The notes under the pieces are model-generated. The model searched no databases. It was not told the origin of the DNA and worked only from the letters and a program-made list of their open reading frames with translations. A stretch of DNA of 64,000 bases from Zhengitettix transpicula (Eukaryota; Arthropoda; Insecta; Orthoptera; Tetrigidae), in NCBI GenBank assembly GCA_037074705.1, contig CM073590.1, forward strand, positions 218,146,746 to 218,210,745. The letters run 5' to 3'. Of the stretch, positions 1 through 64,000 are shown one piece after another. The translations under genes were made by a program, and so were the position numbers. Position 1 is the first letter of the stretch. Each line of letters opens with the position of its first letter.

Positions 1-589
1 GTCATCAGCTAGTGTCAAAGACTTATAAGGGGTAAAATAGAAGTCATTTGAAGTTTCAACGCGAAATAATGAAAACTCAGATGGGGCAACAATTGATTAA
101 CAGCTCGAGTAATGAATGCCACCACTGCTCGAGAAATTGGTTTATTTATTTTGTATTCTCGTATTAACGAATTTCTAATCACAGGATTGCTCTTCCTTAC
201 CTCGGTGAAGTATTGATTAGTAACTCCTACTTGTAGACATTAATAGAAACCGACCACTACCATTTTATCTTATATATTTTTTCAATAATCAATTCATTGA
301 TACTCATTAGGTTGTGAAAGACATGGGCCCTAACACATAAATGCTTCAGTTTTCATTACGATGTAACTAAAAACTATGACTACTCCAGACAAGTTAGAAA
401 ATTAAGCTCTATCTAATTATATACAGACTATATAATTCGTTCTTAAATTTCAAAAGAAAAATAAGGAGAATTAAACTACTATTGTTCGTTGTGCAAATAA
501 GAATAAAATTTATTTAGTATTACAACAGAAATTTTTTAAGTCGAATTAAATACTGCTAGTATTTTAAATTTGAAGTCTAGGAGAAATGT

Positions 590-793
590 TCAGCAATTCA
601 GTGCAAATTGAGTTTCCAATCCACCTGAGAGACCATCGAGGTTAATATTCCGGAATGTTTCAAATACGGCACGATCATGACTGATGACAACAATGGAAGA
701 GGAGTTCAAATGTAGATTGATCTTACCTGCTGGCACATAGTGAGCCGCCACAGCGGAGATGATTGCAAGAGCCACGACTAAGCTGGTTGCCAT
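590..793 (-). CDS. Small secreted protein, 67 aa as an unspliced ORF
   Basis: The ORF opens with a clear signal peptide (MATSLVVALAIISAVAA, residues 1-17) and continues with HYVPAG and about 45 residues that look protein-like, ending in Cys. GC content of the ORF is well above the flanks. A textbook core promoter lies just upstream (TATAAAAG, then TCAGTAC). An AATAAA on the minus strand at 514-509 sits about 75 bases past the stop, which favours a single-exon gene. However, a perfect donor (CAG then GTAAGA) falls after codon 22 in phase 1, exactly where the sibling genes of this window are spliced. Exon 1 could therefore end at 727 and join an exon further left; one open acceptor frame exists near 127 but is weak. 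No R-X-R-R site or known domain is visible. That a secreted product is made is fairly likely; the splice form is undecided. Confidence 0.55.
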   Translation of the reverse strand: MATSLVVALAIISAVAAHYVPAGKINLHLNSSSIVVISHDRAVFETFRNINLDGLSGGLETQFALNC

Positions 794-801
794 GATGAGC
801 T

Positions 802-836
802 GTACTGACCACCGACCGCGAGATGCCGCTTTTATA
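802..836 (-). promoter_or_regulatory. TATA box and initiator of the 590-793 gene
   Basis: On the minus strand TATAAAAG occupies 836-829 and TCAGTAC occupies 808-802, with the initiator A at 806. The spacing of 30 bases is ideal for an arthropod RNA polymerase II core promoter. The start codon follows at 793, leaving a very short 5' UTR. Confidence 0.75.
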
Positions 837-839
837 GGT

Positions 840-1800
840 CCTCAGGGTCCACCGGTTCTTCCGCTGAGCTCAGCGCCGCCACAGGAAGAGCAACGACGTT
901 TTATCTTGAGCACCGTTGTATTGGCATCCGGCCCGAACGCGTCACTGGGCCTCTGGACGGGTTCTTCGTAATGACGCAACTAATTATACCTCAAGGTTCT
1001 CGTCGAGATCAAATTACCTCTGCTGAGTAAATTCCCGTGTAGAACACATGTGTAGGAAAACAAGTTTCCCGTCTGTGATTCAGAAAAACCAGAACACGTG
1101 CATCATCTGCGGACAAGTGAATTCGCCTGAATGCTCCAAGGTTGCCACTTCTACGTAGGTTCTGGGAATCACAAACAAGTATTAGTAATACGCCAAAATA
1201 CGAACAAATTTAAATCAATATTCGCGCTGTATTTGGGAGAAGAAATATGGTGACAGGGAAACCCAGACTACGGCTTCACGACGGGGAAACCCCGGTCGAG
1301 GAAAATCGTTGACTGATCAAGTTAAATATGTTTTAGCTCAAAAAATGAAGAGTGCGAGCGAAGATTCGATAATTTTTGTGTTAATTGGGTATCTAATTAA
1401 TGTAGAAATATAAATAATAATTCCAAATAAGAAACGATTTCGAACAAAGTATAAAGTTTAGCTAAATGGAAAACTAAGAAACAAAGGATCCTATTTGATT
1501 TTTTTTGGTCTCAGAACCCTGCGAAACAATTCTATTAATCACACGCGTAATTACGAAGTGATTTCATTTCTCAGTAAGTTGTCGAAAACTTTCGTCATGT
1601 TAATACACTTATTCGAGCGTGTATGAAAATCCTATTTTTTGAATTAATTTGGTTAATAATAGTGTACGAATATAAACTTAAATAGATATTTCATACTATT
1701 CGTATAAAAATAAATTACTACAAAAGTTAACATTCAATTACACTGAATAGATGGTTCATTTTAATTAAAGTTGTTTATGAGGTGAAATAAAATATTTTCG
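840..1800. other. Upstream intergenic DNA
   Basis: From 840 to about 1200 GC is moderately raised, which suits promoter-proximal sequence for the minus-strand gene. Beyond that it is AT-rich. No coding frame was recognised. Confidence 0.4.
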
Positions 1801-1815
1801 ATAGTTTCCCAGCAA

Positions 1816-1816
<1 letters not shown>

Positions 1817-1866
<50 letters not shown>
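1817..1866. repeat. (TA)n microsatellite
   Basis: An uninterrupted TA dinucleotide run of about 50 bases. Shorter TA runs occur at 1923-1934, 3617-3645 and 60557-60574. Confidence 0.95.
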
Positions 1867-1867
<1 letters not shown>

Positions 1868-2094
1868 TACTCTGTTTCATTGCTTCTATTTTAAATTTTC
1901 TAAATTATATAAATAAATAAACATATATATATATCTGTTTCATTTCTTCTAATTTAAATTTTCTAAAGTATTCAGCAATATATTGTAATAACCAGCTAAG
2001 AAGGTCAGGAATTCTGTCTTTATTTTTTATCAGATTTGTTTACCAACTCATACTGGGGATCCTTGAGTAGTTTTTACATATAAAAGATAATGAT

Positions 2095-3620
2095 AAAATG
2101 ATGGGTAAGTGGCTCTTAGCGAAGGGGAGGAATATAATTGAGCATTTTTGCGGCTCTTAGGGCTAAATGGTTGTGACCGACGCAACCCTGAAAGGCATCA
2201 TAACAGATGGACGACGCAATTATATTAAAAGGAGATGCTTATTTTAATTTATTGAGTGGCTCTCGGAGCGGGAGAAAGCCAACAGATGGCGTTGTTTTTT
2301 CGAAACAACTGTGAAAACAAGGGAATATTCTGGAGCTGGGATATAAATAAGATGGCAGCTGGATGGAAGAAAGCACAGTGTGATACTGTCCTGCGAGGGA
2401 TTTTCTCTCGCAAGTAGAACCTTTTACGAGAGATACGAAGGGGCTACCTTTGGGTATGCCTTTTCCTCTCCGTTTTGAACTAAGGTTCCCACATGCCGAG
2501 GCAACTCGGCCAGTTTGGAGAGGTGTATGTTCCGGGGTCGCAGACGTTGGGCATACGGTAAGAGTTGTCCGCTATTCCTATTGGAGTAGTCGGCCAGCTG
2601 CCTCCTAAACTGGTCGAGACACGGAGAAGGGAATGCTGCGACCCCACAGCAAACTCCTCTCCCGCTACCGGAAGGGCGTGGGACAAGTACCAAATGCCCG
2701 ACCTACCTGATGCAGGTTTTCTAGGGTTTTTCCCTGCATCACTTTTAGGCCAATTGCCGGGTAGGGTCCTTAAATCATAGCCCGGGGGCCCTAGTTAACC
2801 CTTGGCTGCCTTCTTCTACCTTACCGCATCCCCCCTTTCAAGTCCCTTCCTATGCTATTAAAGGGGAGTTGCCAGAACGTGGATTACCCTCATGTAGCCT
2901 ATTACCCAAAAAAAAAAAAAAAAGAAAAGAAAGCACAGTTAGACAGCAGACCTCAGACGAGTTAGACGTGAGAGTTGTAAGGTGATGGACGTGAAGTGTA
3001 GTAGCAGAATCTGTACGAGAAAGTCCTAGGAGAGCGAATGGTCGAGTCAGCAGACGTAAGGAGAGATCATCTGATGGTAGGCCAAGTTAGGTGGCCGAGA
3101 GTAATCAGTTGGACTTCAGTCATCGAAAGTCGGTAGGAGTTCGTCGTGGAAATCTGTCTGCCAGCAGAGTTGGTTGAATTCGTCGTGAGGGTAACGTCAT
3201 CAAGAAGAGGTGACTGTGAAAGCAGAGTGGTGAGCGCAACCGGGTGCCTTTTAAGCCTGTATGAAGTGAGTGTGTGGACCAGAGAGCTTGTAAGTTAATT
3301 TTCTGTACTCATAATTGTAAATTGTTAAATAAGGGTAAAAAGTCAGATTTCGTTACAATCGTTTCAATTTCGTTTTCAGTCATTTCAATCATTTCATTTC
3401 GTTTTATTTCGTTTTTCATTTATTTTAACTGTTTTGTTTTAATTGTAAAATTTGTGTTCCGTTTCCGTATCAACCCAGTAAACACCCTGGGGTACCGAGT
3501 CTAATTTATCAAATGTATTCAAGATAAATAAAATTGTTTTGATTTTATAAAATATCATTAGATTATTTGTGTAATTGTAAATTGTGTCTTAATAAATAAT
3601 AATTGTTTGTTTAATATATG
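2095..3620 (+). mobile_element. Possible solo LTR or other promoter-bearing repeat, split by a SINE
   Basis: Once the inserted SINE (2380-2927) is removed, a purine-rich unit reads through from about 2100 to 3600. It has a TATAAATA at 2342, a likely initiator in the CACAGT of the SINE target site about 30 bases later, a long G/A-rich leader without open frames, and an AATAAA near 3527. That order of promoter, leader and polyadenylation signal resembles a retrovirus-like LTR. Terminal TG...CA ends and target duplications could not be fixed, so an ordinary noncoding first exon is also possible. Confidence 0.3.
2380..2927 (+). mobile_element. SINE-like retroposon, full-length copy with target duplication
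   Basis: This copy is about 548 bases long, reads on the plus strand, and ends in ATTACCC followed by an A-rich tail from 2908. A 12-base duplication, AGAAAGCACAGT, flanks it at 2368-2379 and 2928-2939, the hallmark of LINE-mediated insertion. The body is shared with copies at 5586-6110, 10490-10925 and 32407-32830. Open frames inside it are repeat sequence and not genes. No convincing tRNA A and B boxes were seen, so a truncated LINE 3' end remains possible. Confidence 0.75.
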
Positions 3621-3649
<29 letters not shown>

Positions 3650-3651
<2 letters not shown>

Positions 3652-5585
3652 ACAAAGTAGTATTTATTGAGTCTTTTCAACCTGATAAATAATATATTGA
3701 TTCAAGAATTGGGGAAAGATATACGATTTAATCCCCTTCAGCCGTCTGATGTGAAAATTAATTACGTTGAAAAATTGAAACATATCAATTTAATCTGAGT
3801 TAGTTAATTTTTGAAACCATTATTAACAGAATGCAGATAAGACATGCAACAGAACATCAGAATTACATCATAAAAGTAATATGTCAGAATATGGCATCAT
3901 TACGACCGTTTCTCAATGCCATTCCGTTTTACCTTTCTCGGTGTGGGGTCATTACCTTAAACAGGAGCTTCAGCACTACAAATGAAACCAATTGTGATAG
4001 TCTGTAATGATGGCAGGGTTGCCCGGCGAAGAGAATTAATAAAGAGTTCTTGAGTTTCAGCCCTCTTCAAGACTGAAGATAACTTCAGTTATAGCGTCGC
4101 TTTTCCAAGACATTATCCGAAACGAAATTCAAGATCTATTTATCAATTGTAATGGTGTCTCAAAAGGTAAGCCTCGAGTCTTAAGAGAACTCTGTGGCTT
4201 TTAAAACGGATGAACAAGAATTTCCGGATAATAGAAATTTAAACATATTGTCTGTAGTAATAATTGTGAAAGAACAACAAAATTAATATTGGAAAACTGA
4301 AAACTACAGACTTGACTGCAGCTGATACTTAGAAAACGTGTCACTTCTGAATCACCGCCACTGTCCGGTAGTTACGACGGATATTATACGCTTCCGGGCT
4401 CCATAAATCACTTCCCAGTGTAAAAATAAATATTATTCTTACATAGATTCAGAAGTGATTTAAAGTTAACAAATTCATAAATCGGAAACCATATAATTGA
4501 AGATAGTACTATGAATTTGGTAATGCAAAAGTTGTACTCCATTGCACAACTTGTGATATTTACAGGAGATTATGATCCAAAATAAATTAATTAAATAAGT
4601 ACTGACGCATAAAAAATATCAAGGTTGGATGTGGTAAAAAAATAAATACGAAAGATTGGATCAAACAGTAAGTTAAAACTCGATTTGTTTTCTACCAAAT
4701 TGACAGTTATTGTGTATTATTACATTTTTTGGTTCATCTTAGAAATATCAATATTTTTTACTTAATGCATTGCGAAGTCTGCAGTGAACCAATCATATGT
4801 CATTTCAAAATCTGCTAGGAAGTTCATTCTTACGGAGAAAGTAGATCCATGATAAAGGTAACTCGTTGAAAATTGAACATGCTACTCAGATATACATTAA
4901 CAAATATACTTTTTTTGGGAAAATAAAATCGTTCATTATCTTCATTTTTTTCATAGTGATATATAGTCAGTTTTAGGAATGTGGCTGGTGAAAAAATATA
5001 TAAAAGCATTATAACGGTCTGTAAGAAAATTAACCAAAATAAAAACTCTAAAAACTAAATCTGTAAAAATAAAATAATTTTTGTCTCTAAATGGCTTAGA
5101 ATAGAGTAAATAGTTCATATTTTAGTTTCACGCCTTAATGGGTTCCGAAACCGATGTAATCTATATTTATGAGTACCTGCGTCTCTGATTTCGTTCTCTT
5201 TCCTCTAAAACCTTTTTTTCGTTGCGACATTGCTACATATAGCCATAAGAAGGTTAAGCAACATCAAAGTGCCATCTCGATAATTAATGGCTAACGTTCC
5301 ATAAATATTATTTTAACTGCTTTGTTGATTTTGTTCGTTTTACAGAACAAAAATTGCTGAACGGTCTTACTCTGAAGCGATAAACAACTTTGAGGTCTTC
5401 TTATCATCCACAATTTAAATAAGTTCAAACTTAAAATTCAGGTTGCACAATTTACTTTTTTATTTACGCGGTGCGTTATTAAAAGGTAAGAAAAATTTTC
5501 CTGGCAAATTTATTGGATACGTTATACATTTAATAGCCTGAGAGATCCAAGAAGCAACAAAAAGTATTAATTGAAAAATAAAATA
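3650..5585. other. AT-rich intergenic DNA
   Basis: No gene, RNA gene or recognisable repeat was supported here. Reading frames are short and broken. Confidence 0.4.
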
Positions 5586-6110
5586 TTTTTTTTAGGTAAC
5601 AGGCTACATGAGGGTAATCCACATGGTGGAAACTCCCCTTTAACAGCATAGGAATGGATTTGAAAGGTGGGATGCGGAAGGGTAGAATACGGTAATTTTT
5701 TTTGGGGTGTAGACAGGCTATGTATAGGGTAATCCACATATTTTTAACTCCCCACTTATAGCATAGGAAAGGAATTTGAAAGGGGGGATGTGGAAGGGTG
5801 GAGGAAGGTAGCCAAGGGTTAACTAGGGCCCCCGGACTATAGTTTAAGGATTCTACTCGGCATTCGCCTAAAAGTAATGCAGGACAAACCCTATAAAAAC
5901 CTGCATCAGGTAGGTCAGGCATTTGGTACTTGTCCCACGCCCCTCCGATGGCGGGAGAGGGGTTTGCTGTGGGGATGCAGCTTTCCCCTCGCCAGTTTAG
6001 GAGGCAGCTGGCCGACTATTCCAATAGGAATAGCGGACAACTCTTACCGTATGCCCAAGGTCTGCGACCCCGGAACATACACCTCTCGAAACAGACCGAG
6101 GTGCTCAATA
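5586..6110 (-). mobile_element. SINE-like retroposon, minus strand, with a second truncated 3' end beside it
   Basis: The element begins on the plus strand with a poly-T run and the complement of the conserved 3' end (GGCTACATGAGGGTAATCC). About 100 bases later, after a second T-rich run, the same 3' end starts again (near 5700) and continues through the complete body to about 6110. One truncated copy therefore lies against the tail of a fuller copy. Open frames across it are repeat-derived. Confidence 0.7.
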
Positions 6111-6159
6111 GAGTATAGTGGATATACTTTTGCACCAAAAGCTATCCCTAACGCTAAGA

Positions 6160-7230
6160 ACCGAGTACAATGTTTGTTTTTCAACCAGTTATGAAAGGCG
6201 AGTAAGGAACTAGTCTTGAGAAAACTCATAAATAATACTAGACAAATGTGAAAGTAATAAGAGAAAGAAGAGTTTTCAAAAATCATTCCATTGAATTTAT
6301 TCTTGGCCTTCAATTTGTTCAATCACATGAACTATTCATTCTAAATCATAAGTAATTTTCCCGAGGCAGGTCGGTTTAGTATGGCATAGTACTTGGCTAT
6401 TTAGCAGGTATTTGACTGTTACCGTCCGTAGCAGGGTAGAGCAGAGCTGGCAATGGAGTGACTGCAGAATCTGCTGATGTATGGCTGTCATCATTATAAA
6501 GCGGTTAAGGCAGATGTATGGCGGGGCTTAAGGGACGTGAGTTATGCCCCCGCCGCCATTCACGAAGCTAACCAACGCGCCGCTCACAATATCACTATTT
6601 ATGGCACGCCTCTCCATATGAGTAACAAAAAATTCTCATACTTCCCTAACTTATTACTTGTGGAACATAGCGGTTTAAGTCTTGCTCTTTTTTTTAAAAA
6701 AAAATATTTAATTTCAATGCCGTGTATTCCTGCCACTGCCATACGTGTTCTCAAAGTTATTTTTATCCATAAAACTGACGCTGTTAGTTTATGTGAGACA
6801 ATTTCACGACAGAATTTTTTTGCAAATTCCTTCTTACAGATTATAACATCACCCTTTCATCTCAGTTATACTAATCATAAATCCACATATTATTCTTACA
6901 AGAGACGGTCACGATCGGAGCAATAATAGTTATTATAATTTTTCGTGTATTTCGCACATCGTACAAATCAAGAACGGAACTATTAGTAATATCAGAAAAT
7001 TTGGACATTGATATTTATTGTACATTGAAATATCACGACAGTAATTAAATTTGATTCATTCAGAAATATAATTAATGAAATTATTAGAGAATTCTTAAGA
7101 TAACACTAATTATTTTTTAAAAATTTATTAAAATACGTTTTACTCTTCACATTAATAAATTAAATAATGGTAAATTTCATTTAAAAAACAAAAAAATAAT
7201 GAGTTAAACTAATAGGTAACTAACGTATAT
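6160..7230. other. Intergenic DNA with a moderately GC-rich patch at 6430-6610
   Basis: A 149-codon frame on the plus strand (6477-6926) covers the patch, but its second half is low-complexity AT-rich translation. It has no signal peptide, domain or splice context. It is treated as noncoding or repeat-derived. Confidence 0.35.
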
Positions 7231-7235
7231 TTATT

Positions 7236-7383
7236 GAAACCAAAAAATCATTAAAACAGTCAGATCTCTTCATTACTATTTACAAATAACCATTCAAGAT
7301 AAAAATACTGGTGACTGTCAGCGAGGGACGAATTTCAATAGCAATGAAGACATTTGACTGTTTTAATGATGTTTTGGTCTCAG
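7236..7383. repeat. Inverted repeat, arms about 43 bases
   Basis: GAAACCAAAAAATCATTAAA on the left is mirrored by TTTAATGATGTTTTGGTCTC on the right, and the arms continue through ACAGTCA and CTTCATT(A/G)C. They are separated by about 60 bases. The layout resembles the other fold-back repeats in this window. Confidence 0.65.
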
Positions 7384-8130
7384 AAAAAGTAAGTCAATTG
7401 TCTGAATTTATTTTTTGTTTTTTACTTATTTTCCATTATTTGACTCACTAATAATTTTTAATTTTATCTTAATTGTGCGGTGTTAAGTTAATTAAATGAT
7501 AAATAAAGGTATAGTTTCCAGAATTTATTAATCATTTAACTGATCATGGACCAATAAAATTAAAATACAAATTATGAGTGTTCAGTTAGTCGGGAAAAAC
7601 AATCGGATCCCTTAATCCCAAGTTAAACCATGGTTTACGGTAATTCCCCCAGACATGTCAAGGATCGAGACACTTGGCAGATACCTCGCGTTGATCTCTG
7701 GCCGTGATCATATGGCACCCTCGTTCTTTCCGAGTCCTCTGGATGGTGTAAGTTTGTGGCTGTACGACCATCCCTGACGACGCTTCGTCGAAAAGTCTCT
7801 TCTACACTATCTTCACAACCCCTTCGCTGCATGTAAAATATCGATGGTCTCCATCAATTTTGGATCGATCGTTCCTGAACCAAGAACTGTGATTGGTTCA
7901 GTCACGTGTTCATTTCATTGCTGAAGTTTTTGAAGAGACGTTTCCCACGGTGTGACAGTCCAGGTAGGTCAATACAACACATACCTAAGTCCAGACCGAA
8001 CGGATTATCTATCCACCACGGCGGCGCCTGGTCAAATTCCAACTTGCCAAGCTCTCAACTCTTGCTAATATCTAAATACATTAAAATAATATACAATTGT
8101 AAAACTATTGCGCTACACTTGAACTTTCCT

Positions 8131-8200
8131 AAAACTGAAGAGCCCCTAATCCAAGGACGAAACGTCTTTTAATAAATTAATATTTTTCAAATATTATTGT
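8131..8200 (+). repeat. Penelope-like terminal fragment
   Basis: A CTGAAGAG...CAAGGACGAAACGTC block followed by AT-rich sequence matches the pattern of the other fold-back termini here. Such a GA-rich lead into a GAAACGT motif is seen at the ends of Penelope-like elements. Confidence 0.35.
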
Positions 8201-8464
8201 TTTCTTATTAATTATCCAATAATTTTATTTCTTACTTAATGGAAAATTTTATTATGGTTTGTATTAAGGGTCAGTTAATTTTTATAATGTGCCAATAACA
8301 GTCATTACAGACGCAACGTGTGAGAAATTCACACGTTAGAAATTGTTGTCTACTTAAAAATATTTTCACACTATAAATTATATGCATACATAGTTGTCTA
8401 TTATTAAATTAACATTTTCTAAGACTTTGTTTCTTAATTGATTTGTTTAAATAATTGTAACGTT

Positions 8465-8560
8465 CATACACCCGAAGAGGTCCCAATCAGAGATGAAACT
8501 TCGTGTTTAAATTTTAATATTATTTTTCTGACTAAAAGGCTACTAGTTTTACTATTTAAT
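8465..8560 (+). repeat. Penelope-like terminal fragment, related to the 54.7 kb repeat
   Basis: GAGGTCCCAATCAGAGATGA followed by AAC and then CTGAC(T/C)AA(A/T)AGGCT parallels 54880-54950, where the matching text is GATGTCCCAATCAGGGATGA then AAC and CTGACCAATAGGCT. They are dispersed copies of one family, each present here as a terminal piece. Confidence 0.45.
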
Positions 8561-8569
8561 ATAACCTCA

Positions 8570-10490
8570 TTAAATTCACACAATGATACATTAAAATGGA
8601 GTAATAATTATAATCAGTTATTTTTAACTTTTCATAAAATTTGTTTACAAATATCAAAAAAAAAATTTTGGTAATAATTTGTGATTGGGGTTTTTAAAAT
8701 AAATTCATAATTTTAATAATATTATTTTTTATTATTGGTAAAATTTATTACTAAATTAAAAAACTTTATTTTTTTACTTTAAATGTTATACTTTTTTAAA
8801 ATTCATTATTCCTTGAATCATTTAGGATGCAAGAGTACTGTTGTTTTTCCTTTAACTTAAATTTTTTTAGAAGACGATGTGGTAGGATCGAGCAACTCCA
8901 TTGCAAATTTTATAAATTGACCTTAAAAACAGAAGGAAAGTGCCTACCATCGTAAATCCTCCAGTCATTTCAAAATAATGTTTTAGTAACCCAGAGTTGG
9001 TCAAAAACTACTTTATTGTCTAAACCACTTTAGTAAAGGAGGGTGGCGTTAATAAGGTGGGGTTGATGTCGGATAAAATGCAAGGGGACTAGGCTCGAGA
9101 AGATCTTTCATCAACTATAATGTTACATGTTAAGGTGTTAGTGTTGTTTTTCCTCGTAAAACCGAGAGACACAAGTGCAAAAGTTTGTCTCACAGCTCTT
9201 TCCGAGAAGGAGTAGCAGCAACAAGGAAAAACTGATTTCGAGGACGGGAGGCCATAAAAGCAGAAGAAGACGCTTCCTAAAATCCTGACTCGGGACTCAG
9301 GAAAACATTCCCCAAAATTTCTCGGGTTATATAAGCAAACCCCGCAATTTTTTATTATTAAAATTTTATTTCAAATTTCAAATCATGTTAACAAACTAGG
9401 CTTGAAATTAATCTTTCGTTAAATTTGTTATGATATGGAAATCAATTAATTTTTCTTTTGTTCTAAAACCGTGATTTTTGATAAGAATCCTGAGAAAGAT
9501 ATATTAATATCTATTACTGTACTGTTGCTAATACTTGGTATAGAGAAAGAAATTATTCATTTTTAAGAAATATTAATAGTAATTGAAATTTTTTTAATAA
9601 ATAAATATTTTTATATAATTTACAGGCATATCCATCAGAACATCACACCGGAAAAAAATGGTATATAAATTTATTAATTAAAATGTTACATTGTTTGATC
9701 TTTATTCCACTTATTACAAAAAAGTTGATTTATTTTTTTAATTTTATGTAATTCCCCTGCCCTTCTTCCTTTTTTACATTATTTAGTGTTACCTGATTTA
9801 TTATTACTCATTAAACTAAATCAAATCGAGTTTTTATAGTAAGTTAATTGTTCAAAAATAAAATAACTCTTATTTATGATTTTTAATCTGATCTGTTACG
9901 GTAGTAAATATAACATCATTTTTATAGTCAAGCTGATGAGAGTAAAAATATATACGGAAAAGCTGTTGAATATTAGATCAGTAAATAGCCAAATTACAGG
10001 TAAAATTAAATGCTAAATTAAATACCACATGCATGGAATTTATTTATTTGGCAATTTATCAACTAATTAGTATACTTTAAACACAGATTTGTATATTTTA
10101 TAAATTGTTAATTATTGGCTAATTAAATATATTTGGAATTACGATAGTCTGTAAAAATGGTCGTTAAAAATAACTTATAAATAGATTGTTCCACTTAATA
10201 ATTAGGCTTAAAAATATGAAATGATTCAAACAAATAACGTTTAAATATTCTCGCTCCGCCAAAACATTAATTTTACACACTCCACTTTTTATATAAAGTT
10301 TCACTATTTTATTCGACTAATAGAGATGACGTTTGCCGGAAAATTATCAAATACTTTTTCTGGTAAGTTTTTATTATTATATAAAAATGCATTTATAACT
10401 GCATCACTATTGATTTTATCAAAAGTCCTCATCCTAAATTTCTATAATTTCGTTTTTGGAAATGTTTGTTGAAGCTTCTGAATGGTATTT
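8570..10490. other. AT-rich intergenic DNA with a GC-richer patch at 9040-9330
   Basis: The patch holds a 31-codon frame at 9119 (starting MLHVKVLVLFFLVKPRD) preceded by a GATAAAAT about 45 bases upstream. It is weakly signal-peptide-like but has no partner exon, so it is not called a gene. The remainder shows nothing recognisable. Confidence 0.35.
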
Positions 10491-10925
10491 TTTTTAGAGT
10501 AGCATGCTGCATGAGGGTAAACTACGTGATGGCAACTCCCCTTTAATAGCATAGGAAGGGAACTGAAAAGGGGGTTGCGGAAGGGTAAAGGAAGGTTTCC
10601 AGGGATTAACTAGGGTCCCCGGGGAGTAGTTTAAGGATACTACTTCGGATTCGCATAAAAGTGATGCAGGCCGAACCATAGAAAACCTGCATCAGGTAGG
10701 TCGGGCATTGGGTACTTGTCCGACGGTCTTCCAATGGTGAGAGAGGGGTTTTCTGTGTGGACGCAGCATTCCCTTCTTCGTGCCTCGACCAATTTAGAAG
10801 GCAGCTGGCCGACTGTTCCAATGGGAACACTGAACAATACTTACAGTATGCTCAAGGTCTGCGACCCCAGAACATACACCTCTCAAAGAAGGTTAAGGTG
10901 CCTCGTCTTATAGGAACCTTAGTTT
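10490..10925 (-). mobile_element. SINE-like retroposon, minus strand
   Basis: The plus strand shows a T run, then the complement of the conserved 3' end, then the full body to the CACCTCTCAAAG and GGAACCTTAGTTTAAAAG segments also present in the 2.4 kb copy. Divergence of several percent from the other copies suggests an older insertion. The overlapping open frames are repeat-derived. Confidence 0.7.
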
Positions 10926-10959
10926 AAAAGCAGATAGAAAAAAAGGCCTCTTCTACTCC

Positions 10960-13900
10960 CTTATGTAACCGCACAACCTGTTTTCAGCTATTAGAGGTAA
11001 CTTTTACCTTATTGTTTATCAACCAATGTTGTACCATAATTATATCACTTAGCTGATTGGTATTCACATCCATAGTGCTCGAATTACAATTAGGGTAATG
11101 TAATGAACTTGTCGTATTCCAATCATGAGTACCCTTTATGGTTGTATAATGTCAAAGGTGTACATTGACAACTAATTCGAAATATTTTAATTAAGTATAT
11201 CATTACAGACTTAACGTATTAATTGTCTAAAATATTAGTAACTATCAAAATATACATCTAGGAATTATTTGACAAATAGAAGCATAAAAAAGTTTTGATA
11301 ATTTTATTTACTTTAGTGGTGTAATTACTTTGTTACCTGCATTTTTGAGAAAAATTATGTCACGATTTTATAGAAGAACTTTGGTATTTACTGTAAGAGA
11401 CATACTTTTTTAAGTTGCGAAGGTTTGTAGTTTATGTATTTAAACTTTAGATGAAAAAGTAGATTAAACTTTTGATCAGAAACTAATAAAAACATATTTA
11501 TTTTAGAGATTTACTCATGTCTAATTTATTTAAATTTTTCTCATAATGTTCTTGAACAAATTCTACTTAGAAAAAAATAATTCTAGAAACCCACTGTTTA
11601 AAATAAAAATAATAATTTCAGTCATGTATAGCCGAAGAACATTTTATCGTTTGAAATCAAGTAATTAAAATAACAATAATGACTCGTTTATTTTGCAGCG
11701 TTTTTGAATACGTTATATTTTAACCCAAATTATTCTGCCATGAGTTTTTTATCAGTTTACCACAAGGTTAATTTATTCTATACAATTTTTATGAACTGAG
11801 TGCATAGACCCTCGTTTAAAATAACCTATCCTGAAGAAAGAAACAATATTTCGAGAAACATTGTGAGGTATTTATATCATCACTTCTAGCGCCAGAATTT
11901 TGCCAATTTTTCTAAATATTAATATTCAGGAACAGACGTAAATTTTCATTTTATTTCTGACAAGGTTTGATATTTGATACTTATCATCATTTTATTTTCA
12001 AAGAAAAAATTCATTTCACTAGCATTAAATCAGCAATGAATATTATTTTAACTTCGTTTGCCGCTTGTGACTTATCATAAAATCAGTACCATACCAATAA
12101 ACAGGTTTTGTGTAAAAAATCAGTTTTTCAGAACTGCTGATTGAATATAATGGCTACCTTCAAATCTTGTGGTATTATCACTTTTTCTTTTAATCTGTCC
12201 CAATATACATATTATTCGTGGCCTTGCTTAGATACTCGTAAGGAATCATTAGAACATTGAGGAAAGCAATTAATAAGACGCTTCCTTGCGCAATTAAGGG
12301 GGAAAACCGCTGACTTCTAAGGAAGTAATGTAGTTGCATGATGCAGTGTGAGAAATTACTAACGCTCTTTGAGTCACATCGGTCGAGAAAATAAAGCATG
12401 ATATATAAAGAAGAATTATATAGTGTTTTTTAAAATAAAGATGCAGAATTTGTTAACCAAATCAGTTTTTTGTAATGAGAAAATTTAAATTCTAAAAATT
12501 ATTTACAAACTGTTAATCCAAAGAGAGTTTTTGTCTCATATTATTTAAGGATGAAACAAAAGTTAAGGTTCTCAGATTTATTTTATCACAGAGATGGTAA
12601 ATTGTATTCTTACGCGTTATGCTGAAATAATTATTATTTTTACTCCAAAAACAATTCTTATTAATAATATTACAGTTATTATTGATGTGGATAAGGGCAG
12701 ATAACACTAATTATATAGAATTTAACAATTTATTTAAACGTAAAACAATCATGTAAAATATTTTTAAAATACTTACTTTCATAAAAATTAATTTCAGTTA
12801 ATTTATTACAAGACGTTACCTTTTTTAAAATTATTACAAATATTAGGTTTGTTTATTTTAATAATATTTGGCTAATCAATTATAATATAAATCTCAGAAT
12901 TCTCTTGCTTCATTTTCTAGCTCAGCAAAACTATTACTTTACGGATAATTTTATCAATGGCCACATTTCTTGGACCATACAATGAAACGAAGCTCTCAAT
13001 TATGCTTACTTAAATGAAAATTTATTATCATTATTATACATTGTCATCAAATTGGAAGATATGCGGCATCATTATCAATGATTAAGGGTGACTAATGAAT
13101 TTACTCCAAACAACTTTCTGTTTCTTGATTTCTTTACTATAAGCCCAAAGTTGTCTTATCTCCTCTCCGCATTTACACTAAAATCTCTAATTACATGGAA
13201 AATATTGCTCGCATTTAATATGCTGCTTGTTAAAAAAAAGTTCTCGTTGGCACGAGACAAGCGGACTTGAAGCATTTTTACTTGAAGATAAATTTTAATA
13301 TCTAACCATACGAACAGTGAAAAAGTGTCTGCATGTTCATCTCCTTTTCAGTCGTAAATTTAGTCCAGAAATAATTTTCGACAATCATTTTTCGTACAGT
13401 TTCAGAACATCCTCTCTACGGTTGATAATCTGAATGCACTTAAAGCTTTTCGTTCTAGTCTTTGGCCAATTTTTTAATTTTTCGCAAATCCGTCCCATTG
13501 CGACAGGTTGAAATTGGTATCTAATCGAATAGTTGTTCTTATTATATTTTCTAAGTGACCAGAGGCCACAGTTTATTGTCTGTAAAGACAGGAACTCTGC
13601 TAAATACTTCTCTACCACCTTTGCGTTATTTGTTTTAACGTAATATTTCTCTTTAAAAACCTTAAATTCAAGATAAACAGGAGCGTGATGATGCCATATG
13701 TCAAATGCTTTGTTACACATGCACAGTCTCTCATTTATGGTGCTCGAATCTGCGACGTGAGAAGTCATTGAGGTGGAACAGGTTCCGCTGGCTGACGTCA
13801 GCAAGTCTACTAACCTTTAAGGCTCACGTGTCTTGCGACAAATTATCTCAAAGCTTCCGCTCGTTCTGTAATATTCAGAAGCGTCGCGATAATAGTGTCT

Positions 13901-16080
13901 TGAACCTACAATTTGCATTTCTTACTCACGTCCAACCACCGTATGACTACTCTCATTTATCACATGACGAATAGCTTATCTTCTAGTATAACACAAAATT
14001 TGGCAATACTAACCTACTCTCTTGCATACGTATACAGTTACCATTAATCATTCCTGATAACTTGTTATCTATGAATTGGCACAAATTTTCTCGCCATCTT
14101 AATTTTTTTACAACACTTGTAAACTGGCAATTTTCCTCCACTGTACCCTGTTATACCTTTGTCTTCCAACTGCAACCCAACGTTGTTGGACGGTTCCTAA
14201 CTATTCTCGTTACAAAGAAATTATATTCCACATCTGTAGCGCTTCCTATACGTTTATTCCGTTGACGTGTGTGTGAATCATACCCCTTGTGCGGTACCAA
14301 TTTGGACATCTCAAATTGGAAACCCATTTCTTATTGCACATTCATAGGTTCCAATACAAAAAATACGTTACTTAAGGGGCCTGGCAGGAAAAATCTCTAC
14401 CGAAACAGTAATCGAACCTAGGACGCCCAGTTTATACGCGGTGCTCTTACCATTTTTTATATTTAAATAATTATTATGTTATTGAATTAAAAAATTAATT
14501 TTAAATTTTATACTTCGTTTAGATATAGACGCACTTTGGTTAAGTTCGGATTTTTCACTTGAGACCCGTCACCTTTCATTTTATAATTGATTAAAAAAAT
14601 TATTTAAGATATAACAAGTTATTTCAGAATAACTAAGTGTGCAAAAAAATTAATATTGTTTCAGATAAGAAGTTTACCACGTCCTACCGACAAATTTTAT
14701 CACAGTCAGACATTTTCTATTAAAATATTAAATTTTTATCTGGCACAATTGAGGCGTTGTAGATTCGAGAAAAACTCGTTTTAAAACAACTGTACTATGG
14801 TGAACTCGACAGAAAAGAAATTTTTCGCTCTTGTATAACGTAAAAGTCGATTTAGTGATATATAAATTACAAAAAAGGCTAAAATACAATGTAAAATTAA
14901 AGGACGTATAGAATTAGTATTTATTAATTTTTGTTTATGTTCTATTTTTTTAAGTATTAAAACATTAAGGAATAATATTAATAAAAATATTAATGATAAA
15001 GTAGGGATAACCCAGTAATGAAACAATAAACTTTTAATGTATAGATCTTTATCTGATAAAATTACGTCTTAAGAAGATAAATTTAGAAAAATCAAAGTCT
15101 TAATTATTTGAAACTATAAATAACAATTGAACATAAATTAATTTTCTTCAATTTTTGTAATCCACTTGGATCGTCTTTGACCGTTTGGCGTGCAGCTCGT
15201 TCCACGTTGAGTTTGCAGAATCGTTTTTAAGCACGTTGGCCATGGTAACGGAACAAACGGCAGTATATAACTAATATCCTTCAATTTCCATTTCCTTCAA
15301 TTTCTTGTAGATTTCGTCACGTGATTCAAGAAACGCAAGAGACGTAACAATGACACATTGCAAAAACTGAGTGACTAGCTCAAAAAGAAAGCTAAAACCA
15401 TTTGAGTTCTTCCTGGTCTTCCGTTTCTTGAATCACCAGACGAAAGCAACAGGAATTGCGGATACGTTGAGTGGAACTTATTTAGCTATTATCATTGTCT
15501 CTGACTTTGCTACTTATTTATCTAATCGTCTTATACTAATTATGAGAGTGCCTGATAAAATGCTACGTCTATTCTTATCCTCCACATGCTTAAATTCAAT
15601 AAAGCTACCAATATCGGAGAATTTCTAGAATTAAGCGTCTTTAGTTTTCGTATTTAAAGTTAAGAGTATATTTATAAATTAAATGAGCAATAAACTTAAT
15701 TAAGAAAAAAAATTAATAAAATAAGTTGGAAGGAGAAAAATTCTAAAAAGACGCGTAGAACGTTTATTATTTTGAAATGGAATAGTCTTAATTGTTTGAG
15801 GCGCTTTTATGAGTCCTTGTCAATGTCTCATTTTAACAAGAAAAATTAAATACGAATGATGTATCGGATCAGTAAAAAAATCATTTGATATAGTTTCAGT
15901 TGTTCCTTTATCGACGGAAAATTCTTATTTAATGTAGGTCATTGTGAAATAAAAACTGTTAGGTGTTTCAAGGAAGATAAAGCAAGACAACTGTTAGTCC
16001 CCGTGACAGATTTCCTGCGGACGTGCGGCCTGTGTAGCGGGAGTATAGTTCCTGCTTTTTTAACAAATGATAAAGCAGTT
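10960..16080. other. AT-rich intergenic DNA with one unexplained ORF and one SINE head
   Basis: The stretch is largely featureless. A 139-codon minus-strand frame at 13385-13804 has unusually even composition and protein-like sequence (residues such as AFDIWHHHAPVYLEFKVFKE) but no family resemblance, signal peptide or clear splice sites. It may be a transposon relic. A tRNA-like SINE head lies at 14390-14453. Confidence 0.35.
14390..14453 (-). mobile_element. tRNA-like SINE head
   Basis: On the minus strand AAGAGCACCGCGTATAAACT runs into CCTAGGTTCGATTAC, which resembles a B box (GGTTCGATTCC), with A-box-like sequence ahead. It shares AGAGCACCGCGTA with 22455-22516. The acceptor stem does not pair properly, so it is a tRNA-derived repeat and not a tRNA gene. 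Confidence 0.5.
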
Positions 16081-16136
16081 GCTGATAACCGAGTTTTAAA
16101 TACAGAGCAACACGTCTCACTGTTCAACACTTTACA

Positions 16137-18113
16137 ATGCGTTCCAGTCAGCTGCTTTTGGTAATCTCTCTGCTCGTCTTCGTAACAACAGGTAACGACA
16201 GGACAGATTTGTCACCAACTAATAGCTTTCAAGAGATAAAATTAATTTAATCATAAATAGACTAATATTACAAAATCATCAATAATGGTAGAGATATTGA
16301 ATTTAAATAATGTAGTTAAAAGTGGAAGATAAGAATACGCCAGGATGTTATAAGGTGCTTTCATACTTCACATATAACAAAAGAAAAGTATTTTTTCTAA
16401 ACTTAACAAAGCATAATATCTCTAAAAATGCACTTTATGTGGAGCAATTGACGCCTGTGGATACGAACGGCGAACTTAACACTGTTGGAATCTTTTTTTT
16501 GACATTCGAGAATGGGGTAGATAATATTTTAATCCTGAAATTTTCCCTTTCTTCTCCTGTCTGAGTTATCTGGATAGATGAAATCAAATTTGGATGCAAT
16601 TGTGTCGTACATTTGTTGAAAATTTATTGGTGCACGTATTAAAATAATACAATTTTTATATGCTTGATTTATGTAGTTTTATTGTTAATTGTGTGCATAT
16701 AAAATAGGACTTAGGGCTAATTGTGTACAAAGTAAGTGTTCAGTGCACTGGAAAAAATTGGGAGTTTGCGTAATTAGAATTCACTCCAATCCTACTTCTC
16801 GACAAATAAACATTCCTAAATATTTTTAAAGGTTCGCTTAAAAATAATAAATTCTCCTGGAACTCTGACTGTAAAAATGGCTGAACTCAATCGTAAATTG
16901 AATTGTCACCACACGTCGATCCCCATATAACTAAAATTGCTTTTGAAATACCAGAATTAAGTCACGGTTCAATCATTATACATTGTTGTAACGGACTTAC
17001 ACTGATTGCTTTATATACTTTTGTTTAAAACAAATTCGATGGATAGGTATTTTATCTACAAGAGTTTTAATAGGGTATTGAGCAAAACGAAACTCATAAC
17101 GAACGTTTCTTTCTCAATTTAACAAAATTACACACAAAAATATCATAAATATGATTATTTACTGTTGTCTGTAACAAAGATTCACTTATTCTTCATAAGC
17201 ATATTTTTAAATATTCATAAACAGATTTTTAAATATTAAATAAAATAAAAAATACTTTAAAGGATTAAGAGATTATAATCTCAATTTAATAACTGAATAA
17301 AATCTATCGTTAGAAGAAATTCCAGATATACTATTTTTAGTGATATAAATCTCTGAATGTAAATTTCAAGATTCAAATAATAAAATAGAAACTTCTTTGT
17401 TGTAAACCGTATTTCCGTCATTCCGCTTCTTATCTTGGATGTAAAATGTGTATAATTTTCATTTGGTTACTCCAAATTTATTTATTATATTTACATTCCT
17501 ATATATTTCCCATTCAATTATTTTCTTTTTGTTTATAGCAGACTTTCTCAGGAGTCAATACTTCATTCCGTATAATTTGGCACTACTTGCACATAACATT
17601 AGAAATATATTTCTTTACTGAAATGAATAATCCATGAAAATACCTACGCTATATAGAAATTTTTTCTTGTTTATTTGCTAGTCAGTGTTCATACAATTTT
17701 TGTTGGGCGTTCAATGATTTTCAAATTCTGAAAACAGCGTACTTTTTCATTTAATTTTTTAAGTCACATTTTTTTTAAACTAATGTTTGCTTTCTCCTCC
17801 GTAATCACTTTCATTTATTTTGCGTCTCTGCATGATAAAAATTATATATATATAAATTTACTATTACACTATATAATACACATTAAATTACATTTCTTAG
17901 AATATGTGGTTAATATTATAAAGGGTATATGTTCAAATTAATGTGTAAACTTTTAACCAACATTTTTGTTTTACAGCGAGCTCTTTCGTGGAAGATACGA
18001 CAGATTTCATCCAAGACGACTTGATGTGGAAATCTGGTGATAATCCTTATTACAATTCAAGATTTAGACGATCATTGGTTTTGGCTGCTCTTCTACCGCC
18101 CTACCGTATTTGA
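16137..18113 (+). CDS. Secreted prepropeptide, two exons, 63 aa, predicted 13-residue product
   Basis: Exon 1 (16137-16191) encodes a signal peptide, MRSSQLLLVISLLVFVTT, and ends at ACAACAG before GTAACG in phase 1. Exon 2 (17977-18113) follows a good acceptor (TTTTGTTTTACAG) and keeps frame to a stop. Residues 20-46 form an acidic propeptide rich in Asp. R47-F-R-R50 is a furin-type site that would release SLVLAALLPPYRI (residues 51-63). The gene shares signal-exon layout, intron phase, size and furin site with the 22.8, 36 and 45 kb genes, but lacks their Gln start, poly-Ala run and Trp-Gly end. A TTTAAATA about 30 bases before a TTCAACA is a plausible weak promoter. The function is unknown; a defence or signalling peptide is inferred only from the architecture. 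Confidence 0.65.
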
Positions 18114-18249
18114 CGTAGGATTCAGCGAGATGGTTCTCACCACTCCAGACAACATTTACAGACATCTCGCAGAAAATTTTCTGAGATGGTTTGTCTGATT
18201 TTTGCGCACCAACAATACGAAAACATCCTAAATTTGCATTAAACATTCG

Positions 18250-21200
18250 ACTTAATCGGTACAGACAAAAAATATAATCAAATGTTCAGTTTCTCTCCGT
18301 GAAGAGTTACATGGAAACATTTATATTTACTCATGAAAGAAATGTACCTGACTGATTTGTAAAATTATTTAATTAAATTATTTCTAAATTATAATATTTA
18401 TATTTAAGCCGTACTTCATTTATCCTACTGAAATCCGGAATATTTACTTCGAAAATAGGACGAAAGTTACTTTGCTATCATAACTTTCCAATTCAGAAAT
18501 AATAAATACACGAGTTTTTTTCCGCATGAGTTTCCAATGAGTCTTTGAAAAAGTATACATTTCATGTAATGTATGTATATTCTTTAAGAGTCGTAATTAA
18601 ATTTAAATGTCTTCCAGGAAAATAAATATTGATTATGGGAGAAGCCTGGGTCAAATGCGAGAATCAAGAGTACAAATATATATCTACACGTGGAAGAATA
18701 TACAATACAATAAATACATAAATAACAAAAATATAAAATTAATTTGTAAACGACAAGAAATTAAAACAATAGTAAATAAGGATTATTACATAAAGGAGAT
18801 GAAAAATTCGTTACAAAAATATGAGACAAAAAATATACAAATTTAAAAATTTATTATTATTTTAAACACAAGCAATTTAGACAGACAGACATTAATACCT
18901 AATGAAACTTATAATATTATTATTTTAAACGGAATAACTTCAGACGTAAAAGAAATTCCACCTTCACGTAAAAGTATCAAAAGAATTCGCGGCCATGAAT
19001 TCAATGGATTTCTAATTCAAACTCATTACTGACTTCCGAAAATCATAATTCTTGTGTTAAATAAGAAGACTCGGGGAAATAAATGAAGAAAATGGAAAAT
19101 CAGTGACTGCAGTCAGTTGCTATGGAACTTAAACATATTATTTTCTGTTTTGAAATGCCATTCTCTTCAAAAACATTAATGCTCGGGATTAAATTATTTT
19201 AACAAACTGTATTGAGCGTAGTGCAACTTTTGGAAATACGCAATTATCATATTTACCAATAATACGTGGCCTCGCCCATAGTTTTGCAGTACGTAATGTA
19301 GGGATCCAGCGTATACATAGTAATCTCGCGATTAATTACTAATTTAGGCTGCTGAATAACACAGGACAGCAATGGATGCATCAGTTCTATGAGATTAGCA
19401 TAAATTCAGGACCATTCACTATCCGAGTTTTAACACTGATGACGCAATCTGTCCAGCGTAGTGGAATCTAACATTATCATATCCGTAGGTGAAATTGACG
19501 TGTTACAGCAACCAGTCATTTAGACGCGTTCTCCTATAATACTGTTCTGATCCATATAAATCGATATTTCATTACTTTATAAATAATTTAAAATGATTAA
19601 ATTCTGTGTGCTGGAATAAAAATTGTTGTTTGATTTATAAAATTTAATATATCGAACTTATGAAGTAGTGTAAATAAAGTTGGATTAAAAAGTTTATGGA
19701 CGGTTAGTAATGTTGAAATTTATGTCTGTGTATATATATTACGATTAGAAACAAAATGTGAGGTCTGTTTTTTTGCCATATTGTTCCTAATCGTAATTTA
19801 TGGACGGTTAGTTTAATGATTTGAAGGAAAAAGTTAGTTGATTTTTATAAACGAAAATAATTCAGTGACTTGCGTAGAGAAGAACGGCACGCGTTATTAC
19901 CATATCGGTTTTTATCGTGAGCCGGAGATTAAAAACGCTGAATAAGTCTTGGTAATCAGTTTCAGATTTAAATTTTTGCGAAGGTTTTTCATTATTAAAT
20001 GTCCCGTCTGGTCTGTCTCGTTGTATTTCTTCAATTTTCACATGATTTATTTATAATTTTTCTTCATATTCCGCTTCAGTGGACATAATAATGAATTTTT
20101 TTTTCATTTATTACATAACCGTGATTTTATTTAATAATAAATTCTTAAATAGTTAGCAGCGTCCATTTCTGTACGTTATTAAATTTTGCGACACACTCTG
20201 TCTAAGGAGGCGTTCAAATGCATAGAACAGAGAAGAGAGTTCGACCAACTCGACCAGATGTCATTATGTAAATTGGAGAGTCCTGCTGTGGGGAGCCTGG
20301 GAGGGAGCTACGGTTCAATGTAATTGTTTCACCGAGGAGAGGTACTTGCAAAGAAATTGGACTAATAGCGTCGCAGACTAGACGCGTTCGTGAACAACGT
20401 TCAGGGATTTACTACTCCATTCCGAGATAAATAAATAATTCAAAATGTTCAACTCACTATTTTGTAATTTTATACATTTAGTCTGCGGAAAAAGCTTACA
20501 ATTATTACGAACATTATCATGAACAATGTACATAATTCAAATTTAAATGTTTACCATGGTTTGCCTGTTGCCCGAGACGAAACCCATAAGCCGTGAACAG
20601 TCATTATAATTTTCTTCACAAACTGTTGTTTCCCACGCCATTAAACAACAAATGATCTTCCTTCGTCTAGTTTTATATAATCTCTTGGAACTGTATATCT
20701 TACACACTATCAGCTTTGCAACAAATAACCGAATATTTCATGGTCAATGAAAAAAAAAATCTGTTTGATGTTGTCATTTCATTATTTCCTCTACCTATCA
20801 CCAAATGACTCTTAATTACACATTTAACGTTATAATGAAACTTCCCGTGTTTTACTCTCCGTGTCACTACTTCGTGTCCAATTTGAATACGCTCAGGAGT
20901 GAATTTTTCATTTAAGAGATTAATATGGTACATTTGCTCTTTATTTTCATTGTGTAATAATTTCTAAAATTCTAGCCTATTCCATCATTGCAGATTTAAA
21001 CCAAAACCGATACTCAATTTTCAAACACAGAAAAGTAAAGTTCAGCGATTTTGAAAATTTAAGTGAGGAAGAAAGACAAAAGTGATACAAGTGGAAAATA
21101 TCTTCTATTTGTAACTCACAAATGCGGAGCTATTCTTTTCGCAGACCCAAATCTGGGATAAAAGTGTGAGAGACAAATTTATACAGTAATAGTAATAATT

Positions 21201-21330
21201 GTAAATATGATAAACTGTAAATAATAATGGTGAAGAAAATAAATTTTTCATAATAAAACTGACGTTATCATATGTTCTAATAAATAAAACAGATAGTTTG
21301 TTTGTATGTATTAATTTATGTTTTTATATC
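18250..21330. other. AT-rich intergenic DNA
   Basis: Nothing beyond short frames and AT-rich text was recognised. A somewhat GC-richer patch near 20200-20400 has no open frame of note. Confidence 0.4.
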
Positions 21331-22172
21331 TATTAAAACCCCTTACAGCATGGGAAAGGAGCACCTTTTGGGATGGGGGTTGTGGAAGGAAGGAAAATAA
21401 CGCGAATACAACAGAAATTGGAGTCAAATCCTAGTTTATGAATATTTCTCAGTTTAATTGTGACATTAAAATTGTCATTTAACCCCCAGATGCGGGGGTG
21501 GAAATTCGGGAACTTGCAAAAACACGGCCGATATTTGCGTTGAATAAATATTTTTCAGGGTTAATTATATTGACTGTATTTCTACCGATGTTGCTAGTGT
21601 ATAATTTTAAACCCTTACGGCATGGGAGGTGAGTACCCTTAGGGGTGGGGCTGGAGGTACGTTCCATAAAATTAACGCAAAAACCACCGAGATTCGAGTC
21701 AAATCGTGGTTATGGATGTTGCTGATATTATTTATGACAAAATGGACAAATCGCGGGGGTGGGTGTTGGCTGGGGTGAGGGGCTGGACGGAGTTGGGCGG
21801 GGGTAGAAATTTTCAAAGAATATGAATATTTCGGGATAAATTAAATTCATAAAATTTCTCCTTTGGGGCTTGGGAGGGGAGCACCCTTCAGGGTGGGGTT
21901 GGAGTCGCATTACATAAAAATAACGCAAAAGCTTTCGAGACTGTAGTTGAATCCGGCGGTGTGGATGTCACTGAGTTTGTTTATAACATTTAACTTTCTG
22001 TTTAATCCACATAGTCGAGGTTGGTCAACCCATTTCGGCATGGAAGGTGAGCACATTTAAGGACATGGCTCGAGGTGCGTTACATAAAAATAACGCAAAA
22101 GCAACCGAGATTGTAGTCAAATCGTGGGTTATGGATATATGACAACCCGGGCAACGCCGGGCACCCAGATAG
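21330..22172 (+). mobile_element. Helitron-like element with tandem internal units
   Basis: About four diverged units, starting near 21340, 21608, 21860 and 22030, each contain a CCC(C/T)T..GGCATGGGA-type GC-rich block, a TAACGC(A/G)A motif and an (A/G)TTGTAGTCAAAT-type motif. The array ends in CCCGGGCAACGCCGGG, a stem-loop, then CACCCAGATAG followed by T. A short GC-rich hairpin close to a CTRR-like end and a T is the classical 3' end of Helitrons. The GATAG is off-consensus. No Rep/helicase frame is present, so it would be non-autonomous. Confidence 0.6.
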
Positions 22173-22356
22173 TTAATAATAAAATAGAAATGGGTATTAT
22201 CCATGACTTATGTATAATTTTCTTTAAATTAAGCACTTAAACTTAAGCTAATTTCTTAACTATTTCGACTTTTAGGAAAAGTTACTCTTTCCAGAATGTT
22301 TTCAGTAATCGTATTGACAAACATTAACGGATTAGGATAGAAAGTTCTCGACTGTA

Positions 22357-22425
22357 TGGGTAATCCAACCCCGTATCTCCGCTTAGTACGCGGTACTCTA
22401 ACCACTGAGATATCTGTATCCGTTA
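22357..22425 (-). mobile_element. tRNA-like SINE head, left member of an inverted pair
   Basis: The minus strand reads CTCAGTGGTTAGAGTACCGC, an A-box-like segment, and later GGGGTTGGATTACCC, a decayed B box. It faces the copy at 22455-22516. Confidence 0.5.
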
Positions 22426-22454
22426 TAAATTCCTGATCACAGGCTCACTAATGA

Positions 22455-22516
22455 CAGTTGCAAGAGCACCGCGTACCAGTCGGATATCCTGGGTTCGATT
22501 CCCAGATCGGTAGGCA
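22455..22516 (+). mobile_element. tRNA-like SINE head, right member of an inverted pair
   Basis: GCAAGAGCACCGCGTACCAG is followed by CCTGGGTTCGATTCCCAG, a near-perfect B box and T-arm. The 5' and 3' ends do not form a tRNA acceptor stem. It lies 30 bases from an inverted relative. Confidence 0.55.
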
Positions 22517-22840
22517 TTGTTATATCCCAATCAGTCTATTCAGTTTCATAGCCATTAGAGCTCGACTTTGAAATAATTTCTTCTGTTCTTAAATTACATC
22601 AGATTACTTGTGCAATTCACAAAATAAGTATGTCGGATTATCACACTGCTTCTAGACTAAGTGCAAGGAAAACAAAGAGGGACGGAAAGGTCGCCTGAGG
22701 TGGTCGTTGCAAGAACGATTTATAGTCGCTGGAAGAGGGACCGTGATAAATGTAGAAATAATAAACAGATGGTAATAATTTTAAAAAATATATAATTATA
22801 AAAATCATGTTGGTAAGTGTATTAAATAGTCTGCTGGAGA

Positions 22841-24578
22841 CTACTTTCCCCAACCATAGTATCCGCCGCCCCCAGATGCAGCTGCCGCAGCCGCCGCCGC
22901 TGCTTGGCGCCGAGGACGTTCTAGAATCGTTGCTGACGCTGCCTCAGCTGCGAAACAAAATGAGCGTCCACAATACAAATGTATAATTAATACATAGTAT
23001 TCCTTTTATTTTGATAAGACTATTTGAGGGTATTCCATAATGTGGTCACTTTATTATTATAGAATACATAGGTATAAAAATGGAAATAAAGGTAGATAAG
23101 GCTAACAGGTTATGTTTAAGGATCCAACCCAGCATTCTCCTAAATGTGATTCAGGGAGAGACTTAGAGTAACCTACATCTGGTTGATCAGGCTCTCCGTA
23201 CTTGTCCTACCCCATTCCGAAGACTGCACACTGCATTCCTTGACCGAATTTGAAGATTTCTGGCAGACTGATCCTTTCGTTCCTTTAGTACATAGTATTA
23301 GTGATGATTTCTTAAATAATATTTAACCACCAATGTAACAAACTCTTCTTATCCAACCTGCTGTGGTGTAGGGGTCAGCGTTTGTGTGCGTGTTTTCCAT
23401 ACTGAGAAACTCCCATCATTTAGTCCCCTGACATAGATGAACTGCAACTGAGTACATAATAAGTCGCTAATGGCATCAGATGTTGATGCGAATGTAATTA
23501 TATAAATTTTACGAAACAGTTCTTAATTTTGATGAGAAGATGATTTTGAAACGAAGCGAATCTGTGGATGAACACGGAAACTTCAACGGCGGAATGATCT
23601 ATATGCCTAACAGCTTCAAGGAAGGATACGTATTTCTGAACCTACTATATATATGTTCGCAACTCTAAAAAAAAATTATTGAAAGAGAAAATTTTATTAT
23701 TCAAAAAAGGTTTGTTCGAGTTTTTCCAAGACCGTCTAGCAAAGGTATATTTAAAAAAATTGTATTCGTACATGCCAGTACACACATTAATTAACGCTAG
23801 ATAGCTCAGTTTTAATATTTCTATATTTAATTAACTCCTAGATAAAAGATAGCGTTTATATTAAAATAAACATTCTGTAAATAGTATTATGAAAGACGCC
23901 AGTATTAATATCTTAAATTTCATAGCTTAATAAATGATTATAAATAAGTTTTTTTTATTATTTCTGTACAAAGAGCGACTAATTTCACATTTGTGAGGCC
24001 CAGCTCCGGATAAACCCTATGGAATATTATTAGGTGTCATTTTTCTCGTAGAACTTAAAATAATCGTTTGAATAGTGGGAAAGGACGAAGCTAACGAAAT
24101 GACTTAGTGTCAATAAAACCGAATTTGCTGAATAAATAGAACAATTACCGCTATAAAAATTAATTTATACGATCCAATAAACTAATATTATATTCTATTT
24201 AATTGTAATTGTCATAGTGTATACTATCAGCCATACTGTTCCGAGTAAGTGCTAATGCAGCAGTCTGGTGCTTCTGAAGTCCTACATCAGCAGGATGTAG
24301 TGCATATATCAGCATGTCTCACTTCTCCGTCAAATCATTACACTAATGGATGGATTATTAACGGGACGCTCCTTATTTACCCAGAAGGAACTAAGAATGT
24401 CAGAAAATAACTTCTCCGACAAGCGCCGAATATTTCTTGTACATTCAAGAGAATTTAAATGGGCTGTCAAATTTGATAAGCTCTACGTGCGAATATAAAC
24501 ACATTACTTACAAATTCCTCCGAGGAAAACGATGAAAAGAAACACCACAAAAAGCTGGAAAACAACTGGGAACTTCAT
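22841..24578 (-). CDS. Ala-rich secreted prepropeptide ending YYGWGK, two exons, 57 aa
   Basis: Exon 1 (24578-24512) encodes a 22-residue signal peptide, MKFPVVFQLFVVFLFIVFLG plus GI, and ends before GTAAGT in phase 1. Exon 2 (22947-22841) follows TTTTGTTTCGCAG and runs to a stop. Residues 23-36 are a short propeptide ending R33-P-R-R36, a furin-type site. The predicted product starts at Q37, has nine alanines (38-46), then SGGGGYYGWGK. Gln at a new N-terminus normally cyclises to pyroglutamate. Gly56-Lys57 is a standard amidation signal, which would leave Trp55-amide. The alanines use mixed GCN codons, so the run is not a simple trinucleotide slip. A TATATAAG (24631-24624) precedes a CTCAAAT initiator by about 27 bases. 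The intron is 1.56 kb. The function is unknown. Confidence 0.75.
23098..23285 (-). mobile_element. Fragment of the SINE-like family, inside the intron of the 22841-24578 gene
   Basis: Text such as TTTAAGGATCC, GCATTCTCCTAAA, GTGATTCAGGGAGAG and CCTACATCTGGTTGATCAGG matches the middle of the SINE copies with many changes. It is an old, truncated copy. Confidence 0.5.
23520..23668 (+). CDS. Orphan coding-like exon with a KR site
   Basis: After TTTTACGAAACAG a phase-1 frame stays open for 49 codons to a TAA. It reads LNFDEKMILKR, then SESVDEHGNFNGGMIYMPNS and FKEGYVFLNLL. Codon choice is much more gene-like than the flanks, and an acidic lead into a Lys-Arg site in a phase-1 exon matches the peptide genes here. 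No signal-peptide exon was found on the plus strand between 18.3 and 23.4 kb, and it lies within the intron of the opposite-strand gene. It may be a relic exon, an exon whose partner I missed, or a transposon fragment. Confidence 0.3.
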
Positions 24579-24603
24579 GACGAGCGATTTCACGAATGTT
24601 ATT

Positions 24604-24631
24604 TGAGGTAAGCCTTCCCGGTTCTTATATA
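24604..24631 (-). promoter_or_regulatory. TATA box and initiator of the 22841-24578 gene
   Basis: TATATAAG on the minus strand at 24631-24624 is followed 27 bases later by a TCA (A at 24604). The start codon follows 26 bases after that. Confidence 0.55.
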
Positions 24632-24659
24632 CTTTAACTTAAAACCGCAGTTAGCGGAT

Positions 24660-26780
24660 AAAATATTTAACAGTAAATTCGTTTAGACCTATTTAGTCAC
24701 CAATAAAGATAAGGTGGAAAACAGGTTTCATGCTGAATAACAACAGCAACTGTAGTATCCAGGCATAGCAGGTAAATGAACGCATGCAAGGTTGATGTCA
24801 AGTGAGTCCAAACAACAAAGAAAATTTAAAATCTGCTTTGCCGTTCTACATTTTCTTAAAGTTATAACCAAATTAATATTAAGTGTTATTCACAGTAATC
24901 AATATTTGTAAAAATATTTTATTTATTATGATCGGTGAAATTTATTTGCCAATTCAAAATATTATTCGTCATTTGGCTATTATTTTTTAAAGCAAATTAT
25001 ATTGAAAAAAATAATAATAATTAACTAATAAGTATAAGTGGCTTACATATGTACGCCTACTGTGTATTTTACATAATATAGTGTAAGGATATTCATAATT
25101 TTTTAGTAAAAAAATAAATAAATAATATAATAATTACCATTGAAAAATGAACTGTATTACACAATAGTCAAACTATATCAATATCAGATTATATTTATTA
25201 AATCATTAAAAATGCGGAGTATTATATAAATTATGAAAACATATCGAAATTTGACGTTTTGTGAACCAAGGGAAAAATCTAATATCAATTAACACGTACG
25301 GTATAATATTATCCAACAGACACAAATATAGCAACAGGGTTATTGTGGTAAGTATGCACTTTAAAGCCACTACTTTGTATTTTTAGAATTTTCAAACAAA
25401 AACATTTCTATAGTATTTCCAAATCAGGAAAACTTTTGCAAACTAATGATGAATATAAAATATTAATATAAAACATTAGAATACTTCCATAGGATTTAAA
25501 TGAGCAGCGTTTGTTAACACATTAATGGTTCCTACTTTACGTTTAGCAAATTAATAAAAAATATTGCAAGCAACAACGTAAAAATCTAGTTGCAATCGAC
25601 AATCTATTGTATCCCAAAAAGCGTGTCAGGAAACTTTACAAAATTCTACTAAAATAAGTTTCACTGTTCATCTGAACGAAAGAAGTGTCCTCTTAACTCG
25701 ACACTAATTTGAGTCACCCTGGGGTATTTCGACATTTTTCAACCCCTACTACTGCATCCAATCTGAATCATTTTACCGATAAGGTACATTAAAACTTTAA
25801 ATTTGTTAATTAAATTTAATTAACCATTATCTTCACCAGAACTTGAACTTAACCAGCATCGGGAGTGTCATTTTTCATCTCAAAACGATTTTTTCGATAC
25901 TAATATGACTCATTTTTGGAGAATTTTACCATACCTCCCTCCCACCAACAGTAGATCAAGAATTAATAATTAGTTTAGGATGTAAATGAAAAGCAGTTGC
26001 TGTTTTAGAAGTTGCTGCTCAGTCTTATGAGAAACAATCTTATGAAACAATATATAATTATTCGGCGCAGCTTTGTTATCTGTAATAACCCCTAATGCAT
26101 TTTCAATTTCTTTATTGTAAAATAAACTACAACCAGAAAGATATAAATTTAAATTAAGATTATAAATCAAAGTCTCCCTCCATATAGCAAATTACACAGG
26201 TCAACAACAAAAATTCCAGCTGGATAGGATATTTTTACTGAATTATATGTTTTAAAGGTAGCAGATTCTAAAAGTGTTTTCAATAAAATTCTATCACGTA
26301 AAGGGTTTTTGCAAAATAAAAACAAATTTTTGATAAAATCACTTATTTGTTACATTTAACTAAATATATTATACTTTCTTTTACCTAATAAAAATTGTTT
26401 CTGATATTTATACACAATATATAGGTCTACTCTTTTTTTCGTGTGCAACCTTTTCTTCTCTTTGACGCTTCCTATTTCCTTCTGTGGTTTCTCGATTTAT
26501 CATCCAACAATAGTAACATATTGACATCATATTTTCCTTGGTAACGTCTCTGGATATCACGGACATCCTATGGAAATGATTCAACCTACTCACGGAAACT
26601 GTGCAATGTGTTAGTGTAAGAAATTAACTTTAAAGCTCATCTTGTATCCGCATCTACGCATTGGCATATAAAGATCAGATTGTAAAATAATAAATGCCCA
26701 TGGGCATTTAAAAAACAAGATCTTGCATCTTGACCTTCATCAGCTTCCAGCATGCGCTGTACAATGGTTTTGTAATTAAG
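24660..26780. other. AT-rich intergenic DNA
   Basis: No supported gene or repeat was seen. Confidence 0.4.
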
Positions 26781-26788
26781 GTTCTTAG

Positions 26789-26979
26789 TGGATAAAGTTT
26801 TCTCGGGATTCCAACCGGGTAGCGTCGTTTAATTTCCACAACGTTTCGATGGCTTGCACCGCCATTTTCTTCAGGTGAAGTGAAGAAGATGGCCTGAAGA
26901 AGATGGCGGTGCAAGCTATCGAAACGTTGTGGAAATTAAACGACGCTACCCGGTTGGAATCCCGAGAAAACTTTATCCA
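26789..26979. repeat. Near-perfect 87-base inverted repeat, Penelope-terminus type
   Basis: The arms 26789-26875 and 26893-26979 match with about two mismatches around a 17-base spacer. Read outward, each arm goes from CCTGAAGAA(G/A)ATGGCGGTGC through ATCGAAACGTTGTGG and GACGCTACCCGGTTGGAATC to CCCGAGAAAACTTTATCC. A gene-like lead into GAAACGTT is typical of Penelope-like element termini. Two copies arranged head to head with so few changes indicate a recent insertion or recent inverted duplication. Open frames across it are repeat-derived. Confidence 0.8.
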
Positions 26980-26989
26980 GCAGATACAC

Positions 26990-28000
26990 CGGGAAATCCT
27001 ACATTCCTTAAGGTCCTTAATGTTCCCCAAAAACTTGTGCACTACATTCTTGAAAGAGTTACACGCATTTTTCCCCTTTCTCCCATTTCTTCCAAAAAGA
27101 GGGAATCAGATAAAAGGTTTTTTTTATGTTGGGGTCCATGAAAACTTTTTTTTGAACTTGGCTTTATACAGTTTCGGGAACTTGGTACACAGATATCTGA
27201 AACAATTCCCATCTCTTGGCAGAGATTTGACCAAACTGATTTATGAGCCCTAATTTAATATGAAGAGGTGATAACACTTTTTCTTGCTGTATATAAACTG
27301 AGTGCGGCCAGCGAGATACTGAAATTATTTACGTTATTGAAATATGATCTAATCCTACAGCAGGTTGTTTATATTTATTCCTAGTACCCCAGATAACATG
27401 TCGAAACATGCTCAACCTCACCAGTAATATTACTCATTATCCACTTATAACCTGTGTCGACATGATCATGCGACCTTCCTCCTAACGCTAAAACTACTTT
27501 ACTTCCTTCCCCTACCACTACTCTTTTCAAACACTTTTTTTTATTTCTTGCCCAGTCGAGCTATAATTCATAAAATTAATGAGAGAAATTAAGGCCATTT
27601 TTAAAATTAAAAAATACTAAATTATTAGTTAATTTAGTATTTTTGTAGATTTGCAATTGTAAGTTAATTGCGAATTTTACGCTAAATACAAAAAAAACCT
27701 GAGAGGAACAAAGAAATTGACGAGATGAAATTTTTTAAGTATTTTTTAGTTTTTACCAAGTTTAAGTTTATAATAAAGTGTATAAAATACCTATTCAGCT
27801 TTTTAGTTACACACCTATGTTATTATTTTCCTTAGCTTAATTAAATTTGTAACATTTTTAGAGGCCGTATATTGCAATAGATGCAGTTAGTAACTGATTT
27901 TCATGTGTTTTATTCTACACAATGTCTCGTATCTTATCCGTGTGAGAAAGACAGCACACACAAGAACTACCGTATAACTGATAGCTGTAACAGGGCTTAC
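26990..28000. other. Intergenic DNA flanking the inverted repeat
   Basis: A plus-strand frame (26903-27253) continues out of the right repeat arm to 27253 and may be a mobile-element remnant, but no domain could be recognised. The rest is AT-rich. Confidence 0.35.
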
Positions 28001-28006
28001 CCTACG

Positions 28007-28038
28007 TATAAGAGCAGGTCGAGGGACTGTCCTCGACA
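28007..28038 (+). promoter_or_regulatory. TATA box and initiator of the 28048-30590 gene
   Basis: TATAAGAG at 28007-28014 is followed 31 bases later by GACAGTT (A at 28038), and the start codon is at 28048. The same TATAAGAG octamer is used by the 43098 gene. Confidence 0.6.
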
Positions 28039-28047
28039 GTTCCTACG

Positions 28048-30590
28048 ATGAACGCCTCGAAATTCCTCGTCCGGCTGGTGACTATATTATTCCTATGCTA
28101 TCTAACGTCCGGTTTTCAAATTTCAAGTAAGTGTTTATGGAATGTTACAATTCGGAAAAAACGTAACGGAAAAAACTAATAAATATATAAACATCAGCCA
28201 ATTTTAAGTCAGATAAATAAGGATTTATTAAATTAACAACATTTCATCGCTTAATTTGCGACCTCATCAGGATAAAGTTTTAAAAAAATTTTATGTACAT
28301 TGCTGAAATTAAGCGATGGAACGTTAATTTTAAAAATTCTTTTTCTGACTTAAAATTGGCTGATGTTTATTTATTTATTAGTTTTCTCAATATGCAGAAT
28401 ATATATTTATATATATCATAACGGGTAAAAGACCAGCAAAATGTATCTCGTATTATAAAATTAAGCGGCAGTTACGTTCAATTCGAAAATATTTCGTGGC
28501 AGTTCTTCAATTATTCTATTGATTTTGTATAATAATTGAAATTTAATTTCGTTCATATAAGCCGCACTAAATTGGACACATCATTACGGAAATTAGCGTG
28601 ACTTGGCGGTTTGCGTACTTTCTTGTTTCTTTAAAATTATTTTCAACCATAATTTCTAAACATTGAAATGATAACTTTCGGTAGTTTTCTCTAAAATACT
28701 TGGATAATAAAATTAATTTTTTAAGTAAATTCCTTATCCCAGTATTACATGTTTTGTGTATAGACTCATTAACACTTGTATATTTAAGCTAAGAAGCGAT
28801 GTTTCAGACACCTAGATTGATTCTTCAGGTTAGAAGTTGTTTCCAACAGTTTTTGGATAACAGTTTTTATTCTTTAGGAGGTAAGAAAGAATAATGGCCA
28901 CCTTTAGACCTTCTGATTAACTTTCAAATTTTTATTAATAATTTATATATATTATTTAATAATACAAAGTTTTTCTAACGAACAGTTTGACTTATTCACG
29001 CCTTATAATATTCAACGGGTCGCCAATGATCACGAAGTCGACACGACCATTATAAACCTCAATAAATAAATAATATTCAATACGCTGGCATAAACCTTTA
29101 AAAGTAGTTAATTGATTTACAAATCATAAGGAGAGTGTTTTACAATTAAAACCATATACTATTAAGGACAACATTTTGCTGATTAAAAAAAAATGTAATA
29201 AACTTTATCTTCACTTCATGTTATACGAAACAGTTGAAAAATACTATCTTTCAATATAATTACAATATATTTTTATTCTATCGATATTTTCATTTACGTT
29301 CGGAGCTTATTTATTAACTGATCGTTATAAAATTATTCCCGAAAATTCCGGGTATGTTTAATAATCCTGTTATTGAAAAAAATTTTATGCTCTTATACCT
29401 ATCGTTTTACAAATAAAGGAAGTAAGTTTGATTATTAAATTAAACGGATTGGCTCCTCAGTTCTCTCAGCGCTCGACATAATATTCCATGACATATTATA
29501 GGGTAATTTCCAAATCACCAGATGTATCACATAGGAATCTATGGAGACCAAAACACAATGTCGACCTTTGGGATCTCACGGACCCGATCTAATTACGCAA
29601 TAGTGCATGGAGACAAGCAAACTCGTGTATTGTCTGTAACTGTTAATAAAGCATGCTTCTTGGAAGGGATTTACTCCGTATTGATTCCATCAACTCTCTA
29701 CTGAGGAAATAGGACAAATAAAAGTTCCATTATTTACATTACTACGAAAATACATCAGTGAGAAACATGGACAACACACACATAAATTCGAACAAATTAA
29801 AAAATTGTTAATAGGAAGATAAAAAATAATAAATACACAAATGTAGAAATATAACAAACAACAATTTTTAAAAAGAGAAAATAATTAAATGAGGTAAATG
29901 CAAAAGTGAGAAAGTCTTATTAATTAACTGATATGAAAATAAACGTTACATAAACGCTAAAAACAAAATAATAATCACATTACAAAAAATTTGTATTGAA
30001 TAAGAAACTTTATTTATAATTTAAATAATATTGTTATTATAATTATTGACTAATTATAAAGATAATCACTTCTGACAGTAATAAATTTACATTAAATCAA
30101 CTAACACGACCTCAAAATTAGTAATTTATTATTTTTAAAAAAATGTTATTTACAAGTTTCTCGAAATCCTTTCGAACTAGTAATCTTTTTTTCGTATCTT
30201 GAAAACTTCTAAGCAACGAGGAACCGTTATTCCAAGGAAATCAATCGAGCGAAGACAAATATATTTCTATCCGTACTACTTAGAACGGGCTAGTTCTTAA
30301 TTTCGTTTTTTATACTGTTTTTGATAATTCGAATATATTTTAGCTATAATAATAATATATACGCTATAACGTACATGATAATTCATTAAATATATTGCTA
30401 GTGTGCTTCCAATGTAGGTTCTCTGTTTCCAGGTATGCAAGCGTCGAATTGGGTGGACGCTGGATCGGGTCCCAGAGGTTCATTCCAGTCCAGCGTCATG
30501 ACGAGGGGAGCTGATGGTGTCGGTCGCCTAGCGGTCACGAAACAGAACGGAGCAGGTCCGCCACGAACCAGCATGTTCATCTTGCCCTGA
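28048..30590 (+). CDS. Secreted small protein, two exons, 78 aa
   Basis: Exon 1 (28048-28126) encodes a 26-residue signal-like segment, MNASKFLVRLVTILFLCYLT then SGFQIS, and ends before GTAAGTG in phase 1. Exon 2 (30433-30590) follows TCTGTTTCCAG, restores Ser27, and reads MQASNWVDAGSGPRGSFQSS, then VMTRGADGVGRLAVTKQNGA and GPPRTSMFILP to a stop. The exon is GC-rich against AT-rich flanks. It shares intron phase and signal-exon layout with its neighbours, but lacks the furin site, Ala run and Trp-Gly end. The opposite strand is also open over exon 2, with an acceptor-like TTAGTTCAG, so the strand call rests on the exact phase match with exon 1. The intron of 2.3 kb contains an inverted repeat. 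The function is unknown. Confidence 0.5.
28162..28388. repeat. Inverted repeat pair, arms about 85 to 100 bases, intronic
   Basis: The left arm, read on the minus strand, carries CCTGATGAGGTCGCAAATTA then AGCGATGAAATGTT, and ends GACTTAAAATTGGCTGATGT. The right arm on the plus strand carries AAATTAAGCGATGGAACGTT and the same GACTTAAAATTGGCTGATGT. A single related copy at 43520-43615 has GATGAGGTCGCAAAATAAGC then GACGAAACGTT. The family is probably Penelope-like. Confidence 0.65.
29520..29705 (+). other. Unexplained GC-richer patch inside an intron
   Basis: A 60-codon plus-strand frame (29522-29704) reads as ordinary protein-like text but has no convincing splice sites or family. It lies within the intron of the 28048-30590 gene. 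Noncoding or repeat-derived sequence is more likely. Confidence 0.2.
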
Positions 30591-30599
30591 ACTAACAGA

Positions 30600-32005
30600 G
30601 ATGTCAATGCACCACAACAATACTCATTAATATTTTTTTTAAAAAAAAAAGAAGGAAGAAAAAATAATATTTTATACATAATGTGATTATAACAGTCTGT
30701 ATTTTTTCAAATGAATTACATGTTAATTGCTGAATAAAAATAATAAAAGTCTCAATAAATAATTTTATTATTACTTCCATGCTTCGTATTTCATCTGCTT
30801 CAAATAGTGTCTCTAATCGGATAGAAATAATTGACATTGCTGTTTATCCGTTCTTTATGACTGAATATATATTGAAGTTTTGTTTACATCAATATTGAAT
30901 TTTGCTTTTGCTTCTACTATGATGTATTTGTAAGGTTCTCTCAGATAGGTTCAAGAATAGAATGGAGACTAGCCAGAGTAAAGACTTCGACAGGGCATTA
31001 TCGTTCCATTGCAAAGCGGGTGTTCGTATTAATGCGACGCCCTTCCAATACGTTATAGAAATTAAATGGTCTTCTACAATCATCATCAAATTCCTTTTTT
31101 CATAATATGTCATTTAAATTCAGAACTATTTATGATTAAAATGTAATTCAGTCGAAAAAAAATTAATCACAATTATCAAATTACTCTTACCCATATTGTT
31201 GTGATATTGTTCTGACTTTATCACTGATCCTAAAATACTTATATTTTTTCCAAACTGATACCTTAATATTGTCCATCCAGATCGAATAAACCCGAATATA
31301 CAGGGTGTTTATAAAATAGAGGGTATAATTTCAGGTATGTATTACCCATATATAGACAATACGAACGTTCAAAATGAAAATATTTACGACTGTATTATCA
31401 CTTTTTATTCTGAATTGGCAATCTTTCTTATTCAATAAAAAAGTTCGTTACAACATGTGTCCGGAAATGATTGATTTCCGAGTTATGGCCTTCAAAACAG
31501 TGATATTCACCGTGTCGTGCCATGACACGTCGATGTCAGGCCTGTATTCAGAAAGAAGAAGAATAAGGTATAGACAGGCTATATATATTGTAGAAATTAC
31601 AAATAAGTAATTAATTAATAAATTTGTTTCTTTCGGTATTGGCGGCGTAACTCTGAAGTCATGCCATTGTGAGTAACTCAATTGTTGGGCGAGAATGCGG
31701 AGCCGATAATGCTTGCTACCAAGTGATTGTCAAAAATGCATATATAGACGTTCAGGAATTTAGGAGGGCAGAGTGTGTTTATCAGAGAGAATGTGTTTGT
31801 CCGAGCAAAGTGTGTTTGTTGCTAGGATATTTAGAGATAGAGAGTTTTTACGCAGATCTCCAGTTGTCAAGTGTTTAGTGAAAATAGTGTTTTGAACTTG
31901 TTTTAGAATAGTCATAGCTTCATGTAAATGAACTTTCATGGCAATAGGCCCTTTATAAAACCCTGTTTTTCAGAGAAGTCGTAAAACAGTGATAGTGATA
32001 TTCAC
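30600..32005. other. Intergenic DNA with possible element ends
   Basis: An ACAGGGTGTTTATAAAATAG at 31301 resembles the outward end of many insect DNA elements. TGAATTGGCAATCTTTCTTA near 31404 repeats at 40194 and 53430 and probably belongs to Penelope-like tails. No gene is supported. Confidence 0.35.
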
Positions 32006-32007
32006 CG

Positions 32008-32101
32008 AAGGTTGATATGAAACGTTTCGATATATAAGAACCATTATAACTATCCAAATAACTTGGGGATGAAGCTTTAACAAAAAAAGCAGTTATCTCC
32101 A
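32008..32101 (-). repeat. Direct repeat, copy 1, with a conserved open frame on the minus strand
   Basis: This segment is about 93% identical to 33248-33341. On the minus strand both copies read EITAF(F/V)VKAS(S/P)PSYLDS then YNGSYISKRFIS without a stop. This copy has no visible splice acceptor and diverges immediately outside the shared block. Confidence 0.6.
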
Positions 32102-32332
32102 AATTTTAAAAATAAATAACTTTTTATTATCTTTTTAAATATACAGATTAATTTCAAATTCCTTCCATTTTTCTCCTTTATTAAAAGTTTTTATTACATT
32201 ACATTGGCACTCCAACGTGAGGCTTGTACTTTTATAAAGTATAATTTTGAATACTACATAATTTGCCGCCACAACGTGCTGGCATTCTATCTTTAAACAA
32301 TATTAACTATTTAGTTTATTACATATTTGTCC

Positions 32333-32406
32333 CCAACGTGGCAATTCCCCTCTTATAGCATTTGAAAAGAACTGAAATGTGGGATCTGGAAAGGTAACTA
32401 AAGGTA
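32333..32406 (-). mobile_element. Truncated 3' end of the SINE-like family
   Basis: The plus strand reads CAACGTGGCAATTCCCCTCT and then TATAGCAT, a diverged match to the family 3' end. It directly abuts the fuller copy that starts at the next T-rich run. Confidence 0.6.
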
Positions 32407-32830
32407 GCCAATTATTTTTTTTTAGGGCAACAGGCTACATGAGGGTAATCTACGTTGGGCAACTCCCCTTTAATAGCATAGGAAGGGATTTGAAAGGGGG
32501 GATGCGGAAGGGTAGAGGAAGGTAGCCAAGGGTTGACTAGGGACCCCGGGCTATATTTTAAGGATCCTAGCCGGCATTCGCCTAAAGAAATGCAGGGAAA
32601 ACCCTAGAAAAACCTGCATCAGGTAGGTCGGGTATTGGGTACTTGTTCCACGCCCTTCCGATGGCGGGAGAGGGGGTTTTCTGTGACGGCGCAAAATTCC
32701 CCTCTCCTTGCCTTGACCAGTTCAGGAGGCAGCTGGCCGACTATTCCAATAGGAATAGGGACCACTTGTATGCCCAAGGTCTGCGAACTCGGAACATACA
32801 CCTCTCAAAACTTATCGTGGTGCCTCCCCA
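32407..32830 (-). mobile_element. SINE-like retroposon, minus strand
   Basis: A T run and GGCAACAGGCTACATGAGGG open the copy, which continues through the complete shared body to CACCTCTCAAAAC. It is close in sequence to the 2.4 kb copy. A 60-base piece of the same 3' end lies just beyond at 32838-32905. Together these make three family pieces side by side. Confidence 0.75.
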
Positions 32831-32837
32831 ATATTTT

Positions 32838-32905
32838 TTTACACTGCATGATGCATGAAGGTAATCCACATGGTGGCAACTCCCCTTTAACAGCTTAGAA
32901 AGGAA
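32838..32905 (-). mobile_element. Truncated 3' end of the SINE-like family
   Basis: GCATGATGCATGAAGGTAAT then CCACATGGTGGCAACTCCCC matches only the last 60 or so bases of the family. It is a severely 5'-truncated copy next to a fuller one. Confidence 0.65.
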
Positions 32906-33192
32906 ATAAAAATATATTTTTTAAACACCTTATGTTACGTTGTTGCATGTGGCGTTCTGTTCGTAAGATAACTACGAGCAACCAAAGAACCCGGAAACCT
33001 GGCTGGAATCACACAGTAAATTAATATTTTATATAGCAATTTATGATACCAATTAATCACCCTTTTATAGGATAGCTTCCTAACTAAATTAATATTAAAG
33101 AATTACTATTTATAAAAGTTTTCCCAAAATATGTTTAATAATAATTCAGATCACTCAAATGTAAACTGCACGAGATTATTATATAATTTATT

Positions 33193-33362
33193 TTATTTTA
33201 TCTTGCTGCTGCATCCATAATCGGGTGTAAAAACTCGAATTATTGTTGAAGGTGATATGAAACGTTTCGATATATAAGAACCATTATAGCTATCCAAATA
33301 ACTTGGGGGCGAAGCTTTAACAACAAAAGCAGTTATCTCCATTCCTAATTTCTTTCCTGTTA
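33193..33362 (-). repeat. Direct repeat, copy 2, possibly a peptide exon with a KR site
   Basis: The repeat proper is 33248-33341. On the minus strand an acceptor-like GTGATAACAG at about 33356 opens a phase-1 frame reading KKLGMEITAFVVKASPPSYL, then DSYNGSYISKR and FISPSTIIRVFTPDYGCSSK to a stop at 33193. Phase, length and the Lys-Arg site fit the peptide genes here. Against this, TATCGAAACGTTTC inside it resembles the Penelope-type motif of other repeats in the window, and no signal exon was found upstream on that strand. Confidence 0.3.
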
Positions 33363-33399
33363 TCACTTGCGCGTCCAACACCTCTTACAATGACGTCAT

Positions 33400-35700
33400 C
33401 ATCACATTTCCTGTAGTGTTTCTCCATAAATATTTCACATATATTATTATTTTCACAAAGACAATGAATATAGCATCTTCTGTAGGTTTTAGTTATAATA
33501 ACCCTATTAATATTTTTATATTAACAAAAACTATACAAAATATTAACATTTTATATTGTCTTGTAATGTTAAAACATGCTTTTCAAATAGAATTTTTTTT
33601 CTTTAATATATTTGACTTGGAAAAATAATCATTATTAGTAATCATTTGCCCTATGAACATGTGGCTTCTTACTTGCTGCCTTAAACCTTGCAACTATCGT
33701 AGCAACCGATCGGTCGATAGTATAATTGTTTAGCATTTCAGAAATTGTTCAATTAGTAACTCTGAAATCGATGCTTTGTTATAGAATATTATTCGGGAAG
33801 ATAAATTTAGCATATTAATGGAAATTATTTCGCATATCTGTACAATAATAACAGTTGAAACCAAATTTATAACATTTAAAATTTTCAGAACCTTTGGCTT
33901 CTTCAAAATGTACAAAAAAACATAGATATTTATGATGGCCTACGAGCCAAAATCTCCTAAATGAAATCAAATTTAAAATTATATACTAATCTAATTTAAA
34001 ATATTTGTATACAATTATCTTCGAATTTTCAGAGACCAAAACGAGATATTTGACAAATGATAAATAAATCTATTATACATATTAGTATAAGCTTGCAATT
34101 TATGAGCCGTGTAATAGTGAATTAATGGCTCGATGTTTATATCGTCTTCTTTTTCAGAAACGCAATTAATAATCACTATTCAAAGCTGCATATAATTAGC
34201 CTAATTAAGTCCTGATTGTTCAAATATGACGTCATTTAAAATTAAATACAATTAAAATACTAATTTAAACGCTGTTATCGACGTACTGTATATCGAGTTT
34301 ACAGATCAATACTTTCACTGATAAGATGATTAGAAGTGTAAATCGATTATATGAATAATAAACGAATAATTATTCTACTGAATTGGTTTATTAAAATTAT
34401 CCATATTTTTATACTTAACAACAATGTTATTGCATCTTTTTTTCTTTGTTGAACACATATTTTCTCGATGGAGTCAGGCCCTAACCGTCTTTCAAGCACA
34501 GTTGTGAGACACTGACCTTCCGCTAAGACATTTTTATCTCAAACAACGGTACGCAACACGCTAGAATGAATTAATATGAAGTATGTTAGGGAAGGTCCGC
34601 TATTTGTTGTGCTTCTTCAATGTATCAAATGAAACAAAAAAGGTTATTCATTCTATTTATTTTTAATTTTAATTAGCTATTTTTAATTCACTGTCTTTGT
34701 GTACGATAACCCTATAAAACTTATATATAAATCATCATTATAATTTTGCCTCAATTTATTTCTTAACGTAAGCAACGTTAGCTATTTTTATTATACAGAT
34801 TTCGTGATGCAAAAAATAAAAAATTTAAGTTCCTCGATTAAGTAAATAATCGTTGCCGAATTTCTATCTCTAGGCGTATTGTGTTCGGGACCAAGGATAA
34901 AAATCAAAATATTAACTAATGATTGCATGGTCTGACTTTATAACTTTGAAGAGGTATCTCTTCAATAGTGTGATCAAAAATCTATTATGATGCCTATATT
35001 TTGATATTTTAAATACACTAGGTGTGTGTCTATGGGAATATATAAAATCTATGAATTCTATGGAATTTCAGAATCTGTAGGAGTAGACTACTAGCATAAT
35101 ATTGATACAAATTATGGTTATTTATTACGTTTAGTGTGCTTGAAGTTCAATCTTGAGTAGGCAGTGTTTCCATTTATAATTATTAACACCTTAAATATTA
35201 TTTGTTTAAATTTCGTTATTACTCATGCGGTAAATTCAGCCAATTTTTTATTAGTCCTCCAAATTATTGGCTGTGGCAATAGAACCAATTTTATAACATT
35301 TGTAACGTTCATAAGATTAAATGTACAAAAATATTTATGATGGCCTGTGAGCCAAAAGCTCCTGAGTGTTTTACATGTTATACAATTGGTTTTATTGACA
35401 CAAGAAATAATTTGGACGGGTAAAACAAATTCGTTTCATTTACTTTTTGATTAAGAGTATAATAAATCCTTTTAAGTATATTATTCGTTATTGCTGTTTT
35501 CATTTTAATGTGTATTTCTTGAATTTGATGTATCATCTTCTTAAAATCTATCTAACTACGATCAGCGTTTTTCAACACGCAGTTCTTCAAGGCTTTGAAA
35601 TTATTCTCTTAAAAAATGTCACTTTCGGCTATCACTGCTGTCCTCATCCATATTCTACGCTCGGTATGAGTAATCCGTTACGTTTCATCTTATCAAAGTC
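33400..35700. other. AT-rich intergenic DNA with one dispersed repeat pair
   Basis: ATTTATGATGGCCTACGAGC then CAAAATCTCCT near 33930 recurs as ATTTATGATGGCCTGTGAGC then CAAAAGCTCCT near 35333, each preceded by similar AT-rich text with TTATAACATTT. This is a short dispersed repeat of unknown type. No gene is supported. Confidence 0.4.
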
Positions 35701-35715
35701 CCGTTACAGTAGGCG

Positions 35716-35747
35716 TATATTAACGATTGACAACGGAAGAATTTACA
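35716..35747 (+). promoter_or_regulatory. Probable TATA box of the 35760-37077 gene
   Basis: TATATTAA at 35716-35723 lies about 30 bases before a TTACATT that could serve as initiator, with the start codon at 35760. It is weaker than the promoter of the 590-793 gene. Confidence 0.4.
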
Positions 35748-35759
35748 TTAGAGGACAAC

Positions 35760-37077
35760 ATGGAACTCACATCGAAGCTTTTCTTCGTAGTGGTCGTTTT
35801 CACTCTGTCCCTGATATATTTCACAGGTACTATTGTTTGATTCACTTAATGTGACTTTATCTCAAACTTGTATGTATTTTCTAAACGATTTAAAATACAT
35901 TTTGTAATGTAGTGATAATATTAAACAGACATTTCAATAAATTGATGTAATCGAGCCATGTAAGAAAATTTGATGCAGCAATTATACTGTAATTCGTATA
36001 ATACATTTGGTTTATGGGTTTAATTATGGTCAGTTAAAAACAGGAATTCAGCCTTGAAAACTGAAATTTGAAGCAACCGATTATTAGATTACACAGAAAC
36101 AATTGTTTATTTTTGTAATATATTTTAAATTATTACATATAACCTGCAGCTCATATTTCGTTTAGTAATTGCAAACAAATAATTGCAATGACGTAACTGC
36201 CGGGGAATAAATAGACAGACATTTGATATTTCGTTTCAAATAAATTTCGTAGAACTGGTCCCAATTATAGCTACAAACCGTATTATTTATTTTATACCCT
36301 CATATTCAACTTGAGTGTCTTTTCCTAGTATTAATGTGGCAAATTCTGGCACAATTTCGTGTTAAATGATAGCACCTACATTTTATCATAATTCTCCTGT
36401 CAATAATTGAGAAACAAATGCATTTACATTTAGTTATTATTCCACCAAATCGAATATAATTTAATACAAAATATTATCAAACGTGACATTATAATGGACG
36501 TTAACGTCTTATGGTTAGTTGAATAAAAACTGCAAATTATGTAGATGTTAAATTGTTTTAAATAAAAACCAATAATGGGTATAATATTCAGATGTTTCAA
36601 ACCACTCCCTTTTTTCTTAGCATAATTGTTTAGTTCATACTTCGAAAATAACTTGTTCTGACAATTAAATAACAAAAGCTGAAGTTAAACATCTCTCAAT
36701 TATTACAGTGTAGATGCCTATAATAAGCTAAGTTCTTGTTTCCTAATAAAGTTAGATATTACAGTACAAGAGAGTCAAATTCGCTTACGGAATTTTTTCT
36801 ACGCGATGTACATTACAATGTGTGGTCACTCCGTAAATAAAATAAAATCAATATTATTTCGTATCTAATTGATATGGAATATTTTCTGTAATTATTTTCA
36901 TGTGTGACAGAGTGTTCTGATCTGAACTTGGTTCGCCTTAAACGCCAGAGCGCGGCAGCATCGGCAGCAGCGAGCGCTGGAGGCGGTGGCGGTTACAGAT
37001 ACCGAAGATACCCAGGATTCTACGGGTACCCAGGATATGGAGGGTACGGCGGTTTCGGGGGACAAATGTGGGGTTGA
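35760..37077 (+). CDS. Ala/Gly/Tyr-rich secreted prepropeptide ending QMWG, two exons, 77 aa
   Basis: Exon 1 (35760-35826) encodes a 22-residue signal peptide beginning MELTSKLFFVVVVFTLSLIY and ends at ACAG before GTACTA in phase 1. Exon 2 (36911-37077) follows TTTTCATGTGTGACAG. Residues 23-34 are a propeptide (ECSDLNLVRLKR) with R31-L-K-R34 as furin-type site. The product starts at Q35 with Ser/Ala-rich sequence (36-45) and five glycines, then R52-Y-R-R55, a second furin-type site, and a Gly/Tyr/Pro-rich C-terminal part, YPGFYGYPGYGGYGGFGGQM plus WG (56-77). A terminal Gly directly after Trp is an amidation signal, giving Trp76-amide. AATAAA at 37161 lies 84 bases past the stop. A TATATTAA at 35716 is the likely TATA box. 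The C-terminal composition resembles nematode YGGW-amide peptides and insect Gly-rich defence or cuticle proteins. Confidence 0.8.
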
Positions 37078-37160
37078 ATTACTCAAACATAAGCTCTAGT
37101 TGCAAATTTTGTATTAATATTTCAAATGTTGTATTTTTTACTTTTGTACTAAAATTTATT

Positions 37161-37166
37161 AATAAA
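37161..37166 (+). terminator. Polyadenylation signal of the 35760-37077 gene
   Basis: AATAAA lies 84 bases after the stop codon in AT-rich 3' UTR sequence. Confidence 0.6.
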
Positions 37167-37179
37167 ATTGGGATAATAT

Positions 37180-39700
37180 GAATACATCTTATCCAAAAAT
37201 ACACCGACACTTAGTGAATCCCAATAACAATCCAGCATATCTAAACTGCGTAACAAATTGTAACCAACAACCCAATAAATTATAAATTCTTACCTGTATG
37301 AACATGCAATATAAACAATAGCAGTCGATAAAGACCACAAGACTCACGTGGCTTTAAATTAATAAACTTAAAAATTGAATTTTTTTAAATTTATGGTTGA
37401 AAGCTATTAAATGAGAATTAAGAAATCGTCGAGAATAAAAATACTGTACTCACTGCAAATTGTTCGGTTTAAAAATATGTCAAAATTGGTACATTTTTTC
37501 AAAGACCTAAACTGATAACATTACTAGCTTTCTATACGAAATTAGGATTTATAAATGTTTTTAAATAATTCTTATATCAATTATTAACATTTTACTAAAT
37601 ACAACTCATTTTTGTTGGTTATATTTTATAAAATTACTCCTAAATAAATTTTATTGAACGGATGTACGCTTGAAGATGATTAACAACAATAATAATAATT
37701 GCAGTAAGTAACTCTGTAGCTACCCGCAAAATATAGTATTGCCACCATATAGTAAGTATTATATAAAATAATAATAGTCTAACGTTTATACTTATAGAGG
37801 ATGTCAGTATTATTTATGCTGAATGTGTTCTTAATATTACCTTCATTCAGTAATTTTAGATTTCAATTTATGAAATCACATTATAATGTATGTGTCTAAG
37901 ATTTTAATATTTCATATTTATTTGTAAATGAAAGTATTTTTATTGTTGATATAAGAAGGAGACCAACACATTTTCTAGCGGCGAATCGAACAATGAAACC
38001 AAGAAATTACACTATAAGTTTATTTTTGCTTGTAATAGCATTCATATTATTTTAGTATCTATATTATATGGTACAACGAACGTAGTATAAAAATGTTCGA
38101 ATTGAAGAACAACAAACTTCCGTATTACATGACAAATGGTTGGGGACATGAAACATACACGATAATTCTCTTTATGATGTATTTTATACTGAAAACAGGT
38201 CTCTATGAAACAATTCCTTCTTTGATAGGAAGTTTTCTGGTTACGAAAATGTGGTATGAATTTGGAAAAATTATTATCATTTTGTATATTAAAGTTTTAT
38301 AGTCGCATATGATTGAATAAAACTGTAAAGTGTCATTGCAGTCAATTCTGCAACTGCAAAATTATATTTACATTTCCGTCTAAAATACGATAATGGAACC
38401 ATTTAGCTTGCATAATTATTCCTTATTAATGTGAGTACGAGAACCGGTTTCTTTTTATCATGGCTCTTCTGTAATTGTAATACTTCATTTTCTTTTCTTG
38501 TTGTTAGTTTCACAGTTATATATATAATTTTTTTTGTTTATAATTTCCATCTTCTATTATTTCATTCATTTATAAAACGAAATACCTGCATAACTTCAGG
38601 TAATGTCTTCTGTCAATATTTTTACACACAAATCAACCCTGTCCAAGAAGTCAAAGTACTATTACAGACATATAAATTTAAGAACAGACATTCTTACATT
38701 GGTATATTTACTGGCCATGGAGAATTACAAGTTACTTAAATATTTATGGTCTACTGTGCGAAAATATGGATTATTTAAATTTTTTATCCGACCTTTTTCT
38801 TAAAGACAAAATGTAAAGATTACACTCAATTAAATTTGTTCAAAGTAAGAAATAAATATCCTGCATTATATACTACACAAGGTGCACGTTTGCGTGGTGG
38901 ATTGCATAACTTAACTCTTAAGGGGCATCCCATATATCTTGGAATCGTTTACAGAATGAATATTTCGAATCATACAAAAGCTCACAAAAACGAATAGAAT
39001 ATCAATTTTCTTTTTGTTATTAGCTAACAAGTATAAACAAAACGTACGTTTCAACGTTCTTAAAAAATTGAAAATATATTTAACATAAACATAAAAAATA
39101 ATTATTTTATTTCCGGATAATTTCAAATTCTCAAGTCGCAGATCACATCCACAAACAAGTTGCTTTTACTATATGCTCGTCTATGATGCTTAATTTAATT
39201 TAATATCTCTATTAAAGATATAAAAGTTTGACTAGTAAAACAAATTGACCTTTCGAGATAAGCAGAGACTTACGATCAAATATAACTTTATTTTTGCCGA
39301 AAGTCACGAAATAATAATTTAATGTAATTGTGTGTTCAATTTCTAACGTCAGGAATTTCAAAACGGTTCAAATAACTTCTTTTATTTGACTTCATGCATT
39401 TTCTGACATGTATGTAATGTGTTAGTTATCATGACCATATTTTAAACGCTCGAACTAAAATTAAAATAATTTTTCGTGAATTCAACCCATGAACACTTTT
39501 CACTAATTGGTTTTAAATGTGATTGCTTTTTCTCATGCATTTATAAAATAATGTTATAAGTCAATATTGATCCTAAGTTTTAATAGTGTTTCAATGAAAA
39601 AAATTACGTCTGATTGAAAGAATATCAAATATCCATAATTTACAGATCCCCTAATCCCCTTTCCCACTTGATTACAAACCACAAGGACCCATTTGACTCC
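37180..39700. other. AT-rich intergenic DNA
   Basis: Several frames of 60 to 100 codons (38093, 38431) translate to Phe, Ile, Leu and Tyr-rich low-complexity text typical of AT-rich noncoding DNA. Nothing else was seen. Confidence 0.4.
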
Positions 39701-39709
39701 TACAGCTAA

Positions 39710-40000
39710 CATTCTGTTGTTTACAAAATCTCATTCTCTAATTGTAATTCCTGCTACATAGGGCAAACAAAACGTTCCCTTAATACGCGTGTCAAGGAAC
39801 ATATGTCTAATATCAAACGTCCCATTGATAAACAGTCTGTAGCATCCAAACATATAATCAATTCTAAACATACATTTGATTGGCAAAATTCCAGACTCAC
39901 TTCAGACATGCTTCACATTAAATCAAACATCACAGCTGTTAATGTACAAGCAGACACTATTAAACTCAATAATTGCTCTGATCCCTTATTATTACGCTAA
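39710..40000 (+). pseudogene. GIY-YIG endonuclease fragment of a Penelope-like element
   Basis: The frame reads HSVVYKISFSNCNSCYIGQT, then KRSLNTRVKEHMSNIKRPID, and on to a TAA. The VYKI...C..CYIGQTKRSL..R..EH pattern is the GIY-YIG-type endonuclease domain at the C-terminal end of Penelope-like retroelement proteins, including its paired cysteines. An in-frame TAA sits immediately upstream and no reverse transcriptase is visible, so this is a 5'-truncated relic. The GAAACGTTGTGTGG tail near 40155 and a TGAATTGGCTACCTTTCTTA at 40194 complete the expected 3' end. Confidence 0.75.
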
Positions 40001-40225
40001 ACCTTCTGTTTTCCCATTGTCGTTGCTGCATTATTGTTACGCTAAACCCTTCGGCTCTACCATTGTTGCGTTTTCGTCGCTTTTGAGTTTGTCAACTGAC
40101 AAAGGCAGTTGTGCCGCTCTAGGCTCTACTTCGCACCTGACGAAAGGGGATCCCAGAAACGTTGTGTGGTATTAATATTACCACTTTTTTGTCTGAATTG
40201 GCTACCTTTCTTATTCATTATAATA
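40001..40225 (+). mobile_element. 3' untranslated tail of the Penelope-like element
   Basis: The tail includes CACCTGACGAAAGGGGATCC then CAGAAACGTTGTGTGGTATT. It ends with the TGAATTGGCTACCTTTCTTA block that also occurs near 31404 and 53430. Confidence 0.6.
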
Positions 40226-40229
40226 GTGT

Positions 40230-43030
40230 TGCATTAAACATATAAATTTAGCCAGATAAGCATTAATTTACCAATTAATGTCACTACTTATCTGTTATTT
40301 TTGTGGTGGTTCTCAGATAGTGTTGCCATATGTTGCAAATGAGTTAAAGAAAGAAATTCAAAGACTTATTGATATGTCTGCCACATTATACTCTTACATT
40401 TGAAGAATGCGGTTGGGCTGTACCTTCAGACGCTTCCTCCCAATTGATTACCCCTTAACAGCAAATTGGGACCGCTTTGCCTCTAAAAAAAACTCCTTAA
40501 CGATTCTAGGAAACAGTGGAAATCTTAAATCAGGGTCAACGCAATGAGATTCCTGTTCATAGGGAGTCCCAGGACCTAACCTCTATCGTGAAAATAAGTT
40601 TAATTGAACACAAACAGTCACAGTCGCTCACTAGTGAGCGGATGATGTGATGAGACAGACCAAGAATTGGCACAGTCATTGCGGCTAGGAACAAGACTTC
40701 CAAGTGTGTGTCACTGTCAGGATGACAGACATTTTATTAATCACGTAGTCAGAGTCCAGCGTCAAGTGTAGAAATATGCTTCATCTCCACTTACCTGATT
40801 TATTCTTCCACGTGAACACCGTGAAGCTTAAAGGAGACAACTGAAATATTTAATCAAAATTTGTATCCATTAATTAACGATGTATATCTTCCGTAGCAAA
40901 GAAGAAATTAATTGTCCAAACCTTCTGAATAAAAACTTGTATTTGAATCTTAATTCCGATAAAATGAAATTATCATTTCGGTAATAGATCCACCATTAAA
41001 GCCACTGATTTTAATTGAGTAGTGATTAGTACGTTTTTCAAATAGGGTTAGTTACAGGTAGTTCGACAGATCATTTCCTGGGAATTTGAATTAATTTAAT
41101 AATAGACTAAGAAATTATTACTAAGTATTTAAACAGTCACAAATACGTCGCTTGAGCCGTAATGACGAATCTTGATCTTCGTATGGTCAATCCAGTACTA
41201 AAATTTGTATTTTCTCAAATTGATCAGTCAAGCTCTGCAATTGAGTCCTAAGATTATTATTATTATAAGTTCACTACAGCCTCATATCATTTTCTCCTAA
41301 TATTCATTAAATCACTTAGATATTTTATGAAACCATAAATATTATATAGTTTAAATATCGAAGGCTTTCCCGGTGTAATTGCTGAAGAAATCGTCCTCGC
41401 GTTTCCACACGGGTCACACAACGATTTAATCGCGACTCTTCACCTGCAAGATGACGACAGACCTTGCGGTCGTCGAAACGTCGCAGTTCAATCGCTTTGT
41501 GACCTGTGTGGAAACGCGACATATTCTTTATATTAAAAATCACTCTTATCGTCTTATGTTAAATTTAATTCTGATTCTACGTCATATTCCTTCTAGGCTA
41601 AATATGATTTGTATTATTGACAAAAATATAATAAAACGCGAAGGAAACTTTAAATATTTATAATGCGAGCTAAAAAATTCAAAGTTTTATTGTAAATTGT
41701 ATAAAAATTGTAGTAATTAGTAATTTAGTATTGTTGATAACGTCAATTTTGTTATTATTGGACTATAAAAGGCTCATCCGTGCATCAGGGATTGGGAATA
41801 TTTATTGACTTACCTTTTTATGCCTCGGGATAAAGAGATTTTGTGATTTGTTGAATATTCAGAAGAGGGGATACAGCCTTAGTGAAGGAGAGTGGAGAAA
41901 CACTCAATAATAGCTGGAGTTGAATGCGATCGGTCACGTCTGATCCGCCTGACGCTACCGTTATTAAACTGCACTGATAATAATCAAATTTTTCATATAA
42001 TTATATCACAATTTACAAAGAGAAAAATCGATCATATGTAGCGCATGAGTATACCAAAAAAGTAGAATTATAGAACTAAGCAAAAATTATATTTATTTTC
42101 CGTAATTTGCATAAATTTTACTAGTAAAATTATATTGACGTGAAATTTTGACAGACAATGAGAGAATATCAATGTGAAGGTGATATAATTTGTATTATTT
42201 AAACGCCAAACTGAATAATAAATTTAAAAATTTTACCAAATATTGGTAATGTTTTGAGCATTCTAAGAAGTCCAGTCAAATCAGTATTCCAGTGTATAAC
42301 AGGTTATATAAATCAGATAATGTGTGTTGAAATAGAAACCCTGATTCAGTTTCACTTGTAGAAGCTACAATAATATTTTTTCTAAAAAATGAGTGATTAA
42401 CACTGTAACATTATATATCATAATACATATTTTATTTTTAAAAATTATTATTGTATATATTATAGCTGAATATGATTCGTTGGAGTCAAAAGCTTTAATA
42501 CCTGAAAGAAAGAAATTATTATAGACTTACTAAGGGTTTCAGTACACATTCAATTATTCAGTCTACACAATATGATAGTTAAAAATCATTTAAGAACTCT
42601 CATATGAAGAGATCAACCCAGAAAAAAAAACGCGGAGAGTATGGTAAACCCCAATATAAATAATGAGACCAAAACGGATCAGACTGTTATGGTACAAAAA
42701 TTACGAATAAGTTATTATTTGCTTTATACATGCATTGCTTGTCTCTATTGCTCTAATAATCACAATTCCTCTATGTCGAGTGTTACACGAAGTAGCAAAA
42801 ATGACTCACAAGGAATGCTTTTGAAGTTTACAAATTTTTTCTGTCATTGTGTATTCTTTCTTATCTAAGATCCGTACATTTTAAACAGGCATAAGGAAGG
42901 TATGTGTGAGGTGTCGTTGTACCCGGATAATAAGGTTTGTTTCAAATTTCCGTTAATTTTGAGAACTACAACCTTTCTCCTAAGTTTTTTTGTTGGTTCC
43001 ATATCTCCTCAGCCCTTATCTGCCACAATC
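40230..43030. other. Intergenic DNA, mostly AT-rich
   Basis: A 40400-40760 patch is GC-richer but has no lasting frame. On the minus strand a 46-base segment at about 40796-40841 is bounded by TTTCAG and GTAAGTG and is open, so a stray microexon is conceivable. The inverted repeat at 41398-41519 is listed separately. Confidence 0.35.
41398..41519. repeat. Imperfect inverted repeat, arms about 38 bases
   Basis: CGCGTTTCCACACGGGTCAC on the left is mirrored by GTGACCTGTGTGGAAACGCG on the right, with GACGACAG...GTCGTCGAAACGTCGC between. It belongs to the same head-to-head GAAACGT fold-back class as 26789-26979 but is older. Confidence 0.65.
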
Positions 43031-43042
43031 GCGGTGTGGAAG

Positions 43043-43077
43043 TATAAGAGGCGTAAGCTCTCACCTTCAAGTCGTCA
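43043..43077 (+). promoter_or_regulatory. TATA box and initiator of the 43098-45366 gene
   Basis: TATAAGAG at 43043-43050, the same octamer as the 28048 gene, is followed by GTCAGAA with the A at 43077. The start codon comes 21 bases later. Confidence 0.6.
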
Positions 43078-43097
43078 GAATTACGAACACCGAAAAA

Positions 43098-45366
43098 ATG
43101 AAGTGGACTTCTACTTTCCTTGTCATCGTCATCTCCTTTCTTTTGATGAACGTGTTAGCTACAGGTAAAACCGTCGTAACGCATTTATAGAAACTATTAT
43201 TAACGCTACGAATATTATAACTATATTTTTCAAATTAGTATAAATCTGAAAATAAATACGGTAAACATTTTTCAAATGCATATCCTCTCATAATATTTCT
43301 ATAAGTGTCTGTACAACTTTATTTTAATGTATATTATTTTTTTAAATTTATAGATTTATTTATATGAATGACCAAGTAAATAAATTAAAACTAACCTGTT
43401 TTCATGTCATAAGTTTTTCACATATAAGTGGTTATGTTAAATAGTAATACTATTTTAAAATATATCTCGTCCACGGCAGTTATCAGAGATTGTTCTATCA
43501 TTTTTTTTAAAAAAAACTTGAACCTGATGAGGTCGCAAAATAAGCGACGAAACGTTATTCCATTTTACATTAATAAATTATTTTTTCTAAAATTGTCTGA
43601 TTTTATTATTTACTATTTGTAAAATATTCTCTTTTGAGTATCAGTCGGTAGTTCTCTTGTTCGTACTAATTGTTTTTCCTTTTCGTGTTAAATATATGCA
43701 TATCTTAATTAGTAACAGATTGTTTATTTATAAGATGTGCAATAATATTTTTCTAGAAATTAACGGCAGATTATGCCTACATGAAACAGAAAGTTATCGC
43801 CATGTTCAGGGAACGACATTCTTTATGAAACTTGGCATAATAATACATCAAAATGCTGAAGAATAGCGAAAGTAATTCTTGATCTTACCATGATATCAGT
43901 CTTCCCAATGTAACTTTAATTTATTCTGTTTATTTTATGTGAATGTTTTTAAACTTAGTAATTTTAATCCTCTATTGCCAAACGGTAGCTCGCGAGGATT
44001 TTTCTGAAAGCTCGCTAAAGGTTATCAGACAAAAGAGAGAATAAGTATCCGCTTTCTATTCAGTTATCATATATAGTAATTTTGTTTTTTGTCTGTTTCA
44101 AGGTGGTTATTGTAACACTTGGCGGCATTGAGACATACGTGTATTGTGTACTACTATGTAATTATTATAGATAGATAGATTAATAATTGTTTAATATACT
44201 TTGCAAAAAAAAAAATTAATAGCCCAATGAGAATACTGCCAGGTAGCAAGCAATTAGGTTCGCACAGCTTCAGTCCAGTTTTAGAACGTTTCCACGAATT
44301 ACTTCCGCTATTTATTAAATTCCTTAAGATAGAGGAGATATCCCGAGCTTGACGATCTTGATTGACCCCCAGGAATTTTTTATTTTTAACTTAAAAGCTG
44401 AATATACTAATTTTCAAAAAGCAGGGGAAGGGAAATGAGTTAGTGGATATGATATCAGACATTCAATCATTTTCAGCTAAATTGGAGCTTTGGAAAACAA
44501 ACTTTAGAAATGGAGACGTCAAACAATTTCCTGCCTTGAAGAAAAAACTTGAAAAACACAGATTTTCTCAACCGTTTCCGTGAACCGAATGTCAATGAAG
44601 GCAACTTAAAATTGAATTTTTTTTCTAATTGTGTTGTGAAATTAAGTATGGATTTTTTAGAAATTAAAGTATTAAGTAGGATGCAGTCGAAAGTTTAAAA
44701 ATAAATTTAATTAAAAATGGTTTGTAATCCATTAAATAAAATTGTCTTATGTGTGTATGTACGTGTGTATGATGCTAAAATGGCTGATATTTGAGTCGCA
44801 TGAATATTTTTCGGATTCAAAAAGTTTGATTGTGTTTCTACCGATGTTATCTGTGTTAAATTTCAACCCCTTACATCATGGGTTGGGAGGAACATTAGGG
44901 GTGGGGGTGAAGGGGCGTCATAAGAAAATAACGCTTATACAACCGAGATTGGAATCAAATCCCGGTTATGGATGTCGCTGTGTTTAATTATGACAGCCCG
45001 GGCAACGCCGGCATCCAGCTAGTATGTAAAAAATTGTAATTTTTAAAAAGAATCTTTTTTTCAACTTAAATTTTGAGACAGAGGAGGTATCTCGTCAAAC
45101 ACTTTCTAAATGTGTAAGTAGCTCCCGGGGTTGGCGAGTTTGGCGACCCTTGCTCTATTTTATTAAATGGTAGCTATATATTTTGCTTAATTAATTCGTT
45201 TATTAAATAGTTTTTCAACTTGGCGATAACTTGTTTTTCAGTTAGTACAGCTTCGATCCCTGGAAGGCAGCGACGACAAATCGGAGGAGCAGCGGCAGCA
45301 GCGGCTGCGGCAGCTGGAGGAGCGGCAGCTGCGGCTGCTGCAGCTGCAGCAGGATGGGGGAGATAA
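43098..45366 (+). CDS. Poly-Ala secreted prepropeptide ending GWGR, two exons, 63 aa
   Basis: Exon 1 (43098-43164) encodes a 22-residue signal peptide, MKWTSTFLVIVISFLLMNVL plus AT, and ends at CTACAG before GTAAAA in phase 1. Exon 2 (45242-45366) follows CTTGTTTTTCAG. Residues 23-34 are a propeptide ending R31-Q-R-R34, a furin-type site. The product is Q35-I-G-G, nine alanines (39-47), Gly-Gly, ten alanines (50-59), then GWGR. Gly62-Arg63 is an amidation signal, predicting a pyroglutamyl peptide with Trp61-amide. Alanine codons mix GCA, GCG and GCT. AATAAA at 45520 lies about 155 bases past the stop. A second acceptor nine bases in (GTACAG) would drop three residues without changing frame. 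The 2.1 kb intron contains a Helitron-like 3' end. A long hydrophobic helix is expected; the function is unknown. Confidence 0.8.
43520..43615 (+). repeat. Penelope-like terminal fragment, intronic
   Basis: CCTGATGAGGTCGCAAAATA then AGCGACGAAACGTTATTCC matches the arms of the 28.2 kb inverted repeat. It is a single copy here, in the intron of the 43098-45366 gene. Confidence 0.5.
44740..45022 (+). mobile_element. Helitron-like 3' end, intronic
   Basis: The unit shares TTTCTACCGATGTTATCTGT, CCCCTTACATCATGGG and AATAACGCTTATACAACCGA with the 21.3-22.2 kb array. It ends in GCCCGGGCAACGCCGGC, then ATCCAGCTAG followed by T. The hairpin plus CTAG-T end fits the Helitron rule better than the 22.2 kb copy does. 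Confidence 0.65.
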
Positions 45367-45519
45367 TAATATCTTAACACAAACCTACAACAAGAAAGTA
45401 ATCACATCGCACGTTGTTCAACTTTTTTTAAATTTATTATTTAAAGTATTCGTTTTTATGTAACTCGAACTAAAACTAATTGACACAATTTTGTGTTTGT
45501 TAAACGTTTCAGTTTTATA

Positions 45520-45525
45520 AATAAA
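45520..45525 (+). terminator. Polyadenylation signal of the 43098-45366 gene
   Basis: AATAAA lies about 155 bases after the stop codon. Confidence 0.5.
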
Positions 45526-45918
45526 AGTTTTTCGCAGATCATTGAATTTTCTTGTAATAAAAATATCCTATAGTTGTATTATACACTTAGAATTGAACGT
45601 CACCAAAATTATTCATAATCAACTCTACAAGTTGCGTATAACAAAATTATTCAACTTTTCATACCAGGTTCTTTTGAAACGTTTTCAAGACTCAGTTAAA
45701 ATAATGATTACATCTAAACGTTCTGCATAATTCATTTCAAAATTCAACAAAATATTGTTTAAAATTTAGTACGTTATTAGCAGAGTCTACCAAAATTTTA
45801 ATTTCTCATTTAGATAGCTTTCTAGATTGTGTCATATTCATCCTGAGATTCTTTCAGAGTCAAAATTATTGAAAAATTAATTTAAGACTTGTAAAATGTA
45901 AAATGCCTGCCTGCTGTG

Positions 45919-46056
45919 ATGAAGTGGAAAACGTTATTACGTCGCTTCACATGGGCATGTATGTTTGTGCTCGTCCTGGTCACGAAAACTGGGGTTAACA
46001 CTGTCGGAGAATCGACACTCCGACCACGTGTCCTAAAAACAGAATGTGTCATGTAA
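45919..46056 (+). CDS. Candidate 45-aa secreted peptide
   Basis: A plus-strand ORF begins MKWKTLLRRFTWACMFVLVL, signal-peptide-like and sharing the MKW start of the gene 0.55 kb upstream. It continues VTKTGVNTVGESTLRPRVLK then TECVM. GC is raised over the ORF, and AATAAA at 46099 lies 43 bases past the stop. There is no good TATA box, no phase-1 donor after the signal, and no Ala run. A longer 98-codon frame on the minus strand covers the same place. It may be a diverged single-exon relative or a chance frame. Confidence 0.3.
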   Translation: MKWKTLLRRFTWACMFVLVLVTKTGVNTVGESTLRPRVLKTECVM

Positions 46057-46109
46057 GGTGACAGTCTGGCACTCGTCTCGATAGACGTTGAGCCAAAGAA
46101 TAAAAATAC

Positions 46110-48030
46110 AAAATAAAATAAATATTTATAAAAACTTGATGGTCTATTGATATTAGTGCCGATACTGGCATTCGTCAAGGGATCCTACATGGATTTAAGT
46201 ATACGGCATCCAACTGAAGAAATAAATATCCCTGCTTAAGATTTTTATCCCAACTAATTAATTTAACGTTAAAATAATTTTTCCTATAACACATTAATAA
46301 TACCAATATTTCGTGACGTCTGAGCAGACATTTTGTTACTCTTGCTACAGCTAGATAATAAATCACTAGACATATGTATCAATTCAATCGGTAGCTTTGC
46401 AGAATAATGGTGAGATATAATAATATTTTCCTGTATTTTATGATGTTCAAAGGGATCATCTGACATCCACTTCGTAATGTCGACTTAACGTTATTAAAAT
46501 TGTTTCTCAATTTGTTTTCACTTCACCAGTATATTTATTTAATATTTCAATTTTAATTTACAGTCATATAAACATTAGATCCTTCATTTTTACCATCTCC
46601 TATTGCTTCTATTTTGGATAAATTGATTCATTACGTCCGTCTCTGTCTTCAGGTTCAACTTTTACCCTCCACGGTTTCTTTCATGTCTACAAATGCAATT
46701 TGCTGCATATCCAACCACATTTCTTCATAGTGTTATAATATTTCATCCTTGGACCCGGAAGAAACCTAGACTAAGATCGTTTGTCAAAAATTTGTCCTGA
46801 CATTTTAGCCACAGCTTCTATCCTTACTCTGAAACTGTTTAAGAAACATTCCATTAAATTTGATGTCCCATTTATTATTATCAATCAATATTAAAACAAT
46901 TGCAAAACTCGACACTAATTAGTTGTACTTTTTATAAATTTAGTCCTGAATGAATACCTGCAATAACTCATTTGCGACTTCTTTAAAAAACTCATAATAT
47001 AGTAAAATGATACATTTTGTTACAGGAATAATACTAGATTCTGTCATTTATTCACGTTTTATTTTAAATACTTAGAAATATAATTTACAAAGACGTCCAT
47101 ATATATTTATGCACATACCAACTACAATTCTTAGGACTTAAACAATAAAATAGTTGAGTTATATTGTACAAATGGATATGTATATATTCATATTAACTAC
47201 AGTCTTCATATCTTTTTGGCTAAAAGCCCAATGCACCAAAAATTAAAAAATACAAATATATACGTGTATTTACATTTGCTTAGAAAGGTAAGATTGTCTT
47301 CCATTACTTGTTATAAACATACAGATTTCACGGTTTTCAATCCCAAACATTATGCATTATGAGAAGATTCTGAATAATAGATTTTATAGTAGCAGAATAA
47401 TCAATTAATAATTTATGTTAAAAGGTATTCCATGATATTTTATTAATTGTAAATACCCAAGTTGTTATTAAATGAGAAACTTTTAAAACAAGTTATTTTG
47501 GATATTTATTCTTACTAGCAGCGATACTTGCATTTTACTAAATAAAGTTACAGCTAAGCAAATAGAATATATTCACCGGGCTTGTAATCACAGAACTCAT
47601 TAAGCAAATATTTGATTCAAAAGTAAAATTGAAGCAAAGGCTAAAGAATAATTTGGACATACAGAAATAAAGTCTTCCTTGTCGTCTTCGTAGTTTAATT
47701 CTTACTGGTAGATGTGTTAAAAATGTGGAAAAGAAAAGGGTAAGCAGATAACGAAAATACATCTCATTTTTTCAACCTATCTAATGTTTAATTTGAAACA
47801 ATTTAATGGGTTCAGGTCTCATAAAAGTATATCAATTTTATTAGAAAATTATACATATCTAATAAATGAACTCACAAGACGTGATTTCGTAGAATCATAT
47901 TCATTATTCTCTCAAACAATTTTCTCCGATCTTTAACTACAAGAATTTCTACATACTTTTGTCTTGATTATGAATATATTTTACGAAACTCAACTGGGTC
48001 AAAAAGTTCTGTATGTTAGGGAACAATTAG
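46110..48030. other. AT-rich DNA, downstream flank of the 48.0 kb gene
   Basis: The right part probably includes the 3' UTR of the minus-strand gene ending at 48033. Nothing else was recognised. Confidence 0.4.
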
Positions 48031-48032
48031 AT

Positions 48033-50468
48033 CTAATTTGTGAATGGCTCCGATGAAACGGATATGATAGGAACTGGCTTAAGAATAATATGGTTATTGT
48101 TCTTGTTTTTCTCGCTGTTGTCGTTGTTATTCCCTGACGGGGGTAAGTTGCTGGGGACGGGGATGAAGGCCGATTTTGGCGCAACGTTTTCATCTTCGTC
48201 GTCTCCACACTTGTTGTTCTTTTCCAGCAAGTCGGAAATAGCTGCTTCCAGCTCACTGAGAGACGGGGTAGTGGAAGATCTGCCGCTGTTGAGACCTGAG
48301 CTGTCAGGTGGACAGATGGTCGAACGCTTCCGCTTCTGCCACTTCTCAACCTCGTCCTTTAGATCCAAGGGCAATCCCAACTCCTTCAGTATATCCTCCG
48401 CATCTCCGTCCGTCAGAACCCTGTTGGAAGACTCGCAGAACTCGTTCAGGACTCTGTGCAATTTCTCTGGAGTTTCCTTCTCTCCGTGACTGACGTGACC
48501 CGTCGTGAGGATGCACGTCGGAGTTCCCGATCTCGTTAACTTGCTGCTCGCTTCATCCACCTCCAAGTAATCCATGGGCTCAGGGGACGGAGGTGGCGTT
48601 TTGCTCTCCGTGGACGTTTTCTTCTCAATCGCGTCACTCGGTGCCTTTCTATCTCCCTCAGCCTTAAAATTCAAGTCACGTTTCGAACTGAAGTCGTAGA
48701 CGATAGTTTTCAATTCTTCGTCGACTTTGTCCATCTCACCATCCTCGACTTCTTTTTCAAACCAGCCTACAACTTCTTCGTCGTCAAAGAATCTATTCGC
48801 TGTTTCATGTTCCGGAACGACCGTCTTTCCTTCGTCTTCCAACTTTTTATTCTTAACTTCAGTTTTCTTTGAATCAGTTTTCTCATCAGTGGGTTTCGTA
48901 TCGCGTTGGCTGTCGATACTTGCTGAGAAGGACCTTCTGTCAGAGGAAGGCGACGATGTGTCTCCGCTCTTTTTCCTCTTCCTCGGAAGCTGGTGTGTGG
49001 GTGAAAGAGGGGGCCCTTCCCCAGGGCTGATCGGGTGTTCTATGACGCCTAACCCCCAGTCGTCGTCCACCGAATCATCATCCGAATCCGCTGCGCTGCG
49101 GCTGAGCTGGTCCACGATCTGCTCCGCAGCTATGGAGCTGAAACTCCTGCATCGACGTAGGTACGTTTCAAGACGCTCAAGAGTGGCTTCAGAAACTGAA
49201 TTCATGCTAGCTCCGAGGCTCGGATTTTCCGGCTTCAACAAACACTTGTTGTCGTTCTTGACGTTGATTTCCAACTCTTCGTAGTTGGGGAGGGACACGG
49301 TGGAGATGTTTCTGTGTCTCGGTTTTAGGAGCTGACTGTCGTCGATGGATGGCTTCACGATGGCGGAGATGCTACGATGAGGAGGGTGGGGCGGCTTCGG
49401 GGGCGGCGTCAGAGTGGGCGTACTGACAGCGGCGGCCCCCGTCCTCCTACTACGCTTCTTACGCGGAGGCGGCACTGGTGTTTTAGATGTAGGTTCTTGG
49501 GGAACCTCGAGCGGCACATTTTGCCACTCGGATGCTTTGACGGAGCGAGGAGGCGGTAAGACGTGTACCGGCTCGATCACCGAGGGTCTGCAATATAAAT
49601 AAACTTTCATTAGATTTGCAGGTAATGAAAAATTTATGGATTTTGTAATTATGAACAACGAAATTAGCGTTACGATAGGAACAAATTATAAATGAAAAAG
49701 AAATGTCTAGGAGTATTTAGGCTTGTTAAAATTCCACATTGAAATAAATGTCGAGTTATGAAGGACCTGTGACTGCAAACCACGTTGAGCGAAGACAATA
49801 GAGATGCTGATGCTACACTTACTCTCCCTCTCAGTAGATGCTTAATAAATAATGGTAGAGGATCAATAAATAAACCAACCAAAGGTTAAGAGTGTCGAGT
49901 CCGTAATCCCCTTGGGCTTTTACGGATATACCCGTTTTAGTTTTAAATCGTAGTTAATTGCAAACAATTTGATCCATAGCGTGATATAACATTCATGCTA
50001 ATATAAGGTTATTTTCAAAAAACCTATTTAACACTGATTCCTGTTAATAGCTGAAAATATAAAATCTACTGTATTTCTTTGAAAGAACGAATGTGTTTCA
50101 TTTTTATATTTCTATAATGTTAACTTCGATAATCGTTACTAGTAAGTTTATTTTAAAAAGCAAGGATTTTCAAACCCCACGCAATAACAAAACATCATAG
50201 TTGCCAATAAACTATTCTATGAATAGCGAAAATTAATTTGCGAGACTTGGGACCCGTACATGTAACTCCAGCTTGCCGAAAACTGGTTCCTTGGTTTTCA
50301 TTAAAGCGAATAAAATGTTTTCATTAAAAAAATTGATTTGATTTCCACCAAACGTAATAACTAATAAATGGGAAATGACATTAGATAGTTGAAAATAATC
50401 ACTTACTTGTCCAAAGATAAGCTACGAGACAGCCTCGGCGGTGGAACATTCTTTCCATTAGTATACAC
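48033..50468 (-). CDS. Last two exons of a proline-rich, charged, disordered intracellular protein (partial)
   Basis: The penultimate exon (50468-50407) lies between CTGTTTCAG and GTAAGT and encodes VYTNGKNVPPPRLSRSLSLD. The terminal exon (49587-48033) follows TTTATATTGCAG, completes a Lys codon in matching phase, and encodes 517 more residues to a TAG. The protein has PPPR and VLPPPRS runs, a basic RKKRSRR, PTLTPPPKPPHPPHR, which is a plausible SH3- or profilin-type ligand, an acidic DSDDDSVDDDWGLGV segment, Ser/Thr-Pro stretches, a charged E/K-rich middle, and a conserved-looking helical stretch near the end (LHRVLNEFCESSNRVLTDGD then AEDILKELGLPLDLKDEVEK). It has no signal peptide or membrane segment, so a cytoplasmic scaffold or regulator is inferred. 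I do not recognise the family. The upstream exons lie beyond 50.5 kb and were not found. Confidence 0.85.
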
Positions 50469-50479
50469 CTGAAACAGAA

Positions 50480-51470
50480 AAATACGAAATATAAGTATAA
50501 GACAAATGCCAAAAAGATAAAATGAATTATATTAATTTAAATAACAGATACAATATAAATCGTATTATTAAGGTAAAAGTTTAAAAATAATAATAGTTAT
50601 TTAATGACGTACATAAACGGTTTTTTAGTTACATATTAAGGGTTAAATAATTGCAATGACAGTTCGAAAAAACGAGAAAATTCATGCAAAATAAGTAAGA
50701 TGAAATATCATCCAGAAATTCCAAAGTATGTGACCGTTTTCATCGCTTAATAATTGTTATTGTACTTCCGTATCCATACATCAGAAACCGTAAGTCAGTC
50801 TCCAGAATTAAATCCAGAGGATCAAAATCAACATAACTAATAATCTAAGAATGTTCCTTATAATAACGTATTTTACTGGCTTGTGGAGAGAAAGGCTTAA
50901 AAAGAATCTCCGTGTAAGTTTCATTCACTGTATTTATAACTCAATTCCTGCATTTTCTACTCCACTTTTACCAATGATTTTTACGACAAAGTGTATTAAC
51001 CTGGTGTATAATGAGGAACTGTTCAGAGATCTAAATTGTGATTATAAAACAAAAATATAAAATTATACTATAAATATCTTATTTGCATAATTCAATAAAG
51101 AATTACATGAAAATATGGGATTACAATACATATAAATACGTCATTAGTTCTGATTTCATTACATGATAATGAATTACATTTACTAGATGTCTAAATCTGG
51201 GTAAATTACATAATATTGAAATTCATAAAAGAACCATAGTTATGGGTGTTACTTTAAAAATATTTTTTTAAAAAACAGTATGATAAAAGGAGCAAATTAC
51301 AATTATTCCTAATTAGTTGTAATTGTTTCTGATTAAAAAATAGCGGCAGATTACTTCAAACAAAATACGTGAAACGGGTCTAACTATTTTCATGGAATTG
51401 AATTTTATCTAACAACAAAGCTTGAGTCGAAGTTATATAGTTTACGGCGGAAGTATTATTTTGACGTGAG
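50480..51470 (-). other. AT-rich intron or upstream DNA of the 48.0 kb gene
   Basis: No further exon with matching splice sites was recognised on the minus strand. Confidence 0.4.
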
Positions 51471-51760
51471 CCTGATAAATGGCGAACTGGGAGGGAAACG
51501 TGACAATGTGGACGCGTCTCATTATTGACGTCGTATTGTCGATAGAGCGCTAACGACGACGCACTACGGCAATTAGCGGCCAGAAAGAACGCTTCGCTCG
51601 TTCATTATCCGCGTCGGAACAGGAAATAATCCCACGGGTAACTGGTAAAAAAAAATTGTCGAAGAGACCACAACCGATCGTTCTTCGCGAGACCGGCGAG
51701 TCCGCATTGTACCAACTTTAGGCACGACGACCGCAAAGTAATTCCAACTAGTGTTTTCAT
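51470..51760. other. GC- and CpG-richer island in AT-rich DNA
   Basis: This stretch has clustered CG dinucleotides (for example CTAACGACGACGCACTACGG and CGTTCTTCGCGAGACCGGCG) in a surrounding of about 30% GC. It lies upstream of the known exons of the minus-strand gene. A promoter, enhancer or noncoding first exon is possible; a 44-codon minus-strand frame inside it is not convincing. Confidence 0.35.
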
Positions 51761-51780
51761 AACATTAACTCGGACAGCTT

Positions 51781-51912
51781 AATTCTATTGGTCTACCTCA
51801 TTCCCGTATAGTCTACTAACAGTTTCTTTTTCTACATAGTCGAGACAACAACACAATCGACGGTGTACCTTGTACCCACGCGTTCTACTCAGTGAAAGGT
51901 AATTCAGGCAAT
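51781..51912. repeat. 132-base direct repeat, copy 1
   Basis: The segment from TATTGGTCTACCTCATTC to AAAGGTAATTCAGGCAAT recurs at 52721-52852 with roughly 10 differences, about 0.94 kb away. It could be the ends of an element, a segmental duplication, or duplicated regulatory DNA. Confidence 0.85.
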
Positions 51913-52720
51913 TAACGACATGGGTTTAACAATTTAAGAAAAATTATCACACACACAGATATAAATATAAATCGTTGAAAAAATTATGATTTTTATTTAA
52001 AATCTTTTTCACTCTTTTACATACAACATCTGGGGGATTCATTACTTAATTAACGGATTAAAATTAATCATTATTCTGATAACGCATTCTTATACCTTAT
52101 TTTACGTATTCCCATAAAGTAAAATATGGTTGTGTAAAGGATGGTATGAGGTACCTAATTCACAATCTTAATAATAAATCATATAATAAACAACGGTAAT
52201 ATATGGACCAGAAGGGTGTATATGTGGAAAAAATGAGTTGAATTATTTTAGAAAAAAAACATTGCCGTTTGAACAAAAAACATTTTTTGAACTTTAAAGG
52301 TGCCCAACAATAGCGAGTAATATAAGGTTTTGTACGATTGTGGGATTTAAAACAGATCAAACTAAATTGTATATTTATTTTGAGTTGTATTATTGTTCAT
52401 TTGAAAAACATGATCAAAGAAGATGAGACTGAAAACTCGGAAAAACTGGACATCATCTGGACGAATTAAAACCATTCTTGGGAAAAGGAGAATATTTTTT
52501 GGATTAAGACAGGTTCGGTGTGCATGCTGTAGTCTCTAAAAATTTTATTTCTGAGGTGAATGTGAATTGCCCAATTTGAAGACCTGAACAAAATTTGGTA
52601 AGCATAGTTGGCCGATGAACTCTAGGCTGCACAAGCAACGATTTGTCGGTCTGTGTTGTTCCCTGATGACATAAATTTTGCTTTGTGTAGATTAGTTTTG
52701 TCTTAAGTCAACAAAACAAT

Positions 52721-52852
52721 TATTCTATTGGTCTACGTCATTCGAGTATAGTATACAAACAGTTTCTTTTTCTCCATAGTCGAGATAACAACACAATCGA
52801 CGGTGTACCTTGTACCCACGCGTTCTACTAAGTGAAAGGTAATTCAGGCAAT
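52721..52852. repeat. 132-base direct repeat, copy 2
   Basis: The same orientation as 51781-51912. The block CACAATCGACGGTGTACCTT then GTACCCACGCGTTCTACT is identical in both copies. Confidence 0.85.
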
Positions 52853-52859
52853 AAATCTG

Positions 52860-54700
52860 AAAAATAGGTCCAACTCTAGCGGTAACTACACGGAAAATGG
52901 CCGATGTAAGGTGTCTTTTAAATCTTTTGTTATATAACCGCTGGAATTTTTAACGCTCAACGACAATTATCGATATAAATTAATTAACCAGCCAAATTTG
53001 TCAGAATTATATTTTAATAAGAAAATAGAACATATTAATAGAATAAAAATTGACACGTTTATTCCTTTTTTGACACAAAAATGTGAAAATAAAAATTTTT
53101 ACAGTCTGAATTTATTTATTATTCTAAAAATTTATAAACATGATATTTATAATACAGTTCTGTAAAAATGTATTGATATTCAGACTTGTAAATTTGTTAT
53201 ATTTAAGCCTGAAGAGATTCCAAGAAAAGAAAGAACCTTCATGTCAATTTCCATTTATTAATTTTTTGCTAATTTTTATTTTATTAAAATATAAATCTAG
53301 CAAATTTGGCTAGTTTATTCATTTATAATTCAATAATATATTATTATAACTATTAATTAATCAGAAAGATAGCCATTTCAGGCAAAATAACTGATGTGGT
53401 ATTTATATTATCGCTTATTTGTACTGAATTGGCTATCTTTCTTATTAATTATTTCAATCAGACGTAATTTTTTTTTCATTATAAGTATTAATTATCAGTA
53501 TAATTCCAAGGGGAAAAAATGGAGATAGTATCTTTAACTAAATAAGTACAAGACTGTTGGTTTGTTTTTATTTGGTTGGTGAATTCCGACAGTTGGTCAT
53601 TCCCCGACAGTTTCGTGGAAGTTATAACTTTTTAGAATCACGATCTGAAATTTAAAAAAGTTCCTTTGTTTATAGTTTTTCTCTAAAACCGCTTGCTACT
53701 TAGGACGCAGAACTTGAGATTGGTCTCTGTATTTGTGAAGATAGAAAAAGCAGCAGAAAGTCAATCATAGGGAAAATGTAACTATAGTGTGAAGAGAGCG
53801 ATCTAGAGTTGTTCTTCCAGAAGCAACAGTATTATGGTTTGTGGTTAACCACTAACACTTCTGCAACTCCGCCGTGTCTGGATTTAAGATTGCTGACAAG
53901 ACTGTCCCCATATCCGTCGTACAACTAAGGTTACACACACTCACGGTGTCTCGTGATTGTGCACCATAAACAGAATATCAGTTACATTTTACAATAACTG
54001 GTAATAATAATGGGTATTGAGTATAGAACTATAAATATAGAGAACATTAAATTTTCAATCCACAAAATGCGCTTTTTTAAATCACATTTTGTGCAGAATA
54101 TGTAAGATGAATTAATTAATCCACATATTAAATACATCAGACACGTCTCTTAGTTGATCGATTCCTTAAGAATTGTCTGATTCACTTATATGATAATGGC
54201 ATGAAATTAAGCCGAAATGTGTTACAGACTTCTCTATAATTCCAATAAATTTTTTCATTATTTGTTATTATTTACATCAGAAAGGACCGTTTCTATGCAG
54301 TATAAATACATCTATTTTATCAACTCTCCACCTTTTTTCCGAAAATTGTTTAACTAAAAATGTAAGAACGGTTGTTGGTACGTGAAAAAATATATATTTC
54401 TCTCCTGACAATCGTCTGGAATGGAGCCAGACTGGTTCATTCATTACTCACCAGTGTGGATTCTATTGAAGCTTAAAGATCAAGGATTGATATTTGTCAA
54501 CCTGCACGTTAAAGCCAAGGGCATTTACGCAACAAGACAGGACGTAACAAATCCGTGTTTAATGAAAAGGCTTACCGGTATGGAGCAAATACTATGGCAC
54601 ATGAACAAACGACCTGAGTATCCATTGTTCGACATTTCTTTTCTAGAACATAGATAAGATATCAACAATTATAATAATCTGACTTATTTTTTCAAAATAA
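52860..54700. other. AT-rich DNA
   Basis: TGAATTGGCTATCTTTCTTA at 53430 is a Penelope-type tail fragment. A 78-codon plus-strand frame at 54421 (MEPDWFIHYSPVWILLKLKD and on) reads fairly well but lacks splice sites, signal or family. No gene is called. Confidence 0.35.
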
Positions 54701-54709
54701 ATGTTAAAA

Positions 54710-54965
54710 ATACTAGTCTATTGGTCAGACAAATTTATTATCATATTTAAAACATAATATTTAACAGTCACGACGTTTCATCCCTGAAAGATTTCGGCAG
54801 CAATGCGTGTGCAAACAACACGTTAATCTAAATTTCTTTTTAATAAATTACAGCTAAACTGAATTGTAATTGTACATCTGAGGATGTCCCAATCAGGGAT
54901 GAAACGTAGTGTCTGTTAAATATTATATGTTCTGACCAATAGGCTGATATTTTTAAGATTTACTT
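54710..54965. repeat. Head-to-head inverted Penelope-like termini
   Basis: The right arm carries CAATCAGGGATGAAACGTAG then TGTCTGTTAAATATTATATG and CTGACCAATAGGCTGATATT. The left arm, read on the minus strand, carries CAGGGATGAAACGTCGTGAC then TGTTAAATATTATG and CTGACCAATAGACTAGTA. The two face each other across about 85 bases. Confidence 0.7.
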
Positions 54966-54969
54966 TAGA

Positions 54970-57900
54970 TATAAATCGCGATGTATTGTTAATAATTATA
55001 AGGGACCATTTTATCACAAATGTGGTTTATCACACCCGCAGAATTTAAATCATTGCAATACATCGCCTTTTAATGGGGAATTCTGGCAAAACATCATAAA
55101 AGCACGTCTTTAATTCTGACCTAAAAGTTGTATAAAACTATTTTGACCTTTATTTGATCTTATAAGCCCTACAGTAACACTAAACAATTCTACATCGGTT
55201 TCAATGCTACTGTGTATAAACGTCTGCCGGCAAAAAAAAATATCCTGAGCGAACATACAACAAACGAATTATATCCCAAATAAGTCAGATAATTCACAAT
55301 CATGCAAGACGTTACGACTCAATTTATTTAATGTCGTCAATTACCAGAAACATTTCCTGTACATCTGTAAATATTTAAATGTTTCGGTGCTGTAAGAAAT
55401 CAAGTATGATGTGAAGAAATGTAACGTATTTAGTTATATTACAAATCATAGGGTTATCTATTATTAAAAATAACATGTCGTAGGACAACAAATACATAGT
55501 TCTATTAGGGTTGGGAGCTTGGCAAGCTTCTCCATCTGTTCGGTGATGCCAAGAAACAGGGTGACTAATCTCTGGGCGCGGTCAGAAGGCACGCGCATCG
55601 ACTGAAATATAGCCCTAAGTACCAAAAATGATTACCACAAACTTCCAAGGAACAAAATTAACCAAAACATGTCTGAAATGAAACTTTTAGATAACCATGT
55701 GATTTTATGGTATTAACGCTCCACATTCTCAGTTAACAGATTATCACAACCGACGTTGGAGTGGAGTCTTTCCAAGATAGGCAGAAAGATTGATTACTGC
55801 ATGCTCAATCGTTGGGAGGAATATTATTTCAGAAAAAAATGGTGGGTGATGAGGAGCACCACACGAAAACAAATTAAAATCCTCCAGATTTATGAAGACT
55901 GGTGGACACAACGGCTATTGCTACGTTTTAGCACTACTTGAACACGTAGAGGGTGATATCCGGGTTCACAGTTAAATTCAGTCGAAAATAAAATCATCGT
56001 TGGCAGAAAACAAGTTAATTTAATATAGATTTTTTCTTTGAAATAATTAGCCTCGTTTTGTTTATTCTTATATACTACTGAGTTATATACTACCATTAAT
56101 TTTTTCTTTACGTATATTTCATTACATGCGTCTAAAACGATGCATACATGTACACTGTAAGATGGAAAATTTTCTACTAATATAAGATGTAAATTGTGAA
56201 AGCTTAAGACCCAAAATTTTTAATTACTAAACATTCCACAACCGACAGGTCAGTTACTTTGACTCGACCGTCTTATGTATTAAAAATAATAAACATTATC
56301 GATTAAGTTCACGTGGAAGATGACTGTAGAGAGGGTCTAAGAAACGTCGCGGTTTAATTACTGTTGTACTTGAGAGGTAACCTGTGAATATTTCCTTCAT
56401 TTCCCATTAAGGTTAATGTCTTTTGCGTAATCACATTACGAACTTCAGACTGAAATCATCAGATGGTTTCTATGACAAACTTTATCGATATTGACCAAGT
56501 TTAAAATCTTTATACGTAAATTTTTATAAATAGAAAAGCATCATATCATTCGAACAAGGAATACATCTGAATATTCCTTTCAACAAATACGCAGGAAGAA
56601 CAATCGCATTTGTAAACTTGAAAAGCGGACCTAGACATGATTTATTCATATTGTGGTTCTCGTAGGGCACAGTACTCTCGTTTGCATTGTCGGCGTACGT
56701 CAACATTTTCGTTTCGCATGCAGATCGTATTTGAGTTCAAGCTACGAATTAGCATCACAACATCTTCGCTTTTAGCACGTGTTGAAAAGTTAGTAGGAAT
56801 CAACAAAGTCTGCGCTAAAACAACTTACAGGATATAGTCGTCCGAAAAATATAATATAGTGATTAGAACTTACAAAAACTGACATATCTACATGGGTTGG
56901 AGATACTCTCGGATTCAGTTAAAATATTTATGGTATTCGCCATCATAATTGTGGTCTGCGACCTGATCAATGACTATTTGTAATCTAAAACATAATAATA
57001 ATCAGTATCACAGTAATGTTACTGGCCCAAAGAAATTTATAGCTTCTCCAATTCGGTGGTTGTTAAAGAGCAAACAGATGGGGTTGTAAACTTCAATTTC
57101 TTGCAGCATATGAACTAAAGTTACTTAGGAAAAACTACGATATAACTACATGAGGAGAATCTTTTGGTTGCGGCGATGCTTTGTGAAACATCATCAATAT
57201 TCGCTTATAATTCAGAAATTATAATTTAGGAACTACATCACAGGCTCAAATAACCCGAAGAGTTTCTTTGCAAACCAAATAACTTCCACTACCTTTGAAA
57301 CCCTACAGAACTCAGCTAACAATTCTCGGTGTAAGTGCTCTGCTGTTTGCTGTGGAAATTTCAGTTTCTGACGTTACTAGCGAGTCTTCTCAACTCATAA
57401 ATACTTGTTTTTAGAGCCACTTATAACGTATAAGAGAAGCAACATGTTGTGTAACGCTCCGAAGGTCGTCAAAAGATTCGCGGAGTGAGTTGTCTCCGGC
57501 TGCAGAACAATAGGAACAAAAACTTATGACAACCCTAAACTGCATTTACAATATCGTTTATGCGTTAATTACGCGCAACAAATATCTCCATCAGGATCTA
57601 CGTTAAACTCTGAAGTTTTGGAGGTATATTTTCCTTTAGTTAAATGTATGGACACAGTTTTATGCATTCTGATGATAAAACTGTCGTTTATAAATATTTA
57701 GTGGTGCTTAACATTCCCCTTAACTAATTTCAATCACGAAAAATGAGAAAGAAATGAAAACAAATATAGTACCAAAAACAATGTCACAATTTTCTGTTTA
57801 CTTTGCAGACTTCACCTCAATTTGATGTAAAACTCCTTCCTAAATTTACGTGTATTTATATGAACCGTTGTTTACACTTCCCATACAATTTGGATTCTGG

Positions 57901-60700
57901 TGATAACTGGCAGAAAATAAATTCTACCCATAATTTTAGAAAAATAAGGACAAAAAAACTTATGGGAATAGTATTTTAATAAATTAATCGTAATATATTG
58001 ATAACTACTTTGAGAGGAGTGAGACGAAAAGAGGTCGATATGAATTCTTTCAAATAATAATGCATAGAAATGGATCCAAGACAGCGGAAGTTCCGAAATG
58101 TTGGTAAGTAGGATACTAACATACCAAATTGACTTAGGGTATAATTGCTCAAGATAAGCAAAAATAGTGGACTACGTAGGTGGAGTATTAAAATGTTTTA
58201 ATCTTCGCGACATGAATTGACATCATATATACATTAAAATAATTACAGAAAAGAAAAACTAAATATCCAGATTTTAATGTAGATTTATCATTTACTTTAA
58301 TCAACCTCAAAGACAATATTTATACATTGACAAAAATACATTTTTAATTTTTGTAACGTACGCTATAAATGCCTCGCATTAATTATATACACAGCTCATT
58401 AATTACGTGTCTATACATTTTAGAAAAATTGGATTTTTGAAATATAGATCAATGACGACTATCAACAACTTGATTCCAACATGCTATTCAGTTTTAATTA
58501 GGGTCCGCGACTCTGGTAAATTAACATACTAATAAAAAACTTGAACGAAAAATTTGACATAATGCCCTATGCGTGAAGAAGTATAAAACGAACGATGAGT
58601 TATGAAAGACGTAAAACATGGTGCGAGGAATTATGTCGTCGGTGGTATGACCAGTTTAGAGGACGTACTGAAACGCGTAAGGAATCTGAAATGATAGCGG
58701 ACAGGACGCATAGTGAGCGGAGATTATGGACAAGGCATGTTCTTAAAATGAACGAACGGTCATCAAGAAGTTACTTCCAAATGCAGGTAATGAAATTCAG
58801 AAATGTAAAAATACGTGAACTAATAAAAAGGGGAATACTATAATATTTTTCTCAAGTCACAGCAGTAATTCGATATTAATTCCTAATTACATGTCGAAAC
58901 AGAATCCTGATTATCGAGTTCCACGAATTCAATCTTTTTTTGCAATGTATACTTTGCCTTGCCTGGAAATTATAAATATAAACTCAGCTTAAGGGACGTA
59001 ATATTACGTGCCTGTCTTGATCCGACGTACAGAACGCATGCAAAGCAGCCTTGAATTTGAGTAGTTATTCCCCGACTAGTAGTTACCGCTATAAGGAGGT
59101 GATTTCCTGCTCGACCCCTGCACGTCCTTGATTACCTCAGCCGTTCTGTCTTCTACCTTCACGCGCGCCTCACGATTCCCTCAAAATAAATAAATGACAT
59201 ATTCAAAACAATAGTTGCACAAACATTATTAAAGACAGCGTGATCTTCCGCTGATCTCACAAAAAAAATAATAGTATTTAAATGTTCCTTCCGAAGCCAG
59301 GTTACTGATCTCTCTGTTACAATCCTCAGTTATCCTGCTACAACGTTCACTATTTTCATTACCATGCATTCCATTGTGGAACAGAATCTTACGTCCTCTT
59401 CTCGATTTTTCCATGGGGTTTATTTTCCCACCACAGATTGTAATGCAAAGGGTTTTTTCCTCCAAATAAATCAACTCATTAATGTTTACACATACCAAGA
59501 AGTGTAATTTAATCTGTGAGTTTTAAAAATGTTTTTCTCCTCAGATGCCTTCTTGATCGTACCTAATATAGTATTTATTTTATTTTTATTAAAATTCTCA
59601 ATATTGGTGCTACTAATTCTTGTTTCTTCCCGAAGACCTTCTCCGTGTTTTATTGATGGCCTGTAATGAATAATTTCTTACGCATTTGGAACTTTTCATA
59701 ACATTTACTATTCTAGTAATAAGTGGGAAACATCTTCTATACATATTTCCATGGAATTGTATGGCGAATTCCCTTATTTATATTTATATTTTGATATACT
59801 TATATTTTTATTGCATTGTTTACCACATTCCTTTTGATCAATATATTTAATAATATTTAATTTCGTTCAAATATTTATTTAATTACTTATCCAAATGATC
59901 TGTTTCTTCCTCTTGATTTATTTATGTGGCAAAATGCGTTTACTGTACCTTATATGTAAGAGCTTTCAGATCTTTATTTATATTCGTATTTAATCGTTCC
60001 ATAAAAACAGAATGTTGTAAGTCTCCAGTTTTTTTACCAAGTAGAGAAATTAGAAACACATTCCATAATATTTAAATCTATATATACTTGTAGATAATAT
60101 CCATTGAATTAGTTTCATCCTGCGTTTACGTTTAGGCAATTAAAATGATCAACTTTATGTATTTTTTTCACGCTTGAATTTGAAACAAATTGTGACCCTT
60201 CGCCACTCTTCAAACTAACCGTAAATACGCTTATGGGACCTTTTAACAACGATTAATAGTAATACATGATAAAGTAATATTAATTTAAAACATTCGAATA
60301 GATGGAACCGAAATACGTAGGTACACAGTCTACGTGGGAAAACGCAAAAATGTAAGTATATAGAATATGGAGTATCGTAGTAAACTCGACGATTGTAGTT
60401 GAATGAGTTTGGAGAAATACATATGAATGTTTAAAAAATTGTTCAACGAGGCGTCGAAAGAAGCCGCGCCAAATCATTAAAATATATTTTATGGTCTTTA
60501 TCTACTAGACTATGTCAATGCTGATTATTTTATACGTTACGCTGAAATTTATTAGGTATATATATATATATATCAGCAGAAATATTCAAGTATAAATGTT
60601 AAAATTACTATCTGGTTTTAAATTTTATGTTACGTTATTATAATCGAAACAGGTACAGTGCCCCACAATATAATTATTCTACAATAAATCATTCAGATAC
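54970..60700. other. AT-rich DNA without recognisable genes
   Basis: Frames at 55756 and 58595 (plus) and 59229 (minus) are of modest length and have no family match or splice context. The 58595 frame ends LWTRHVLKMNERSS, loosely recalling C-terminal ends of LINE proteins, but this is too weak to call. Confidence 0.35.
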
Positions 60701-60716
60701 TTTTCGCGGGTTTCAG

Positions 60717-60883
60717 AAAATACGTGCAACCCAAATAACGCCACCAACTATCGCATTTGTTACCCATATGGTGTTATATCTACTCCAGCTTTCTTTGGCC
60801 CAGGTCAACCTTCTTTCACCGCCCCCGCATGTCACGATTCCGCGCTGGAACGCTGTGCTTTGGAGATTCTTATCTGCATTTGA
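60717..60883 (+). CDS. Orphan cysteine-containing exon candidate
   Basis: After CGCGGGTTTCAG a phase-1 frame stays open for 54 codons. It reads NTCNPNNATNYRICYPYGVI, then STPAFFGPGQPSFTAPACHD and SALERCALEILICI, and stops. It has five cysteines and a balanced composition unlike the surrounding DNA. Phase 1 and the size match exon 2 of the peptide genes. A different plus-strand frame through the same DNA is also open but reads less like protein. No signal-peptide exon was found upstream on the plus strand within the window. Confidence 0.3.
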
Positions 60884-60889
60884 TTGGGA

Positions 60890-61690
60890 ATCCTGCGTGT
60901 AAGTGGATTAACTTTCTCTCCAAATTTTTCTACAACTTATAATGGAGCATATTTAAAACGCGTATTAAAAATAGATCTCTACACATACGACTTTCCCGTC
61001 AATGAAAATCTATTGGCTGTTTTGCGAATGGCATATGTTTTTTAGAAACAGGATACCAGAGGTTCATCCACGTTGAGGCCTCTGCCCTATAATAGCAAAC
61101 ACTAAGCTGAAATACAGCTGAAAGTTGATATACTTTACATTTTAATCGTGGATTATGCACTCTCGATTTTTTATAAGGCACAGATTTACCCTGGTCATTT
61201 AATACTAGTTGAAATAAAGGTCTAAAAGTTCTAAATAATATGTCGAAGTGCATATTTGTACGGAAGAATAATATTAATAATCCAAGTAAATAAATAAATT
61301 CGGAACTTCAACAGTTTTCGAAATTGTCTCCATAGAAATTTTTCCCAAAACTATACAGTCGTAACTGATTGTAATGGATACACACGAAATACAGATTTCA
61401 AACCTCTGTTGAATCTTTTATCCGAAACAAATCTCGTCTACATTAGAAGTACCTCTTGACAGGTGTAGATTCAAGAGCGTAACAAAACGTTTCTACGATT
61501 AACGCCAGGTAATAATTATAGTCATGTCTGCAATGTTTTCTAAATGCGGCACTAATCTATGGGCTTCTTTAATATTGTTCATCTGCATCAATATTTTTAC
61601 ACTCCAACATTAAAGTTTTTAAATATTTTAATAAATATATATATATTGAATTTTTATACACGGAAGTTAATGTTTTTAACTAGTCCAATA
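60890..61690. other. AT-rich DNA
   Basis: An 84-codon minus-strand frame at 60999-61253 may be repeat-derived. No gene is supported. Confidence 0.35.
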
Positions 61691-61698
61691 TATACATA

Positions 61699-61990
61699 CT
61701 TGCTGGGTACCCGACGTTGCCCCGGTTGTCATTCAAGTAAGCGACATCGATAACCACGGATTTGACTCCAATCTCCGTTGTTTATGCGTTATTTTTGTGT
61801 AACACCCCTCCACCCCCGCCCCTAAGGGTTCTCCCCTCTAATACAAAAAGGGTTAGAATTTATAGACAATATATTCGGGAGAAACACTATAATTTAAATG
61901 ACGCCGAAAAAAAATTTCCGACGCAAATATCGGTCATTTGATCCTGTTTGAAAATTTCCACTTCCGCCCTTGGGGGTGGTAGACGGGTCT
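61699..61990 (-). mobile_element. Helitron-like 3' end, minus strand
   Basis: The minus strand reads GACAACCGGGGCAACGTCGG then GTACCCAGCAAG followed by T, the same hairpin-and-end pattern as at 22.2 and 45.0 kb. Upstream it carries the GC-rich CCCTTAGGGGCGGGGGTGGA block and ATTGGAGTCAAATCC. The end CAAG departs from CTAG. Confidence 0.55.
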
Positions 61991-61999
61991 TTCTCCCAC

Positions 62000-64000
62000 A
62001 GTATTTGTTTCCGGTTCAAACGGAACACGTGAACGAAATTTAGTTAAATTTGTTTCACGGATGTAGATTTTTATGTCGTACAAACATACACTAAAATACA
62101 CTCGCAAACAATTTCATTAGCAAATTTATTAGATTGTTATTGGAATTATACCAGTATGCAGATTCTATAGTGAACGTAGAGGAAAATCACTTACGGAAGA
62201 GGAACGCATTTTCCTGCTCATGATTAACAGCTGTAGATTGTTATTCAACACTTCTCGGTACTTGCCAATTAAATTGGCTTTTCCTTCAAAAGGAATAATA
62301 ATTTCAGTGGAACGTAGAGATTTTTCCTCTATGATCATACACATTATTACAGGTAAACGTCGTTTGTGTACAGTCGTGTTGTATTTTTAAAATATCATTG
62401 ACAGAACCTGTTTGGCCATAAAATTCGGTAATGGTCAAGGCAGCCGATTCGCGGACTGTACTCGGAGTCACGACCTCCTTTCAAGCGGAACAGAACCTGA
62501 CCACCGGCAAGCAAAGGTGCTTGAAACATTTCCACGATTGAACTTTATGTTCTTAATGATTTACAGTTAATAAAAATTTGTTAAATTGAAGCTAATGAGC
62601 TGTAATTTTTCCTCGTCGTCAATTTTTTTAACAGACCGTTTCGTTAATAACTCAAGAAATACTCCACAGAGATTCTCACAAACTTTCTCCGCGCGGCAGG
62701 GGAAAAAATTCATATCCAGATGACGAAAGATTCGAATTCCATTAATATTGTAATCTTTCATAACCTTGTAACTTAAACTTTCGCAAACAGATGGTGGTCG
62801 AATGATAATATTGGGTTTTATCCGCAGCGTAAAGAAACCCAGAACTATTACATTTATTTGATCTCGTAAAGGGAAAATATATTAAGGACAATTTTTAAAT
62901 TCTGTTTATATGGTTTCTTGAGTGGATTGACACCGAAAGCTGCGTTGATTCTGTCAGGATAAATGCGTACAGTGTGGGATTATCTACATAACATTCACTG
63001 ACTACCTAACACGAATAAGAAATATGATAACTAATAAAGTAAAAATTATCTTTAAACATAAATGAAACGATCGAAATACCAAGAATTTTCTTCTGTTTTG
63101 TTAGTACCAGGCTGTATCAGAATATGCAATTGCTTAAGAATTTTCAGGCCACGTACAGCTGCTACAGTGCTAATGACGTTTCTAATATTTCAAATGTCAT
63201 ACGTGGGCATTTATGTCTTGTCACTAAAGTAATATTTATTCTACAAAATTGGTGAAAAACTTATGTTGCAGAATGTTTACTGCGTCCTCAGATGATTAAT
63301 TCTTCCTTAAACATGTCAGTGGTGAATATTTATTATTCATTACTCTTACGATGAAGTAGATATCAAATACAAAATCTCATTTCTTAATGGAAATAATTTC
63401 GAAAACTAAATATCTCTATCGTCTGAGTTATGTTTAATATTAACAGATCTAGTAATATAATCTACTGCTAGAAATACTGTAAAATAGCAGTGCCTTCGTT
63501 TTTGTTATTTTGGTGAAATCTTACTTAAAATATGGATCATCTCCTGACAAATACATTTATACTATTATATTATAAACACGAATACAACTGACAATAGGGC
63601 ACACAAATATGAAACTTTTTGCTATACCGAAGAAATTTTATGAGGAGCTTCAAATGTCAGGCTTGGAGAAAGAAACGTTGACAATAAAAAGGTTCTGTAC
63701 TTACAGCTTCAAATAAACTGTTGCATGAAGCAAATTTTACTTTAAATACTGTGTGGAAAATGACACAGAAATACAATACGCGATTCTTGAAATTCTGGTG
63801 GAAACGCGGAAAGTAAGAAATATAAAAAAAAATCGGAAATCAACTGCCACAATTTAGTTATACTAGGAACATCAAATTAATATTGAAATGTTCACTCATA
63901 TTTATTGTAGCTCTCATTTATTCTATTCCAAAACTGACTTAATATAATTTCGAATAATCAATCAATTTTATTTATTTAGTTACAAATAAAAAGTGGTCAG
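62000..64000. other. AT-rich DNA to the window end
   Basis: AATGGTCAAGGCAGCCGATT then CGCGGACTG at 62432 resembles a tRNA-derived SINE A-box region, but no B box follows. Nothing else was recognised. Confidence 0.35.

Follow-up and report, generated by a model that had tools for sequence, protein, structure and literature searches.

Blocking of both ends of a peptide is usually tied to peptide hormones and to some antimicrobials, bodies of poly-Ala and of Gly/Tyr are characteristic of silk and cuticle, and some nematode peptide genes of the nlp group lie in clusters. The adipokinetic hormones (AKHs) are described as amidated peptides of 8-10 residues that carry a pyroglutamate (pGlu) block and a Trp as residue 8 (PMC10322821), and the myoinhibiting peptides as W(X6)Wamides (PMC3390896). 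Attacins follow a prepro plan in which an RXXR furin-like site is removed (PMC7924397), and armadillidin is cationic, with 47% Gly (PMC5031766). The nlp and caenacin peptides of nematodes are basic, typified by YGGWG/YGGYG and, in the relevant passages of a 2019 review, not identified outside nematodes (PMC6780910).

The window analysed here is a stretch of 64,000 nt in which the original prediction had placed three exons, each with Gln directly after a furin-type site and with ends in WGK, WG and WGR. Coordinates and readings both agree with this, each exon lying at the predicted position and encoding RX[KR]R/Q ... W-G-(K/R)-stop. The strict pattern R.[KR]RQ...WG[KR]{0,2} followed by a stop gave 3 matches in the window, compared with a mean of 0.0 in simulated windows (60 per Markov order, for orders 1, 3 and 5). 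The features of these three genes (g1, g2 and g3) and of two neighbours (g4 and g5) are as follows, with slashes marking splice or cleavage points.

g5 exons 2 and 3: window -385 to -729 and -1322 to -1533, minus strand, beyond the left window edge (C1:218146016-218146360 and 218145212-218145423 on the contig)
g5 exon 1: 727..793, minus strand, MATSLVVALAIISAVAAHYVPA; phase-1 donor CAG/GTAAGA; TATAAA 43 nt upstream
g4 exon 1: 16137..16191, plus strand, MRSSQLLLVISLLVFVTT; phase-1 donor CAG/GTAACG; TTTAAATA 42 nt upstream
g4 exon 2: 17977..18113, plus strand, acidic prosegment, RFRR/SLVLAALLPPYRI, stop
g1 exon 2: 22841..22947, minus strand, prosegment, RPRR site, QAAAAAAAAASGGGGYYGW, amidation signal GK, stop
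g1 exon 1: 24512..24578, minus strand, signal peptide MKFPVVFQLFVVFLFIVFLGGI; phase-1 donor GTAAGT
g2 exon 1 (preferred): 35760..35826, plus strand, signal peptide MELTSKLFFVVVVFTLSLIYFT; phase-1 donor CAG/GTACTA
g2 exon 2: 36911..37077, plus strand, RLKR/Q, Ser/Ala and then Gly/Tyr body, internal RYRR, QMWG, stop
g3 exon 1: 43098..43164, plus strand, signal peptide MKWTSTFLVIVISFLLMNVLAT; phase-1 donor CAG/GTAAAA; TATAAG 55 nt 5' of the ATG
g3 exon 2: 45242..45366, plus strand, RQRR/QIGGAAAAAAAAAGGAAAAAAAAAAGW, GR, stop

Dropping the P4 Arg from the strict pattern raised the simulated means to 0.017-0.05, and dropping both the P4 Arg and the Trp raised them to 1.0-1.4, against the 3 matches observed. 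Thus, the Trp bears most of the motif's significance. Another way to view these ends is as incidental features of structural cuticle or silk proteins, with no end-capping taking place. On general grounds the poly-Ala and Gly/Tyr bodies suit such proteins, but the full motif recurs in 3/3 genes and in none of the simulations. Across the genome, the context G-W-G-K/R-stop (a pattern blind to g2-type ends, which have no K/R) gave 45 matches, g1 and g3 included, compared with 65 for the control. None of the other 43, 9 of which have Trp in place of the stop, carries an in-frame basic-basic-Gln in the roughly 300 bases upstream, and we consider the purely structural explanation very unlikely.

In each of g1, g2 and g3 a signal-peptide exon of 67 coding nt and phase 1 lies 5' of exon 2, and the first exon of g5 is identical to these in length and phase. 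The introns of g1, g2 and g3 are 1564, 1084 and 2077 nt long, the predicted complete precursors are 57, 77 and 63 aa, and the second exons read ...ERPRR/QAAAAAAAAASGGGGYYGWGK-stop, ...RLKR/QSAAASAAASAGGGGGYRYRRYPGFYGYPGYGGYGGFGGQMWG-stop and ...RQRR/QIGGAAAAAAAAAGGAAAAAAAAAAGWGR-stop, respectively. A TATA-like element (TATATAA/TATAAG) lies 53-51 nt 5' of the g1 ATG, and neither AATAAA nor ATTAAA occurs within 800 nt of the g1 stop. Upstream of g2 exon 1 a scan for TATA[AT][AG] found no match, and TATATTAA at 35716-35723 was spotted by eye. For g2 we preferred 35760-35826 as the first exon on account of its length of 67 nt, shared with g1, g3 and g5, and of the 1084-nt intron that it gives; the translated exon join agrees with the DNA. 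An earlier candidate at 28048-28126 (TATAAG, GTAAGT donor, phase 1) would require an intron of ~8.8 kb and was dropped, although a transcript may start from 28048. The g2 protein, Pfam, NCBIfam and solved-structure searches described below used this earlier first exon at least partly, the second exon being unchanged.

We compared these models with simulated and real sequence, using exon-1 criteria that were fixed only after the models had been seen. A comparable exon 1 at <=2.5 kb was found for none of the three exons in 59 of 60 simulated windows and for one exon in the remaining window. When the cut-offs were relaxed slightly, 200 kb of sequence left of the window gave candidates at four ATGs, 0 of them of 67 nt, and the 30 kb to the right gave one, at 84677 and so outside the cluster, of 67 nt and phase 1. 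A further possibility is that the loci are GC-rich triplet tracts, open by accident, and not functional genes. Low complexity and a 30-bp internal tandem repeat in g3 exon 2 (2.2 copies, 86% matches) would fit accidental frames, but the Ala codons are mixed in all three genes (GCA, GCG and GCT, with one GCC in the earlier g2 first-exon model), which argues against pure slippage. Given also the matching first exons and splice phase and the presence of TATA-like elements, we regard accidental frames as highly improbable.

The predicted mature peptides of g1, g2 and g3 are 19, 42 and 27 residues long. The furin-type site before Gln and the terminal W-G(-K/R) together lead us to expect pGlu...Trp-NH2 for g1 and g3, in keeping with what had been proposed for every gene. 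In g2, however, there is a second RX[KR]R site, the internal RYRR, which was overlooked in that proposal. A cut at this site would leave the pGlu and the Trp-amide on different fragments, so that g2 may yield two peptides and not one pGlu...Trp-NH2 peptide. The calculated [M+H]+ values are 1652.745 for g1 and 2063.042 for g3; for g2 they are 4228.89 if uncut, or 1336.576 and 2279.964 after a cut at RYRR. Mature g1 and g3 contain 0 K/R and 0 D/E residues; the two halves of a cut g2 would likewise have 0 charged residues each, and uncut g2 has 3 Arg. In g1, g2 and g5 an Ala/Ser-rich first third is followed by Gly and aromatic residues (plus Arg/Pro) towards the C-terminus, and the g3 body is Ala-rich right to its end. 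All four precursors have a single peptide region each, a point on which many neuropeptide precursors differ.

Alternatively, the products could be peptide hormones or neuropeptides acting as GPCR ligands, with pGlu and amide caps like those of the AKHs. The predicted pGlu, Trp-NH2 and convertase site are consistent with this, with pGlu-blocked, amidated and Trp-containing precedents in the AKHs (PMC10322821) and a Trp-amide end in the myoinhibiting peptides (PMC3390896). The lengths, the low-complexity bodies and the single peptide region of g1-g3, however, all argue against it. No such precursor occurs in the matched passages of a cockroach neuropeptidome paper (PMC12604039). The term 'Wamide' was counted 0 times there and in PMC11787221, a count of little weight because these papers use other names for the known Trp-amides. 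Hence a hormonal role seems to us decidedly unlikely.

The neighbouring genes widen the comparison. After exon 1, the g5 precursor has an acidic Pro-rich prosegment, RRKRR and then SPQYRRGGSSASAAAAAASAGGASAAASAAAAGGGGGGGRGGYRRPGYGGGPYGRRPYYG and a stop. Its mature part, with 7 basic (K/R) and 0 acidic (D/E) residues, shares the Ser/Ala-Gly-Tyr body and the terminal Gly of the cluster and has neither the Q nor the W end. Thus, the Q/W ends are not a defining feature of the cluster, and the earlier view of constrained ends around a variable middle stands for g1, g2 and g3 and fails for g5. The precursor plan of g4 is the one common to the cluster, and its mature peptide is unrelated.

The peptides could also be antimicrobial effectors from an immune-induced cluster, like the glycine-rich peptides of arthropods or the NLP/caenacin peptides of nematodes. 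The genes are small, TATA-type and clustered, attacins also lose a propeptide at an RXXR-type site (PMC7924397), and positive charge is present in mature g5 and would be in uncut g2. Mature g1 and g3, in contrast, are uncharged, which argues against classical cationic antimicrobials, although this argument does not extend to g5, which is basic. Pfam scans of g1-g5 listed no antimicrobial family and nothing that reached a curated cut-off, the only matches being sub-threshold (ETRAMP for g1, E 0.74; two families for g3, best E 0.002), and NCBIfam gave a single sub-threshold match among g1-g4, for g3. We consider antimicrobial effectors unlikely on this evidence.

Protein searches with g2 (earlier first exon) and g3 returned 0 matches at E <= 0.01 (162 and 110 candidates), a result that is weak either way because the queries are of low complexity. 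A control query, a neighbouring 550-aa frame, found 4 proteins, including ones from Schistocerca cancellata, Anabrus simplex and Blattella germanica, so insects are represented in the collection; the same frame supports an insect as the source of the window. Solved structures gave no match to g2 at E <= 1. Within the genome, the g2 precursor had 4 matches at E <= 10, namely both g2 exons, a weak match to g1 exon 2 (E 0.109) and one at E 6.35, with g3 and g5 not reported; the last exon of g5 found only itself at E <= 0.001. Therefore, kinship across the cluster is either weak or below the sensitivity of the searches. In prepro alignments, where composition alone can make signal peptides align, the g1-g3 score was reached by 0/300 shuffles, the g2-g3 score by 6/300 and the g1-g2 score, which is not significant, by 40/300. 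Outside the coding parts, the loci resemble one another only in short or repeat-like stretches; the strongest match (122 bp, 75%, inverted) lies outside exons.

Further members were sought around the window and across the genome. The window and the 200 kb to its left contain 7 Ala/Gly-rich open frames above the cut-off. Four of these are g1, g2, g3 and g5, and the other three are g3 and g5 read in antisense; those 200 kb hold no strict-type member. The 30 kb to the right, scanned for Ala/Gly-rich frames, first exons and long frames, gave one weaker Ala/Gly-rich frame with a looser cut-off. A loose furin-Gln-Ala/Gly DNA pattern matched 288 times genome-wide, compared with 211 for the reversed control. 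The matches listed are all on contig C1, and among them at least 14 besides g1-g3 read RX[KR]RQ; 0/14 of these sites (526 bases each) have a short Ala/Gly-rich body with Gly-(K/R)-stop. One candidate, C1:257203302, reads RLRRQAAAGWGRRR and was rejected, as it has no stop, runs on in a GC-rich frame and is probably due to chance.

We favour, with moderate confidence, a cluster of five or more small genes for secreted precursors in a probably polyneopteran insect, with products that would work outside the cell as silk-like, self-associating or coating material and not in the manner of hormones. The predicted exons and their clustering can be read from the DNA itself, as can the candidate signals for cleavage and amidation. 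The genes g5, g4, g1, g2 and g3 would form the local cluster, and g1, g2, g3 and g5 would each encode one Ala/Ser-rich, mostly Gly/Tyr-ended peptide, preceded by a signal peptide, by a prosegment that is short or acidic and by an RX[KR]R site. Cleavage by signal peptidase and next by furin, followed by loss of the terminal K/R and by PAM amidation, would give ...Trp-NH2 (Tyr-NH2 in g5), and the N-terminal Gln would cyclise in g1, g2 and g3. With less confidence, we suggest that the products would be largely uncharged, exopeptidase-resistant and silk-like, and would act by self-association or coating in a secretion, cuticle or haemolymph barrier and in defence, and not through a dedicated hormone receptor. 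Judged from sequence, barrier or defence material is a likelier role than that of a hormone for such a local group of silk-like secreted peptides.

A more tentative proposal is that this might be an undescribed insect family whose poly-Ala/Gly silk-like peptides mature as hormones do (through furin, glutaminyl cyclase, carboxypeptidase and PAM), giving end-capped, mostly uncharged, self-assembling products from a diversifying cluster. The original prediction knew of no described insect family like g1-g3, and text searches of the open-licence literature are, in the passages they covered, consistent with this. Capping signals on sequences that are uncharged and almost purely Ala/Gly would be significant in extending the amidation and pyroglutamate pathway beyond its known uses, and the peptides would be short, exactly defined natural silk-like peptides.

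Compared with known systems, g1-g3 share with the AKH/RPCH peptides a Trp, an amide and a pGlu N-terminus, the last two predicted from the Gln and the Gly donor seen in the sequence, but differ in their greater length, their low-complexity body and their Trp in last place. A C-terminal Trp-amide, as predicted here, is common to the myoinhibiting peptides (allatostatin B) and is not in itself new in insects; with one Trp per predicted mature peptide, g1, g2 and g3 do not fit W(X6)Wamide. The sites RPRR, RLKR and RQRR before Gln correspond to the RXXR propeptide site of attacins, but the peptides here are far shorter and Ala-rich, and no attacin family appeared in the Pfam scans of g1-g5. Armadillidins, acanthoscurrins and ctenidins resemble the cluster peptides in their linear, low-complexity form and Gly/aromatic content, whereas g1 and g3, unlike armadillidin, are uncharged and mainly Ala; a net positive mature peptide is found in g5 and not in g1 or g3, and in g2 it depends on the RYRR cut. 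The nlp-29/nlp-31 group and caenacins of nematodes are, like g1-g3, small secreted peptides with Gly/aromatic bodies, and the likeness to YGGW-amides noted originally survives in part: YGGYG occurs once in g2, and the g1 end YYGWGK is near the YGGWG type. Membership in that group does not follow, as neither YGGWG nor YGGYG occurs in g1 or g3, which are uncharged and Ala-rich whereas the nematode peptides are basic (as is g5, and g2 with its 3 R only if uncut), and g1, g2 and g3 have a furin-type prosegment, unlike nematode nlp/caenacin precursors. If the undescribed-family proposal is true, the nematode likeness would represent convergence on end-capped Gly/aromatic effectors.

The three exons named in the original prediction are present in the window, with the furin-type site (RX[KR]R), the Gln and the ends described. 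Together with their first exons, whose joins were confirmed by translation, they give three small precursor genes (g1, g2 and g3), and two further ones (g4 and g5) belong to the same cluster.

Precursor genes of the cluster (window coordinates; negative values lie left of the window)
g1: exon 1 24512-24578, exon 2 22841-22947, minus strand; protein MKFPVVFQLFVVFLFIVFLGGISEAASATILERPRR continued by QAAAAAAAAASGGGGYYGWGK
g2: exon 1 35760-35826, exon 2 36911-37077, plus strand; protein MELTSKLFFVVVVFTLSLIYFTECSDLNLVRLKR continued by QSAAASAAASAGGGGGYRYRRYPGFYGYPGYGGYGGFGGQMWG
g3: exon 1 43098-43164, exon 2 45242-45366, plus strand; protein MKWTSTFLVIVISFLLMNVLATVSTASIPGRQRR continued by QIGGAAAAAAAAAGGAAAAAAAAAAGWGR
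g4: 16137-16191 and 17977-18113, plus strand; small precursor, complete, in which an acidic prosegment and an RFRR site precede the predicted peptide SLVLAALLPPYRI
g5: 793-727, -385 to -729 and -1322 to -1533, minus strand; three exons, running on left of the window

The introns of g1, g2 and g3 (1564, 1084 and 2077 nt) are all in phase 1, each following a first exon with 67 coding nt. A signal-peptide exon, MNASKFLVRLVTILFLCYLTSGFQIS, also lies at 28048-28126 (plus strand), with TATAAG 41 nt upstream and a phase 1 GTAAGT donor. It has no clear second exon before 36911, and would belong either to an additional gene or, as an alternative first exon, to g2.

The strict motif (R.[KR]RQ...WG and up to two K/R before the stop) occurs three times in the window, whereas sets of 60 simulated windows, one set for each of three Markov orders, average 0.0. 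Without the first Arg of the furin-type site 0.017-0.05 are expected, and without both that Arg and the Trp, 1.0-1.4 against the three observed. Under criteria tuned after the first gene models had been seen, the window holds eight exon-1-like candidates (simulated mean 0.38), four of exactly 67 nt (simulated mean 0.05); those at 48064, antisense to a large frame, and 59895 look spurious. When the cut-offs were relaxed slightly, four ATGs in the 200 kb of real sequence left of the window had candidate exons, none with 67 nt, and a single candidate appeared in the 30 kb right of it, at 84677 (67 nt, phase 1). This signal-peptide-like exon, MEFLRSECAGFITIFFITLVSP (plus strand, donor GTAAGC), lies 39 kb past g3.

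Prepro alignments suggest that g1, g2 and g3 are likely, though not proven, paralogues: the g1-g3 score was reached in 0 of 300 shuffles, g2-g3 in 6 and g1-g2 in 40. Paralogy of g4 with these genes is unsupported (265, 294 and 30 of 300 shuffles with g1, g2 and g3), and g4 has no match in Pfam or NCBIfam. In g5 an acidic, Pro-rich prosegment (19 D/E, 8 K/R) is followed by RRKRR and a 60-residue Ser/Ala-Gly-Tyr-Arg peptide ending in PYYG; g5 has the body plan and terminal Gly of g1-g3, without the Q or W ends. The precursor plan of g4 is that of the other genes, with a different predicted peptide. The Q...W ends therefore define the cluster less well than does this plan, together with the Ala/Ser-rich body, mostly turning to Gly and Tyr, of four of the five genes.

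Searched against the whole genome (993.6 Mb, 337 contigs), the g2 precursor matched four places at E <= 10: two are the exons of g2 itself, one is the second exon of g1 (E 0.109) and the last has E 6.35. Neither g3 nor g5 was among them, so the search is insensitive to the family as a whole. The last exon of g5 found only itself at E <= 0.001. The window plus the 200 kb on its left holds seven frames rich enough in Ala/Gly to pass the cut-off: four are g1, g2, g3 and g5, and the remaining three are g3 or g5 read antisense; a looser cut-off gave one weaker frame, 86725-87009, in the right 30 kb. The pattern G/A-X-X-G-W-G-K/R-stop occurs at 45 sites genome-wide (control, 65), including g1 and g3; the other 43, nine of which have Trp where the stop is expected, all lack an in-frame basic-basic-Gln in the roughly 300 upstream bases examined. 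A loose furin-Gln pattern matched 288 times (control, 211). Among the matches listed, which are the first places only and all on the contig carrying the window, none of the 14 RX[KR]RQ sites besides g1-g3 has a comparable short peptide. One 26-base sequence, apparently part of a dispersed repeat, lies behind many of the listed matches of this pattern, its matches on this contig often paired on the same strand about 3-4 kb apart. Further members, especially of g2 or g5 type, may exist elsewhere.

The cluster's neighbour is a 550-aa open frame (48033-49685, minus strand) whose relatives are uncharacterised or hypothetical proteins (Schistocerca cancellata 33%, Anabrus simplex 34%, Blattella germanica 29% identity); it is 87% identical to one unnamed protein. 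These matches make Polyneoptera the likely group of the source genome. Other features of the window are as follows.

39710-40000, plus strand: remains of a GIY-YIG domain (PF01541 in Pfam, E 6e-05), perhaps from a Penelope-like element
2461-2916, 5618-6104, 10488-10942, 32330-32826: four copies of an interspersed repeat of roughly 400-500 bp, 79-86% alike
51782-51915 and 52722-52855: recent direct repeat pair, 93% identical
32007-32101 and 33248-33341: recent direct repeat pair, 95% identical

The established secretory pathway comprises signal peptidase, furin, K/R trimming, amidation by PAM and Gln cyclisation. The precursors would be cut by signal peptidase and then by furin after RX[KR]R; terminal K/R would be trimmed, the terminal Gly would act as donor for PAM, and the N-terminal Gln would cyclise to pGlu. 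A single pGlu...Trp-NH2 product had been expected from each of g1, g2 and g3, and g1 and g3 carry the signals for it. In g2, however, a second furin-type site, RYRR, which had been missed, lies mid-body; if used, it would yield pGlu-SAAASAAASAGGGGGY and YPGFYGYPGYGGYGGFGGQMW-NH2, neither of them doubly capped. No charge is present in the peptides predicted for g1 and g3 or in either half that g2 might give, and with their poly-Ala and Gly/Tyr bodies these peptides would look less like receptor ligands or cationic antimicrobials than like fragments of silk or cuticle protein. For these reasons we would prefer an extracellular role, in which the peptides self-associate in a barrier or secretion; end caps would shield such peptides from exopeptidases. 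Antimicrobial action would come second, kept alive by the basic g5, and a hormone role third.

As read from the sequence, the gene cluster is genuine and well-formed and combines features in an unusual way; all that would follow translation is prediction. It is apparently undescribed: as originally proposed, no insect family of this type was met in the literature searched, mostly outside subscription papers, and the parts consulted of PMC12604039, PMC11787221 and PMC3061863 hold no comparable precursor. None of the known families compared fits. Nematode nlp/caenacin peptides, which the portion consulted of a 2019 review gives as not identified in non-nematode species, are basic and Gly/aromatic-rich with YGGWG and YGGYG motifs (PMC6780910). 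AKHs have 8-10 residues, pGlu, an amide and Trp at position 8 (PMC10322821), and the myoinhibiting peptides follow the pattern W(X6)Wamide (PMC3390896). In attacins a propeptide is removed at RXXR (PMC7924397), and the cationic armadillidin has a Gly content of 47% (PMC5031766).
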